64,000 nt of DNA from Artemia franciscana. Lineage: Eukaryota; Arthropoda; Branchiopoda; Anostraca; Artemiidae. Under the pieces are notes generated by a model. The model searched no databases. It saw nothing but the letters and a program-made list of their open reading frames with translations, and was not told where the DNA came from. Shown in pieces: positions 1-64,000 of this stretch (positions within the stretch are counted from its first letter, which is position 1; every line of letters starts with the position of its first letter). The stretch spans positions 1,853,854 to 1,917,853 of the forward strand of contig NC_088867.1 in NCBI RefSeq assembly GCF_032884065.1. Direction: 5' to 3'. A program made the translations under genes and the position numbers.

Positions 1-557
1 AGCAGTGGTTTTAACTTATCTCGAGCCATACGCTCTCTTTCCGTGTAGTCAGGGGATATATACAACTTATGACGGCTAAATAGCCCAGAGGATCTCAACA
101 CCAAATCTCTCAGAGGCTTGCTAATAAATTTAATGACAACCGGGGGCACGCCATTATTTTTAGAGCGAAGGCGGAAAATATCCTTTATGTCTCGCCTCTC
201 TAGATCCAAATTCGGGACAATTTCATTTAAGCATGACAAAATATCTGACGCTAGACTGGGTCCTCGATGTTTAGGGTCAAAATTGTATATAATCAAATTC
301 ATGTTCTTCAATTCTTTTTCAAGAAAATCTATCTTGGACTGGGTTTTCCGCAAATCTTTATTAACAGTCGAGCAGCTTAATGCCAGTCCCGCTATCTCCG
401 ATTTAATTGCTCTGTTGGTTTCCTCTACCTTGCAAGAAAATTCCGAAAAAATCGTCTTTAGGCCTTCAATTCCCTCCGCCAAAACCTCTATTTTATTTAC
501 TGAGGCTCTTAGACTTTGCATCTCCTTTATCAGTTGTTTTATACCTTCATCGCTCAT
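1..557 (-). CDS. LINE ORF1-like coiled-coil protein, N-terminal part (runs off left edge)
   Basis: Reading the minus strand from the ATG at 557-555 gives 185 codons with no stop, continuing beyond base 1. The start reads MSDEGIKQLIKEMQ. Residues 1 to about 95 are rich in Leu, Ile, Lys and Glu in heptad-like spacing, as in a coiled coil, ending near KTQSKIDFLEKELKNM. Next comes a segment starting NLIIYNFD and a basic stretch with RRDIKDIFRLRSKNN and VVIKFISKPLRD. This order (coiled coil, RNA-binding fold with an IIYNF-like first strand, basic C-terminal part) is that of ORF1 proteins of many non-LTR retrotransposons, which bind element RNA and act as nucleic-acid chaperones. It has no visible break, so the copy may be young or intact outside the window. 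The plus-strand frame at 118-570 is its antisense shadow. The LINE clade is not determined. Confidence 0.72.
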   Translation of the reverse strand, partial: MSDEGIKQLIKEMQSLRASVNKIEVLAEGIEGLKTIFSEFSCKVEETNRAIKSEIAGLALSCSTVNKDLRKTQSKIDFLEKELKNMNLIIYNFDPKHRGPSLASDILSCLNEIVPNLDLERRDIKDIFRLRSKNNGVPPVVIKFISKPLRDLVLRSSGLFSRHKLYISPDYTERERMARDKLKPL

Positions 558-1315
558 CTTAGGGTATTAAATATTATGCCAAAATCTTACCTTCGATATG
601 CCTTTCGTATTTACCCTCGTACCGGCCTTCGAGCTTTTCTCAAAAATTTTGTCTTTAGTGGCCAACAAAAACCAGATCAATCCAACTATATCCAAAGGCA
701 ATCGTTGCGCAATGAACTAATTATCCAAAAAGTTGAAAACTGGCCAAACAATAAAACTAGTTTAGATCTATATAGGTCAAAGACTGGATCAATACTGGGA
801 TACAGTATTGATTTACTTGATAGGATAGGATTTACTTGATTACTAGTATTGATAGGATACAGCCTATTATGATTTACTTTTACAAACGAACAATAAATTT
901 TAAACTAACAATTTAAGAATACCCTCTCCTCCTCCTCCTAATTGGCTTTATTTAGTAGTCTGAGTTGGACCCAAGTTATTTGCTAGACAAAACATGGCTA
1001 TGTAATCGCAAAACTATTCCATGCAATATTTTAAAGATGCAAGGTTACGCAGACTAAGGTAGTAGCACTTGGAGGTAATTAGCTTAACCTGAGTGAGTTA
1101 AACTACTATGCAGGTATATTTTATCTGAATTTTTAATATATAGAGTTCGTTACATTAGGTATAGGTATTACATTATCTGAGGGGACTGTTTTCCACAATT
1201 CTCTGTTATAGTTTCTATAATTTTGTTACTAAAGTATTAAATTTTTATCAGATTTTGTCATTTTTCATTATGATAAGCCGAACTTCAGTTCTTGAGTGTG
1301 GTCACTGTAAAACAT
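558..1315. other. Probable LINE 5' flank plus unassigned AT-rich DNA
   Basis: No supported gene. Bases 558 to about 840 lie upstream of the minus-strand LINE ORF1 and may be its 5' untranslated region. Bases 852-935 resemble 13,400-13,490, so they belong to a dispersed repeat. A short repeat near 780-850 repeats the words GATTTACTTGAT and ATAGGAT. The rest shows nothing I recognise. Confidence 0.4.
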
Positions 1316-1610
1316 TACATAAAAAGAAACTAGTTTTTTTAACTGAAAGTAAGGAGCGACATTAAAACTTAAAACGAACAGAAATTACTCCGTATATGAA
1401 ATGGGTTGTCCCCTCCGCAATTCTTCGCTCTTTACGCTAAAGTTTGACTCTTTGCCACAATTCTGCTTTTTAAAACAATTAAAAACTTTAGCGTAAAGAG
1501 CGAAGGATTGCGGAGGGGACAACCCATTTCATATACGGATTAATTTCTGTTCGTTTTAAGTTTTAATGTCGCTCCTTACTTTCAGTTAAAAAAACTAGTT
1601 TTTTTATGTA
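1316..1610. repeat. Long inverted repeat (foldback module) at the head of the dispersed element
   Basis: Two arms of roughly 130-145 bases read as reverse complements around an AT-rich centre near 1,460. The outer ends are TACATAAAAA and TTTTTATGTA, and each arm carries GGAGCGACATTAAAAC and TTTACGCTAAAG. Near-identical modules occur at 25,328-25,624 and 61,318-61,611. Half copies are near 52,081, 57,870 and 60,750, and diverged ones near 4,938, 11,696, 28,110 and 43,570. Confidence 0.8.
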
Positions 1611-2149
1611 ATTTCTGAAAGTTTTTGAATTAATGCATGTTTGATTTTGGTTCTCCACACATCAATTATTAAAATGAAATTTGCATATTAATTCCTTTTT
1701 GGCTAAATGGCTTTCTCTTAGTTTTGATCAGACGATTTTGAGAGATAAAGGGTGGGGAAAGAGGCCTAGTTGCCCTGCAATTTTTCGGTTACATAAAAAG
1801 GCAACTATAAATTTTAATTTTTAACGAATGTTTTTATTAGTAAAAAATATACGTAACTTAAGAATTAACTTACGTAACAAACTTTTATATTCTTAAATTT
1901 GTATTATGTATATGAGGGGGTTTGTACCCTTGTTAATACCTCGCTCTTTACACTATATCGTAAGTTTTGTCCCAATTCTTTAAGAATGACCCCTGAATCA
2001 GAAAAGCCGTAGAATAAATAGTTGAAATTACTAAAAACACTATAGCATAAAGAGCGAGGTATTTATCTCCTCCTAAATACCTCGCTCTTTATGCTAAAGC
2101 ATTTTTAGAACCCCTCATATGCGTAATAATCTCTGTTCGTTTTAAGTTA

Positions 2150-2555
2150 AAAAACACAAGATCTGGCTGAATTGTGTATATTATATTTCCGCTATTGTAA
2201 GTTTCTGTTTCATTTACCCCGGTCTTATAGGAAAAAGAAAATATTTCGGCATTTCGGGGCTTCTGACATTATTACTCCTTTGCAGAAGTTAGGCTCAAAA
2301 TTGGAAAAGGATTATATTTTTTCTCTGGGCCCCTTCCACCTCTTAGTTCGTTTATTTTCCCGTTAGTTTTCACCTGTTTTCGCTTTATAGTTGTGATATC
2401 TCTTAGCAGTTCTTTCGTTGGTTGAGTTATGGTTGTGGTATATATGTTTTATTGCTCGAATAGTTGTGTTATTTTCAACTTATACTCCATAATAGAGAGG
2501 CTCCGAACACCCAGCATTGTATATTAAGCTCTGAATTTGACATTTTTTGCTAACG
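2150..2555 (+). pseudogene. 5'-truncated LINE 3' fragment nested in dispersed element copy 1
   Basis: The interval is absent from the sister copies at 25,328 and 61,318, which run straight from the GTTCGTTTTAAG box to CCTGCGCCCTTTTCATTG. The plus-strand frame 2,172-2,366 contains FHLPRSYRKKKIF and DIITPLQKL. It matches, at the same spacing, LYLPLSYRIRKII and DITAELQEL in the minus-strand LINE fragment at 15,243-15,716. It is therefore the C-terminal end plus 3' untranslated region of the same LINE family, inserted by truncated reverse transcription. Confidence 0.6.
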
Positions 2556-3403
2556 TGACCAGATTCATCCTGCGCCCTGCGCCCTTTTCATTGATTTTCC
2601 TTTCCCCATGACATATTTCTCCAAGGAAAGATCCTCCCACATAGCCCCCTCCCCTCGACCCTACCCCTAAAACCAAAAAAATCCCCCTAAAAACGTCTGT
2701 ACACTTCCCAATAACCATTATTATATGTAAACACTGGTCGAAGTTTGTAACTTGCAGCCCTTCCCCCAGGGACTGTGGGGGAGTAAGTCATCCCCAAAGA
2801 CATAGTTATTATGGTTTTTGACTATGTTGAACAAAATGGCTATCTCAGAATTTTGATCCGTTGACTTTTGGAAAAAAATGAGCGTGGGAGGCGGCCTAGA
2901 TGCCCTCCGATTTTTTTGGTCACTTAAAAAGGGCACTAGAACTTTTCATTTCGGTTAGAATGAGCCCTCTTGCGACATTCTAGGACCACTTGGTCGATAC
3001 GATGACCCCTGGAAAAAAAAACAAAAAAACAAAAAAAAACAAATTAACACCCGTGATTTGTCTTCTGGCAAAAAATACAAAATTCCACATTTTTGTAGAT
3101 AGGAGCTTGAAACTTCTACTGTAGGGTTCTCTGATACGCTGAATCTGATGGTGTTATTTTCGTTAAGATCCTACGACTTTTAGGGGGTGTTTTCCCCTAT
3201 TTTCCTAAATTAGGCAAATTTTCTCAGGCTCGTAACTTTTGATGGGTAAGACTAAACTTGATGAAACTTATATATTTAAAATCAGCATTAAAATGTGATT
3301 CTTTTGATGTAGCTATTGATATCAAAATTCAATTTTTTAGAGTTTTGGTTACTATTGAGCCGGATCGCTCCTTACTACAGTTCGTTACCACGAACTGTTT
3401 GAT

Positions 3404-4937
3404 AAGTACTAAAAAAAATTTCCGATACATAAAAACTGGTTTTGTTATTAGTTTCTGATCGTCATGGACCATGACATGAAATCAACTGGTAGATAATTGA
3501 TACAGCTCTTTAGTTTGCACAGATATGCTTCGATATATGTATAGTTTATAAACAGTTCGTAGAGCATATACGGACTGCCTACCGTCTTTTACGCGCATCA
3601 AACTCAACTGTAACGATTGTGCTGATAAGCCAGAACACGTAGAACTTATGCGTCATAGATGCTTTTGTCTTATGGTGAGCATGCTATACATTATTTCGGA
3701 ATTTTTTATTCTTATAATTGGAGGGCCGAAACTGGGGAACTTTGGTCCGAGCTCTCTCTCTGAAACTCACAATTTAGACAATTTGTACCTCTTTTCACAC
3801 ATGATCGTTCATAAAATAATAATATACATTCGAATATTAATAATAATTAAGTATTAACTGCAGCAATTGATGAAATTTCAACCACTTTTTTTCAAAACTA
3901 AATAATACTGACCGTGTCGAAACCAGAAAATAAAATATAATCTGTAAAAAGAACATAGCTCATACCTCGAGGACTATCCACATCATAGAGTAGAAAGAAG
4001 AGGAAAAAAACGTTTCTCAAAAACGAGGCCCAAAAATAGAATTCAAACTTTTTTTAAATTCCAGGACTAAAAGGATTCAGTCAGTCTTAAAGACTCAGGA
4101 AGCCAAAAAACGAACCCAAAATCTTGCGTTTTCGGTCAGAAAGACAAGAAAGTATGGAAAAAATTGGTTTGTTTTGATTTTTCTCTGAAAAAATCAGGTA
4201 AAATATGGTGTTTCCTCCAAAAAATCGTAAGGAAGTAAAAGAGCAATATTCAAACCGAAAGGGAGCAAATATAGAAGCGTTTCGTAAGCAGAACTAATAT
4301 GAACAAAAATTGCTGTGAGTGAAGCTTAAAACAAACATTTACTGCTCTTAACTGCAAATAAAAATACATTTCAATTAGTTTTTTTTTGTATCTGGAACGA
4401 ATCTGATAAACTACGCTCCGGCACAGTAAACGAATTGCGTTTGAAGACAAAAAGAAAGTTCATAAGAACCCTTAAAGACCACAAAATAATGTTGATAAAA
4501 AAAAATCTCGTACTCAGCCTACAACTAAGACACACATAATTTATCAACTATCAACTAGCAAATAATCAATTAAGTTTTTTATGCTCTTTCAGCAGCTAAA
4601 GCACTCAGAATATATTAACTACCTGAGTTTATTGTACTCAAAAGTGTTTTTATTAAATTTTTGATACTCAGTCAGCAACTAAGGCGCTAAAAGTCCAAAA
4701 ATAATTTAAGTCCCAAAAATTCTAATCAAAAAACGGAATGAGGCAAAAGTTGGAGGAGGGGTTTGGGGACCCATTGGAGGTGGGATATGCATGACAATAA
4801 GCTCCCTTTAAGAAAATGCTATCGCAATTGATTCATCGGTGACATAACTTCGATGGTTTATTTTACCAAAGCGCATGTCATAAGAAAAAAAGGGATAGCA
4901 GATTTGTCGCTTTTGATTCATTATTTAATAAAAACAA
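3404..4937. other. Unassigned AT-rich DNA
   Basis: No open frame has coding character, and I see no splice-bounded exon or repeat in common with the rest of the window. Short frames at 3,648-3,857 (plus) and 4,250-4,450 (minus) lack motifs and look like chance frames. Confidence 0.4.
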
Positions 4938-6750
4938 CAAGCTTTTTTTTTAGCTGAAAGTAAGGAGCGACATAAAAACTTCAAACAAACAGAAATTATT
5001 CCGTATACGGAAGAGACTGTCTCATTCTCAACGCCCCAATGTTTACGCTCATGTTTACCTCATTCTCACAACTTTACTTTATTAAACAATAAAAGACTTT
5101 AGCGTAAAAGAGCGGGACATTAAGGAGGAGACAGCCCCTTTCATATACGGAATAACTTCTGTTTGTTTTAACTTTTAATGTAACTCCTTAATATCAGTTA
5201 AAAAAATGTTTTTTTATTTGATTTCTGAACTTTTTGAATTAATTCAGGTTTTGATTTAGGCTCACTGTAAATCAATAATTAAAACAAAATTGACATTTTA
5301 CTTTTTTGGCTAAATGGCTTTCTCAAAGTTTTGATAGGACAATTTTGAGAAAAAGAGGCGGGAGAGGGGGTCTGGCTGCTCTCCAGTTTATTTTTGGTTA
5401 CTTAAAAAGGCCACGATAACTTTTAGTTTTATTTAAGAAACGTTTTTATTAGCTATAGATACATGTAACTTACGAATTAGCTTACGTAACAAACTTCTAC
5501 ATTCGTATACTTTTATTAAGTATATAAGGAGATTCGCCCCCTCGTCAATACCTCGCTCTTTACGCTAAGTTCGAATTTTTTTCCCAATCGTTTTAGAATG
5601 GCCCCTGAATCACAAAGGCCGTTTTATTAGAATAAACAGCTCTTTCGAAGTCACTAAAAATACCTTAGCGTAAAGAGTAAGGTATTGAGGAGGGGACGAT
5701 CCCCTCATATACATAATAATTTATATTCGTTTCAAGTTTAATGTTGCTCCTTACATTCAGTTGAAACAGCTTGTTTTGTTTTTTTAAATTTAATTTATCA
5801 GTTGTTTTTAAATAATGCTGGAAAATCCAGCGCCTCTTTCATGGAAAGACTCTTCCTCCGTGATAAATTCCTCCATAGAAATATTCCACCACGAAGCCCC
5901 TCCCCCCACCACAGGAAAAGATCCCCCTGAAAATGTCTGTATAATTCACAATATCCAATATTATACGTAAACAACAGGGCAAAGCTCATAACCCCGCCAA
6001 CAGTGTTTGATTAAGCCGTTCTCAAAGACATAGATATTAAATTTTTCGACTATGGTGAATAAAATGGCTTTCTCAAAATTTTGATCCCCTGGGGAAAAAT
6101 GAGCGTTGGAGGGAGCTTAGCTGCCTTCCAAATTTTTGGTCACATCACAGAACAATAGAACTTTTAATCTTCACTAGAATGAGCCCTTTCACGACATTCT
6201 AGGACCACTGGGTCGATACCATTACCCTAAGGAAAAAACAAAAATTCCACATTTTTGCAGAAAGGAGCTTGAAACCTCCACAGTAAGATTCTCGGACACA
6301 TTGAATCTGATGGTGTCATTAAGATTCTATGACTTTTGGAGGATGCTTCCCCCTTTTTTCAAAAGTAAGATACATTTCTCATGCTCTAAACTATTGATGG
6401 GTAAAACTAAGCTTGATGAAACTTATATATTTAAAATAAGCATTACAAATACGATCCTTTTGATGTATCTATTGTTATCAAAATTTACGAACGTTTTTAT
6501 TAGTAATAAATACACATAACTTACAAATTAACTTACACAGCAAACTTCTACATTCTTATATTTTAATTCACATTTGAGGGGGTTCGCTCTCTCGTCTTTA
6601 CTCGAATTTTTTTCCAATTCTTTTAGAATGGCCCCTGAACTACAAATGCTGTTTAATTAGAATGAACAGCTCTTTTGAAGTTACTAAAAATACTTTAACC
6701 CAAAGATTGAGATATTGAGGAGGGGACAAACCCCTCCTCAGAGATATTGC
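4938..6750 (+). mobile_element. Older, rearranged relatives of the dispersed element
   Basis: Starts with the TAGCTGAAAGTAAGGAGCGA head box and carries a diverged foldback to about 5,225. It follows the same order of blocks as 1,316-3,403, such as TTTACGCTAAG boxes and GGACCACTGGGTCGATAC at 6,206. At about 6,487 it switches abruptly from the tail region back to a middle block (AACGTTTTTATTAG), so it is a composite of two truncated copies. The terminal hairpin is missing. Confidence 0.6.
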
Positions 6751-7277
6751 TTTATTGTTTTTGAATGATATAAAAAGTAAAGGTTTAAAAGCCCCTTTGA
6801 ATTTCGATTCTTCAAGTCGGGACTATAATCCAAACTCTTTAGTAAAATTTCTGACAACTTTGGGTAATTTAATGGCCAAGGAAAGTGCCAGGATAAATAT
6901 GGGAGATATTTCGGGGGTTAATATAACCGATAAACCTATACAAAAAGTAATTGGGTCAGTAATGGATCCCCTATTGAAAACGTACTTCTTAAAGAAAAGC
7001 AGGAATTTTATCGGCAACCGTAGATGCTGAATTTGAACAGGACAGATTAAAGGACTCCATCAGAACTGGACTGACGTAAAATGTGACCAGGGGAGAGGTA
7101 GATTTTTTTTATATAGAATGTAAGGGTTAGTTTAATATTTTAGACAGATATTTTTGTGGAAATAAATATGATGAGAAATTTTTTATATGGCACTGAGTTA
7201 GAGGTGCAGTGTCGAGCGAGATGAGGCTGGTGAAGGGGCCGACTGCGGTCGACCGAGGGACCAGGAATATTTGGAAA
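6751..7277 (+). other. Unrecognised open frame before the LTR-element remains
   Basis: A plus-strand frame at 6,755-7,030 encodes 91 residues with SSRDYNPNSLVKFLTTLGNLM and a stop at 7,028-7,030. Base composition is less AT-rich than the flanking repeat. It could be a stray piece of the LTR retrotransposon polyprotein that follows or unrelated sequence; I recognise no motif. Bases 7,031-7,277 hold nothing I can name. Confidence 0.25.
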
Positions 7278-7280
7278 GGG

Positions 7281-7597
7281 CTGACATGGTGGAAAGGGGT
7301 TCCACACATGAAATATATGCCAACGGGTCGGAGAAGAGTTCCGTACCTGGAGAGTTGAAGGGCTGACATGGTGGAAAGGAGTTCCACACATGGGATATAT
7401 GCCAACGGGTCGGAAAAGAGTTCCGTACCTGGGGAGTTAAGGACTGACATGGTGGAAAGGAGTTCCACACATGGGATATATGCCAACGGATCGGAGAAGA
7501 GTTCCGTGCCTAGGGATTTAAAGGCTGACATGGTGGAAAGGAGTTCCACACATGGGATATATGCCGACAGGTCGGGAAAGAGTTCCGTACCTGGGGA
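7281..7597 (+). repeat. 81-82 base tandem repeat, four copies, read as a 27-residue protein repeat
   Basis: Copies start with CTGACATGGTGGAAAGG at 7,281, 7,363, 7,444 and 7,525, so the spacings are 82, 81 and 81. Because 81 is 27 codons, the last three copies stay in frame and encode MVERSSTHGIYANGSEKSSV-type repeats that run without a stop into the integrase frame. The first copy is out of frame because of its extra base. Confidence 0.85.
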
Positions 7598-8129
7598 GAA
7601 AAGAGTAAATAGCGGTTTTGCGTCTTGGCTGTTAAGTGTTTTTAACGGCCAGTTTCCGAGTAATGGTGTCCTCTATTGTTATCCACTAGGAGGCGTTGGC
7701 AAGGACCAAGGAATCCCTAGAACAACTAAATTGGTCTTGCCAAGTGTTCGAGTAGACTCAGCAATAAAATTGGCTCATGATCCCTTACTCATTGGTGGTC
7801 ACATGTCTCTGGAGAAAACATTAGACCGAGTAAGCCGTATTTTTATGTTTGAAAGAATGAGCACTAAGGTTCGAGAGTATTGTGAAAATTGTAATTTGTG
7901 TTTGCGTAGAAACAAAATGCACCAGAATATAAAACCTATGTTAGGAAATAATGAAGAGCCAAAATACCCATTCTGTGTGTTTTCGCTAGACTCTGCTGGT
8001 CCCATGGGGGGTGCATTTGGTGGACATACTGAAAAAGGAAATTGTCATATTTTAGTTTGGGTTGACCATTTTTCAAAAGTTTTGTATCCTGAAAGCTGTG
8101 CCAAGAATTACAGCAGAAATTGTGTGTAA
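7368..8129 (+). pseudogene. LTR-retrotransposon integrase, N-terminal part: 27-residue repeats plus zinc-binding domain
   Basis: The frame opens in the tandem repeats and then encodes a typical retroelement integrase HHCC zinc domain: the first His pair is in HDPLLIGGHMSLEKTL, the Cys pair in CENCNLC. After this comes the first catalytic Asp region (FSLDSAGPM) and VWVDHFSK. The frame is then lost: the natural continuation is in the next frame from about 8,062, so one base has been gained or lost near 8,068-8,090. Integrase inserts the cDNA copy into the host genome. The zinc-domain spacing and the later C-terminal fold suggest a Ty3/gypsy-like element, but BEL/Pao is not excluded. The copy is broken and cannot make a full integrase. 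Confidence 0.75.
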
Positions 8130-8922
8130 CTTCCTTTGCGAGTCAGTGATAGCATGCTTTGGTCTTTTTGAAGTTTTGATCACTGATTCCCATCAGTCTT
8201 TCTGTTCAAATCTAATTTCACAGATGTGTGCAAAATTGAAAATAAAACACCATTTTTCGTCAAGTTATAATCCTCAATCGAATGGGCTATGTGAGAATCG
8301 TGTCAAGGTAGCAAAATCTGCATTGAGAGCTTATTGTCAGGATCATCCCAATTCTTGGGATACTTATTTGCCTTTCGTTCAGAATGTACCGAATTCTACT
8401 ATTTCTTCCACAACTAAATATTCATCACATCACATAGTTTTTGGTAGACAGCCTCTTTCATTTTTAGATATTCAACTGTCACTGCCTTCAATAGATTATT
8501 TTGATAGTTATGAGGATTATATGATTAATCTAGTTAGAAATTTGTTCATGGTTTACAGGATTTGTGATGAACAAATTGAAAAACAGTGAAAGTCTCAAAA
8601 AGACCAGTATAATAAAAATGCTGTAGAATTACCAGTTTTGAGAGAAGGGGACTTAGTTTACGTCCAAGATAAAGCTCAGAATCCAAGGGAAATCAAGGGT
8701 TTAAAGCTTAAATTTCGTGGACCCTTTGTAATTTTAAAAATCCTGAAAGATTCCCTATTCCTGGTACAAGAACTTTCGGGGAAGTTTGTAAGAAGAACAG
8801 TAAATGGTCGTCTAATGAAGCCTGTAAAAGATTCAGAAGCTTTCTTACGTTTGAACCCTATGTTTCGGAGGAAAATAGACATGATTAAAAATCCTAATAT
8901 TGTCACTAAGTCCAAAGTCTAA
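8062..8922 (+). pseudogene. LTR-retrotransposon integrase, catalytic core and C-terminal domain
   Basis: Continues the integrase in a second frame. The second catalytic Asp is in LITDSHQSF, and the Glu in NPQSNGLCENRV, so the DDE triad can be traced across both frames. A TGA at 8,587-8,589 interrupts the frame, which then resumes in phase to 8,922 with REGDLVYVQDKAQNP and FRGPFVILKILKDS, a beta-barrel C-terminal domain common in gypsy-type integrases. Together with the upstream frameshift this gives at least two disabling changes. Confidence 0.78.
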
Positions 8923-9410
8923 AGATGAAGAACAAAGTAGCAACAGTTATAACTTACGTCAACGTCCGGTTGAGAAACTTTTGGTAGTTCAAAATTGTCT
9001 TGAGCAACCAGTAATAACAAGTCAGTTAATGTCGTAGGAATCAAAAATTGCAGAATTGGAGTTAGAGAATCGTGGGCTTAGGAGAGTCGATTCAAGATCA
9101 TCTGTATACCAGCTTCCAGTGGATACTCCAGCAGTAACTTCTGAGATAATGGAGGATAGCTCCCGTTTCTAGTGTACAACCAGAGGTTCAAATAGAACAT
9201 AGTCAAGTTAGTTTAGAGAAAGATAAAAGGGAAATAGAGGGTGAAATAGGTTCGAATGGAGAGTCAAGTAGTTTTAGGAGAAGTAACAGGAAAAGAAGCA
9301 ATAAGCCTCCAGGCTATTATAGAGTGTATTGTAGAGATAAGTACAGTGGGCCTAATATAGAAATTAATAGGGGATGGATATGGTATTTAGGTAAATGGTG
9401 TTGGGAATAG
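8923..9410 (+). pseudogene. Degenerate end of the LTR-element polyprotein
   Basis: Broken frames after the integrase still show YNLRQRPVEKL near 8,950 and FRRSNRKRSNKPPGYYRV near 9,270-9,330. Such basic, Arg/Pro-rich tails are common at the C-terminus of gypsy-type polyproteins. Stops occur near 9,036 and 9,171. The match is by pattern only. Confidence 0.45.
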
Positions 9411-9921
9411 AATAGATAGATAGATTTTGTGCTGATTAACTAGACAGAAGAAACACTCTCTTTGAGATGGGAATATAGAAGGATAAATATGGCAAGTGAA
9501 GGCTTTGTAGTAACTTTTCTCAAATGACAAGTTTACTTCCTTTTGATATATAATAAATAATTTTGGAAGAATTAAAGCTTTGAAGAAAAATAAAAGAAGA
9601 AAAATCATTGTTTTCTTTAAATTTGAAATTATCATATTTTTTTTAGGTCTTATGTTCAAACATAAGTTATTTTTAAAGATATTCTTTCGATGTTCAAATT
9701 TTTTCTATTAGGAGTAGTTATGTGAATTCTATGCGAACTAAGCGTGACAATATAAAGTGAAATGAATAAAGTGTCAATTGGGACAATATTTTCTTGTGTC
9801 TTGTTGTTCAGTTTTATTATCAGTATTTTATTTTGTGTTTTTATTAAGTGTACCTTTGTTTGAGGATAGAAAATCATTTTTTTTGTAAAAAAAAAAGATT
9901 TTGAAAACCCCGGGGAAAATC
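9411..9921. other. Non-coding stretch between polyprotein and 3' LTR
   Basis: AT-rich, with no coding signal. It ends in a purine-rich stretch (AAAAAAAAAAGATT, then GGGGAAAA before 9,920) that could be the polypurine tract priming plus-strand synthesis just before the LTR. The minus-strand frames here are chance frames. Confidence 0.35.
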
Positions 9922-10290
9922 TGTAAACTTTGAAAGTAGTGGAAGTAGGTTAGATAATATAATTAAATTCTTAATCATAATTAAGTTCTGTGAAATTCCT
10001 ACTTCCTAAATGACTACATTAATATTATAAATTCTGAGTATTTGCAGTAACTGACAGATTAAACTAGGTCAGTTCCTGTCACATGCTTCAATGTTTGTCT
10101 CCTTGTTTCAGTGTATATAAGCCAACGTTTTAGATTATTTCATTCAGTCCTTATTCTGTGTCTGTCCTCGTCGTATTTACATTTTATGTATTATATGTGT
10201 AAATAAACATTTTTGTACTCTACACATAAACTTTATGAAAGTTAGAGACACTTGACATCCTCTGCCGGTCGAACCCCAGATTGTAGGCCA
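9922..10290 (+). repeat. Candidate 3' LTR of the gypsy-like element
   Basis: Follows a purine-rich tract and begins TGTAAACTTTG. It contains in order a TATA box (10,114-10,120), a TCAGT initiator (10,144-10,148) and AATAAA (10,202-10,207), as in a U3-R-U5 arrangement with R near 10,146-10,225. No 5' partner is in the window, so the right end is only approximate, between about 10,250 and 10,300. Confidence 0.5.
10114..10148 (+). promoter_or_regulatory. LTR core promoter: TATA box and initiator
   Basis: TATATAA at 10,114-10,120 and TCAGT at 10,144-10,148 put the predicted start A at 10,146, 32 bases from the first base of the TATA box. An AATAAA lies 56 bases downstream, fitting transcription start and polyadenylation within one LTR. 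Confidence 0.55.
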
Positions 10291-10567
10291 ACGCTACCAT
10301 AAGACTCTCAAGAAGAGAGCAAAGTTTGAGATTTGGAGTTTGTCTTCTGTCAATTTTTTTATGTCTTTTGTGGTATTATGAACTGTAAGGTGTGGTCATT
10401 GCCATTTATCTCAGTTTGGGCGTGTTGGGGCCAAGGACCCCAGTTATCGGTTTGATAAATATTTTGTTATTGTTTTCTCACTTCTCCTTTTTTCCTTGAT
10501 TCCCGTTCCCCATTTCCGTTCCAAGCCATATTTTCCCAATATAATTTTTCCTTATTTGCTTTTTAAA

Positions 10568-11960
10568 CAGTTCATGGTAACGAACTGTAAGTAAGGAGCA
10601 ACTTTGCTCAATAGTAACCGAAACTCTAAAAACAGAATTTTGATAACAATAGATACATCAAAAGAATTAACTTATTATGCTGATTCCCAATATACAGGAT
10701 TCAACAAGTTTAGTCTTACCCATAGAAAGTATCGAGCAATAGGAAATTTGATTGATTTTCAAAAAGGGGGGGGGGGAATTTTCCCCCTTGGAATTTTGCA
10801 TAATGCTTGCCAGAAGACAGGTCACAAATACGTTCTTATTTGTTTTTTCCCCAGGGGATATTGTATCAAACAAGAAGATCGGGAGAACGGCCAATCGTAC
10901 GGAAATTACAAGTTCTAGGGCACTTTTAAGTGACCAAAAAGATTGGAGGTCAACCAAACCCCCTCCCTTGCCAAATGTTTCCCAGAGCTGTCCCATCGAG
11001 ATTTAGAGATCGTAGATTTGTTCAGCATAGTTGAAAGTAACACTAACTATGTCTTTAGAGATTACGTTACCCCTTACAGTCCGCGGGGAGAGTTGTGTAA
11101 ATTATGAAATTCCTCCATTGCCCACGTATAAAATTTGTTATTTTGGCAGTAAGCAGACATTTTTCAGTGGGGGATTTCGTGCTTGGGCTGGGGTTTCATA
11201 GGGAGGATTTTCCATAGGGAGAGAAATCTCTGGGGGATGAACTTTCCCAGGGAAATTTTTCACTGGGGGATTTGACAGATTTCCTGTAGGAAGTTATTTT
11301 TATTTGCCTTATTTTCTCTTTGGCAACTCAATTTTGTATGTGGAGAGGTCCAGGGAAGATTATCCGGGGGCTATTTTCAACTTGTTCAGATTTCATGGTA
11401 TAATTCCACGGAAGGGTGATTTCCAGAGTGATCGAGAAGGTGATTCGAAACTAGTCTTTTTCAAATTAAAGTTTGCTAAAGAAAATTATTCAGGCTAAAT
11501 CGTCCGACGGGAATTTTACGGGGGGGGGGTTGTTTTCTATTAAGGATGGAACTTTCCGGAGGGAATTGGGGTGTGTGCATTTTACTTATGAGGAAACTTC
11601 CATGGTGGTGTTTTCGGGTAGGGGGTGTTGTGCATTGAGGGTGAGTCAGATTTACCGGTATTGTTTGAAAAAAGATCAGAAATTAATACAAAAAAAACGA
11701 TTTCTTTTTAACAGAAAGTAAGGACCAACATGAAAGCTTAAAACGAACAGAAATTATTTTATATATGAAGAGTTTTTTTATGAACGGCCCTAAAAGGCAA
11801 GGGCAGTTAAAATGGAATAGGAAGCTTTTGTAAAAGTGATAAAAGCTTTCACGTAAAGAACAAAATATAGAAGAGAGGAACACTCCCTTCATATACAAAA
11901 ATAATTTTTTTTCGTTTTGAGGTTTAATATTGGTCCCTACTTTCAGCTAAAATGTTTTCT
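10568..11960 (-). mobile_element. Dispersed element, reverse orientation, diverged
   Basis: Starts with the tail hairpin in reverse (CAGTTCATGGTAACGAACTG at 10,568-10,587) followed by the reversed tail block (AGTAACCGAAACTCTAAAA). It ends with a diverged foldback at about 11,696-11,952 bearing CGAACAGAAATTATT and TTTCAGCTAAAA. The middle is G-rich, with repeated GGGGGATTT-type words at 11,160-11,280. Frames within it are not conserved in other copies. Confidence 0.6.
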
Positions 11961-12888
<928 letters not shown>

Positions 12889-13130
12889 TTATCCTTGTTT
12901 TTGTTTCTTTCGTAGATCTACACTGAGTCCTGGGGCTTGATAGTTTAGAGCAGGACGACCATTGGGGCCAACGTTTGAGAAAGCAACATTAGCTCCATTG
13001 TATCCAGAACCTGGTTGGTAGCCTAGAGGCCGATTAAGCCCATTGTTGAAGCCAGGACGATTGAAACCCGGACGGTTGAATCCTGGGCGATTGAAGCCAC
13101 CGTGGCCAGAGTTGAATCCGCTACCATGCC
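12889..13130 (-). CDS. Terminal exon of secreted Gly/Asn/Pro-rich protein gene
   Basis: On the minus strand this exon starts after CTTCCAG, in phase 1, and runs 80 codons to TAA at 12,891-12,889. It encodes a short HGSGFNSGHGG lead, three GFNRP repeats, a Gly/Tyr/Asn segment with LGYQPGSGYNG, and a C-terminus with VGPNGRPALNYQAPG and a basic end (RKKQKQG). An alternative acceptor 25 bases upstream (TTTCAG at 13,156-13,161) also keeps this frame open but needs phase 0, which does not match the other exons. Decayed relatives at 27,506-27,714 and 42,642-42,850 share the pattern GPxGRPALxYQAP, so this is a real gene segment. Gly-rich secreted proteins of arthropods include cuticle, adhesive and antimicrobial proteins; the sequence does not say which. 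There is no introduced stop or frameshift. Confidence 0.75.
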
Positions 13131-13400
13131 CTGGAAGTAGGGTGGATTGTTTATGCTGAAATGAGATATGGAATCATCACTAGGTCGGTGTTGTGTATCA
13201 AAAAAATAAAAAGAAGAAATGAAATAGTTGAAAAGGGAAACTTAATATAAAATTAAGACATAGACTATTTTAGTATGCGAGGAAGCATCAAAAATATCTG
13301 CATCCCTTATTGAAACTACAACTCACATGTTTAAAATCAGAAAAAAAGTGTTGATGTTATGGTTAGTAGTGTCAATAGACTGCATTGTCAATATTTGTCT
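13131..13400. other. Intron sequence upstream of the Gly-rich exon
   Basis: Just right of the exon on the plus strand is the minus-strand acceptor region with two AG choices (13,131 and 13,156). The rest is AT-rich and shows nothing further. Confidence 0.35.
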
Positions 13401-13547
13401 TTCTGATAAGATATAGCCAATTATGATTTCCTTTTACAAATGAACGATAAAACTTAAACTAACAATATGAGAATACCATCTCCCCCCTAATGTTACCGAA
13501 ACACAACATAATATTATTAATACTTGATGTCTTTTTACGTAGTCACT

Positions 13548-13551
<4 letters not shown>

Positions 13552-13586
<35 letters not shown>

Positions 13587-13609
13587 GAGAGGAAGAGAGA
13601 GAGAGAGAT
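13552..13609. repeat. (GA)n microsatellite, interrupted
   Basis: About 58 bases of GA repeats with two AGGAAG interruptions. It borders the LINE fragment to the right. Confidence 0.95.
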
Positions 13610-13658
13610 AGGTTTATTTAAACAACATTGTAGCTAACAGCTAATTTGCGTTGCTTCA

Positions 13659-13950
13659 CTATGCTAAATAACAAACTAACACACAAAAAAAAGAAGAAAA
13701 ATAACTGTGGCGAATAACAGCTTCAAAATCTTCTGTTTTGTTGCACAGCGATCTAGTGTTGCAAACGAGGAAGTTAGGAAGGCCACGACGAGCGTTAAAA
13801 GGAACAGGTCTTAGGATGGGAGGCGGCTCATTGGCATAGTCATTAATGGGAGGTTTAGAAGTAGCTCTACTGTGAACAGTGCTGACATCTAAAAAAAGGG
13901 ACGGTAGCGGCATCTGGTGGCTTCGTCAGAAGATTAAAAGTCACTAAGTT
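13659..13950 (-). pseudogene. LINE endonuclease N-terminal fragment
   Basis: The minus-strand frame contains RRGLPNFLVCNTRSLCNKTEDFEAV. The block N-x-R-S-L-x-N-K followed by an acidic residue is the usual first motif of the apurinic endonuclease domain in ORF2 of Jockey/CR1/I-type LINEs (the Asn binds the metal-active site). The frame stops at 13,659 after a hydrophobic, non-matching tail, so only the first roughly 60 residues survive. It may be the 5' part of the same LINE whose reverse transcriptase lies at 15,243-15,990. Confidence 0.55.
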
Positions 13951-14279
13951 CGAAAAAGTAGATGGCGACACCGTATACAGGGGTGAAAAAAGTCAAATAA
14001 AGTATCTTTCCTGTACTTAATTTGCATATTGATGGCACAGAAAACTGTCAGAATAGCCACTGCTTTAACTGGTGACGCCATTGACGAACCAGCACACATA
14101 TATTGGGCACTATTAAGCTAAACATGGTAGATGGGCTCTGCAGCTGTGCTAGTGCAATAGCGCCATCTACCAAAAAAGTATGCAAAGATCAAAATAACTA
14201 ACAATTTTTTTTTGCTATCAACGAGGGACTTAAAAATTGGAGCTTTTCTACATAAGTTTGTTGGGATTGCTCACTTGCT
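13951..14279. other. Unassigned sequence
   Basis: No gene or repeat is recognised between the LINE fragment and the degenerate array. Confidence 0.3.
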
Positions 14280-14970
14280 CTTCGTAAAATGTTATGCCCT
14301 GGTGGCAATTGTGGTTCTTATAGAAGCGATGCTCGCATAGAATACAGTAAGAGCTTATTTGATTGAAAACTAAAAGTTTAGTTCACTTTTCAGAGTCAAA
14401 AGAGATCGGAGGGCAACTAGCTCCCTCCTTCCGCACCCCCCACCCCCCAAAAAAAGGCATCAGAAAATATTTAGATAGCCATTTTATTAAAAATAGAGAT
14501 ATTTGTATAAACTTCAGGGAGGGCTCATTTGATTTGAAATGGAAAGTTTTAGTTCACTTTTTAAGAGTCAAAAGAAATCGGAGGGCAACTTTCCCCTAAT
14601 GCTCCTTTCCCCCAATCTCATCCAATAAAAATTTTGAGATAGATATTCTGTTAAAAATAATTCAAAGGTCAGATAATTAAAGCCCCGGTGTTGACGCACC
14701 TCCAGGGACCCGTGGTCAGGCGTTGTAAGTTATGCCCTGGGGGCAAGTATGGTTCTTATAGAAGTGCTGCTCGTATAAACTTTAGAGAGGGCTCATTTGA
14801 TTGGAAATTTAAAGTTTTAGTTCATTATTTCAGAGTCAAAAGAGATCGGAAGGCAACTAGCCCCCCACCCTTTTTTCCCCAAATACATCCGATAATCTCC
14901 CAGGGCCAGGGGACAGGCGTTGTAAGTTATGCCTGGGGAAATATAAGGTGCTTATAGAAGGGAATCTTGT

Positions 14971-15048
14971 ATAATAATAATAATAATAATAACAATAATA
15001 ATAATAATAATCGTAATAATAATAATAATTATAATAATAATAATAATC
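14971..15048. repeat. (ATA)n microsatellite, likely 3' tail of a minus-strand LINE
   Basis: Imperfect ATA/ATT trinucleotides. It lies directly at the 3' end of the minus-strand LINE fragment that follows. Trinucleotide (TAA-type) 3' tails are known for I-like LINEs, so it is probably the retrotransposition tail. Confidence 0.75.
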
Positions 15049-15990
15049 TATTTATAACCCACTGCACAAAACAATGTGAGGATAGTGGAGTAAAAAGAGA
15101 GAAAACAAAATAAACACTAGAATAGAAAACAACACCAGAAAAGAAAAAAACATATCAATTTTGTACAACAAAATCAACAGAACATACGGATGAGAACTAA
15201 GGTACAGCACAATAAGTACAACAAAATCAACAAGGAATAAGGTCAATAGAACAAACGGATGAGCTCATAATATGGGGTAAGCCGTCGATATGCTTGTGCC
15301 GATAACATATCATGAAGCTCCTGTAGTTCTGCAGTTATATCGGGAGCTTTGTATATTCGGATTATTTTCCGAATTCGATATGATAGAGGTAGATAAAGCA
15401 GGTATTTACAGTATTTATAGTGACATCTACGTTGTTTACATAAGTCGCTCTTTTTCAGTAGAATGAAGCTCCCAGAAAGATAAAGTACAGAGTGATCACA
15501 AAAAACTAGATAAAAAGGAAACAGAGCCTTTGGATTATACTTAAACCGGTTTGACTCAATCTTAGAGTATCCAAATCTGACTTTTTTTTTACAAGTTTTA
15601 GATATTGCAGTCTGACGGAAGAACAAAATATTTTTACATATTGTTAAACCAGGCCACCGAAAATTTTCCACAGAGGGAATGGATGTATTTTTAATTTGAA
15701 GAGGAGTATTCGGCAAGGTACCGTTAGAACAAATATACTCGCATTTTTCAAGATTCAGATTTAGTCCAATATCAAGGAAACCTTTTTAACCCTTTGAACT
15801 GTGCGGGACAGGAAGATTTGCATCTACTGATAAGGAGAAATGTCATCTGCGTAATCAATATATGACACGTCAGTAAACCCCGTAAAATACGTCCGAGAGA
15901 TCTTGGCAGTTATCACAGCCATATACATCTTAAAAATATAAGGTGACAACACTCCGCCTTGACATACACCACCATGGACTGAGGGTTCAT
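15049..15990 (-). pseudogene. LINE reverse transcriptase C-terminal part and 3' end (5'-truncated)
   Basis: Read on the minus strand from about 15,990: HGGVCQGGVLSPYIFK (motif B, QGGxLSP), then SYIDYADDIS (catalytic YADD), after which the frame breaks near 15,830 (stop after ISPYQ) and around 15,780. It continues in the 157-residue frame 15,716-15,243 with FRWPGLTIC, the usual FKYLG-like motif after the thumb, and the C-terminal LYLPLSYRIRKII. The reverse transcriptase of this element copies its RNA at a nicked target. The copy lacks the endonuclease and is disrupted. The fragment at 2,172-2,366 is from the same family. The trinucleotide tail suggests an I-like clade. Confidence 0.75.
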
Positions 15991-17529
15991 TTGATTGAAA
16001 ATTGAAAGCTGTAGCTCACTTTTCAAGAGTCAAAAGAGATCAAAGGGCAATTAGCTCCTCCATACGCTTTTTCTCCAAACCCATCCGACCAAAATTTTGA
16101 GATAGCCATTTTGTTAAAAATAGTTCAAACATCAGATAATAAAAACTTCAAGGTTCACACAAACCCCCCAGAGTCCGTGGCAAGTGTTTTAATTTATGTC
16201 CTGGGGGCATATAAGGTTTTTATGTAGGAAGAGGTCTTATAAACTTCAGAAGTGGCTCATTTGATTGGAAATTGAAAGTTCTAATTACCTCTTTAATACC
16301 CCACATACCTGCAGGGGGACTGAATTGTCCCATCTCCACTCTGCTCCCTATTAGAGTCAGTGCTCTGGCTCTGCCTAAGTAAATAACCTTTTGCCTTCAA
16401 TATGTTATTTTATTTTTACTTCGGTCACTTAGTATTGAAGAGACGGTTTCTAGATACTTGAGAGGGAGCTCATTCCAATAAACATAAAAAGCATCAGATA
16501 AAAATTATGAGATAACAGTTTTGTTAAAAATACTTCAAAGGTCAGATTACAAAAACTCCGTTGTAAAAAAAACCCAGGGCCCGGGGGTAGACGTTGTAAG
16601 TTATGCCCTGGGGGTATATAAGGTTCTAGTGGGAGGGATGCTCGTATAAACTTCAGAAACGGCTCATTTGATTGGAAACTGAAAGCTCCAGTTCACTTTT
16701 TCAGAGTCAAAAGAGGTCGAAGGGCAACAACCCCCCCCCCCCTCCACACCCCTTTACCCCAAATACATCTGATAAAAAACTTTGAGATGGGCATTGTGTA
16801 AACAATGGCTCAAACATCAGATATTATAACTTTGGAGTCCCACACAACCCCCAAGGATCCGGGGACAAGCGTTGTAAGTTATGCCCTTGGGGCATATGAC
16901 TCTTATAGAAAGGATGCTCGTATTAACTTTAAAGAGGGCTCATTTGATTGAAGTTCTTGTTCACTTTCAGAGAGTCGAAAGAGATCGAAGGGTAATTAGT
17001 ACCCCCCCCCCCCCACGCCCATTTTCCCCAAACCTCTCCGATAAAAATTTTGAGATAGCCATTTTGTTAAAAATAGTTCAAAAATCAGATAATAAAACCC
17101 TGAGGTTGACACAAACCCCCAGAACCCGGGAGCAAGTATTTAAAGTTATGTCTCGAGGGCATATAAGGTTTTTATAGAAGGAGAGGTCGTATAAGCCTAT
17201 ATACCTGTAGGCTGGGACTGGAATGTCCAAGCTCTTCTCTGCTCCCTATCACAGGCATAGCTCTTGCTCTGCCTAAGTAATTACCATTATGCCTTAAATA
17301 TGTTACTTTATTTTTTCCCCAGCCACTCAGTATAGAAGAGATAATCCTAGATACTTGAGAGTGAGCTCATTCAATCGGAGATTTAAAGCTCTGGTGCTCT
17401 TTCATAGGCTTGGAGTATAGTTGCTTTGATACTAGTTTTGCTGCTTTGATGAACGATTGATGTTGAAAAAAAAGTTTAATTTTGAAATTAGGAATTTTCA
17501 AAAACTTGAAACTTTTTGCAATCAAAGAT

Positions 17530-18660
17530 TAATTCAAGTAAAGCTTAAAACGAACAAAAATATTTTTCTATTGAAGTACAAATGAAATAAAAAACGAACA
17601 GAAATTAAATAAATGATCAATGCAAACAAACAAACAATAGATACTAATATAAGTCAATAAATAGATTTTAAAATGTGCAAAACTTAAATTGAATATGCAA
17701 ATCAAGTGTGAAACGAACAAAAATTACTATAAACAAGAGTTTTTGTATTGCTTCCTTCTCTCACCGTAAAAGTCTAAAACCGATTGCATCGCTGGCGCTT
17801 TACTGAAAGATATATGTGTCTGGAACAGTCTTGGAAAGTATAAAAATTTCAAATTGAGGATTTGATACATAATGATAGTAATTTTGAAAGATCCGTCAGT
17901 TCAAGAGTTTATTTGTCACTGTAATTTTATTTTCATTTTCAGTGCTATAAGAACTGGAAAAGAAAATATTTGTAATTTAATACATTTTCAGCGAAGCGCC
18001 AATGACGCAGTAGGCTTTAGGTTTATACAGTTAAGGAAGGGGGTAGTATCCAAACTCTTGTTTGTAGTGAAACTGTATTCGTCTTGAACGTTTTAGAAAG
18101 AACTAATAGATTAAACTGAATATTTAATGTATAATGATATTAATTCCTGGAAGCTCATCAGTTCAAAATTCTACTGTAATTTTAATGTTAATTTTCAATA
18201 TTAAGTACAAAAAAATTGTAATATAATTGGTTTTCATTAAAGCGCCAGTGACGTAGTAGGCTTAATATGTGTACAGTGAGAGAAGGAGGCGATAGCCAAA
18301 CTCATTGTTTGTAGTAACTTTTGTTCGTTTCAAGCTTGATTTGCATATTCAATTCAAGTTTCACTATTTTTAAGATTCATTTATATTAGTATCTATTGCA
18401 TGTTGGTTTGCACTGATTGCTTATTTGATTTCTTTCCGTTTTGGGTTTACTTTATACTTCAATAGCAAAATAATTTTTTTCATTTTAAGTTTAATTTGCA
18501 ATCCAATTTAAGTATTGCTCGCTTTAAGATTTATTCATTGATTTATATTATTACTTGTTGTACATTTTTTGCTATGATTTTTTATTTAATTCCCGTTCGT
18601 TTTGGGTTTTATTTATTCTTTCATAGTAATTTCTGGTTGTTTTGAGTTTGAATTTTAACA
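17530..18660. repeat. Foldback element with duplicated core
   Basis: Left arm words at 17,540-17,800 (CTTAAAACGAACAAAAAT; ATTGAATATGCAAATCAAG; GCGCTTTACTGAAA) recur as reverse complements at 18,310-18,500 (CTTGATTTGCATATTCAATT) and in the core (TTAAAGCGCCAGTGACG). Between the arms a core of about 240 bases is present twice as direct copies, at roughly 17,830-18,080 and 18,090-18,325, each with AAGCGCCA, a GTAGGCTTTA/GTAGGCTTAA box and CCAAACTC-TTGTTTGTAGT. The flanking CGAACAGAAATT words link it to the dispersed-element family. Confidence 0.65.
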
Positions 18661-20204
18661 GATATTTGTACCTGCTGATCGTAAGTTTAAAATGGCCTTT
18701 ACTTTTCTGTGAAAAAATTCTTCTTCGGAAAATTTTTTTTTAATTAATAAAGAAAAAAAGAAAAATTTCTAGCAAACAGAATTAAAATGTTAGGCCTATC
18801 TTGCTTTATTTAGGATCTTATGGGCTAAACCTAGATGGCACTGGAAATTACGTTTTCTTGGGGAGGAACTTGAGCGTCCAATCAAAATATAAATGGGGAT
18901 CAACTAAAGCAACGTAAAAACAAGAAATTGTAGTAGCCATTGTTAATAATATGATTCTGAATCTCAATACAGAACTTAACATTGAAAATTGTACAGTTTT
19001 AGAGAAAACAAAAATTGTATCCTTGAATAATAAGTTTATGGTTTGCGGTGTGATAAAATACCAAAAGTACTTTTAAAAGCAGTAAAACACTAGATATTCA
19101 AGACCTATTAAACTATAGGATACCTAAGTGCTTATTAAATGCTTTGGAAGAAACACAGTCACTGCATAAGCAGAAAATTCAGTAGTAATTTGAAGAAATT
19201 ATTGAGGAAACAGGAACAACTAAATACAATGAAAAAATTAGTTATAAATTTTATAACTGGTGGATTCGTATTTTCATCAGGTGAGAAGGCAATCTCTTAG
19301 GTAAAATGGCCTTTGCCGATAAAAGCACTAACTATGGAAAAATAGATTGGACTTCAAAAGCCTTTCTGTCTTGAATTGAAAAGTAGCAGTATCCTCAGAG
19401 GACCATAATGTCACTATTCTTAAGCCTTGTTGACCTGGTGATCTTCAGATATTTACTAAAGGTGAGACAAGAAGGGAACGGGTGATTCTGAGGGGTTTAA
19501 ATTTCAATATCCGGGTGTGTCTAAAAATGAAATTGCGTAGTATTTTGAACGAAGGAAGTGATGAGCCTTTTTATTCGTTGAAAGGCTGGGATTGATTTTT
19601 GAAAAATAAGAAGAGATGTAATTTAATTGTTTCGTTTTTATGATTTATTTAGTTGCAGTTATATAGGAGGATTCTATTTATAATTTAGTGTCAGAGATAA
19701 TATGATTTGTGTGTCTGCATTTTCTGTATACACTTTTTAAATTTATTTTGAAAAAAAATGTCAGTTTACAATCACCATAACCAAAATTCCCTGCATACCA
19801 GGCTGGCGTCTGAATATTCCTATCCAGAAGTCTAAGGATTTCAACTAAAAAATAGTTGGGAGGGAGGATTGTTTTCTAAAAAGAGGTTCTTATCAAAATC
19901 GAGAGAAGGGGTAATTTTGTTTTGATCATTTTTTACCGCATTAAATACCAAAAACAGTTGTTTTCAAAATGTGTGTAGGGGGGGGGGTCAATGAGATATA
20001 GGGTCAATTGCCCCCTCTCATTGAATTGACACTCCGGAAAGTAGCAAGGTATCTTAAAAAATGACCTATCTAACATTTGTCGGTATAAAAAATTCTTTTC
20101 AAATTAATGAGTAGGTTACATTTTAAATTTTTAGATGAAAATAGACCTTATGTACTTAATTTTGCTTAACTGTAAAATAAGCCTTAAACTGCGAGAAAAC
20201 TTAC
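18661..20204. other. Unassigned sequence, probable intron
   Basis: No repeat shared with other parts of the window was recognised. It lies inside the proposed 12-kb gene, between the exon at 20,205 and the terminal exon at 13,130. A G-run occurs at about 19,977-19,988. Confidence 0.35.
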
Positions 20205-20273
20205 CAGGTCTTTTGGAAGTAGATGTGTGTGTCAAAGTGGTTGAAGTTGTTGTAACTGGTCGTTTAAATAAAC
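20205..20273 (-). CDS. Thr/Ser-rich internal exon of the secreted proprotein gene
   Basis: Minus strand: acceptor CTTTGTTTCAG ending at 20,274, 69-base exon, donor CTG|GTAAGTTTT at 20,204. Phase 1 at both ends. Encoded: LFKRPVTTTSTTLTHTSTS then KRP. Eleven of 22 residues are Thr or Ser, which suggests an O-glycosylated linker, and two Lys-Arg-Pro sites flank it. The preceding exon ends in G and this starts GT, restoring a Gly codon; its own final G joins GG of the Gly-rich exon, again Gly. Both strands have chance open frames here, but only the splice-bounded reading fits the gene family. Lys-Arg followed by Pro is normally a poor proprotein-convertase site, so the linker may stay attached. 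Confidence 0.65.
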
Positions 20274-21530
20274 CTGAAACAAAGGTGATTTTTTTAGCAC
20301 AGTTTTTGCCCCTGGAATTATTAGCTGGCTTAGGTGTTTCCAAAGGACTGGCTCTCAAATATGTACTTCTGATTTTTTTAAACTAGGTCTGATAGGTAGG
20401 ATATTAGGACCAATAGAACTTTTTGAATTCAAATCCTATTTATAAGAAAAATGAACTCATAAAATCGGTAATACCTCGAAACCTGTTTTTTTCGTCGTAA
20501 TACCAAAATATACGAAGAAGAAAAAACACCAGTAAAGTAAAAATCTATACAGCTGGTACAATGTCAATTTCAAACAGGTTAGAAAAACTATATTGCATGA
20601 TCTTATTCATATTTTAGAATCCTAGCCTTTAACAACATTGGAAACGAAAGTCTGTTCAAATCCTGTATGTTATGAAAAAACCTGCTGTCGTTTCAGAACA
20701 AGTGCTGCCACTTGACGAGGGAGTCTTGGCGTAAAGAAATGATAAAAGGGGGGCGGGGGCTATTTCTATCGATAGGTTAATTCGTCAGGGATATAATACA
20801 TAAATTCTGACATGGTCAAACAGCTTCTAAGCGTAAAGACCGATGCAACCCCAGATAGGGATTTACATACAGAATTGTATATAGCAACCCCTATATACAA
20901 TTGTTAAGGTCCTCAACTCTCTTTCCCATCGAGAAAGACTTCTGGGACATCGGATTAAAGTGCCATAAAGGACAATAATTTTATAAGAAGGTATGGTAAT
21001 GGTTTTACAGATAGGAAAGAGGTGTTGATAGACAATTTCGTACCCGGAAAGAACTTTCAAATAATGAAGTTCCAAATTTCTGCTCCTTACGTAGCATTGA
21101 CTTGTTTTTCGACCAGAAACTAGAAATTAAATGAGCCCAGAGTATTTTTATTTCATTAGCACCTTGAGACGCTTGTGAGATGGGTACTATGATTTAAGAA
21201 GGAAAATCTTTAAACAAAAGACAAGTCCATATTAGCAGATATATCTGCTGTATTAGCTTCCTCAAAGCAATATCAAGTTTATCCCCTTCAAAGTATAACT
21301 GTAAAGTATTCTTTGAAGATTTGAAACACAAAAAAAAGTTCTTAAGCCAAAGTTTTTTACACTTTCAGGGGCTCGAAATACGAAGGGGGCTAATCAGGTT
21401 TTTCAGAGGGTTTAGACCGGTCACTGATCAGCTAGTGAATGGTAAGTGCAAGCCTTATAAAAAAATGGCTACTACAGAATTTTCATTATTGAGAGTTGAA
21501 ATAAGAAGCAATTGCATTCTTGGGGCATAT
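20274..21530. other. Unassigned sequence left of the tandem duplication
   Basis: No gene is recognised. Around 20,868-20,900 a short inverted repeat (ACAGAATTGTATATAGC and CTATATACAATTG) is visible. The tandem units begin at about 21,530-21,554. Confidence 0.35.
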
Positions 21531-22302
21531 TTTTCAATTGTTTTTGGACTTCATATAGACTGTTGTCAGATAAAGTTAATCCCTGTTCATCCCCATCCCC
21601 TATGTGGAGGTTAAAATTGTATGCTGCTTGTGTATTAATACCGTTGATCAGTCATTCGAAGGGCTGAAAAACTTTTAGTTAGATCTTTTTGATTAGTTTT
21701 TACCCACAAAGTTTGATTTTGCAAGATTCAAGAATAACCGACCATCATATGTTTACTCCACCTACCCTTGAATTAGTCCTCTATCACTTTGATATCCAAA
21801 GTGTTTTTCCTCTTTTCTCTTCCCAATCCAACATACCATCATTACTATCCAAATCTTATAGAAAATCAGTCAAAGTGACCGTTCCGATAAGGAACTAATT
21901 CACCGATATACTAGACCTTAAGTCTATAAGCTAAGAACTCGGCATACTTAGTTCTTTATGCTACCGCATACTTAGTTCTTTAGTTCCTTAAGAAGTTCTT
22001 AACGACCAGAATAAATGGGATCCAGACTATTCACTCAGTATTATACAGGGATTCAATGAGGCTGTTATTATTGGCCCTTAAAGGTTTTTTTATTATTACT
22101 ATTATTAAAGGTCCTTCCTTTTTTTCTATAGCTAAGTATGACTCTTTTTATGACAAATAGCCCTTGCATACTTTTTGCACGCTGGACCTACGTAAATTCG
22201 GGGGGATTTAGTTTGTATTACTAAATTATTTACGAGCGGTATTTTGTTCTCTAACAGCAGGGGTAGCTTACTTGGTTCATTTCAATTTCACCTAGGGATC
22301 CT

Positions 22303-22671
22303 TTGCTTACCCTTTGCTATCAGAAGCGCACACGCCGCAAGAATAATTCTGATATCCACTTTCCTGTCCGTGGAGAAAGTCAGCCATTTTTGCCGAGAGA
22401 AGAAGTTAGCAGAACAGATTACCCATTGATATTTAAAAATCTTATTTTCTGTAACTATAGCAATGCGATCAAAAAGGACTCATTTTCATGGCAGTGCCCT
22501 AGTTGTATATGTTTAAAAAATAAATTTGAGCTAGTAATAACTAAGTACCAATCTGACAGACATATATTTCATCTAAGCTTTCTAAATTTGGGACAGTATA
22601 CGACACTGTATATCATAGACTGTGCAATAGCGCTGAAACGACTAGTGCCCTTTTTTGGTACTTGTAAGTGA
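22303..22671 (+). other. Triplicated open frame of doubtful coding status
   Basis: A 122-codon frame with REEVSRTDYP and SWQCPSCICLKNKF is also open at 35,609-36,208 and 49,127-49,711. By eye, the differences between units 1 and 2 are almost all amino-acid changing (about a dozen) with about one silent, so no purifying selection is visible. I treat it as repeat-derived or chance, made visible three times by the segmental duplication. Confidence 0.25.
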
Positions 22672-23310
22672 TTGGAGGGCAACTAACCCACCTCCCAAAC
22701 CCAACCTTTCCTCATACACATCCAAGCGAAATTTTGAGATAACCATTTTGTTCAACGTAGTTGAAAGGTCCAGAAATCATTCTTTGAGGATGACAATCCC
22801 CACAGTCCTCAGGGTAAATGTTTTAAGTTATTCCCTGGGGGCATAGAAGGTTTTTATAAAAAGCGTTGTTGTAGAAACTTCAAAAAAAGCCCATTTGATT
22901 GGAAACTGAGAGGGCTAGTACCCTTTTTGATAGTTGAAAGTATTCAGAGGGTGAATCTCCCCCACGTCTTCCGTTTCTCCAAAAACTTCTGATCCAAAAT
23001 TTTGATGTAGTTATTTTGTTCAACGTAGTTGAAAAGCCTGGTAATTATGTCTTTGAATATGCAAGCCCTCAGAACAAGGGTTGTAAGTTATGCCTTTGGG
23101 GTATATAAGGTTTTTATAGAAAGAATTGACGTAGAAACTTCAAAAAGCACTCATTAGTTTTGAAATTGAGAGGACTAGTGCCTTTGTTATCAGTCGAAAG
23201 TAATCAGAAGGCAAATGCCCCCCCCACCCTACAACCACGCCCATCATTTCCTAAAACACTTTCACTCAAAATTTTGTGATAACCACTTTTTTCAACGTAG
23301 TTGAAAAATC
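22650..23310 (+). repeat. Diverged units of the GGGGCATA...TTGATTGGAA array
   Basis: Three successive units with CAACGTAGTTGAAA, TTTTTATAGAAAG and CTCATTTGATTGGAAA-type boxes, spaced about 250-280 bases. The same units recur in the other duplication units near 35,950 and 49,490. Confidence 0.6.
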
Positions 23311-24020
23311 CGGATAGTTAGATAGATAAGTGTATTTCAAAAACCCATGGGCCATATACACACAAAAATGTAAATAAATAACAAACAAGCAAGGAAATTA
23401 ACAACAGTACGAATTACAAACACGCAAAAAATACAGAATTCAACGCGAAAAGTGCTTAATCTAACAACATAAGCAATTAGTAATATAAAACTTTTTCTTC
23501 TTATAAAGGAGTTATCTATATACACTCCCATTCGAAATATTGTGGTTGGGTTACTGTTTTGCATAATACCCGGAAGCATCAAATTAATCCCATGCAAATA
23601 AATTTCCCGTAAATCCAAGAGCACCGGGCATTTCCGGAGAAAATGATCCAAGTCTTCATCATCATCATTACAAAGGGGACAAACATACCGCCTATTAGGA
23701 CCAGCTATCATTTTATTTTTGTCGAAAGTTTTTGCCTGTTCTGGATTGGAAAACAATTCGCCCTAAGCTGAATCAACGACGTTGAATCATAACCGGTAAA
23801 TTAAATTTAAAATAAACTTCCTCTTCAAAACGAGGTTTTGCCTGATAATAATGTTGTAGGTTTATAGAATCTAAAACCAGCCCTTGCCAATGCTGAATTT
23901 CCTGACTCTCTAATATAAATCATACCTGGCTTTCTAAATATGTTGGTACATCACTAGAACAAAGACCATTATTCCATAAATAAGACATTCCTACTTTTTC
24001 TAGTAATGATTTAATTTATA
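23311..24020 (-). pseudogene. LINE C-terminal fragment with zinc-knuckle motif
   Basis: On the minus strand, from about 24,020, the broken frames show EKVGMSYLWNNGLCSSD, then FILESQEIQHWQGLVLDS, RFEEEVYFKFNLP and finally VCPLCNDDDEDLDHFLRKC. The Cys-x2-Cys-x9-His-x4-Cys spacing plus DLDHFLRKCP is the standard C-terminal zinc motif of several non-LTR reverse-transcriptase ORFs. Stops and a frameshift are present near 23,750-23,765. A TATC/GATA tail at about 23,313-23,325 marks the 3' end. The second copy at 36,900-37,510 is cleaner but shorter. Confidence 0.75.
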
Positions 24021-25173
24021 GTGTCCTTTTAAGAGTCAAACTGATTTGAGAGAACCCCCTCCCCCACTACACCCATCATTTTCCCTAACAAACATCCAAA
24101 AAAGTTTTGAGACATTAAATTGTTCAATATTGTCGAAAAGCTCAGTAATTACATTTTGGGGGATGCCAGCCCCCCCCCCCCCCCGAAGCCTCAGGGCAAG
24201 GGCAGAAAGTTATGCATTTGTTCATTGTTTACATATAGTATATGTTACTGAGAAAAGTTCTGCATGTTTGACTTCTACTTTTCCAAATTACAAAGGGCAT
24301 TCAGATCAGTCTTCCAGTGAAGGTTGAAGGGGATGTGTTAAACTAGGTCATAACATGTTATGTGTATATAGATTGTCAAAAGGGTGTCCTTCAGGAATGA
24401 CTGAGTATATTAATTTTGAATTTTCAGGAAATAATAAGGGAGATAATCAATTGAACAAAAATGCAATATTTGCACACTACTACTACTGCTACTACTGTTG
24501 CTTCAACTGCTACCAAAAGTACTGTTACTGCTACCACTACTATCACTAGAACTTGTACTTCTGTAGTGAGTACTATTAAGGCTAAGGATATTGAGGAAAC
24601 GTTGAGGGGAAATTTGAATTAAATCGAAACATACTATGGGTATACAGATTACTGATACGGTCGTATCAGCAATATTTTTGGAACGGCTTATCATACCAAG
24701 AGCAAAAAGGTAATATATGCATGCCAATACTAACACCTATACCACTGCTACTTTTTCTTATGCTACTACTGCTACTAAACTACTCCAACTGCTACTTCAA
24801 TTGCAACAGCTTGTAAATTTTAGAGTGTTAAGTTGAAAAGGGTGTCAAAAGCTTATATGAACAATATTTTTGGAACAGCTGAACGTGTCAAGGTAAAACT
24901 TCCGCATTATAAACCTATTATAAACCTATTATACCTATTTATTAACCTATTAGAATTATAAAATTATTTCCACAAAAATTAATCACTCTCGTTTATTTTT
25001 TTTTGTTCATGTTATCATCGTTTACTTTCATGATTAGCTTTTGCTTTGATTATATATTTTTTTTGCAAACAAATATTAGTTGGTCTATTTAAAGTAGTTT
25101 AATATTCGATCTGTTGGTATTTTGTTGGTCTGTTCGCATTTCTTAACTTAAGTTTTAGGTAAAGAATAATTAC
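24021..25173. repeat. Dispersed repeat with ACT/GCT-rich (Thr/Ala) simple repeats
   Basis: Matches 40,745-42,074 of unit 2. Around 24,470-24,555 and 24,745-24,830 are ACT/GCT/ACC triplets; one frame from the ATG at about 24,460 reads a Thr/Ala/Ser-rich peptide ending KAKDIEETLRGNLN. Neighbouring frames are Tyr/Cys-rich or Ser/Gly-rich. Unit 2 has 158 extra bases at 41,422-41,580. The triplet bias comes from the repeat, so I do not call a gene. Confidence 0.6.
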
Positions 25174-25266
25174 CAAAAAATCTTTCTTTTGGCTCTTCCT
25201 TTTCAGCTGGATCTGGCTCAGGCTCTGCTTCAGCAAAAGCTTCGCGTTTCGTAAAAAAACCATCAT
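25174..25266 (-). CDS. Acidic propeptide exon with Lys-Arg site, unit 1
   Basis: Minus strand: a long T-tract then ACAG acceptor, 93-base exon, donor TTTTTTG|GTAATTATTC. Phase 1 at both ends; after the split codon it reads DGFFTKREAFAEAEPEPD and continues PAEKEEPKERFF. A dibasic Lys-Arg is followed by Glu-Ala and then alternating acidic/Ala/Pro residues, the look of a propeptide or a spacer between processed peptides. The closing ERFF recurs at the end of the plus-strand second exon (60,408-60,473, SERFFT), so the two spacer exons may be related by descent. If the donor were not used, the frame would stop eight codons later (after NYSLPKT). The frame given by the ATG reading (MLTETFF...) is a shadow. 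Confidence 0.7.
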
Positions 25267-25327
25267 CTGTAAAAAAAAAGTTTCCGTTAACAAAATTAAC
25301 TGGAAGTCATTTACGCCTGTAGAACAT

Positions 25328-27082
25328 TACATAAAAAAAACTAGGTTTTTTTAACTGAAAGTAAGGAGCGACATTAAAACTTAAAACGGACAGAAATTAC
25401 TCCGTATATGAAATGGATTGTTCCCTCCGCAATCCCTCGCTCTTTACGCTAAGGCTTTTAATTGTTTTAAAAAGCAGAATTGTGGCAAAGAGTCAAACTT
25501 TAGCGTAAAGAGCGAGGGACTGCGGAAGGAACAATCCATTTCATATACGGAGTAATTTCTGTTCGTTTTAAGTTTTAATGTCGCTCCTTACTTTCAGTTA
25601 AAAAAACCTAGTTTTTTTTATGTAATTTCTGAACGTTTTTGAATTAATGCATGTTTGATTTTGACTCTCCACACGTAAACTATTCAAACGAAATTTGCAT
25701 ATTAATTCCTTTTTTGGCTAAATGGCTTTCTCTTAGTTTTGATCATACGATTTTGAGAAATATGGGATGGGGAAGGAGGCCTAGTTGCCATGCAATTTTT
25801 CGGTTACATAAAAAGGCAACTATTAATTTTAATTTTAACGAATTTTTTTATTAGCAAAAAATATACGTAACTTTAGAATTAACTTACGTAACAAACTTTT
25901 ATATTCTTTAATTATTATTATGTATATGAGGGGGTTTGTACCCTCGTTAATACCTCGTTCTTTACACTAAATCGTAAGTTTTGTCCCAATTCTTTAAGAA
26001 TGACCCCTGAATCAGAAAGGCCGTAGAATAAATAGTTGAAATTACTAAAAATACTTTAGCATAAAGAGCGAGGTATTTATCTCCTCCTAAATACCTCGCT
26101 CTTTATGCTAAAGTATTTTTAGAACCCCTCATATGCGTAATAATCTCTGTTCGTTTTAAGTTTCAATGCTACTTCTTCCTTTCATTTGAAAAAACGTTTT
26201 CATGTTTATTTTTCATTGTTTTCTTATAGTAATGCTAGAGAATCCTGCGCCCTTTTCATTGAATTTTTCTTCCCCCATGACAGATTCCTCCAAGGAAAGA
26301 TCCTCCAACATAGCCCCCTCTCCTCATTCCCACCCCCAAACAAAATAAAATCCCCCTGAAAACGTCTGTACACTTCCCAATAACCATTACTATATGTAAA
26401 CACTGGTCAAAGTTTGTAACTTGCAGCCCCTCCCCCAGGGATTCTGGGGGAGTAAGTCATCCCCAAAGACATAGTTATTATGGTTTTCGACTATGTTGAA
26501 CAAAATGGCTATCTCAAAATTTTGATCCGTTGACTTTGGGAAAAAAATGAGCGTGGGAGGGGGCCTAGATGCCCTCCAATTTTTTTGGTCACTTAAAAAG
26601 GGCACTAGAACTTTTCATTTCCGTTAGAATGAGCCCTCTTGCGACATTCTAGGACCACTTGGTCGATACGATGACCCCTGGGAAAAAAAAACAAAAAAAA
26701 ACAAAAAAACAAACAAATAAACACGCACCCGTGATTTGTCTTCTGGCAAAAAAATACAAAATTCCACATTTTTGTAGATAGGAGCTTGAAACTTCTACAG
26801 TAGGGTTCTCTGATACGCTGAATCTGATGGTGTCATTTTCACTAAGATCCTACGACTTTTAGGGGGTGTTTCCTCCTATTTTCCTAAATAAGGCAAATTT
26901 TCTCAGGCTCGTAACTTTTGATGGGTAAGATTAAACTTGATGAAACTTATATATTTAAAATCAGCATTAAAATGCGATTCTTTTGATGTAGCTATTGATA
27001 TCAAAATTCAATTTTTTTGAGTTTTGGTTACTATTGAGCCGGGTCGCTCCTTACTACAGTTCGTTACCACGAACTGTTTGAT
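25328..27082 (+). mobile_element. Dispersed element, copy 2, full length, defined by an empty site
   Basis: Unit 2 reads GTAGAACAT directly into AAGGGTTTG at 42,229/42,230; unit 1 has 1,755 bases at that point, from TACATAAAAAAAACTAG to GAACTGTTTGAT. This fixes both ends. The head is the long inverted repeat (25,328-25,624), the tail the ACAGTTCGT hairpin. A 2-base AT target duplication is possible. No transposase frame is seen, so it must be moved in trans. Confidence 0.88.
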
Positions 27083-27505
27083 AAGGGTTTGTCTTCGTTA
27101 TACAGCTTTTTGGCAGCGTATCAAAAGAAACATGTAGTTAAAGTATGTGTTAGCGAATAATAATGTTAACTTTAGAGACGCTGCTAAAAATATATTTTAT
27201 ATATTTAAATAATAAAAAATAATCAGATAGACGGGTTTTAGTGTTCACATTATAATGATGGTAATTCGAATGGTGTCTTTAGCAGAAAGCATTAATTCTA
27301 ACAATTACATCACTTAGTAGGTTTTTTTTTTAGCAACTTTTCAAAAAGACGCTTGCACTTAACGTATGAATGAGCGTAAAGTAACGGAAAATAACGGAGC
27401 TACTAAAATGGTCTATTAGGGTAAAAAGGAACTTAAATAATGAACAAGGTGTTTTTGTCAAAAAAAACAAAAAACAAAAGCTTCGCGTTTGGTTTTCTTA
27501 TCCTT

Positions 27506-27714
27506 CTATCTAAGATTAATGCTCAGCTATGGTGCCTGATAGCTCAGGGCAGGTCTTCCCAAGGGACCGGTGTTTGTAAATGCAACATCAGCACAACCAA
27601 ACCCGGACCAGGGCTTGTAGCCGTGTGACTAGTAGCCAAAACCATTCCCATATGCACTGTCAAATCCTTAATTATATCCTTGGTTGTAAGCCACGCCTCC
27701 AAATCCTCCTTGAG
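27506..27714 (-). pseudogene. Decayed Gly-rich terminal exon, unit 1
   Basis: Minus strand after the acceptor CATTTTAG the phase-1 frame reads QGGFGGVAYNQGYN, stop, GFDSAYGNGFGY, stop, SHGYKPWSGFG and then TNTGPLGRPALSYQAP, stop, LSINLR, stop. It aligns with the intact exon at 12,889-13,130 (VGPNGRPALNYQAP, LSVDLR). All four stops are shared with unit 2, so decay preceded the duplication. Eleven bases past the last stop, AAACGCGAAGCTTTTG repeats 16 bases of the acidic exon, suggesting an old exon rearrangement. It should be skipped if the acidic exon is used by the neighbouring gene. Confidence 0.75.
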
Positions 27715-28099
27715 CTAAAATGGTTGAAATTGAAATTTCTAAATAAAATTAACTAAAATTTTTGCTTAAAACAAAAGTTTAAGTAAAAAATGTAAGGATG
27801 TATTAAATTTATATTCAAGTGGGTGTATGAACAATGAAACGGTTCTAATAAAACAGCAATTTCGGCAATAGTCGGGGTTAGTCTAGAAATATTGTAGACA
27901 GGAAATAAAAATTTGTACTATGTGCCCAATATTGACTTAAAGACTTTCTCTCTACAAATTTGGTATTGGGAATCCTAAAATACTTTTAAGTCGCAGCTGG
28001 GGACATAGATACCCTTTTAAATTTTCACTGACTCGCGGCAGCTATAGGGTGTCTTGTCAAGAATTAACTCAATCCTAATTTTCGTAAAAAAAAAGAAAG

Positions 28100-30095
28100 A
28101 AAAGAAAAACACATTTTTTCCACAGGAAGTAAGGAACAATATTGAAACTTAGAACAAACAGAAATGATTCAGTGTATAAGCTGTTGCCCTCTTCTCAATG
28201 CCTCGTTCTCAAGCTAAAAAATTTTCACTTTAAAAAAATACTCATTATTCTAATTAAAGAACCCTTTAGTTCCAGGAGTCGTTCTTAAAGAACTGAAACA
28301 AAATGATGAACTTTAGTGTAAAGAGTGATGTATTGAGATGGGGACAGCCTCTCTCATATACAGAATTATTTCTGTTCGTTTTAAGCTTCAATTTTGCTCC
28401 TTACTTACAGTAGAAAAACTTGTTTTTTTTACTTAATGGTTTATCAAATCATTTCTCAAATCGTTTCTCAAATAATGCCGAGAAATCCAGCTTCCTTCCA
28501 TGGATAATTCTATCCTCGATGAATTTCCTACAAGTAAATTTCGTGACGACAATTTCGCCTAATAAATTCTCCTTAGTATACTTTCATTTTAAAAAAGATT
28601 TCACTTTCTAATTTTTCTCAAATCATATCGGAAGTCTCCCTCCATATCTCCTCCGTATAATTCTCCCTTCTTTAAGCGGAATCCAAATATATAAGGTTCA
28701 TTAATTTATTTTATCCATCAAAGACTCTGAGCTTGAAAAAATTTCCCCATTTTTGAAAGAGGGGAGAAACGCTCCGTGAAAGACGAGGAATCTTAATGAA
28801 AATCATGCCGTCATAATTAGATAATCAGAAAACCCAATAATTAGATAATCAGAAAAAAATGTAAAATTTCACATTTTTGAAGATGGGAATCTTCAAAAAT
28901 GGGAAATTTTACATTTTTTCGAAAGAAAGATCACAAACCCGTGTACTAATTTATCTCTTTTTTTTCTCAGGAGCGATCGTATCAAACCAATGGTCCTAGG
29001 ATATCAAGAGTAGGCTCATTCGAACGAAACTTAAAAGTTTGAATTTCCTTTTTAAGTAACGAGAAAGATCGGAGGACAGCTATCCCCCTCCCGTGCCTCT
29101 TGTTCCCTAATTTGTTCGATCAATTGAGATAGTCATATCGTTCAACTTAATTGAAGAGTCAAATAACTAAGCTTTTGGAAATAACATAACCCCCACAACC
29201 CCTTCGGGAAAAGTCTTTAAGTTTTGAAATTTGCCAGTTGTTTACACATAGTATTTATTATTGGGAATTATAAGTAAATTTTACGGGTGGGGTAGGGTAA
29301 ATTTTCGGCGAAGGGGATTTTTCACTGGGAGAATTTCTATGGTGAGGTAGGTTATTGGAGGGGGAGGTTTTCGAGGGAAATTTAACACTTGGGGAATTTT
29401 TCTAGAATTGGTATATGAAATTTCTTTATCTGTCTTACTTTCTCTTTGCCAACTCGATTTTAAATGTGGAAGTTTTAATGGTAAATGTCCGGGGTAAATT
29501 TTCACCAAGATTGACTTTTGCAGATAATATATCCTCCCGATGCTCTAATATCACTTGTTCGAAACGATCACCCCTGGAAAAAAACAAATAGACAAATAAA
29601 AAACACGCCTCCGGGACCTTTCTCCTGGCAAATGTTCAATTTTTTTGTATATATGAGCTTGAATCCTCTACAGTAGGTTTGCTGAGATACCAAATCTGAT
29701 GTTGTGATTTTCATCAGGATCGTTTGACGTTTCTTAAGTGTCCCCCCTTTTTTGAAAAATTGGGCAAATTTTCTCAGGCCTGTAACTTTTGCCGAGTAGC
29801 ATTAAACTTAATGAATTTTATATAATTTGAATCAAATCAAGTTGAATTAAAATCAAGTTGCATTCAAGCTGTGGCTAACTGGAGAAAAAGCCAACACAGA
29901 TTGTCTGAGTGAGAGGCAAAGCTGGTATCAGCCTTTTTAAGGGTTGTATAAAAAATATTTTCATTTTCACTTGTTGATAATAAAAATTCAATTCTTTTGA
30001 TGTATCTATTGTTGTCAAAGCTCTGTTTTTTTTTTGAGTTTCAGTTATTATTGAGCCGTGTCGCTCCTTACTTACAGCTCGTTTACCACAAAATG
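28100..30095 (+). mobile_element. Older member of the dispersed-element family, unit 1
   Basis: Head box GGAAGTAAGGAACAATATTG at 28,125, a diverged foldback to about 28,430, and tail CGCTCCTTACTTACAGCTCG at 30,063 with the hairpin eroded (ACAGCTCG...AAAATGT). It is shared by unit 2 at 43,565-45,560 with only scattered differences, so it predates the duplication. It contains the hairpin at 28,854-28,919. Confidence 0.65.
28854..28919. repeat. Near-perfect 31-base-arm hairpin, unit 1
   Basis: Arms of 31 bases (centre GAAGAT-GGGA-ATCTTC) with one mismatch. The unit 2 copy at 44,320-44,385 is perfect. Confidence 0.85.
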
Positions 30096-30399
30096 TTTGA
30101 AAAACTTGTTGATTTGAGGAACTTTCATCCGATTTTTTAAGTTTTTTGTAATACAGGAACAGAAAAAAGGAATTTCAAGCAATGGATAAAACAAATATTT
30201 GTGTCAGGATAAGGGATGCCAGGATCACCTGCCAAACAAAATTCACATCTATGGGTCATACTATCGAATCAACGCACTTTAAGTTTGGCATTTTAGCCTA
30301 TTGTCAATGTAACAATTTAAAAACACAAAGAAAAACGGGAATACCAATTAGATATATAAGAAACCTTGAAATAAAAGGCTACTAAAAATGGCAACTTAC

Positions 30400-30426
30400 T
30401 GATCATCACAGGGTTTGGCTGACCAA
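30400..30426 (-). CDS. 27-base micro-exon, unit 1
   Basis: Minus strand: CTTATTTCAG acceptor, 27-base exon, GTAAGT donor, phase 1 at both ends. Encoded after the split codon: GQPNPVMI. Its acceptor, donor and flanking intron closely match those of the 66-base exon at 34,261-34,326, so it is a shortened, diverged duplicate of it (compare GQPNP with the ALPYP/AQPYP start). Being symmetric and a multiple of three it could be included or skipped without shifting the frame. An identical exon is in unit 2 at 45,858-45,884. Confidence 0.5.
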
Positions 30427-31282
30427 CTGAAATAAGAAAAAAACATTTATGTTTATTTTTTTTTTATCAAAAATTACAATATGTTAACACACGGAAAATG
30501 AAATTGCAGGTTGTAAGCAAAAATATTTTTACGGGGAGGACAATTAGAAATTAAAGAGAGAGACACAATTAAAAAGTGAAAGAAAGGACAGATACATGGA
30601 AAATACGAGGTATCTTAGATATTGGTAATAATTTAAGAGTAAACCCTGCGAACCAGCATTAGGGTTGTGGCGTTTTTTTCTTCTCTAATTATGTTGCTCC
30701 GAAACACTACTTCTTTCGCAACTGCCTTTTTTCTCATTATCAGTTGTCTGTAGCTTCAAAGTCTTAAAAAATACAAACTCAAAATTTTTCCTGGATATGC
30801 AAATCATGAAACTAGGCAGAGAAGTTTTTTGAAGTTTGTAAAATTCCAGTTATTTTCCAGAAAAAAAAACGCATTTTGCTTCATGTTACACGTGGTGTTT
30901 GGAATATTATAGTAAAGTTTTTTTTAGAATAATTTTATGTTGAACTCCTATAGAGCATTTAATTTTTAGTCTAAGAACTTGAGAATAAAATTTTGCGACT
31001 CCTCTAGATTTGATCGAAAGGATTCCGTAAAGTCCATCCAGACTGCCAAATTTGTGTTTTTTCAGGTTGTTTTATGAAATTTTGGATCTAATTTTTCTTC
31101 AATTAATAGAGTTAATGTCAAAAATACGCCTTTGAAGCTTAGCTTTTTAGAAATCAAATACCGAACACCGATAGGTCATACCGATACAATTTTTCTAAAA
31201 TTTTCAAATTTGATGTTCATTTTGTTTTGGAAGCTAAATGTTAAGAAAAAGAGCAAGATGACATGCACTCTGCTATATACAA
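30427..31282. other. Intron sequence, internally duplicated
   Basis: Matches 34,327-34,900 and parts of 33,400-34,200 (for example AAAACGCATT..GCTTCATGTT), showing that exon plus intron were duplicated inside the unit. No frame is supported. The plus-strand frame at 30,182-30,385, just left of this block, is intron. Confidence 0.5.
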
Positions 31283-31291
31283 TTACTAGCT

Positions 31292-31320
31292 GTTGGGGTG
31301 GCGCTTCGCGCCACCCCAAC
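31292..31320 (-). repeat. 13-base-stem hairpin at the 3' end of the Helentron-like element
   Basis: GTTGGGGTGGCGC and its exact reverse complement flank a TTC triplet. A second GC-rich hairpin (GGGGCGCTTCGCGCCCC) follows immediately at about 31,333-31,350. This GC content is striking in an AT-rich region. Confidence 0.85.
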
Positions 31321-31687
31321 ACCTAGTTGGTGGGGCGCTTCGCGCCCCCCCAAGCCCCCCCGCGCGCGTAAGTCGTTACGCGCCATATTAGTTACGCGCC
31401 ATTGTAGTTGTGTCCCTGTGTCCCACCTGTGAATATAGATAGATTTATATATGTGTTTCAAACTACGTAAAAATTGCGAATATACAACATTCTTGGCTTT
31501 CCCACTACTGGGAGCTTTTCGTTTCCAATTGCCAGCAATTGATCTGAAAATGTTTGACCAGAGTCATCGTTACACAGACAGACAATATATAGAAAATATA
31601 TATATAAAATATAAATATATATATATTTTCTTTTTAGTTTTTTTGTAGTTTTTACCTTTTTTAGTTTTTTTCTTCTTTTGTATTAAT

Positions 31688-31768
31688 GCTAAAGCCAAGG
31701 TTCAAACCTGGAGCCTCTCGGACCTAGAACCTGAAACATAACGCTTTACCAACTCAGCTACTTCGGCT
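31688..31768 (-). ncRNA. tRNA-derived sequence within the Helentron-like element
   Basis: Minus strand begins GCCGAAGTAGCTGAGTTGG (acceptor arm and box A) and contains GGTTTGAACC (box B / T arm) followed by a partly matching acceptor 3' strand. The stretch between the D arm and the T arm is too long and does not pair as an anticodon stem. It is therefore not a working tRNA but a tRNA-like relic that could still carry a polymerase III internal promoter. A 72-codon minus-strand frame (31,702-31,920) overlaps it without recognisable homology. Confidence 0.4.
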
Positions 31769-32639
31769 TGAATACATTCGTTTTGAGCAGCTTCCTCAGG
31801 TGTTGCCATTGTAGGTTCTTCAGTCATTTTAAAATTAGAAATTTCTCTTTCAACGGTCTTTTTATAATTAAAAATTTGTGTTTGAACGATATTCTTAAAT
31901 ACCTGTGTCCTGGTCGTCATTTATATTCCCTGTGTCCCGGTCGTCATTTGTGTCCCGGTATCCCAGTCTGTAATTTCTCTTTGAGTGTCCCGGTCTGTAA
32001 TTTCTCTTTGAGTGTTTTTTCTTTTTAGTATTTTTTAGTTTTTTAAATTTTTTCTTTTTTCAGTTTTCTTTTTCTTTTTTATTTTTCAGCGTGTCCTGGT
32101 CGTCATTTATATTCCCTGTGTCCCTGTCGTCATGTTTTTTACATTTTTTCAGTTTTCTTTTTCTTTTTTATTTTTCAGCTTCACTATGAAATACATATCG
32201 CCGAACCTTTGTTTTTTTTTAACTAAAATCTGGTAGGCATTGATGACCTTATCCAAGTCAAAATCCCAAACCCAATCATCATCGCTATCATTTTCAGTTT
32301 TGATATGTTTTTACTCTCGCTGTCCAGGTGGATCTTCATCTAACTGCGCGGTTTTTCCTTTTTTTCTTTTTAGTTTTTAATTGGTTTTTACCTTTTTTTT
32401 TAGCTTTTTTAATTTTTTTTCGTTTTTTCTTCTTACTTTTTTTTTTAGTTTTTATCTTTTTTATTTTTTTTTATTTTTATTCTTAATTTTATTAGTTTTC
32501 TTTTTCTCTTCTATTTTTCAGTTTTTTCCTTTTTTTTAAGTTTTTTTTTTTAGTTTTTAGTTTTTTTAGTTTTTTAGTTTTTTAGTTTTTTTAGTTTTTT
32601 AGCTTTTTTATTTTTTTTATTAGTTTTTAGTTTTTTTGT

Positions 32640-32700
32640 AGTTTTTGACGTCATGACGTCAACCTGATCCACAGATCCACAGACAGACAGACAATTTATT
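32640..32700 (-). promoter_or_regulatory. Double CRE-like palindrome in the Helentron-like element (first copy)
   Basis: GACGTCATGACGTCA is two overlapping TGACGTCA-type sites, the consensus bound by CREB/ATF factors, followed by repeats of GATCCACAG. The same block recurs at about 33,166-33,222, each time next to the AT-rich terminal sequence. Whether it is bound is inference. Confidence 0.4.
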
Positions 32701-33236
32701 TTTATATATATAGATAGATAGAAGATATATTCCCTGTGTCCCGGTCGTCATTTGTGTCCCGGTATCCCAGTCTGTAATTTCTCTTTGGGTGTCCCGGTCT
32801 GTAATTTCTCTTTGAGTGTTTTTTCTTTTTAGTATTTTTTAGTTTTGGTCCCGGTATCCCAGTCTGTAATTTCTCTTTGAGTGTCCCGGTCTGTAATTTC
32901 TCTTTGAGTGTTTTTTCTTTTTAGTATTTTTTAGTTTTTTACATTTTTTCTTTTTTCAGTTTTCTTTTTCTTTTTTTAGTTTTTATCTTTTTTATTTTTA
33001 TTTATTTTTATTCTTAATTTTATTAGTTTTCTTTTTCTCTTCTATTTTTCAGTTTTTTCCTTTTTTTTAAGTTTTTTTTTTTAGTTTTTAGTTTTTTTTA
33101 GTTTTTTAGTTTTTTTAGTTTTTTAGCTTTTTTATTTTTTTTATTAGTTTTTAGTTTTTTTGTAGTTTTTGACGTCATGACGTCAACCTGATCCACAGAT
33201 CCACAGATCCACAGACAACTTATTTTTATATATATA

Positions 33237-34260
33237 GATTAACCGCTCAGCTAGAAATACAATTTTACGCAATGAACTTTCTCACGCATGTACGTTAAAC
33301 ACAGTAAAGAGTATACAGTCTCAATTTAGGTAGAAACAAAAACAATGTAAATGTAGTTTGACGATGACTTTGTGTTTGGGAAATTCTCTAATTACGTGCT
33401 GGCCTTAAAAAAAATAACTTAAAATAACCAAAAGGAATATGCATTACAATAACCAAAAAACGCATTATGCTTCATGTTACACGAGGTGATTAAAATTTCA
33501 TAGTAAAGTTTTTTTTTTTAGAACAATTTTATGTTGAACTCCTATAGAGTATTAATTTTTAATCTGAGAACTTGAAAATAAAATTTTGCAACTCATCTAG
33601 ATTTGATCGAAAGAATTCCGGAAAGTTCATCCAGAATGTCAAATTTGTGTTTTTCCTGGTTATTTTATGAAATTCTTGATCTGATTCTTCTTGCATTTTA
33701 AATGAGTAGTAATGTCAAAAGTAGGCAAGATAACATGAAATTTCATAAATAGGAAATTACTTTATTCACATAGAAAATATTTTCCAAAGTTATCATGATG
33801 TATCGTATGTTTTTTTAAATGTAGCTTTCTTTTTAGACAAGGTGGATTTTTTCAATGCAGATAAAACAGATCGGGATTTTTTAAGAATAAGTGGCAATAT
33901 GGGTTTCTCAAAAATAAAATTTCTTCAGTTACTTTTCTAGTGTAAACTATTTATATTGCAAGTTGTTACATTTTGTGTAAGTAAAATACCCTAACTTCGA
34001 AGCTAAACTTTTCAGAAAAAAAATTTGAATACTGATAAAACTTCATATTTCATTTTGGGAAACCTAAGAAAGTCTCTGCATTTCTCATATTCATTTCTGA
34101 ACTAATACAGTAAATTCTGATATTGACACAGGAGTTCTGGTGGTTATTTATTTTTTCTGAAGATCCGATGTTGATATAAGATATGAATCCGTTCATGAAT
34201 ATCCGATATAAAATATATAAGAAAGCTCGAAATAAGTGGCTACTAAAAAAGGCAACTTAC
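33237..34260. other. Intron sequence of the secreted-protein gene, unit 1
   Basis: Matches 46,740-47,775 of unit 2. It contains partial internal copies of the 30,427-31,282 intron. No gene. Confidence 0.5.
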
Positions 34261-34326
34261 GTCTTGAGAACTCATTACTCAGTACCTTCTCATCAGAATC
34301 TGCAGCTTCAGGGTATGGCAGAGCAA
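34261..34326 (-). CDS. Signal-proximal propeptide exon, unit 1
   Basis: Minus strand: TTATTTCAG acceptor, 66-base exon, donor AC|GTAAGT, phase 1 at both ends. It encodes ALPYPEAADSDEKVL then SNEFSR after the split codon. The plus-strand exon at 60,408-60,473 has the same length, phase and start (AQPYPEAADSDE), where it directly follows a signal-peptide exon. This exon therefore encodes the first residues after signal cleavage and an acidic propeptide. The final Arg can form a basic site with what follows. No paired signal-peptide exon was found on this strand. Confidence 0.65.
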
Positions 34327-36899
34327 CTGAAATAAGAAAAAAACATTTATGCTTCTTTTTTTTCATCAGAAATTACAATATGTTTACACAGGAAAAATGA
34401 AATTACAGGTTGTAAGCAAAAATATTTTTACGGGGAGGACAACTAGGAATTTAAGAGAGAGACATAATTAAAAAGTTAAAGAAAGGACTGATACATGGAA
34501 AATACGAGGTGTCTTAGATATTGGTAATATTTTAAGAGCAACCCTGCGAACCAGCTTTAGGGTTGTGGTATTTTTTCCTTCTCTAATTATGTTGTTTCGC
34601 AACACTACCACAACTGCTTTCGCAACTGCCTTTTTTCTCATTATCAGTTGTGTGTAGCTTCAAAGTACTAAAAAATACAAACTCAAAATTTTTTCTGGAT
34701 ATGGGAATCATGAAACTAGGTAGATAAGTTTTTGTGAATTTTGTAAAATTCCAGTTATTTTCCTGAAAAAAAACGCATTTTGCTTCATGTTTTACATGAT
34801 GTTTAAAATATTATTTTATTTTTGATCTGATTTTTCTTGTATTTTTATAGAGTAGTAATGTCAAAAGTAGGCAAGATAACATGAGATTTCATAAATAGGA
34901 AATTACTTTTTCCACGTAGAAAACATTCTCCTGGCCTGGACTACACAAGATTGCTCTTGATATGCATACGCGGTAGTTCATCGCGGTAGATGATAAAAAA
35001 ACACATAACATTTGTGTTCAATAAATAGCAAATGTTAAAGTGAATGTGCCCAAACCTTTACCGGTGGCAATTTCAATAGTTTCATCTACAATGAGCATAT
35101 CACATTGTTTTTGTCTTATAGACTATTGTCAGATAAAGTTAATCCCTGTTCATCCCCACCCCCCTATGTGGAGGTTAAAATTGTATGCTGCTTGTGTATT
35201 AATACCGTTGATCAGTCATTCGAAGGGCTGAAAAACTTTTACTTAGATCTTTTTGATTAGTTCTTACCCACAAAGTTTGATTTTGCAAGATTCAACAATA
35301 ACCGACCATCATATGTTTACTCCACCTACCCTTGAATTAGTCTCTATCACTTTGATATCCAAAGTGTTTTTCCTCTTTTCTCTTCCCAATCCAACAAACC
35401 ATCAATACTATTCAAGTATTATAGAAAATCAGTCAAAGTGACCGTTCCGATAAGGAACTAATTCACCGATATACTAGACCTTAAGTCCATAAGCTAAGAA
35501 CTCGGCATACTTAGTTCTTTATACTACCGCATACTTAGTTCTTTAATTCCTTAAGAAGTTCTTAACAACCAGAATAAATGGGATCCAGACATTTCACCTA
35601 GGGATCCTTTGCTTACCCTTTGCTATCAGAAGCGCACACACTGCAAGAATAATTCTGATATCCACTTTGCTGTCCATGGAGAAAGTCAGCCATTTTTGCC
35701 GAGAGAGGAAGTTAGCAGAACAGATTACCCATGGATATTTAAAAATCTTATTTTCTGTAACTATAGGAATGCGATCAAAACGAACTCATTTTCATGGCAG
35801 TGCCCTAGTTGTATATGTTTAAAAAATAAATTTAATCTAGTAATAAATAAGTACCAATCTGACAGACATATATTTCATCTAAGCTTTCTAAAATTGGGAC
35901 AGTATACGACACTGTATATCATAGACTGTGCAATATCGCTGAAACGACTAGTGCCCTTTTTAATACTTATAAGTGATTGGAGCACAACTAACCCACCTCC
36001 CACGCCCACCCTTTCCTCATACACATCCAAGCAAAATTTTGAGATAACCATTTTATTCAGCGTAGTTGAAAGGTCCAGAAATTTTGTCTTTGATAATAAT
36101 AAATCCTCCCCACCAGCCCTCAGGGCAAGCTTGCAAGGTATGCCCAGAGGGCATATAAGGTTTTCACAGAAAGATTTGTCGCAGAAACTTCAAAAAGGGC
36201 TAATTTGATTGGAAATTGAAACTTCTAGTGCCCTTTTTCATAGCCGAAAGGATTGGAGCGCAGCTAACTCCCTACGCCCACACTTTTCCCAAACAAATCT
36301 AATCAAAATTTTGAGATAGCAACATATTTTGTTCAACATAGTTGAAAGGTCCGGAAATCATTTCTTTGAGGATGACAATCCCCACAGTCCTCAGAGTAAA
36401 TGTTTTAAGTTATTCCTTGGGGGCATAGAAGGTTTTTATGAAAAAGCTTTGTTGTAGAAACTTCAAAAAGGCCTCATTTGATTGGAAATTGAGAGGGCTA
36501 GTGCCTTTTTTGATAGTTGAAAGTATTCAAAGGGTGAATCTCCCCCACGTCTTCCATTTCTCCAAAAACTTCTGATCCAAAATTTTGATATATTTATTTT
36601 GTTCAACATAGTTGAAAAGTCTGGTAATTATGTCTTTGAATATGCAAGCCCTCAGGACAAGGGTTGTAAGTTATGCCTTTGGGGTATATAAGGTTTTTAT
36701 AGAAAGAATTGACGTAGAAACATCAAAAAGGACTCATTAGTTTTGAAATTGAGAGGACTAGTGCCTTTGTTATCAGTCTAAAGTGATCAGAAGGCAAATG
36801 CCCCCCCCCCCCGACAACCACGCCCATCATTTCCTAAAACACTTTCACTCAAAATTTTGAGATAACCACTTTTTTCAACGTAGTTGAAAGTTCTGGATT

Positions 36900-37510
36900 G
36901 ATAGATAGATACGTGTATTTCAAAAACCCATGGGCCACATACACACAAAAATGTAAATAAATAGCAAACAAGCAAGGAAATTAACAACAGTACGAATTAC
37001 AAACACGCACAAAATACAAAATTCAACGCGAAAAGTGCCTAATCTAACAGCAAAAGAAATTAGTCATATAAAACTTTTTCTTCTTATTAAGGATTTATCT
37101 ATATACGCTCCCATTCGAAATATTGTGGTTGGGTTATTTTTTGCATAATACCCGGAAGCATCAAATTAATCCCATGGAAATAAATTTCCCGTAAATCCAA
37201 GAGCACCGGGTATTTCCGGAGAAAATGAATCAAGTCTTCATCATCATCATTACAAATGGGACAAACATACCGCCTATCAGGACCAACTATCATTTTATTT
37301 TTGCCGAAAGTTTTTTGCCTGTTCTGGATTGGAAGACAATTCGCTTTAAGCTGAATCCAACGACGTTGAATCATAGCCGGTAAATTAAATTTAAAATAAA
37401 CTTCCTCTTCAAAACGAGGTTTTGCCTGATTATAATGTTGTAGGGTTGTAGAATCAAGAACCAGCCCTTGCCAATGCTGAATTTCCTGACTCTCTAATAT
37501 AAATCGTACC
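36900..37510 (-). pseudogene. LINE C-terminal fragment with zinc-knuckle motif, unit 2
   Basis: Orthologous to 23,311-23,960. The minus frame reads FILESQEIQHWQGLVLDS, RRWIQLKANCLPIQNRQ and VCPICNDDDEDLIHFLRK. The last Cys of the zinc motif is replaced by Tyr (RKYP for RKCP). The 3' end at 36,900 has a GATA tail. On its 5' side it is cut off by the other LINE at about 37,511. Confidence 0.75.
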
Positions 37511-40500
37511 AAGGGGGGACCAGCCCCTGGGGGTCCTAAAACATAACTGTATAAAACAAATAAAATAAAATAAAACAAACCTCTCCTTTTAACAAATGAA
37601 TTATGGGCTCTATAAATCAAGGCAGAATTACTACCGCGTCCGGGGAAACCGACGAACCTAGCAATTTGATGATGATGATGATGATGGCGAATGGAAGTAA
37701 TATTGAACATACTACCGCGTACGGGGAAGCCAACGAACATGCTACTGCGTACGGGGAAACCGACGATTATAATAGGCCTATGACGACCCCCGGACGGGAT
37801 GAGGATACCCTACGGATCATCTCCACTAAAACTGTACTCAACATAGGAACCCTCAACACCCGGACTCTAGCCAAACCAGGAAAAATGGATCTACTACTGA
37901 GAGAACTAAACCGATACAAGTGGGACTTAGTCGGGCTATCTGAGACACACCTCCCCCGAACCGGTGAAGAAACTATCTCTGGAACCTCCCTCCTACTCTC
38001 GGGACGCACCGATGGCACTCACAGACAGGGTGTTGGATTCATCCTCTCACCAACTACAAAAAAGGCGCTGATATCCTTCCCGCCCTTATCTGAAAGGAAT
38101 AGCAACCATTAGACTAAAGGGATCCGTGTCAAACCTTACCATCATCCAGGTATATGCTCCTGACTCTGCCCGAAGCGATGAAGAATGCGAAGAGTTCTAC
38201 TTTCAACTTTAAAGTGTCACCGACCAAACACCAAAGAAAGATATGCTCATCGTCATGGGCGACTTCAATGCTATCACGGGCAACGATCAGACTGATCGGG
38301 GAGATGTAATGGGACCGCATGGCCACGGCCGACTGAACGGAAGAGGTGAAAAGCTAATTAGTTTCTGTAGAGAAAACGACCTGTATATAACTAACACTGC
38401 CTTTAAACACAGACACCGCCGGAAGGTCACCTGGAGATTCTCCGACGGAGTAACTGAAAACATGATAGGCTATGTGCTGATATCTAAACGCTGGAAGTCC
38501 TCAATAATGGATACTGTATCCCTTCCTGGTGCGGACTTTGATTCAGATCACTCACTCTTGATGTCCAAACTCAAGCTAAGACTGAAACGACTCCCCAAGA
38601 CGACAAGAATCCCTAGATTCCGGACAGAGCTGCTTCGTGACCCCATAAAAAAGGCGCCTATACCACCAACCTATCGTCAAAATTCCGAGCTATCCTAGAG
38701 AACTTCACTTCCCTCACTACCGTCGAAGAGATTGATCAACTGGCTGAGCATGCAACTTCTGCAGTTTTGGAGACAGCAAATGATATCCTCGGGAGGAAAA
38801 CGAAAGACGAAAAGCCGTGGATTACTGAAGAAGTAATCCAACTATGTAACCAAAAGCGTCTCTGCAACAACAAAGCTTACCCATGCAGCTGAGACACCTT
38901 TAAATATCCCAAAAGGAGAATCAAACGGGAAGTCCGAAAGGCCTTGCGTAACCATGTTACCGAGAAATGCAAGGAATGCGAAACCCAGTTTAGCAACGGA
39001 AATAGTCAAAAACTCTTCAAAACAGTTCGTGAACTGTCTAGCAGGAAAGATCCCACCTCCACAGCAATCCTATACAAACAAAATAATCCCATCAACGACG
39101 CAAAAATGAAGCTCGAACGATGGAAGGAATATTTTGAAGATAAATTAAATCCCCAGATCATTGCCGATCCCAGCATCCTAAAGTCCTTCCCCATTAATGA
39201 TCGAGAACCTCCACCACCACTCTTAAAATCAGAAACTGAGGCAGCGATAAGATCCCTGAAACGAGGGAAGGCCCCAGGACTGGACGGTATCACTGCTGAA
39301 CTAATTAACATTGACTCAGAGGACGTCGTCGAATTGTACCACAAAGTTGTGTCAACCGCATGGTCAACGGGCCACGTCCCACAGCTATGGTGTAAGGCAG
39401 CAGTGGTCCCAATCCACAAAAAAGGCTCAAGAAGAGAGTGTGAGAACTACCGCCCGATCAGCTTGACCAGTCATCAAGCTAGAATACTAACCAAAACTCT
39501 CCTACGTAGAATCCAAGCAATTGCAGCCTCCGTTCTGGGTGAATACCAAGCTGACTTCCGACCTTGACGATCGACCATTGACCAAATCTTCACCGTTCGC
39601 CAGCTCGTGGAACGCTTTGTCGAGTTCAACAGGGACCTATATCATCTCTTTATTGACTTTCAGCAAGCCTTCGATTTAATCTGGAGGAAAGATCTGTGGC
39701 ACATCCTAAGACATTACGGTATCCCCGACAAAATCTTCACGATTATTGAGAATATATACAGCCAATCCAGAAGCCGGATACTCACCACTGATGGACTTTC
39801 TGATGAATTCTCAACATCCTCGGGAGTTTTACAAGGATGTATTCTGTCGCCCCACCTGTTTAACCTGTTTCTTCATGCCATACTGTCACTAATAACAGAC
39901 GAACATGGAGCCAAAATAGGTGGAGTCCTAGTAAACAAGCTCGCCTATGCTGACGACATCGACCAGCTTTCTACAACGGCCGCTGATCTAAAAAGACAAG
40001 CAGACAATCTCAACGAAGCCACAAAACCTTTTGGCATGCAAATTAACGCCAAAAAAATGAAAGTTATGGTCACGCCACGCCAAAAACAAGCAGCTACTCC
40101 TTCCATAATGATTGACGGCCAGCCAGTTGAAACGGTCGACCAATTCATCTACCTAGGCAGTCTCCTCACAGCGGACAATTGTCACACCTCCGACATCAAA
40201 CGCCGCCTAGCTCTTGCTAGCTCCAGTTTTAAAAGGCTCACAAATATCTGGAAATGCCGAAACCTGTCGAACCAGCTGAAGTTCAACTTTTCAACAGCCT
40301 GATTGTGCCAATTGCTATATATGGGTGCGAGACCGGGACCTTGAAGATCGAAAATGAGCACAACCTACTTGCATTCGAGATAAAATGTCTCCGTCGCATC
40401 GCAAGAATCACCTACACTGAACATGTGACCAATGAGGAGGTGCGAAGACGGCTGAAGTCCCCCGACACAATCCTAAATAAAATCAAACAACAACAACTGC

Positions 40501-40757
40501 GATGGTTCGGGCATGTCAAGAGAACGGACCACGACCGTCTACCAAAAATCTCCCTCGAAAGAACCATAGACGGATCTCGACCACGACAAAGACCTAGCAA
40601 GAGGTGGATTGAAAACTTTGACCGAAAGCGCATCGCTGAGTTGATTTGAACTGCACACGATAGAACAACGTACCGAGCCCTAGTTCATGCCTTGTCAAAA
40701 GAAGTGGCCCCAAAACGTCCCGCGAGGATGGACGGGACTTAAGTAAGTAAGTAAGTT
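37511..40757 (+). mobile_element. Non-LTR retrotransposon (RTE-like), near full length but dead
   Basis: Absent from unit 1, where the older LINE fragment continues from CATACC; about 85 bases of target seem lost on the right. It carries 5' repeats (ACTACCGCGTACGGGGAA at 37,629, 37,710 and 37,740), an endonuclease-reverse transcriptase region, and a 3' tail of TAAG repeats ending at about 40,757. Short tandem-repeat tails are typical of RTE and CR1 groups. Confidence 0.78.
37603..40649 (+). pseudogene. LINE endonuclease-reverse transcriptase with frameshifts
   Basis: The endonuclease domain starts with NIGTLNTRTL, then WDLVGLSETHLP (catalytic Glu), VMGDFNAITG (catalytic Asp, Asn) and FDSDHSLL (catalytic His). 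Reverse transcriptase follows: RGKAPGLDGITAELI, CENYRPISLTS, FIDFQQAFD (first catalytic Asp), GVLQGCILSPHLFN and LAYADDI (YADD). The C-terminus has IYGCETGTLK and LRWFGHVKRTDHDRLPK. Breaks: stop and frame change between 38,112 and 38,243, another after 38,698, a TGA at 39,565-39,567 in the fingers region, and a frame change near 40,254-40,302. The protein would nick the target and copy element RNA in place; this copy cannot. Base composition is clearly less AT-rich than the surroundings. Clade placement (RTE-like) is from motif style only. Confidence 0.85.
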
Positions 40758-42074
40758 GTAAGAGTCAAACTGATTTGAGAGAACCCCCTCCCCCACTAAG
40801 CCCATCATTTTCCCTAACAAACATCCAAAAAAGTTTTGAGACATCAATTTGTTCAGTATTGTTGAAAAGCTCAGTAATTACATTTTGGGGGATGCCAGCC
40901 CCCCAAGCCTCAGGGCAAGGGCGGCAAGTTACGCATTTGTTCATTGTTTACATATAGTATATGTTATTGAGAAAAGTTCTGCATGTTTGACTTCTACTTT
41001 TCCAAAATACAAAGGGCATTCAGATCAGTCTTCCAGTGAAGGTTGAAGGGGATGTGTTAAACTAGGTCATAACATGTTATGTGTATATAGATTGTCAAAA
41101 GGGTGTCCTTCAGGAATGACTGAGTATATTAATTTTGAATTTTCAGGAAATAATAAGGGAGATGATCAATTGAACAAAAATGCAATATTTGCACGCTACT
41201 ACTACTGCTACTACTGCTGCTTCAACTGCTACCAAAAGTACTGTTACTGCTGCCACTACTATCACTAGAACTAGTACTTCTGTAGTGAGTACTATTAAGG
41301 CTAAGGATATTGAGGAAACGTTGAAGGGAAATCTTAATTAAATAGAAACATACTATGGGTATACAGATTACTGATACGGTTGTATCAGCAACATTTTTGG
41401 AACGGCTTATCATACCAAGAGGAAATTTCAGGGGCATCATCAGCGGGTTGTTCAGTTTACCAAAAGACAAAATATATGCGCATGTGAACTATCAAAAGGG
41501 CGAATCTCAAGAATTGATTTTTGTATTAAGTTGAATATTTCGGAGAATACTTAATTATGATCGATTAATTAAGATCAATTGGCAAAAAGGTAATATATGC
41601 ATGCCAATACTAACACCTATACCACTGCTACTTTTTCTTATGCTACTACTGCTACTAAACTACTCCAACTACTGCTTCAATTGCAACAACTTGTAAATTT
41701 TAGAGTGTTAAGTTGAAAAGTACGTTGAAAGGGTGTCAAAAGCTTATATGAACAATATTTTTGGAACAGCTGAACGTGTCAAGGTAAAACTTCTGCATTA
41801 TAAACCTATTATAAACCTATATTAAACCTATTATACCTATTTATTAACCTATTATAATTATAAACTTATTTCCAAAAAAATTAATCACTCTCGTTTATTT
41901 TTTTTGTTCATGTTATCATCGTTTACTTTCATGATTAGCTTTTGCTTTGATTATATATTTTTTTTGCAAACAAATATTAGTTGGTCTATTTAAAGTAGTT
42001 TAGTATTCGATCTGTTGGTATTTTGTTGGTCTGTTCGCATTTCTTAACTTAAGTTTTAGGTAAAGAATAATTAC
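40758..42074. repeat. Unit 2 copy of the Thr/Ala triplet-rich dispersed repeat
   Basis: Equivalent to 24,030-25,173. The ACT/GCT tracts are at 41,195-41,270 and 41,625-41,690. The extra 158 bases at 41,422-41,580 sit between GCTTATCATACCAAGAG and CAAAAAGG. Confidence 0.6.
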
Positions 42075-42167
42075 CAAAAAATCTTTCTTTTGGCTCTTCC
42101 TCTTCAGCTGGATCTGGCTCAGGCTCTGCTTCAGCAAAAGCTTCGCGTTTCGTAAAAAAACCATCAT
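42075..42167 (-). CDS. Acidic propeptide exon with Lys-Arg site, unit 2
   Basis: Same 93-base, phase-1 exon as 25,174-25,266, with intact acceptor and donor. The one coding difference I see changes Lys to Glu in PAEKEEPK (here PAEEEEPK), which keeps the acidic character. Downstream on the minus strand the next exon-like sequence is in unit 1, so it may belong to a partial gene copy or feed into the unit 1 exons. Confidence 0.6.
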
Positions 42168-42641
42168 CTGTAAAAAAAAAAGTTTCCGTTAATAAAATTA
42201 ACTGGAAGTCATTTACGCCTGTAGAACATAAGGGTTTGTGTTCGTTATACAGCTTTTTGGCAGCGTATCAAAAGAAACATGTAGTTAAAGTATGTATTAG
42301 CGAATAATAATGTTAACTTTAGAGACGCTGCTAAAAATATATTTTATATATTTAAATAATAAAAAATAATCAGATAGACGGGTTTTAGTGTTCACATTAT
42401 AATGATGGTAATTCGAATGGTGTCTTTAGCAGAAAGCATTAATTCTAACAATTACATCACTTAGTAGGTTTTTTTTTAGCAACTTTTCAAAAAGACACTT
42501 GCACTTATCGTATGAATGAGCGTAAAGTAACGGAAAATAACGGAGCTACTAAAATGGTCTATTAGGGTTTAAAAGTAACTTAAATAAAGAACAAGGTGTT
42601 TTTGTAAAAAAAAAACCTTCGAGTTTGGTTTTTTTATCCTT

Positions 42642-42850
42642 CTATCTAAGATTAATGCTCAGCTATGGTGCCTGATAGCTCAGGGCAGGTCTTCCCAAGG
42701 GACCGGTGTTTGTAAATGCAACATCAGCACAACCAAACCCAGACCAGGGCTTGTAGCCGTGTGACTAGTAGCCAAAACCATTCCCATATGCACTGTCAAA
42801 TCCTTAATTATATCCTTGGTTGTAAGCCACGCCTCCAAATCCTCCTTGAG
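42642..42850 (-). pseudogene. Decayed Gly-rich terminal exon, unit 2
   Basis: Same length (209 bases) and same four in-frame stops as 27,506-27,714. It retains GPLGRPALSYQAP. The acceptor here is TATTTTAG. Confidence 0.75.
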
Positions 42851-43564
42851 CTAAAATAGTTGAAATTGAAATTTCTAAATAAATTTAACTAAAATTTTTG
42901 CTTAAAACAAAAGTTTAAGGAAAAAATGTAAGGGTGAATTAAATTTATATTCAAGTGGGTGTATGAACAATGAAACGGTTCTAATAAAACAGCAATTTCG
43001 GCAATAAAAATTTAAATAAGTAATTCGCATCGTTTATTCTAAGAAGGCTAGTATTACTAATCGCTCCATTCCTTATACAAAACTATCTTTTCAATTATAT
43101 TTTCGATCCACTTGTTCTTTTCTTCAGAAGGGGGGATATTGGCACTTTATTTTATAAATGTTTTATTAGCTATCTTTTTTAATTTCGTTAGAAAAATAGA
43201 GAAAAACAAAAATGCCCATCCCTCCTCCAATTTGAGTTTGAATTTTTTTTTCACATCTCCATTTTCAAAATTAAAAAAAAATCCATGCCCATCCCAGTAT
43301 TTTCGTGACTTAGCGGAACCATTTTACTTAGTTCAGAATAGGGGTTAGTCTAGAAAATATTGTAGACAGGAAATAAAAATTGTACTATGTGCCCAATATG
43401 GACTTAGAGACTTTCTCTCTACAAATTTGGTGTTAGGAATCCTAAAATACTTTTAAGTCGCAGCTGGGGACATAGATACCCCTTTAAATTTTCACTGACT
43501 CGCGGCAGCTACAGCGTGTCTTGTCAATAATTAACTCAATCCTACTTTTCGTAAAAAAAAGGAA

Positions 43565-45560
43565 GAAAAGAAAAACACATTTTTTCCACGGGGAGTAAGG
43601 AACAATATTGAAACTTAGAACAAACAGAAATGATTCAGTGTATAAGCTGTTGTCCTCTTCTCAATGCCTCGTTCTGAAGCTAAAAATTTTTCACTTTAAA
43701 AAAATACTCATTATTCTAATTAAAAAACCCTTTAGTTCCAGAAGTCGTTCTTAAATAATTGAAACAAAAAGTTGAACTTTAGCGTAAAGAGTGATGTATT
43801 GAGATGGGGACAGCCTCTCTCATATACAGAATTATTTCTGTTCGTTTTAAGCTTCAATTTTGCTCCTTACTTACAGTAGAAAAACTTGTTTTTTTTTTAC
43901 TTAATGGTTTATCAAATCATTTCTCAAATTGTTTCTCAAATAATGCCGAGAAATCCAGCTTCCTTCCATGGATAATTATATCCTCGATGAAAATCCTACA
44001 AGTAAATTTCGTGACGACAGTTTCGCCTAATAAATTCTCCTTAGTATACTTTCATTTGAAAAAAGATTTCACTTTCTAATTTTTCTCAAATCATATCGGA
44101 AGTCTCCCTCCATATCTCCTCCGTATAATTCTCCCTTCTTTAAGCGGAATCCAAATGTATAAGGTTTATTAATTTATTTTATCCATAAGACTCTGAGCTT
44201 GAAAAAATTGCCCCATTTTTGAAAGAGGGGATAAACGCTCCGTGAAAGACGAGGAATCTTAATGAAAATCATGCCGTCATAATTAGATAATCAGAAAACC
44301 CCATAATTAGATAATCAGAAAAAAATGTAAAATTTCACATTTTTGAAGATGGGAATCTTCAAAAATGTGAAATTTTACATTTTTTTCGAAAGAAAGATCA
44401 CAAACCCGTGCACTAATTTATCTCTTTTTTTTCTCAGGAGCGATCGTATCAAACCAGTGGTCCTAGAATATCAAGAGTAGGCTCATTCGAACGAAACTTA
44501 AAAGTTCGAATTTCCTTTTTAAGTAACGAGAAAGATCGGAGGACAGCTACCCCCCTCCCACGCCTCTTGTTCCCTAATTTGTTCGATCAATTGAGATAGT
44601 CATATCGTTCAACTTAATTGAAGAGTCAAATAACTAAGCTCTTGGAAATAACATGACCCCCACTACCCCTTCGGGAAAAGTCTTTAAGTTTTGAAATTAG
44701 CCAGTTGTTTACATATAGTATTTATTATTGGGAATTATGCGTAAATTTTACGGGTGGGGTAGGGTAAATTTTCGGCAAAGGGGATTTTTCACTGGGAGAA
44801 TTTCTATGGTGAGGTAGGTTTTTGGAGGGGGAGATTTTCGAGGAAAATTTAACACTGGGGGAATTTTTCTAGAATTGGTATATGAAATTTTTTTATCTGT
44901 CTTACTTTCTCTTTGCCAACTCGAGTTTAAATGTGGAAGTTTTAATGGTAAATGTCCGGGGTAAATTTTCACCAAGATTGACTTTTGCAGATAATATTTC
45001 CTCCCGATGCTTAAATATCACTTGTTCGATACGATCACCCCTGGAAAAAAACAAATAAAAAACACGCCTCCGGGACCTTTCTCCTGGCAAATGTTCAAAA
45101 TTTGTGTATATATGAGCTTGAATCCTCTACATTAGGATTGTTGAGATACCAAATCTGATGTTGTGATTTTCATCAGGATCGTTTGACGTTTCTTAAGTGT
45201 CCCCCCTTTTTTGAAAAATTGGGCAAATTTTCTCAGGCCTGTAACTGTTGACGAGTAGCATTAAACTTGATGAATTTTATATAATTTGAATCAAATCAAG
45301 TTGAATTAAAATCAAGTTGCATTCAAGCTGTGGCTAACTGGAGAAAAAGCCAACACAGATTGTCCGAGTGAGAGGCAAAGCTGGTATCAGCCTTTTTAAG
45401 GGTTGTATAAAAAAATATTTTCATTTTCTCTTGTTGATAATAAAAATTCAATTCTTTTGATGTATCTATTGTTGTCAAAGCTCTGTTTTTTTTTGAGTTT
45501 CAGTTACTATTGAGCCGTGTCGCTCCTTACTTACAGCTCGTTTACCACAAAATGTTTGAA
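43565..45560 (+). mobile_element. Older member of the dispersed-element family, unit 2
   Basis: Duplicate of 28,100-30,095 with the same eroded tail. It includes a perfect 31-base-arm hairpin at 44,320-44,385. Confidence 0.65.
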
Positions 45561-45857
45561 AAACTTGTTGATTTGAGGAACTTTCATCCGATTTTTTAAG
45601 TTTTTTGTAATACAGGAACAGAAAAAGGAATTTCAAGCAATGGATAAAACAAATATTTGTGTCAGGATAAGGGATGCCAGGATCACCTGCCAAACAAAAT
45701 TCACATCTATGGGTCATACTATCGAATCAACGCACTTTAAGTTTGGCATTTTAGCCTATTGTCAATGTAACAATTTAAAAACACAAAGAAAAACGGGAAT
45801 ACCAATTAGATATATAAGAAACCTTGAAATAAAAGGCTACTAAAAATGGCAACTTAC

Positions 45858-45884
45858 TGATCATCACAGGGTTTGGCTGACCAA
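45858..45884 (-). CDS. 27-base micro-exon, unit 2
   Basis: Identical in sequence and splice sites to 30,400-30,426 and encodes GQPNPVMI between split codons. Conservation of the whole exon across units is not evidence of selection here, because the flanking introns are almost as similar. Confidence 0.45.
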
Positions 45885-47775
45885 CTGAAATAAGAAAAAA
45901 ACATTTATGTTTATTTTTTTTTTATCAAAAATTACAATATGTTAACACACGGAAAATGAAATTGCAGGTTGTAAGCAAAAATATTTTTACGGGGAGGACA
46001 ATTAGAAACTAAAGAGAGAGACACAATTAAAAAGTGAAAGAAAGGACAGACACATGGAAAATACGAGGTATCTTAGATATTGCTAATAATTTAAAAGTAA
46101 ACCCTGCGAACCAGCTTTAGGGTTGTGGCGTTTTTTTCTTCTCTAATTATGTTGCTCCGAAACACTACTTCTTTCGCAACTGCCTTTTTTCTCATTATCA
46201 GTTGTCTGTAGCTTCAAAGTCTTAAAAAATACAAACTCAAAATTTTTCCTGGATATGCAAATCATGAAACTAGGCAGAGAAGTTTTTTGAAGTTTGTAAA
46301 ATTCCAGTTATTTTCCAGAAAAAAAACGCATTTTGCTTCATGTTGCACGTGGTGTTTGGAATATTATAGTAAAGTTTTTTTTAGAATAATTTTATGTTGA
46401 ACTCCTATAGAGCATTTAATTTTTAGTCTAAGAACTTGAGAATAAAATTTTGTGACTCCTCTAGATTGATCGAAAGGATTCCGTAAAGTCCATCCACACT
46501 GCCAAATTTGTGTTTTTTCGGGTTGTTTTATGAAATTTTGGATCTAATTTTTCTTCAATTAATAGAGTTAATGTCAAAAATACGCCTTTGAAGCTTAGCT
46601 TTTTAGAAATCAAATACCGAATACCGATAGGTCATACCGATACAATTTTTCTAAAATTTTCAAATTTGATGTTCATTTTATTTTGGAAGCTAAATGTTAA
46701 GAAAAAGAGCAAGAAGACATGCACTCTGCTATATACAAATATTAACCGCTCAGCTAGAAATACAATTTTACGCAATGAACTTTCTCACGCATGTACATTA
46801 AACTCAGTAAAGAGTATACAGTCTCAATTTAGGTAGAAACAAAAACAATGTAAATGTAGTTTGACGATGACTTTGCGCATAAAAACCGTATTTTGGAAAT
46901 TCTCTAATTACGTGCTGGCCTTAAAAAAATAACTTAAAATAACCAAAAGGAATATGCATTACAATAACCAAAAAAACGCATTATGCTTCATGTTACACGT
47001 GGTGATTAAAATTTTATAGTAAAGTTTTTTTTTAGAACAATTTTATGTTGAACTCCTATAGAGTATTAATTTTTAATCTGAGAACTTGAAAATAAAATTT
47101 TGGAACTCATCTAGATTTGATCGAAAGAATTCCGGAAAGTTCATCCAGACTGCCAAATTTGTGTTTTTTCGGGTTGTTTTATGAAGTTTTTGATATGATT
47201 TTTCTTGCATTTTAATAGAGTAGTAATGTCAAAAATACACAAGATAACATGAAATTTCATAAATAGGAAATTACTTTGTTCACGTAAAAAATATTTTCCA
47301 AAGTTATCATGATGTATCGTATGTTTTTTTAAATGTAGCTTTCTTTTTAGACAAGGTGGATTTTTTTCAATGCAGATAAAACAGATCGGGATTTTTTAAG
47401 AATAAGTGCCAATATTGGTTTCTCAAAAATAAAATTTCTTCAGTTACTTTTCTAGTGTAAACTTTTTATATTGCAAGTTGTTACATTTTGTGTAAGTAAA
47501 ATACCCTAGCTTCGAAGCTAAACTTTTCAGAAAAAAAATTTGAATACTGATAAAACTTCATATTTCATTTTGGGAAACCTAAGAAAGTCTCTGCATTTCT
47601 CATATTCATTTCTGAACTAATACAGTAAATTCTGATATTGACACAGGAGTTCTGGTGGTTATTTATTTTTTCTGAAGATCCGATGTTGATATAAGATATG
47701 AATCCGTTCATGAATATCCGATATAAAATATATAAGAAACCTCGAAATAAGTGGCTACTAAAAAAGGCAACTTAC

Positions 47776-47841
47776 GTCTTGAGAACTCATTACTCAGCAC
47801 CTTCTCATCAGAATCTGCAGCTTCAGGGTATGGCAGAGCAA
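47776..47841 (-). CDS. Signal-proximal propeptide exon, unit 2
   Basis: The 66-base, phase-1 exon encodes ALPYPEAADSDEKVL then SNEFSR, the same peptide as unit 1. Acceptor TTATTTCAG and donor GTAAGT are intact. The upstream intron toward 48,400 matches the intron before the plus-strand exon at 60,408, in opposite orientation. Confidence 0.6.
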
Positions 47842-48633
47842 CTGAAATAAGAAAAAAACATTTATGCTTCTTTTTTTTTCATCAGAAATTACAATATGTT
47901 TACACAGGGAAAATGAAATTGCAGGTTGTATGCAAAAATATTTTTACGGGGAGGATAACTAGGAATTTAAGAGAGAGACAGAATTAAAAAGTTAAAGAAA
48001 GGACTGATACATGGAAAATACGAGGTGTCTTAGATATTGGTAATATTTTAAGAGCAACCCTGCGAACCAGCTTTAGGGTTGTGGTATTTTTTCCTTCTCT
48101 AATTATGTTGCTTCGCAACACTACCACAACTGCTTTCGCAACTGCCTTTTTTCTCATTATCAGTTGTCTGTAGCTTCAAAGTGCTAAAAAATACAAACTC
48201 AAAATTTTTTCTGGATATGGGAATCATGAAACTAGGCAGATAAGTTTTTGTGAATTTTGTAAAATTCCAGTTATTTTCCTGAAAAAAAAACGTATTTTGC
48301 TTCATGTTATACATGATGTTTAAAATATTATTTTATTTTTGATCTGATTTTTCTTGCATTTTTATAGAGTAGTAATGTCAAAAGTAGGCAAGATAACATG
48401 AGATTTCATAAATAGGAAATTCCTTTTTCCACGTAGAAAACATTCTCCTGGCCTGGACTACACAAGATTGCTCTTGATATGCATACGCGGTAGTTCATCG
48501 CGGTAGATGATAAAAAAACACATAACATTTGTGTTCAATAAATAGCAAATGTTAAAGTGAATGTGCCCAAAGCTTTACCGGTGGCAATTTCAATAGTTTC
48601 ATCTACAATGAGCATATTACATTGTTTTTGTCT

Positions 48634-50120
48634 TATAGACTATTGTCAGATAAAGTTAATCCCTGTTCATCCCCACCCCCCTATGTGGAGGTTAAAATTG
48701 TATGCTGCTTGTGTATTAATACCGTTGATCAGTCATTCGAAGGGCTGAAAAACTTTTACTTAGATCTTTTTGATTAGTTCTTACCCACAAAGTTTGATTT
48801 TGCAAGATTCAACAATAACCGACCATCATATGTTTACTCCACCTACCCTTGAATTAGTCCTCTATCACTTTGATATCCAAAGTGTTTTTCCTCTTTTTTC
48901 TTCCCAATCCAACACACCATCAATACTATTCAAGTATTATAGAGAATCAGTCAAAGTGACCGTTCCGATAAGGAACTAATTCACCGACATACTAGACCTT
49001 AAGTCCATAAGCTAAGAACTCGGCATACTTAGTTCTTTATACTACCGCATACTTAGTTCTTTAATTCCTTAAGAAGTTCTTAACAAAGGGAATAAATGGG
49101 ATCCAGATATTTCACCTAGGGATCCTTTGCTTACCCTTTGCTATCAGAAGCGCACACACTGCAAGAATAATTCTGATATACACTTTGCTGTCCATGGAGA
49201 AAGTCAGCCATTTTTGCCGAGAGAGGAAGTTAGCAGAACAGATTACCCATGGATATTTAAAAATCTTATTTTCTGTAACTATAGGAATGCGATCAAAACG
49301 AACTCATTTTCATGGCAGTGCCCTAGTTGTATATGTTTAAAAAATAAATTTAATCTAGTAATAAATAAGTACCAATCTGACAGACATATATTTCATCTAA
49401 GCTTTCTAAATTTGGGACAGTATACGACACTGTATATCATAGACTGTGCAATATCGCTGAAACGACTAGTGCCCTTTTTAATACTTATAAGTGATTGGAG
49501 CACAACTAACCCACCTCCCACGCCCACCCTTTCCTCATACACATCCAAGCAACATTTTGAGACACCCATTTTGTTCAACGTAGTTGAAAGGTCCAGAAAT
49601 TTTGTCTTTGATAATAATAAATCCTCCCCACCAGCCCTCAGGGCAAGCTTGCAAGGTATGCCCAGAGGGCATATAAGGTTTTCACAGAAAGATTTGTCGC
49701 AGAAACTTTAAAAAGGGCTAATTTGATTGGAAATTGAAACTTCTAGTGCCCTTTTTCATAGCCGAAAGGATTGGAGCGCAGCTAACTCCCTACGCCCACA
49801 CTTTTCCCAAACAAATCTAATCAAAATTTTGAGATAGCAACATATTTTGTTCAACATAGTTGAAAGGTCCGGAAATCATTTCTTTGAAGATGACAATCCC
49901 CACAGTCCTCAGAGTAAATGTTTTAAGTTATTCCTTGGGGGCATAGAAGGTTTTTATAAAAAGCGTTGTTGTAGAAACTTCAAAAAGGCCTCATTTGATT
50001 GGAAATTGAGAGGGCTAGTGCCTTTTTTGATAGTTGAAAGTATTCAAAGGGTGAATCTCCCCCACGTCTTCTATTTCTCCAAAAACTTCTGATCCAAAAT
50101 TTTGATATATTTATTTTGTT
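48634..50120. repeat. Tandem segmental duplication, unit 3 (cut by assembly gap)
   Basis: Follows unit 2 closely from 35,117 to about 36,603 and stops at the run of N. Sequence after the gap does not continue the unit, so its remaining part, about 12 kb if complete, is missing or misassembled. Confidence 0.9.
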
Positions 50121-50220
50121 NNNNNNNNNNNNNNNNNNNNNNNNNNNNNNNNNNNNNNNNNNNNNNNNNNNNNNNNNNNNNNNNNNNNNNNNNNNNNNNN
50201 NNNNNNNNNNNNNNNNNNNN
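50121..50220. other. Assembly gap (100 N)
   Basis: A run of exactly 100 N, the usual placeholder for a gap of unknown size. It lies inside a tandem duplication. Confidence 0.99.
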
Positions 50221-51340
50221 ATAGAAGCTTCACCGGTAATTGCAGACTGTGTGTTAACGCTCCTCCAGTCGGAGGTGGATAAGCTTCATAGTTTGATGGC
50301 ATCTAGGAAACTGGAGATATCCCATTCAATTATGGTTAAATACTATAAAAAGATTGCAATACTACTAAGAAAAGACTGCAAGAAAAGAATGGGAGAGTGG
50401 AAGGCAGCAAAAATTGTTCAAACAATTCAAACAAGGAGACCGTACAAATTTTATAAGCTACCGAGGGATATCTCTTGTCCCCATTTCTACTAAGCTTCTG
50501 GGAATCAAACAGAAACACCAGAAATATCTGGAGGGTAGCAAACCAAGCTGAATTCATGCCCTGCATGGGCTGCTGTGACACAATCTTTAGCCTTTGTCAG
50601 ATGCTTAAACACAGTTTTAAACCCCAGCGCGAAACAAAACTAATTTCCAAACAATTCATTGCTGGCTTAGAGGCAGGCCAACGTATTCCAATATATGAAT
50701 CAGTATGATGACAGTGTAGATAAAAATATTCTTGTTCTGCTCAGGACACTCTGTTCTTGAATAAACGCCCAAGTTTGATTCGATGATAAGCCTTCAAACC
50801 TGATCCTAATCACGGAGGGTGCACGCCTAGGTGGTATTATCTCACCCTGTCTCCTGCCCATGTTAAACTTCATAATGAATTGGATTTACAAGGTTCTTGA
50901 ATAGTACAAAGCTGTTGCATTGAGCCCATAATTTTCTGTCAGGAGCCTTGACTATGCTAATGGTTAGGATTTGCCTGCTGAATCTGTAGCAGAAGCTGAG
51001 GTAATAGTTATACCAAATCTGTTTCAGATCAAAAGTGTGGTAGAAAGGTGAGTCTTGAATGGCCTCCAAATAAACTCAGATAGCATGAGAACACGAAGAC
51101 AATACAAACAGCTGGGATGGATGAAGTTAGATTACGCAGGCCCAGTCTTTCAAATTTTTTGGCTCGGTGCTTGATTACAGACCCTGTTAGTGAGTCTTCA
51201 AAAAAGTTCTGAAGTTGCATATCCTTAACATGAATGTTGTTCTTCCACAACAAAATCTTTTTGGAATCAGATTGATATTTCATTTCGTACTGAGCTCTGA
51301 GTTAGGCCACAGAATTCATAGACAAGCTGACCATGCAAGC
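50221..51340 (+). pseudogene. Highly degraded LINE reverse-transcriptase fossil
   Basis: Several frames carry traces in the expected order: near 50,440 RGISLVPISTKLLG (motif NYRxISL), near 50,825 LGGIISPCLLPMLNFIMNW (motif QGxxLSP with following helix), near 50,945 SLDYANG (remnant of YADD), and near 51,090-51,160 RRQYKQLGWMKLDYAG. Stops separate them. It ends near an A-run at 51,341-51,353. Old enough that no domain is intact. Confidence 0.6.
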
Positions 51341-51353
51341 TAAAAAAAAAAAA

Positions 51354-52080
51354 AATTAAATGTCAAACACCACCAGCACAAGTCCAATCTTGAGCCACTC
51401 AAGGGGTCTGAAAACACGGCTTTTCTTGGACAATTAGTGGCTGGAAATCATAGAGCATGCAATCTCGATTGAGATCTCTCGAAGGACGCATGTCATCATC
51501 TGCTGGATGCAGCAATGAGCATGGATACGGCTTGAACATGCAACAAAGTACAAGCAAGTAGGTTAAACCTGCATTAAACCTACGGCTTTAGTTTACCTTC
51601 ATTGCTTGTTTTAATATCTCTTAGTTTCGGTTATTTCTTCATTCATAGAAAATATTTTTGGGTTTAACAGCTAATATTCCAAAGATTGGGAAAGATCAGC
51701 CTTAGATCAGTAATAAACGAATCAAGAAATATTCCACTGCGAATAGATTCGCAAATTTAATCGGCGAGCTGAGAAATTTTTTGCTGCAAATTATGGTAGA
51801 AACTAGAAGGAGTTAAAAAGTAACAAAAAGTGTACTGTATTTGGCTTTAGTATGTGAGGGACATGAAAATAACATTTCCTCATTGGATCACCATAGGTCT
51901 GTTTATACCTGGCATACACAATTTTCTAAAAATTTTCTTTTTGGCTATTTCAAGATTACTGATTTTCTTTAAGGTAGTAACACATTTTCGTCAGTGATGC
52001 CACGGTGAACAGTAAAATTAAATAAACAAAGCTATTTAGTTAAATTCATAGCACTTCTTGTCTGTCATTAAATAAATAAA
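51354..52080. other. Unassigned sequence
   Basis: No gene, splice-bounded exon or shared repeat is recognised. Confidence 0.3.
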
Positions 52081-52462
52081 TAATTTTTTTTGACTGCAAG
52101 TAAGGAGCGACAATAAAACTTAAAACGAACAAAAATTACTCCGTCTATGAAAGGGGCTGTTCCCTCCTCAAAGCCCAATCTTTAATAGTTTGACTCTTTC
52201 TTTCAACTCTACTTATTAAAACAGTATTCTATGACTTTTAGGGGGTTTTCCCAACCAAATTCCAAAATATGGTCAATTTTCTCAGGCTCGTAACTTTTTA
52301 ATGGTTGCGACTACATTTGATGAAGCTTATATATTTAAAATCAGCATTAAAATCTAATTCTTTTGATGTATCTATTAGTATCAAAATTCAATTGTTTAGA
52401 GTTTCGTTTACTATTGAGCCAGGTCGCTCCTTACTACAGTTCGTTACGACGAACTGTTTGAC
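52081..52462 (+). mobile_element. Internally deleted dispersed element
   Basis: Head box GCAAGTAAGGAGCGAC joined after about 140 bases to the tail block, ending ACAGTTCGTTACGACGAACT. The hairpin loop differs by one base (TACG). It is about 380 bases against 1,750 for full copies. Confidence 0.7.
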
Positions 52463-53146
52463 AAATCTAACACTAACAATCTATGAGTCTCAAAGATGAT
52501 AACATCTTTAAATGGAGGTTATAGCTTTTCAAGCTGTTCCGAGCTATTTTTTGGTAGCTATTTTTAGTGATTTTTCACCCGCGTTCCTTTTCTTCAAATA
52601 TTGAGCCTGTACTACCAGAATCAATTGAAATGTATGAGGAAATCGTTTTCACTAAGAGGTAAATCCTTTTCACTGAAAAGTAGGAAGTCTGATACTTCCA
52701 AAATTATAAAGATATGTATTGTTGTGTAAATTTCCATTAAAGTGATTTAGCTGATCAAATTTCATTTTCAAAATCCGTAGTGCTTCCAGACGCCCAATTA
52801 TAATTTCAAATTCATAGCTATATAGAGGGACTCAAACCATTAACTATCTACTTCGATAAAGATGAAATACTATATCTGAGATGTGTAGTTACTGTGTTTG
52901 AATCTATACTAAATTGCAATATCAACTTAAGATATGCAATCACTAAATTAATAAGTCATTTTTAGAAGCCATTTGCGAAACATGTAAGCTCTATATTGTG
53001 TTTTGTTATAGGGACTATGTATTTCAATTCTGCCACAAATTTGTAACTAAAATCTTTTAAAATCCTCGAATTCAAACTTCAGACTTCCAACAGACTTTCG
53101 GAGTTAATCAGGTTTATAATCACTCAGGTTAGAATCACACTGTAGG
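52463..53146. other. Unassigned AT-rich DNA
   Basis: Nothing recognised. Confidence 0.3.
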
Positions 53147-53746
53147 AAACTTTCCAACAGGGGAAACAGCCCAACTTTCCAACAGGGGAAACAGCCCAAC
53201 TTTCCAACAGGGGAAACAGCCCAACTTTCTAACAGGGGAAACAGCCCAACTTTCCAACAGGGGAAACAGCCCAACTTTCCAACAGGGGAAACAGCCCAAC
53301 TTTCCAACAGGGGAAACAGCCCAACTTTCCAACAGGGGAAACAGCCCAACTTACCAACAGGGGAAACAGCCCAAGTTTCCAACAGGGGAAACAGCCCAAC
53401 TTTCCAACAGGGGAAACAGCCCAACTTTCCAACAGGGAAAACAGCCCAACTTTCCAACAGGGGAAACAGCCCAACTTTCCAACAGGGGAAACAGCCCAAC
53501 TTTCCAACAGGGGAAATAGCCCAACTTTCCAACAGGGGAAACAGCCCAACTTTCCAACAGGGGAAACAGCCTAACTTTCCAACAGGGGAAACAGCCCAAC
53601 TTTCCAATAGGGAAACAGCCCAACTTTCCAACAGGGGAAACAGCCCAACTTTCCAACAGGGGAAACAGCACAACTTTCCAATAGGGAAACAGCGCAACTT
53701 TCCAACAGGGGAAACAGCCCAACTTTTCAATAGGGAAACAGCCCAA
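53147..53746. repeat. 25-base minisatellite, about 24 copies
   Basis: Head-to-tail copies of AACTTTCCAACAGGGGAAAC plus AGCCC. A few copies toward the right are 24 bases with CCAATAGGGAAAC. As 25 is not a multiple of three, all frames stay open by turn; the long minus-strand frames (GCFPCWKVGLFPLLESWAVS) are a product of the repeat. Confidence 0.97.
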
Positions 53747-56024
53747 CACAAAGTGAAACGGTAAACGATGAATGCAACCTTAAACTAAACAGACATTGTA
53801 AAAAATAGTTATAGCTTTGCCACTCCTCCTCCAAGAACCTCCTCTCTAAAAAATTATACCGAAATTTATGCTTTAGCCACAACTGAATAGACTGTGAAAC
53901 CCAGAGTTTTATTTAGCCCACTGCTTTTTGCATTTGCAATGTACAAAAACAAAAATCAGCTTAGACAAACAGCACAAACAGTAAAAAATCACAAACCATA
54001 ATAATTACAATCACAAATTATAATCGAAGACTTTTAGAACTGGAACCTATTCTGAAACAAGACAAACAACAAGAAACGAATAGCAACAACGGACGATGAA
54101 AGTAAACTTCAACCAAATAGAAATTACAACAAATATTTGTAAAGTACTACTCCTACCCCTGAACCCCCTATCTTAAATGTTAGTTTATAATTTATATTTT
54201 GGCAGCTACTAAATGGAATGCTCTCTCAATGCATTCCTTAAAGAATATACTCTAATTTACATTTTACTGAAACTAAATAGACTACTTAAGTACTTAACTT
54301 TTACTACTTAAGTTTTACTTATACCATAGATTTTCTATACATTTGAAATTGATGGATTCAGAAGGAACAAAGGGTTGGTCAGAGTTATCTCAATATTAGA
54401 ATAAATCTAGTTATCGGAAATACGTTGCGACACCAGAAAGTTTTTTTTTAGGATGTCTTAGCAGTATTTTAACTTCTGCACGGATTTCAAAAATGACCGA
54501 AGTATTTTTGCTTTCAGTGAAACCTAATGAAGATCAAGTCTGCATAGGGCTTTAAGGGGATATTACAGAAAGTATTAAAGAGGAGCGGGGCTAACTGTTG
54601 ATAATTTAGCATATTTTAATATGAACATGCATCAAGATGATATTTGTTTTATAGAGTTTTTTTTCAGTCTGTATTTATGTAACCTTTACGAAGAAAGAAA
54701 AGTTTCTCAATTCAGAGATCCAAACGCTTTTGGCTTTAACGAAACCTTTGATAAGTTACTCGGAATTTGTTATATTGTAGACATTGATTTTGCATCTGCG
54801 AATACTGTTTGCTTTTAGACTTAAATACTAAAAACATTTATACTTAAACTTGCTGGGAAAAAGAATTGGTAAAAGTAGGATAAACCATTTCTCGTCATGA
54901 CAATTACTGTTCGTTCTCTTTCAAGATGTCTCTTCATTTTACTTCCCCTTTGTTTCTGTTCGCTTAGTTTTTTTTTATTTAAATTTGGTTGAAAAAAATA
55001 TAAATTCAAGCAGTTTGATATTTTACAATAAAAAAATAATGGTTCAACGTAATCTTATTGTTTCATCGCTGTGGATACCTTAGCACATATTTTGGAATTA
55101 TCTTATTTCCTTGACTTTACACCGCTCCCCTAAACTCTCTGGTATCCTTCAATTTATCCTTTTCAGGGCAACTAGTAGCCAAATATAAAGGACTCCATTT
55201 AATTTTCTTTATCTGCATTTTATTTTTTTTCACTTTTATTTTTTATTGTTTTATTTTTTATTTTTTCTTTAATAACTTTTGTTTTTTATTATTTTTATAT
55301 TTATTATTTTATTATTTATATTTATTATTTGATTATTATTTTACATCATTTATTTTTTTTAATACACTTTTATTTTTTTTACCTGAGATTTGGTAAAAAT
55401 CGGTATAAAATGTCATACCTCCACCCTCTCTTTCCTCATAAGAGTAGAAAGTATGAAACCGTCAAAATTGAACGTTTATGTTTATTTCAAAGTATCCGTG
55501 GTTGTTCTAACCAAGGGAAAATGCGGGAAGTTTTTTTTTGAGGTCTCAAACCAAACTAAAAAAAAAATAAAATAAAAACTAAAATTAAATTTGTTTTATT
55601 TTGTAAGGGACTGGAAGTAGTAAGCTGCTATCCTGACTTTAGAAACTTTTGGGTCTCCTGATTAGAAATGTACTATTCTAATTTTACTTCCCAGTAAGCA
55701 CCGGCCAAAATACCAGGTACATGATTTTACTGAGAACTTTTTAAGCTTTCGGGGAACAATACAAATTATAGCCATCTTAAACTGCCCCAATTACGATTTT
55801 AGGTAATTCATGAAAGGATACTTGTACAAAAACTAACATACATAAATTTTCAACCTCAAAGAGAAAAAAAATTTCTGTTTGATAAGGAAAATGTAAGTCA
55901 AGGAAAGGAAACCTGGTATCGACGTTTTGTGGTTGGTTGCAAAATTTTTGGTTTTAGCTTTGAAAATTTTACCACATATTTTATCTGATTTCTAATAATA
56001 TCATGGAAAATAAGTGACAAAAGA
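53747..56024. other. Non-coding sequence upstream of the plus-strand gene
   Basis: No exon is recognised. A T/A-rich low-complexity tract (TTTATT words) spans about 55,205-55,385. Likely 5' flank of the gene starting at 56,056. Confidence 0.35.
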
Positions 56025-56058
56025 TATATAAGCTAGTGAATATCTTTGTGTAGTCAGT
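56025..56058 (+). promoter_or_regulatory. Core promoter of the plus-strand secreted-protein gene
   Basis: TATATAA at 56,025-56,031 and TCAGT initiator at 56,054-56,058, placing the start A at 56,056, 31 bases from the first T of the TATA box. The ATG follows 21 bases later. Spacing fits arthropod TATA-initiator promoters. Confidence 0.65.
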
Positions 56059-56076
56059 AATAAGCTACTTATCAGA

Positions 56077-56116
56077 ATGAAGGCAGTTTATGTTACTCTC
56101 CTAGCCACGGCCATTG
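56077..56116 (+). CDS. Signal-peptide exon of a secreted-protein gene
   Basis: ATG at 56,077, then MKAVYVTLLATAI and the first base of a codon, followed by donor G|GTAAGT at 56,117 (phase 1). With the second exon the split codon becomes Val and the hydrophobic run ends Val-Ala before Gln-Pro, a good signal-peptidase site. The exon has a short 5' leader of 21 bases, a lysine after Met and an uninterrupted hydrophobic core. Too short to appear as an open frame, but supported by promoter, donor, phase and the homologous second exon. Protein enters the secretory pathway. Confidence 0.72.
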
Positions 56117-56329
56117 GTAAGTTCCTTCTCTATTAGATCAAAACTTGCGGCTAACTCCTTAGTATTTTTCTTACTTTGTTGTTAAAAAGTGTCTAAAGTG
56201 GATATCTTTTTAACCAAAGGCAAAAGGTTTTCAGCTCATTAATATACATATTTCAAACATTTCAAAAATATTTTTAGCCTATGGCTTGAAATATTCAAAT
56301 ATGAGGAACATCTTATAAATAATTTAAAA

Positions 56330-56960
56330 AACAAGTTTTTTCAACTGAAAGTAAGAAATAATATTAAAACTTAAAACGAACAGAAATTATTACACTTATG
56401 AGGGGGTTTTTCCCCTCGCCAATGTCTCACTTTTTTGGCTAAAGTTCGAATTTTGTTTCAATTCCTTCAGAATGTTCCCTTAATCACAAAGGCAGTTTAA
56501 TTGGAATAAATAGATCTTTTAAATATACCAAAAAAAAACTTTCGCGTAAAGAGTGAGTAAATTTTTCGACTATGTTGAAAAATTATGCTTAGACTATGTT
56601 GGCTATCTCAAAGTTTTGATCGGGCAAATTTGGGAAAAAGAGCGTGGGATGGGGCTTAGCTACCCTCCAATTTTGTGGTCACTTAAAAAAAAGGCACTAG
56701 AACTCTTAAATTCCATTCGAGTGAGCACTCTTGCAATATTCTAGGATCACTTGGTCAATACGATCTCCCCTGGGAAAAAAACATATAAACACGCATCCAT
56801 GATCTTTCAAAAAATACAAATTCCACATTTTTGCAGATAGGAGCTTAAATCCTCTACAGTAAGGTTTTTTGATACACTGAATCTTTCCATGGAGGAATTT
56901 CTCATGGGAGAAGAGACTTTCAATGGAGGGGGCGCAGGATTTTCTAGCATTATTTAAAAA
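56330..56960 (+). mobile_element. Truncated dispersed-element fragments in intron 1
   Basis: Head box TCAACTGAAAGTAAGAAATA at 56,340 and family blocks to 56,880 (GGATCACTTGGTCAATACGA). A stretch at about 56,890-56,960 resembles the block at 2,560-2,640 reversed. No frame is supported. Confidence 0.5.
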
Positions 56961-57746
56961 AACAATGAACAAATAGATATGAAAAGTGTTTTTCTGCTGA
57001 AAGTGAGGAGCAGCATTAAAACTGAAAACGAACAGACATTATAACGCATATGAGGGGTTTACCTCCTCGTTCCCCCCCCCTCCAAAAAAAAGTTTATGGC
57101 GTTGTAAGGTTTTTGTACTATTTGGCTTGTCCTTTTCTTTTAATTTATTGTGAATTCTTAGGTATAAAATTGCTGTCAGAGTCAATTGGACAATAAGGAC
57201 AAGCATAAACAGTTTATAAAAATATAAAAAAAAAGATACGGCATTAGACTTTCGCACCTCCTTCCTGTTCACCTTCCCCAGATTTCTCCAGGTACCCATT
57301 CAGAGCTGTGTCGACTCTGGCTAAGCTTACAGAGTCACGCCACTGACCCCCGTCCCAAACTGGACAATTGGGTACAAGCGTCCTCTCAGTCAAAGGATTC
57401 TAAATCCAACACACCAATACACTCGGCCAGGACGGCTGTTATAGCCCCAAATAAATAATTATTAGCTTATAGGTGACGCAATTAATAAATTCAATTTCGG
57501 ACGATAATAAAATGAAAGACACAACAAATCTCAAAAACTGATATCAAGAATCAGATTTACGCTCTTTTATAGATTATCAGCTTTTTAAAAATTGAATATG
57601 TTGAAAAACTTTTAAATATCATAATTCATTTAAAACTATCATTTATTGTCATATTCAGGTAAAAGTATTCCCAAGTTAATATTTCTTCTTGAAACTGAAA
57701 TTTGCGACACATATTGCTGAAAAATATTTTACACTAACAAATATCA
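56961..57746. other. Intron 1 sequence without recognised features
   Basis: A short reverse head fragment at 56,990-57,070 (CTGAAAGTGAGGAGCAGC) and then unassigned sequence, including a C-run at 57,071-57,080. Confidence 0.35.
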
Positions 57747-58374
57747 AACAGTTCGTGGTAACGAACTGTAAAGAGCGGCCCGGCTCAATAGTAACTGAAA
57801 CTCATAAAAACGGAATTTTGACACCAATAGATACATTTTAAGGATCGGACTTTTTGCTGATATTAAACAAAAAAACAAGTTTTTTTCAATGAAAGTAAGG
57901 AGCGACATTTAAACTTAAAACGAACAGAAATTACTCCGTATATGAAAGGGGCTTTTCCTCCTCAACGCCCCGCTCTTTACGCTAAAGTTTGACTCTTTTT
58001 GTTTAACGTCTGTACCACAAATCACACATCCGTGATTTGTCTTCTGGCAAAAATGCGAAGTTCTACATTTTGCAGATAGAGGCTTGAAACTTCTACAATA
58101 TGGTTCTCTGATACGCTGAATCTGATGATGTGATTTTCGTTAAGATCGTTGGACTTTTAGGGGATGTTCCCCCCTATTTTCTAAAATGAGACAAATTTTC
58201 TCAGGCTCGTAACTTTTGCTGGGTGAGACTAATCTTGATGAAACTTATATATTTATAATCAGCATTAAAATGCCATTCTTTTGATGTAACTATTGGTATC
58301 AAAATTCCATTTTTAGAGTTTCGGTTACTATTGAGCCTGGTCGCTCCTTACTACAGTTCGATGAACTGTTTGAT
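57747..58374 (+). mobile_element. Two dispersed-element fragments in opposite orientation
   Basis: A reversed tail (CAGTTCGTGGTAACGAACTG at 57,751-57,770) is followed at about 57,868 by a forward, internally deleted copy ending ACAGTTCGATGAACTGTTTG at 58,353-58,372, whose hairpin has lost its loop bases. Confidence 0.7.
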
Positions 58375-60407
58375 AAATGAAGTTCTATACTAAAAAAAGA
58401 AAAAAAAATAGAGCTCCGGGGCCAAGGCCCCGTAGGGAGCTGCAGCAATTATTACCTATAGGCTGCAGTTGCAGACCAGCACATGCAGCTACGTCGCACG
58501 AGTAATGGCAGAAATTCGAGGATTATTTCCCAAAAATATACGAGATATATGAGAATCACGATTAGTCGGTATAAAAGATAATATTACGTTCTATCGGTAT
58601 TCAGCTTTATTTGATTTCTAAAAGTCAAGTTTGAAGCTAGGGCATTTTACTTATGCAAAATATAGGGAATTTGCAGGATCAAAACTTTAAAATAGAAAAA
58701 TCAAAGAAGGAAATTTACATCTGGATGATTAGGCCTAATGTAAGCTCTAGTACTTAGAAAAACAAGATCTGTTTAATCGTATTGGAAGAGGAAATTCAAC
58801 TTTATCTTTAGAAAAAAGATACTCCCAAGACCTTGATTCCCAATGTGGGGTGCAAGCTCCATCGATGGGGCATGACAATAATTTGTTGGTTCATGGGAAG
58901 GACATACACGCTTCGGCTGACCATACTTTAGAAAAAAATATTTTTCATATTAAATGACGTCACATTCAAATGCATTTAAAGTTAAAAGCGTTTTAAGTTT
59001 CTTCAGGTAACCCGTAAAGTTTTATAACAAAAATAAAATATTACCAGGGGGCATCAGGATTTTAGAAATATTTAGGTGGGGCATGGCCCGAAACGGTTGA
59101 GAGCCACTGATCTTGGATGAGAAGGAAATCGATGCTCGATTACGACTTTTGGACATATTTCCTATAGGCCCAAAGCTTATTTTTGGATATAGAAGAATTC
59201 ATTCTTACTTCATTTACTTTCATGAAACTAAGCTTCTAAAAATCAAATCAACATATAAATCAAATCTTCAGAAGAAATAAAAAAAAAACACCGGAACTTC
59301 ATAGTTCCGGAACCGGAACTATGCCTCAATATCAGAATTTACTGTATTATTTGACAAAAGAATGTGAAAAATACAGAAATGTTCTAAGGTTTTCCAAAAT
59401 ATAATATGAAATTCCATCAGTATCCAAAATTATTTTCTAAAATGTTTATTTTCGAAGCTAGGGCGTTTTACTTGCACAAAATGTTGGGCCTTGCAATATC
59501 AAAATCTAACACAAGAAAAACTAACTGAAGAAATTTTATTTTTGAGTAACCAATATAAGCTCTTATTAACACAAGATCAAGATCTGTCTTATCTGCATTG
59601 AAAAAATTTCACCTTGTCTAGAAAAGGCTAACACAAAAATACATTACGATGCCTTTGGAAAATATTTCTACGTGAACAAATTAGTTTCGTATTTATGAAA
59701 TTTCATGCCAACTTTCGTATTTTCGAAATTACTACTCTATAAAAATACAAGAGAAATCATATCAAAAATTTCAGAAAACAACCCAAAAACCAAAAATTTT
59801 GTCATTCAGGATCGAGTTTCCAGAATTTTCTGGAAGAAATCTAAAGGAGCTGCAAAATATTGTTCTTGAGTTTTCAGAGTGAACATTTAATACTCTATAT
59901 AGTTCGACATAAAATTGTTCTGAAGAAAACTTAACTTCCCTACTAGCATAATGTTTTTAAACCATGTGTAACATAAAGAAAAAAGTGTTTTTTTTCTAGA
60001 AAATAACGGGAAATTTCACAAGCTTCAAAAACAACTTCTCTGCCCTGTTTCATGATTCCCACATCCATTAAAAATTTTGAGTTTGTGTTTTTTAATAGTT
60101 TGAAGCTACAGATCACTGATAATGAGGAAAAAAGCAGCTAAATAAGCAGTAGTATTAAACAGCAACTTAATTAGAGAAGGAAAACGTCACAACTCTAAAC
60201 ATTGTTTGCAGGGTTTGCTCTTAAAATATTACCAATATCTAAGACACCTTGTATTTTCCATGTATCTGTCCCTCCTTTTAATTGTGCCTCTCTCTTTAAT
60301 TTCTAGTTGTTCTCATCGTAAAAATATTTTTGCTTAAAACCTGCTATTTCATTTCCATGTGCTTAATTTCTGATAAAAAAAATATACATGTTTTTGTCTT
60401 ATTGCAG
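58375..60407 (+). other. Intron 1, part homologous to the minus-strand gene introns
   Basis: From about 59,450 onward the sequence is the reverse-orientation counterpart of 47,842-48,400 and 46,000-47,500 (for example CGTAAAAATATTTTTGCTTA before the exon). This shows that the plus-strand gene and the tandem units come from one ancestral gene region, duplicated in inverted orientation. No exon was found within it. Confidence 0.55.
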
Positions 60408-60473
60408 TTGCTCAGCCATATCCTGAAGCTGCAGATTCTGATGAGAATGAGCTGAGTGAAAGGTTCTTCACAC
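60408..60473 (+). CDS. Second exon: acidic propeptide of the plus-strand secreted-protein gene
   Basis: Acceptor TTATTGCAG, 66-base exon, donor CAC|GTAAGT, phase 1 at both ends. After the split Val codon it encodes AQPYPEAADSDENEL then SERFFT. It has the same length and phase as the minus-strand exons at 34,261-34,326 and 47,776-47,841, with about 60 percent identical residues. Cleavage after Ala would leave an N-terminal Gln (possible pyroglutamate). Later exons are not found before 64,000, so the gene either continues past the window or is incomplete. Confidence 0.72.
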
Positions 60474-60749
60474 GTAAGTACCTATTTTTAGTAGCCACTT
60501 ATTTCATGGTTACTTACATATTTTATTGGCATTCCCATTTTTCTTTATATTTTTAAATTGTTACAGCAACAACAGGATAAAATGCCAAATATTAAGTGCG
60601 TTTATTGCATAGTGTTACCCATAGAAGTCTATTTTGTTTGTCAGTTGATCCTAGCATCACTTATTTTGACACCCAAATGTTTGTTTTATCCATTGCTTGA
60701 ACTTTCTTTTTTCTGTTGCTGTATAAAAAAACAAACTTAAGACAAATGG

Positions 60750-60945
60750 ATTTTAATTGTTCTAAAAAGCAGAATTGTGGCAAAGAGTCAAACTTTAGCG
60801 TAAAGAGTGAGGGATTGCGGAGGGGACAACTCATTTCATATACGGAGTAATTTCTGTCCGTTTTAAGTTTTAATGTCGCTCCTTGCTTTCAGTTAAAAAA
60901 ACTAGTTTTTTTTATGTAATTTCTTAACGTTTTTAATTATCTGCA
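60750..60945 (+). repeat. Half foldback of the dispersed element, in intron 2
   Basis: Only the right half of the inverted repeat (AAAGAGTCAAACTTTAGCG to AACTAGTTTTTTTTATGTA). Confidence 0.75.
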
Positions 60946-61052
60946 AGTGAGAATGAAAATCATTTATGTACAACCCTGTCAATGGCTTTACTTCTCACTC
61001 AGACTATCTAAAAAAAAATTGAATGGAAGGTCCTCAAATATTTTCAAATATT

Positions 61053-61317
61053 TTGTGGTTAACGGACTGTAAGTAAGGAACGGCACGGCTGGATAGTAAC
61101 CGAAACTCTAAAAAAGCTGAGTTTTATAACAATAAATACATAAAAAGAATTGATCTTTTACTATCAACGCGCGAAAATGAAAATATTTTTTATACCACCC
61201 TGAGTTAGACTGATACCAGCTTTGGCTCTCATTCATACTTATCTGTCTTGGCTTTCTGTCCAATTAGCCATGGCTTGATGGCAACTTGATTTTAATCCAA
61301 CTTGATTTAATTCAAAT
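61053..61317 (-). mobile_element. Reversed tail fragment of the older dispersed-element type
   Basis: Reverse complement of the 29,820-30,095 region, with GATACCAGCTTTGGCTCTCA and GTAAGTAAGGAACGG boxes. It directly abuts the full copy beginning at 61,318. Confidence 0.6.
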
Positions 61318-63064
61318 TACATAAAAAAAACTAGTTTTTTAACTGAAAGTAAGAAGCGACATTAAAACTTAAAACGAACAGAAATTACTCCGTATATGAA
61401 ATGGGTTGTCCCCTCCGCAATCCCTCGCTCTTTACGCTAAAGCTTCTAATTGTTTCAAAAAGCAGAATTGTGGCAAAGAGTCAAACTTTAGCGTAAAGAG
61501 CGAGGGATTGCGGAGGGGACAATCCATTTCATATACGGAGTAATTTCTGTTCGTTTTATGTTTTAATGTCGCTCCTTACTTTCAGTTAAAAAAAACTAGT
61601 TTTTTTATGTAATTTCTGAACGTTTTTGAATTAAGGGATGTTTGATTTTGGCTCTCTACCCATAAATTATTAAAATGAAATTTGCATATTAATTCCTTTT
61701 TTGGCTAAATGGTTTTCTCTTAGTTTTGATCAGACGATTTTGAGAAATAAGGGGTGGGGAAGGAGGCCTAGTTGCCCTGCAATTTTTCGGTTACATAAAA
61801 AGGCAACTATAAATTTTAATTTTTAACGAATGTTTTTATTAGTAAAAAATATACGTAACTTAAGAATTAACTTACGTAACAAACTTTTAAATTCTTATAT
61901 TTTTATTATGTATATGAGGGGGTTTTTACCCTCGTTAATACCTCTCTCTTTACACTAAATCGTAAGTTTTGTCCCAATTCTTTAAGAATTAATAGTTGAA
62001 AGAAATAATTCTTTCCTGAATCAGAAAGGCCGTAGAATAAATAGTTGAAATTACTAAAAATACTATAGCATAATGAGCGGGTATTTATCTCCTCCTAAAT
62101 ACCTCACTCTTTATGCTAAAGTATTTTTAGAACCCCTCATATGCGTAATAATCTATGTTCGTTTTAAGTTTCAATGCTACTCCTTACTTTCAATTGAAAA
62201 AACTTTTCCATGTTTATTTTTTCATTGTTTTTTTTTATAGTAATTTTAGAAAATCCTGCACCCTTTTCATTGAATTTCTGTTCCCCCATGAAATATTTCT
62301 CTAAGGAAAGATCCTCCCACATAGCACCCTCCCCTCAACACCGCACCCAAAACCAAAAAAAAAATCCCCGGAAAACGTCTGTACATTTCCCAATAACCAT
62401 TATTATGTAAACACTGGTCGAAGTTTGGAACGTGCAGCCCCTCCCCCAGGGACTGTGGGGAGTAAGTCATCCTTAAAGACATAGTTATTATGGTTTTCGA
62501 CTATGCGGAACAAAATGGCTATCTCAAAATTTTGATTCGTTGACTTTAGGAAAAAATGAGCGTTGGAGGGGGCCTATGTGCCCTCCAATTTTTTCACTTA
62601 AAAAGGGCACTAGAACTTTTCAATTCTGTTAGAATTAGCCATGTTTCGACATTCTAAGGCCACTTGGTCGATACGATGACCCCTGCAAAAAAAAAAAAAA
62701 ATAAACACGCAACCGTGATCTGTCTTCTGGCAAAAATTATGAAATTCCATATTTTTGTAGATAGGAGCTTGAAATTTTTGCTGTAGGGTCTCTGATACGC
62801 TGAATGCGATGTTGTGATTTTCATTAAGATTCTGTGTCTTTTAGGGGGTGTTTCCCCCTATTTTTTGAAATAAGGCAAATTTTCTCAGGCTCGTAACTTT
62901 TGATGACAGGGACTAAATTTGATGAAACTTATATATTTAAAATCATCATTAAAAGCCGATTCTTTTGATGTATCTTTTAGCATCAAACTTCCGTTTTTTA
63001 GAGTTTCGTTTACTATTGAGCCGGGTCGCTCCTTACTACAGTTCGTTACCACGACCTGTTTGAT
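61318..63064 (+). mobile_element. Dispersed element, copy 3, full length
   Basis: TACATAAAAAAAACTAG start, long inverted repeat to 61,611, hairpin tail with a one-base change (CGACCTG for CGAACTG), end TGAT at 63,064. 1,747 bases against 1,755 for copy 2. A local rearrangement near 61,990-62,020 repeats AATAGTTGAAA and TTCTTT words. Confidence 0.82.
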
Positions 63065-63319
63065 TATATAAAGTTCTTTCAGTTTAATGTTACTCATCAA
63101 AAGTTCACGGGCCTGAGAAAATCTGCACTATTTTTGAAAAAGGAGGGAACCACCTAAGAAACTTAGTGATCCAAATGAAAATCACACCATTATATTTGGC
63201 AAATCAGCAGCCCTACTGTAGAGTATTCAAACTCCTATATACAAAAACGGGGAATATTTGACAAAAGAAAGATCCTGGAGGCGTGTTTATTTCTTTGTTC
63301 GTTTGTTGTTGTTACTTTT

Positions 63320-63682
63320 TTGCGGAGTAATTTCTGTTCGTTTTAAATTTTAATGTCGCTCCTTACTTTCATTGTTTTAAAAACTAGTTTTCTTTATTTA
63401 ATTTCTGAACGTTTTTGAATTAGTGCATGTTTGATTTTGGCTCTCCGAACATAAATTATTAAAATGAAATTCGTATATTAATTCTTTTTTTGGCTAAATG
63501 GCTTTCTCTTAGTTTTGATCAGACGATTTTGAGAAATAAGGGGTGGGGAAGGAGGCCTAGTTGCCCTCAAAATTTTCGCAACTAGAAATTTTAATTTTTA
63601 ACGAACGCTTTTATTAGTAAAAAATATACGTAACCTAAGAATCAACTTACGTAACACACTTTTATGTTTCTATATTTTGGGT
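63320..63682 (+). mobile_element. Partial dispersed element
   Basis: Resumes at the right arm of the foldback (GCGGAGTAATTTCTGTTCG) and follows the family order to the AACTTACGTAACA box, then ends. Left and right parts are missing. Confidence 0.65.
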
Positions 63683-64000
63683 TCATTTGATCAATCTAGT
63701 GTCCTTTTTAAGTAGCCAAAAGGATTGGAGGGCAGCTTGCCCTCCCCTCTCAAGCTGTTTTTTTCTCCAAAGCCGTTCGATCAAAACTATGAGATAGCTA
63801 TTTAGTTCAGCATCATTAAAAGGTACAAAAATTATGACTTTGGGGATAACATGGCCTCAAAGACCCCGGGGAAAGGGCTCTAAGTTACAAAACTTAAACG
63901 TTGCTTGAGTATACGTTATTGGGAGGTATACATACATCGTTTTTATTGGAAGGGGGTAGATTTTATCCTTTGGGAGATTAAACTTTTACATGAATAATTT
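63683..64000. repeat. Fragment of the TTCATTTGATC array family
   Basis: Contains AGCCAAAAGGATTGGAGGGC, a C-rich stretch, and GAGATAGCTATTTAGTTCAG, the same order as units at 14,280-17,400. It runs to the window end. Confidence 0.45.

Follow-up and report, generated by a model that had tools for sequence, protein, structure and literature searches.

A probable decaying or reduced member of a Gly-rich precursor gene cluster in the brine shrimp Artemia franciscana

Do five short minus-strand exons, spread over 21.5 kb of an Artemia franciscana chromosome, make up one multi-exon gene for a secreted proprotein, as the original prediction proposed? The stretch analysed here, referred to as the window, comprises 64,000 nucleotides of contig NC_088867.1 (positions 1,853,854 to 1,917,853; assembly GCF_032884065.1). 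The five predicted stretches, 27 to 242 bases long, are all present at the predicted places, have AG/GT borders and join in phase 1 into a frame that stays open up to the TAA at 12889; the predicted acidic spacers, Lys-Arg sites, Thr/Ser linker and Gly/Asn/Pro-rich domain were likewise found. Splice-like borders alone prove little, given that a simple rule yields 16 open phase-1 exon candidates in the 21.5 kb stretch, including the four internal ones of the prediction, and from one to eight (mean 4) in eight first-order Markov controls. These sixteen candidates would be in line with the exons being chance open stretches in repeat-rich DNA. However, order, phase and protein sequence are conserved among neighbouring genes, and it is this homology that places the chain beyond chance: in our view a chance origin of the acidic, linker and terminal exons is ruled out, although the 27-base exon may still be a chance stretch, and as an explanation of the exons as a whole it can practically be dismissed.

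A search of the 1.27 Gb genome with the terminal exon returned 17 places, namely, the exon itself and 16 further relatives, all on one chromosome (C5, 1.537-2.085 Mb) and within 0.55 Mb; a second query recovered the same 17. Two further copies of the linker exon, 87% identical, separate the A and B domains in neighbouring genes, and the acidic exon is present three more times, once inside the window's own duplication; both exons occur in neighbouring genes in the same order as in the window. The C-terminal core of domain B follows the consensus GYQPGSGxGGANVxFTNVGPNGRPALxYQAPGLSVxLRxK, which the window copy retains, with 12 invariant columns across 11 sequences and 47-87% identity of the window copy to the other ten. 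Nonsynonymous to synonymous differences in the core are 4.5/16.5 against paralogue L006, 1/4 against L007 and 3/4 against L009 (binomial test: L006, 1e-7 to 1e-6; L007, 0.017), suggesting strong protein-level constraint on domain B. The linker and acidic exons display no such constraint (8.5 nonsynonymous to 1.5 synonymous, and 9.5/2.5). The multi-exon phase-1 family that had been proposed does exist, in the neighbouring genes, and is apparently undescribed.

As judged from these neighbours, the ancestral plan would comprise a TATA/initiator promoter with a signal-peptide exon, an acidic pro-exon, a Gly-rich domain A ending in Lys-Arg and Glu-Ala/Glu-Pro-like pairs, an Arg-Pro Ser/Thr linker and a Gly-rich domain B. 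By coordinates, two neighbouring genes carry the signal, acidic, A, linker and B exons in this order on a single strand; in a third, the first four join openly in phase 1, which is the phase of every junction read in these genes. TATA and TCAGT are 28-30 bases apart in all four signal exons examined, a count that does not cover the other first exons of this type, of which there are five or more. One such gene, G-E, begins within the window (Table 1).

Table 1. Features of the window (positions in the window; units 1 and 2 are the two halves of the tandem duplication)
Feature	Position	Strand	Remarks
Terminal exon, 242 bases: Gly/Asn/Pro-rich domain B, GFNRP repeats, C-terminal core YQPGSGYNGANVAFSNVGPNGRPALNYQAPGLSVDLRKK, stop TAA	12889..13130	-	homology to cluster
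Linker exon GLFKRPVTTTSTTLTHTSTSKRPG, 69 bases	20205..20273	-	two further copies and related exons in gene G-A
Candidate first exon, third copy	22311..22371	-	ACG replacing ATG
93-base exon, tail (KREAFAEAEPEPDPAEKEEPKERFF) of broken domain-A exon, unit 1	25174..25266	-	acceptor inside segment common to L010 intron
Repeat copy nested in split domain-A exon, unit 1 only	25317..27085		similar copies at 1305-3406 and 61316-63064
Domain-A remains (Gly-rich), unit 1	27475..27714	-	four stop codons
27-base exon, apparent acidic-exon duplicate, 39 bases shorter (in frame), unit 1	30400..30426	-	
Acidic pro-exon VALPYPEAADSDEKVLSNEFSR, 66 bases, unit 1	34261..34326	-	
Candidate first exon MDSKVDIRIILAVCALLIAK/G, signal-like, phase 1	35617..35677	-	precedes unit-1 acidic exon; no TATA/TCAGT within 120 bases
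Tail of broken domain-A exon, unit 2	42075..42167	-	
Segment with L010 intron end as sole outside match	42170..42600	-	81-83% identity, reaching L010 splice acceptor
Domain-A remains (Gly-rich), unit 2	42616..42850	-	same four stop codons
Shrunken 27-base acidic exon, unit 2	45858..45884	-	
Acidic pro-exon, unit 2	47776..47841	-	
Candidate first exon MDSKVYIRIILAVCALLIAK/G	49135..49195	-	precedes unit-2 acidic exon
Signal-peptide exon MKAVYVTLLATAI/G, gene G-E	56077..56116	+	TATATA at -52 and TCAGT at -23 from ATG
Acidic pro-exon VAQPYPEAADSDENELSERFFT, gene G-E	60408..60473	+	later G-E exons right of window

Despite the homology of its parts, the chain of five exons is not a single intact gene in the form first proposed. 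The region of about 21.5-35.1 kb is repeated in tandem at 35.1-48.6 kb, so that the first three exons are present twice. The 27-base exon appears to be a copy of the first, acidic exon with an internal deletion. The 93-base exon, which is open in both units, is what remains of the end of a larger, broken domain-A exon, with its acceptor in the segment shared with the intron of the sibling L010. An origin of the insertion before this exon as a dispersed mobile element was considered and dropped because, among the best candidates scored, the matches outside the window are confined to that one sibling intron. Exon order, phase, the constraint on domain B and the damage to domain A can all be read directly from the DNA, and taken together we regard the window as probably containing a rearranged member of the cluster of secreted Gly-rich precursor genes, in a decaying or reduced state. 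The original prediction had passed over the tandem duplication, the gene cluster, the domain-A remains at 27714 and 42850 and the plus-strand gene from 56077.

Whether the prediction of a secreted proprotein can be upheld depends on the level considered. The family is apparently secreted, with signal exons in neighbouring genes, whereas in the window the standard MK... signal exon and its TATA/initiator promoter were not found on the minus strand; a 54-base match of 74% identity at 59801-59752 is confined to upstream sequence and does not include the standard signal exon itself. The missing signal exon, together with the stop codons common to both units and the two nested insertions, would be expected of a plain pseudogene, with the intact exons only recently freed from constraint. 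Against this stand the acidic, linker and terminal exons, which have neither a frameshift nor a broken splice border, and an assembly gap (100 N at 50121-50220) that may conceal the missing first exon; we give the pseudogene an even chance. Alternatively, the gene might be alive, starting at the candidate first exon (MDSKV...), skipping the dead domain A by means of the sibling-shared acceptor and encoding, with or without the 27-base exon, a one-peptide precursor. Consistent with this possibility, the frame joined from the candidate first exon runs through to the stop uninterrupted whether or not the 27-base exon is included, the 93-base exon is open in units 1 and 2, domain B looks constrained, and the candidate first exon matches three places genome-wide, all within the window. 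Nevertheless, this exon lacks TATA and TCAGT, its third copy lacks the ATG, no similar exon occurs in the 200 kb examined, and constraint is absent from the linker and acidic exons, so that a live gene appears unlikely, if far from negligible.

Splicing, secretion, cleavage and function of the family proteins are predicted here from sequence. A furin/kexin-type protease would cleave after Lys-Arg, a dipeptidyl peptidase would remove the X-Ala/X-Pro pairs, and until their release the basic Gly-rich peptides would be offset by the acidic pieces. In the window copy, domain A has been lost through stop codons and an insertion, leaving domain B alone intact. After Lys-Arg, six consecutive X-A/X-P pairs are found in the window remnant (both units), ten in L014 and four in L012, and A or P is never the first residue of a pair in any of them. 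In these three domain-A members the dibasic site and spacer lie beside a Gly-rich domain, although the adjoining domain A is broken in the window; the spacer was seen in them only, and L010 and L011 are without it. The calculated pI is 9.6 for domain A of L014 with KTKR, 11.8 for the window linker with domain B, and 4.1 for the pro-region with spacer. The domains are 80-100 residues long and contain 18-25% Gly.

Apidaecins are short Pro-rich peptides, whereas the Artemia domains are Gly-rich and long, with a conserved core and no Pfam match above the cut-off. The likeness to the honeybee apidaecin precursors, as these have been described, lies in the repeats flanked by X-A/X-P pairs, dibasic cutting and several peptide-encoding exons (PMC3415428). 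The same scheme of cutting, trimming and acidic balance has been proposed for apidaecin and for the multipeptide hymenoptaecin precursors of the ant Camponotus floridanus, in which a signal and pro-sequence are similarly followed by Gly-rich domains flanked by dibasic RR/KR and EAEP spacers; however, the ant mature peptides are described as lying in one exon, compared to one exon per domain in Artemia (PMC3415428). The likeness to hymenoptaecin is one of plan, the domains having been compared with Pfam-A only, where no family reached its cut-off. The Gly-rich antimicrobial peptide AfRgly1 comes from the same species and is also basic, with a signal peptide (PMC12387859). Its sequenced peptide maps to C18, and it was rejected as a cluster member.

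The cluster might instead encode extracellular matrix, cyst-shell, cuticle or mucus-type proteins, in which the variable Gly-rich repeats would make up the material and assembly would be driven by the conserved C-terminal core. The diversity of repeat types (GFNRP, GFGQT, GGYGG and GGQGGYEQ) next to a conserved core, and the great variation in length and charge among members, would fit such a role, as would the best Pfam match, which is to the matrix protein Lamprin and falls below the cut-off (L011 open frame; E 0.00035, 20.9 bits against 34). L018, which is acidic (pI 4.1) and about 550 residues long, and L016, which is neutral and Gly/Tyr-rich (pI 8.0), seem better suited to the matrix than to antimicrobial activity. 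SGEG2, a secreted Artemia cyst-shell precursor, is thought to be cut into two peptides at the kexin-type site RYKR; we liken it by description, and the account of this cleavage does not mention an EAEP spacer (PMC3108945). On the other hand, the two-domain genes would yield basic peptides, and to our knowledge a dibasic site with X-A/X-P pairs does not occur in matrix proteins. A dibasic site followed by such pairs has been described as a trait of antimicrobial peptide and yeast pheromone precursors (PMC3415428). We see somewhat less than an even chance of a structural role for the cluster, and for the two-domain genes a role in defence seems slightly more likely than one in the matrix. A bolder scenario, which we regard as speculative and rather improbable, is that of a crustacean version of the ant and bee multipeptide antimicrobial precursor, which would have evolved in a fast-duplicating brine shrimp cluster from its own unrelated Gly-rich domain, with dibasic cutting and dipeptidyl trimming of EA/EP; the window gene would then have been rebuilt by recombination among siblings, in the course of which one peptide was lost and a splice acceptor was recovered from the intron of another gene.

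In agreement with the prediction, which recognized no named protein, none of the family proteins scanned (the chain, six paralogue reading frames and two joined chains) matched a Pfam-A family above the cut-off, and the chain without the 27-base exon had no Pfam match at E≤10. Further matches below the cut-off, to Pentapeptide_2 (0.012 and 0.0038), KRTAP, Glutenin_hmw, Sporozoite_P67 and ATG4_LIR, are, like Lamprin, read as reflecting Gly/Gln-rich composition. NCBIfam returned no match for the terminal exon or the domain-A remnant, and the best PDB matches were a superoxide-dismutase-like protein for the chain (E 0.077) and one at E 0.72 for the profile. Phages gave no match, none of 11 pattern stretches was confirmed in IMG/VR, and six family motif strings were without match in the literature searched. 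Modelled by itself with AlphaFold2, the terminal exon yielded no usable fold (mean pLDDT 53.7, pTM 0.13).

A. franciscana, widely used in aquaculture and stress biology, thus harbours a clustered, constrained and apparently secreted family without a Pfam match above the cut-off. Should its proteins mature in the manner implied by their sequence, the X-A/X-P route of precursor processing described in ants and bees would reach a branchiopod. The window also illustrates duplication, breakage and exchange of pieces in genes with small phase-1 exons. In L014 and L012, the domain-A exon has an in-frame stop of its own (after FFGNYSLPKN and DPSEQHS, respectively), at which it could end rather than being spliced to the linker.

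The original prediction joined five small minus-strand exons in phase 1 into a hidden gene for a secreted proprotein, and all five stretches have the borders, sizes and phase claimed, forming, when joined, a single open frame to the stop at 12889. A simple rule yields 16 phase-1 open exon candidates in the chain stretch of the window versus 1-8 in eight Markov controls; splice-like borders by themselves are weak evidence for these exons, and it is sequence homology that decides the matter. A search of the genome (1,270,528,402 bases, 6,468 contigs) with the terminal exon, which encodes the Gly-rich domain B, identified at least 17 places including itself, all at 1.537-2.085 Mb of C5, the contig on which the window spans 1853854-1917853; 17 is a lower bound, the search scoring the best candidates alone. 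The same 17 places were returned by a second query, the member L016. Fifteen of them are open, and the two that bear stops both lie inside the window. Independent genes are fewer than 17, because several places are near-identical copies (L007/L008, 97.6%; L015/L016/L017, 99.7-99.8%; L013/L014, 96.4% over 2.8 kb). Members flanking the window at 1.76-2.02 Mb are inverted and near-identical (L013/L014, 96.4%; L015/L016, 99.7%); either they arose by inverted duplication of a large segment, or alternative haplotypes have been misplaced.

The C-terminal core of domain B contains 12 invariant columns across 11 aligned members, and the Gly-rich repeats upstream of it vary by gene (GFNRP, GFGQT, GGYGG, GGQGGYEQ). 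Over 38 core codons, 16.5 silent and 4.5 amino-acid changes separate the window copy from L006, 4 and 1 from each of L007 and L008, and 4 and 3 from L009; in comparisons with the other members, silent changes have reached saturation or come close to it. One-sided binomial values for core constraint are 0.017 (L007) and 1e-7 to 1e-6 (L006). No constraint was seen in the linker and acidic exons compared with their counterparts.

Two neighbouring genes, G-C and G-E, display matches to signal, acidic, domain-A, linker and domain-B exons in this order, each on a single strand; judged from the parts of their sequence that were read, their frames probably read through completely. G-E has a second terminal exon.

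Exon matches of two cluster genes, given as 5' ends on C5
Gene	Strand	Signal	Acidic	Domain A	Linker	Domain B	Second terminal exon
G-C	minus	1841002	1836894	1824781	1823223	1816553	
G-E	plus	1909793	1914242	1923163	1928940	1940869	1949023

In a third gene, G-A (plus strand), read directly from the sequence as an exon set that excludes the terminal exon, the signal, acidic, domain-A and two linker exons form an open phase-1 chain, yielding MKVLYITILATAIVAHPLSEAADSEEN...MDKREAIPEADPRFIRPVSTS... Its signal exon (1641929) was found in a local search and is absent from the genome-wide signal-exon matches, so that such match lists are incomplete. In the two-exon members L010 and L011, the frame covers the signal peptide, the Gly repeats and the core before it reaches a stop. 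In L014 and L012, the domain-A exon might instead terminate at an in-frame stop of its own. In each of four genes examined, TATA and TCAGT at the signal exon are spaced by 28-30 bases. L018 (C5:2083331-2086504) is a long open frame of 589 residues with GGQGGYEQ/GGFGQ repeats and the family core at its end.

The window gene has been damaged and rearranged. Through a tandem duplication (~21.5-35.1 kb and 35.1-48.6 kb; identity of blocks 85-97%, mostly 95-97%), the window contains two copies each of the candidate first exon, of the acidic exon and its shrunken 27-base derivative, and of the exon for domain A, which carries four stops, identical in both units. The domain-A exon is interrupted by ~430 bases that match, among the places found, only the end of the L010 intron (81-83%), the similarity extending to and beyond the L010 splice acceptor; in unit 1, the short repeat CGAAGCTTTTG stands on both sides of the split. 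A repeat copy (25317-27085) is nested in unit 1 and absent from unit 2. Of the predicted exons, the 93-base one starts just past the acceptor of the ~430-base segment and continues through the old spacer tail, and the 27-base one is the acidic exon minus 39 bases, in frame.

A search of the window's minus strand did not turn up the standard signal exon of the family. Both units contain a signal-like exon, MDSKVDIRIILAVCALLIAK|G, 1.3 kb upstream of the acidic exon; it has three genomic matches, all inside the window, one without ATG; a search for TATA and TCAGT at this exon detected neither. The tandem unit also has a third copy, which is partial; a 100-N assembly gap (50121-50220) directly follows it, and the missing signal exon could lie within this gap.

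Lys-Arg is followed by six consecutive X-Ala/X-Pro pairs in the window, ten in L014 and four in L012, and Ala/Pro never comes first in a pair, which also holds for pairs with an altered first residue (FA, IP). A study on ant hymenoptaecins and apidaecins (PMC3415428) proposed that precursors with this pattern mature in three steps, in which a kexin-type protease cuts, the basic pair is taken off and the spacer is trimmed by a dipeptidyl peptidase, and we infer similar processing of the cluster precursors. The likeness to hymenoptaecin/apidaecin precursors is one of layout. The pro-region and spacer are acidic (pI 4.1); L014 domain A plus KTKR has a pI of 9.6, the G-C linker combined with G-E domain B one of 10.5, and the window linker with its domain B one of 11.8. 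A defence role would fit the basic two-domain genes; a matrix role would fit the acidic L018 (frame of ~550 residues, pI 4.1), the near-neutral L016 (pI 8.0) and the weak Lamprin match of L011.

No family match above cut-off was obtained in Pfam for the cluster proteins scanned, nor any in NCBIfam for two of them, and the PDB yielded no significant match. Six family motif strings were absent from all 5.39 million papers searched, and among the papers listed for Artemia with Gly-rich proteins, gene clusters or hymenoptaecin we recognised no description of the family. A mass-spectrometry peptide of A. franciscana AfRgly1, reported in PMC12387859, has an exact coding match on C18.

Unit 1 has a stretch, between its acidic exon and domain A, that is missing from unit 2; there ARAGORN identified a tRNA-like gene (31687-31758, minus strand) whose anticodon, CTA, would recognise the stop codon TAG. 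The Rfam tRNA model matches at 31687-31767 with 35.6 bits, and the gene is probably a tRNA-derived pseudogene. A minisatellite at 53148-53747 (~24 copies of a 25-base unit) leaves several frames open on both strands, and remnants of an integrase-bearing element and a LINE-like reverse transcriptase occupy 7359-8589 and 37600-40649 (plus strand). Genome-wide, the COX1 family has 75 matches, many on large contigs and reading through TGA, which are extensive nuclear copies of mitochondrial DNA.
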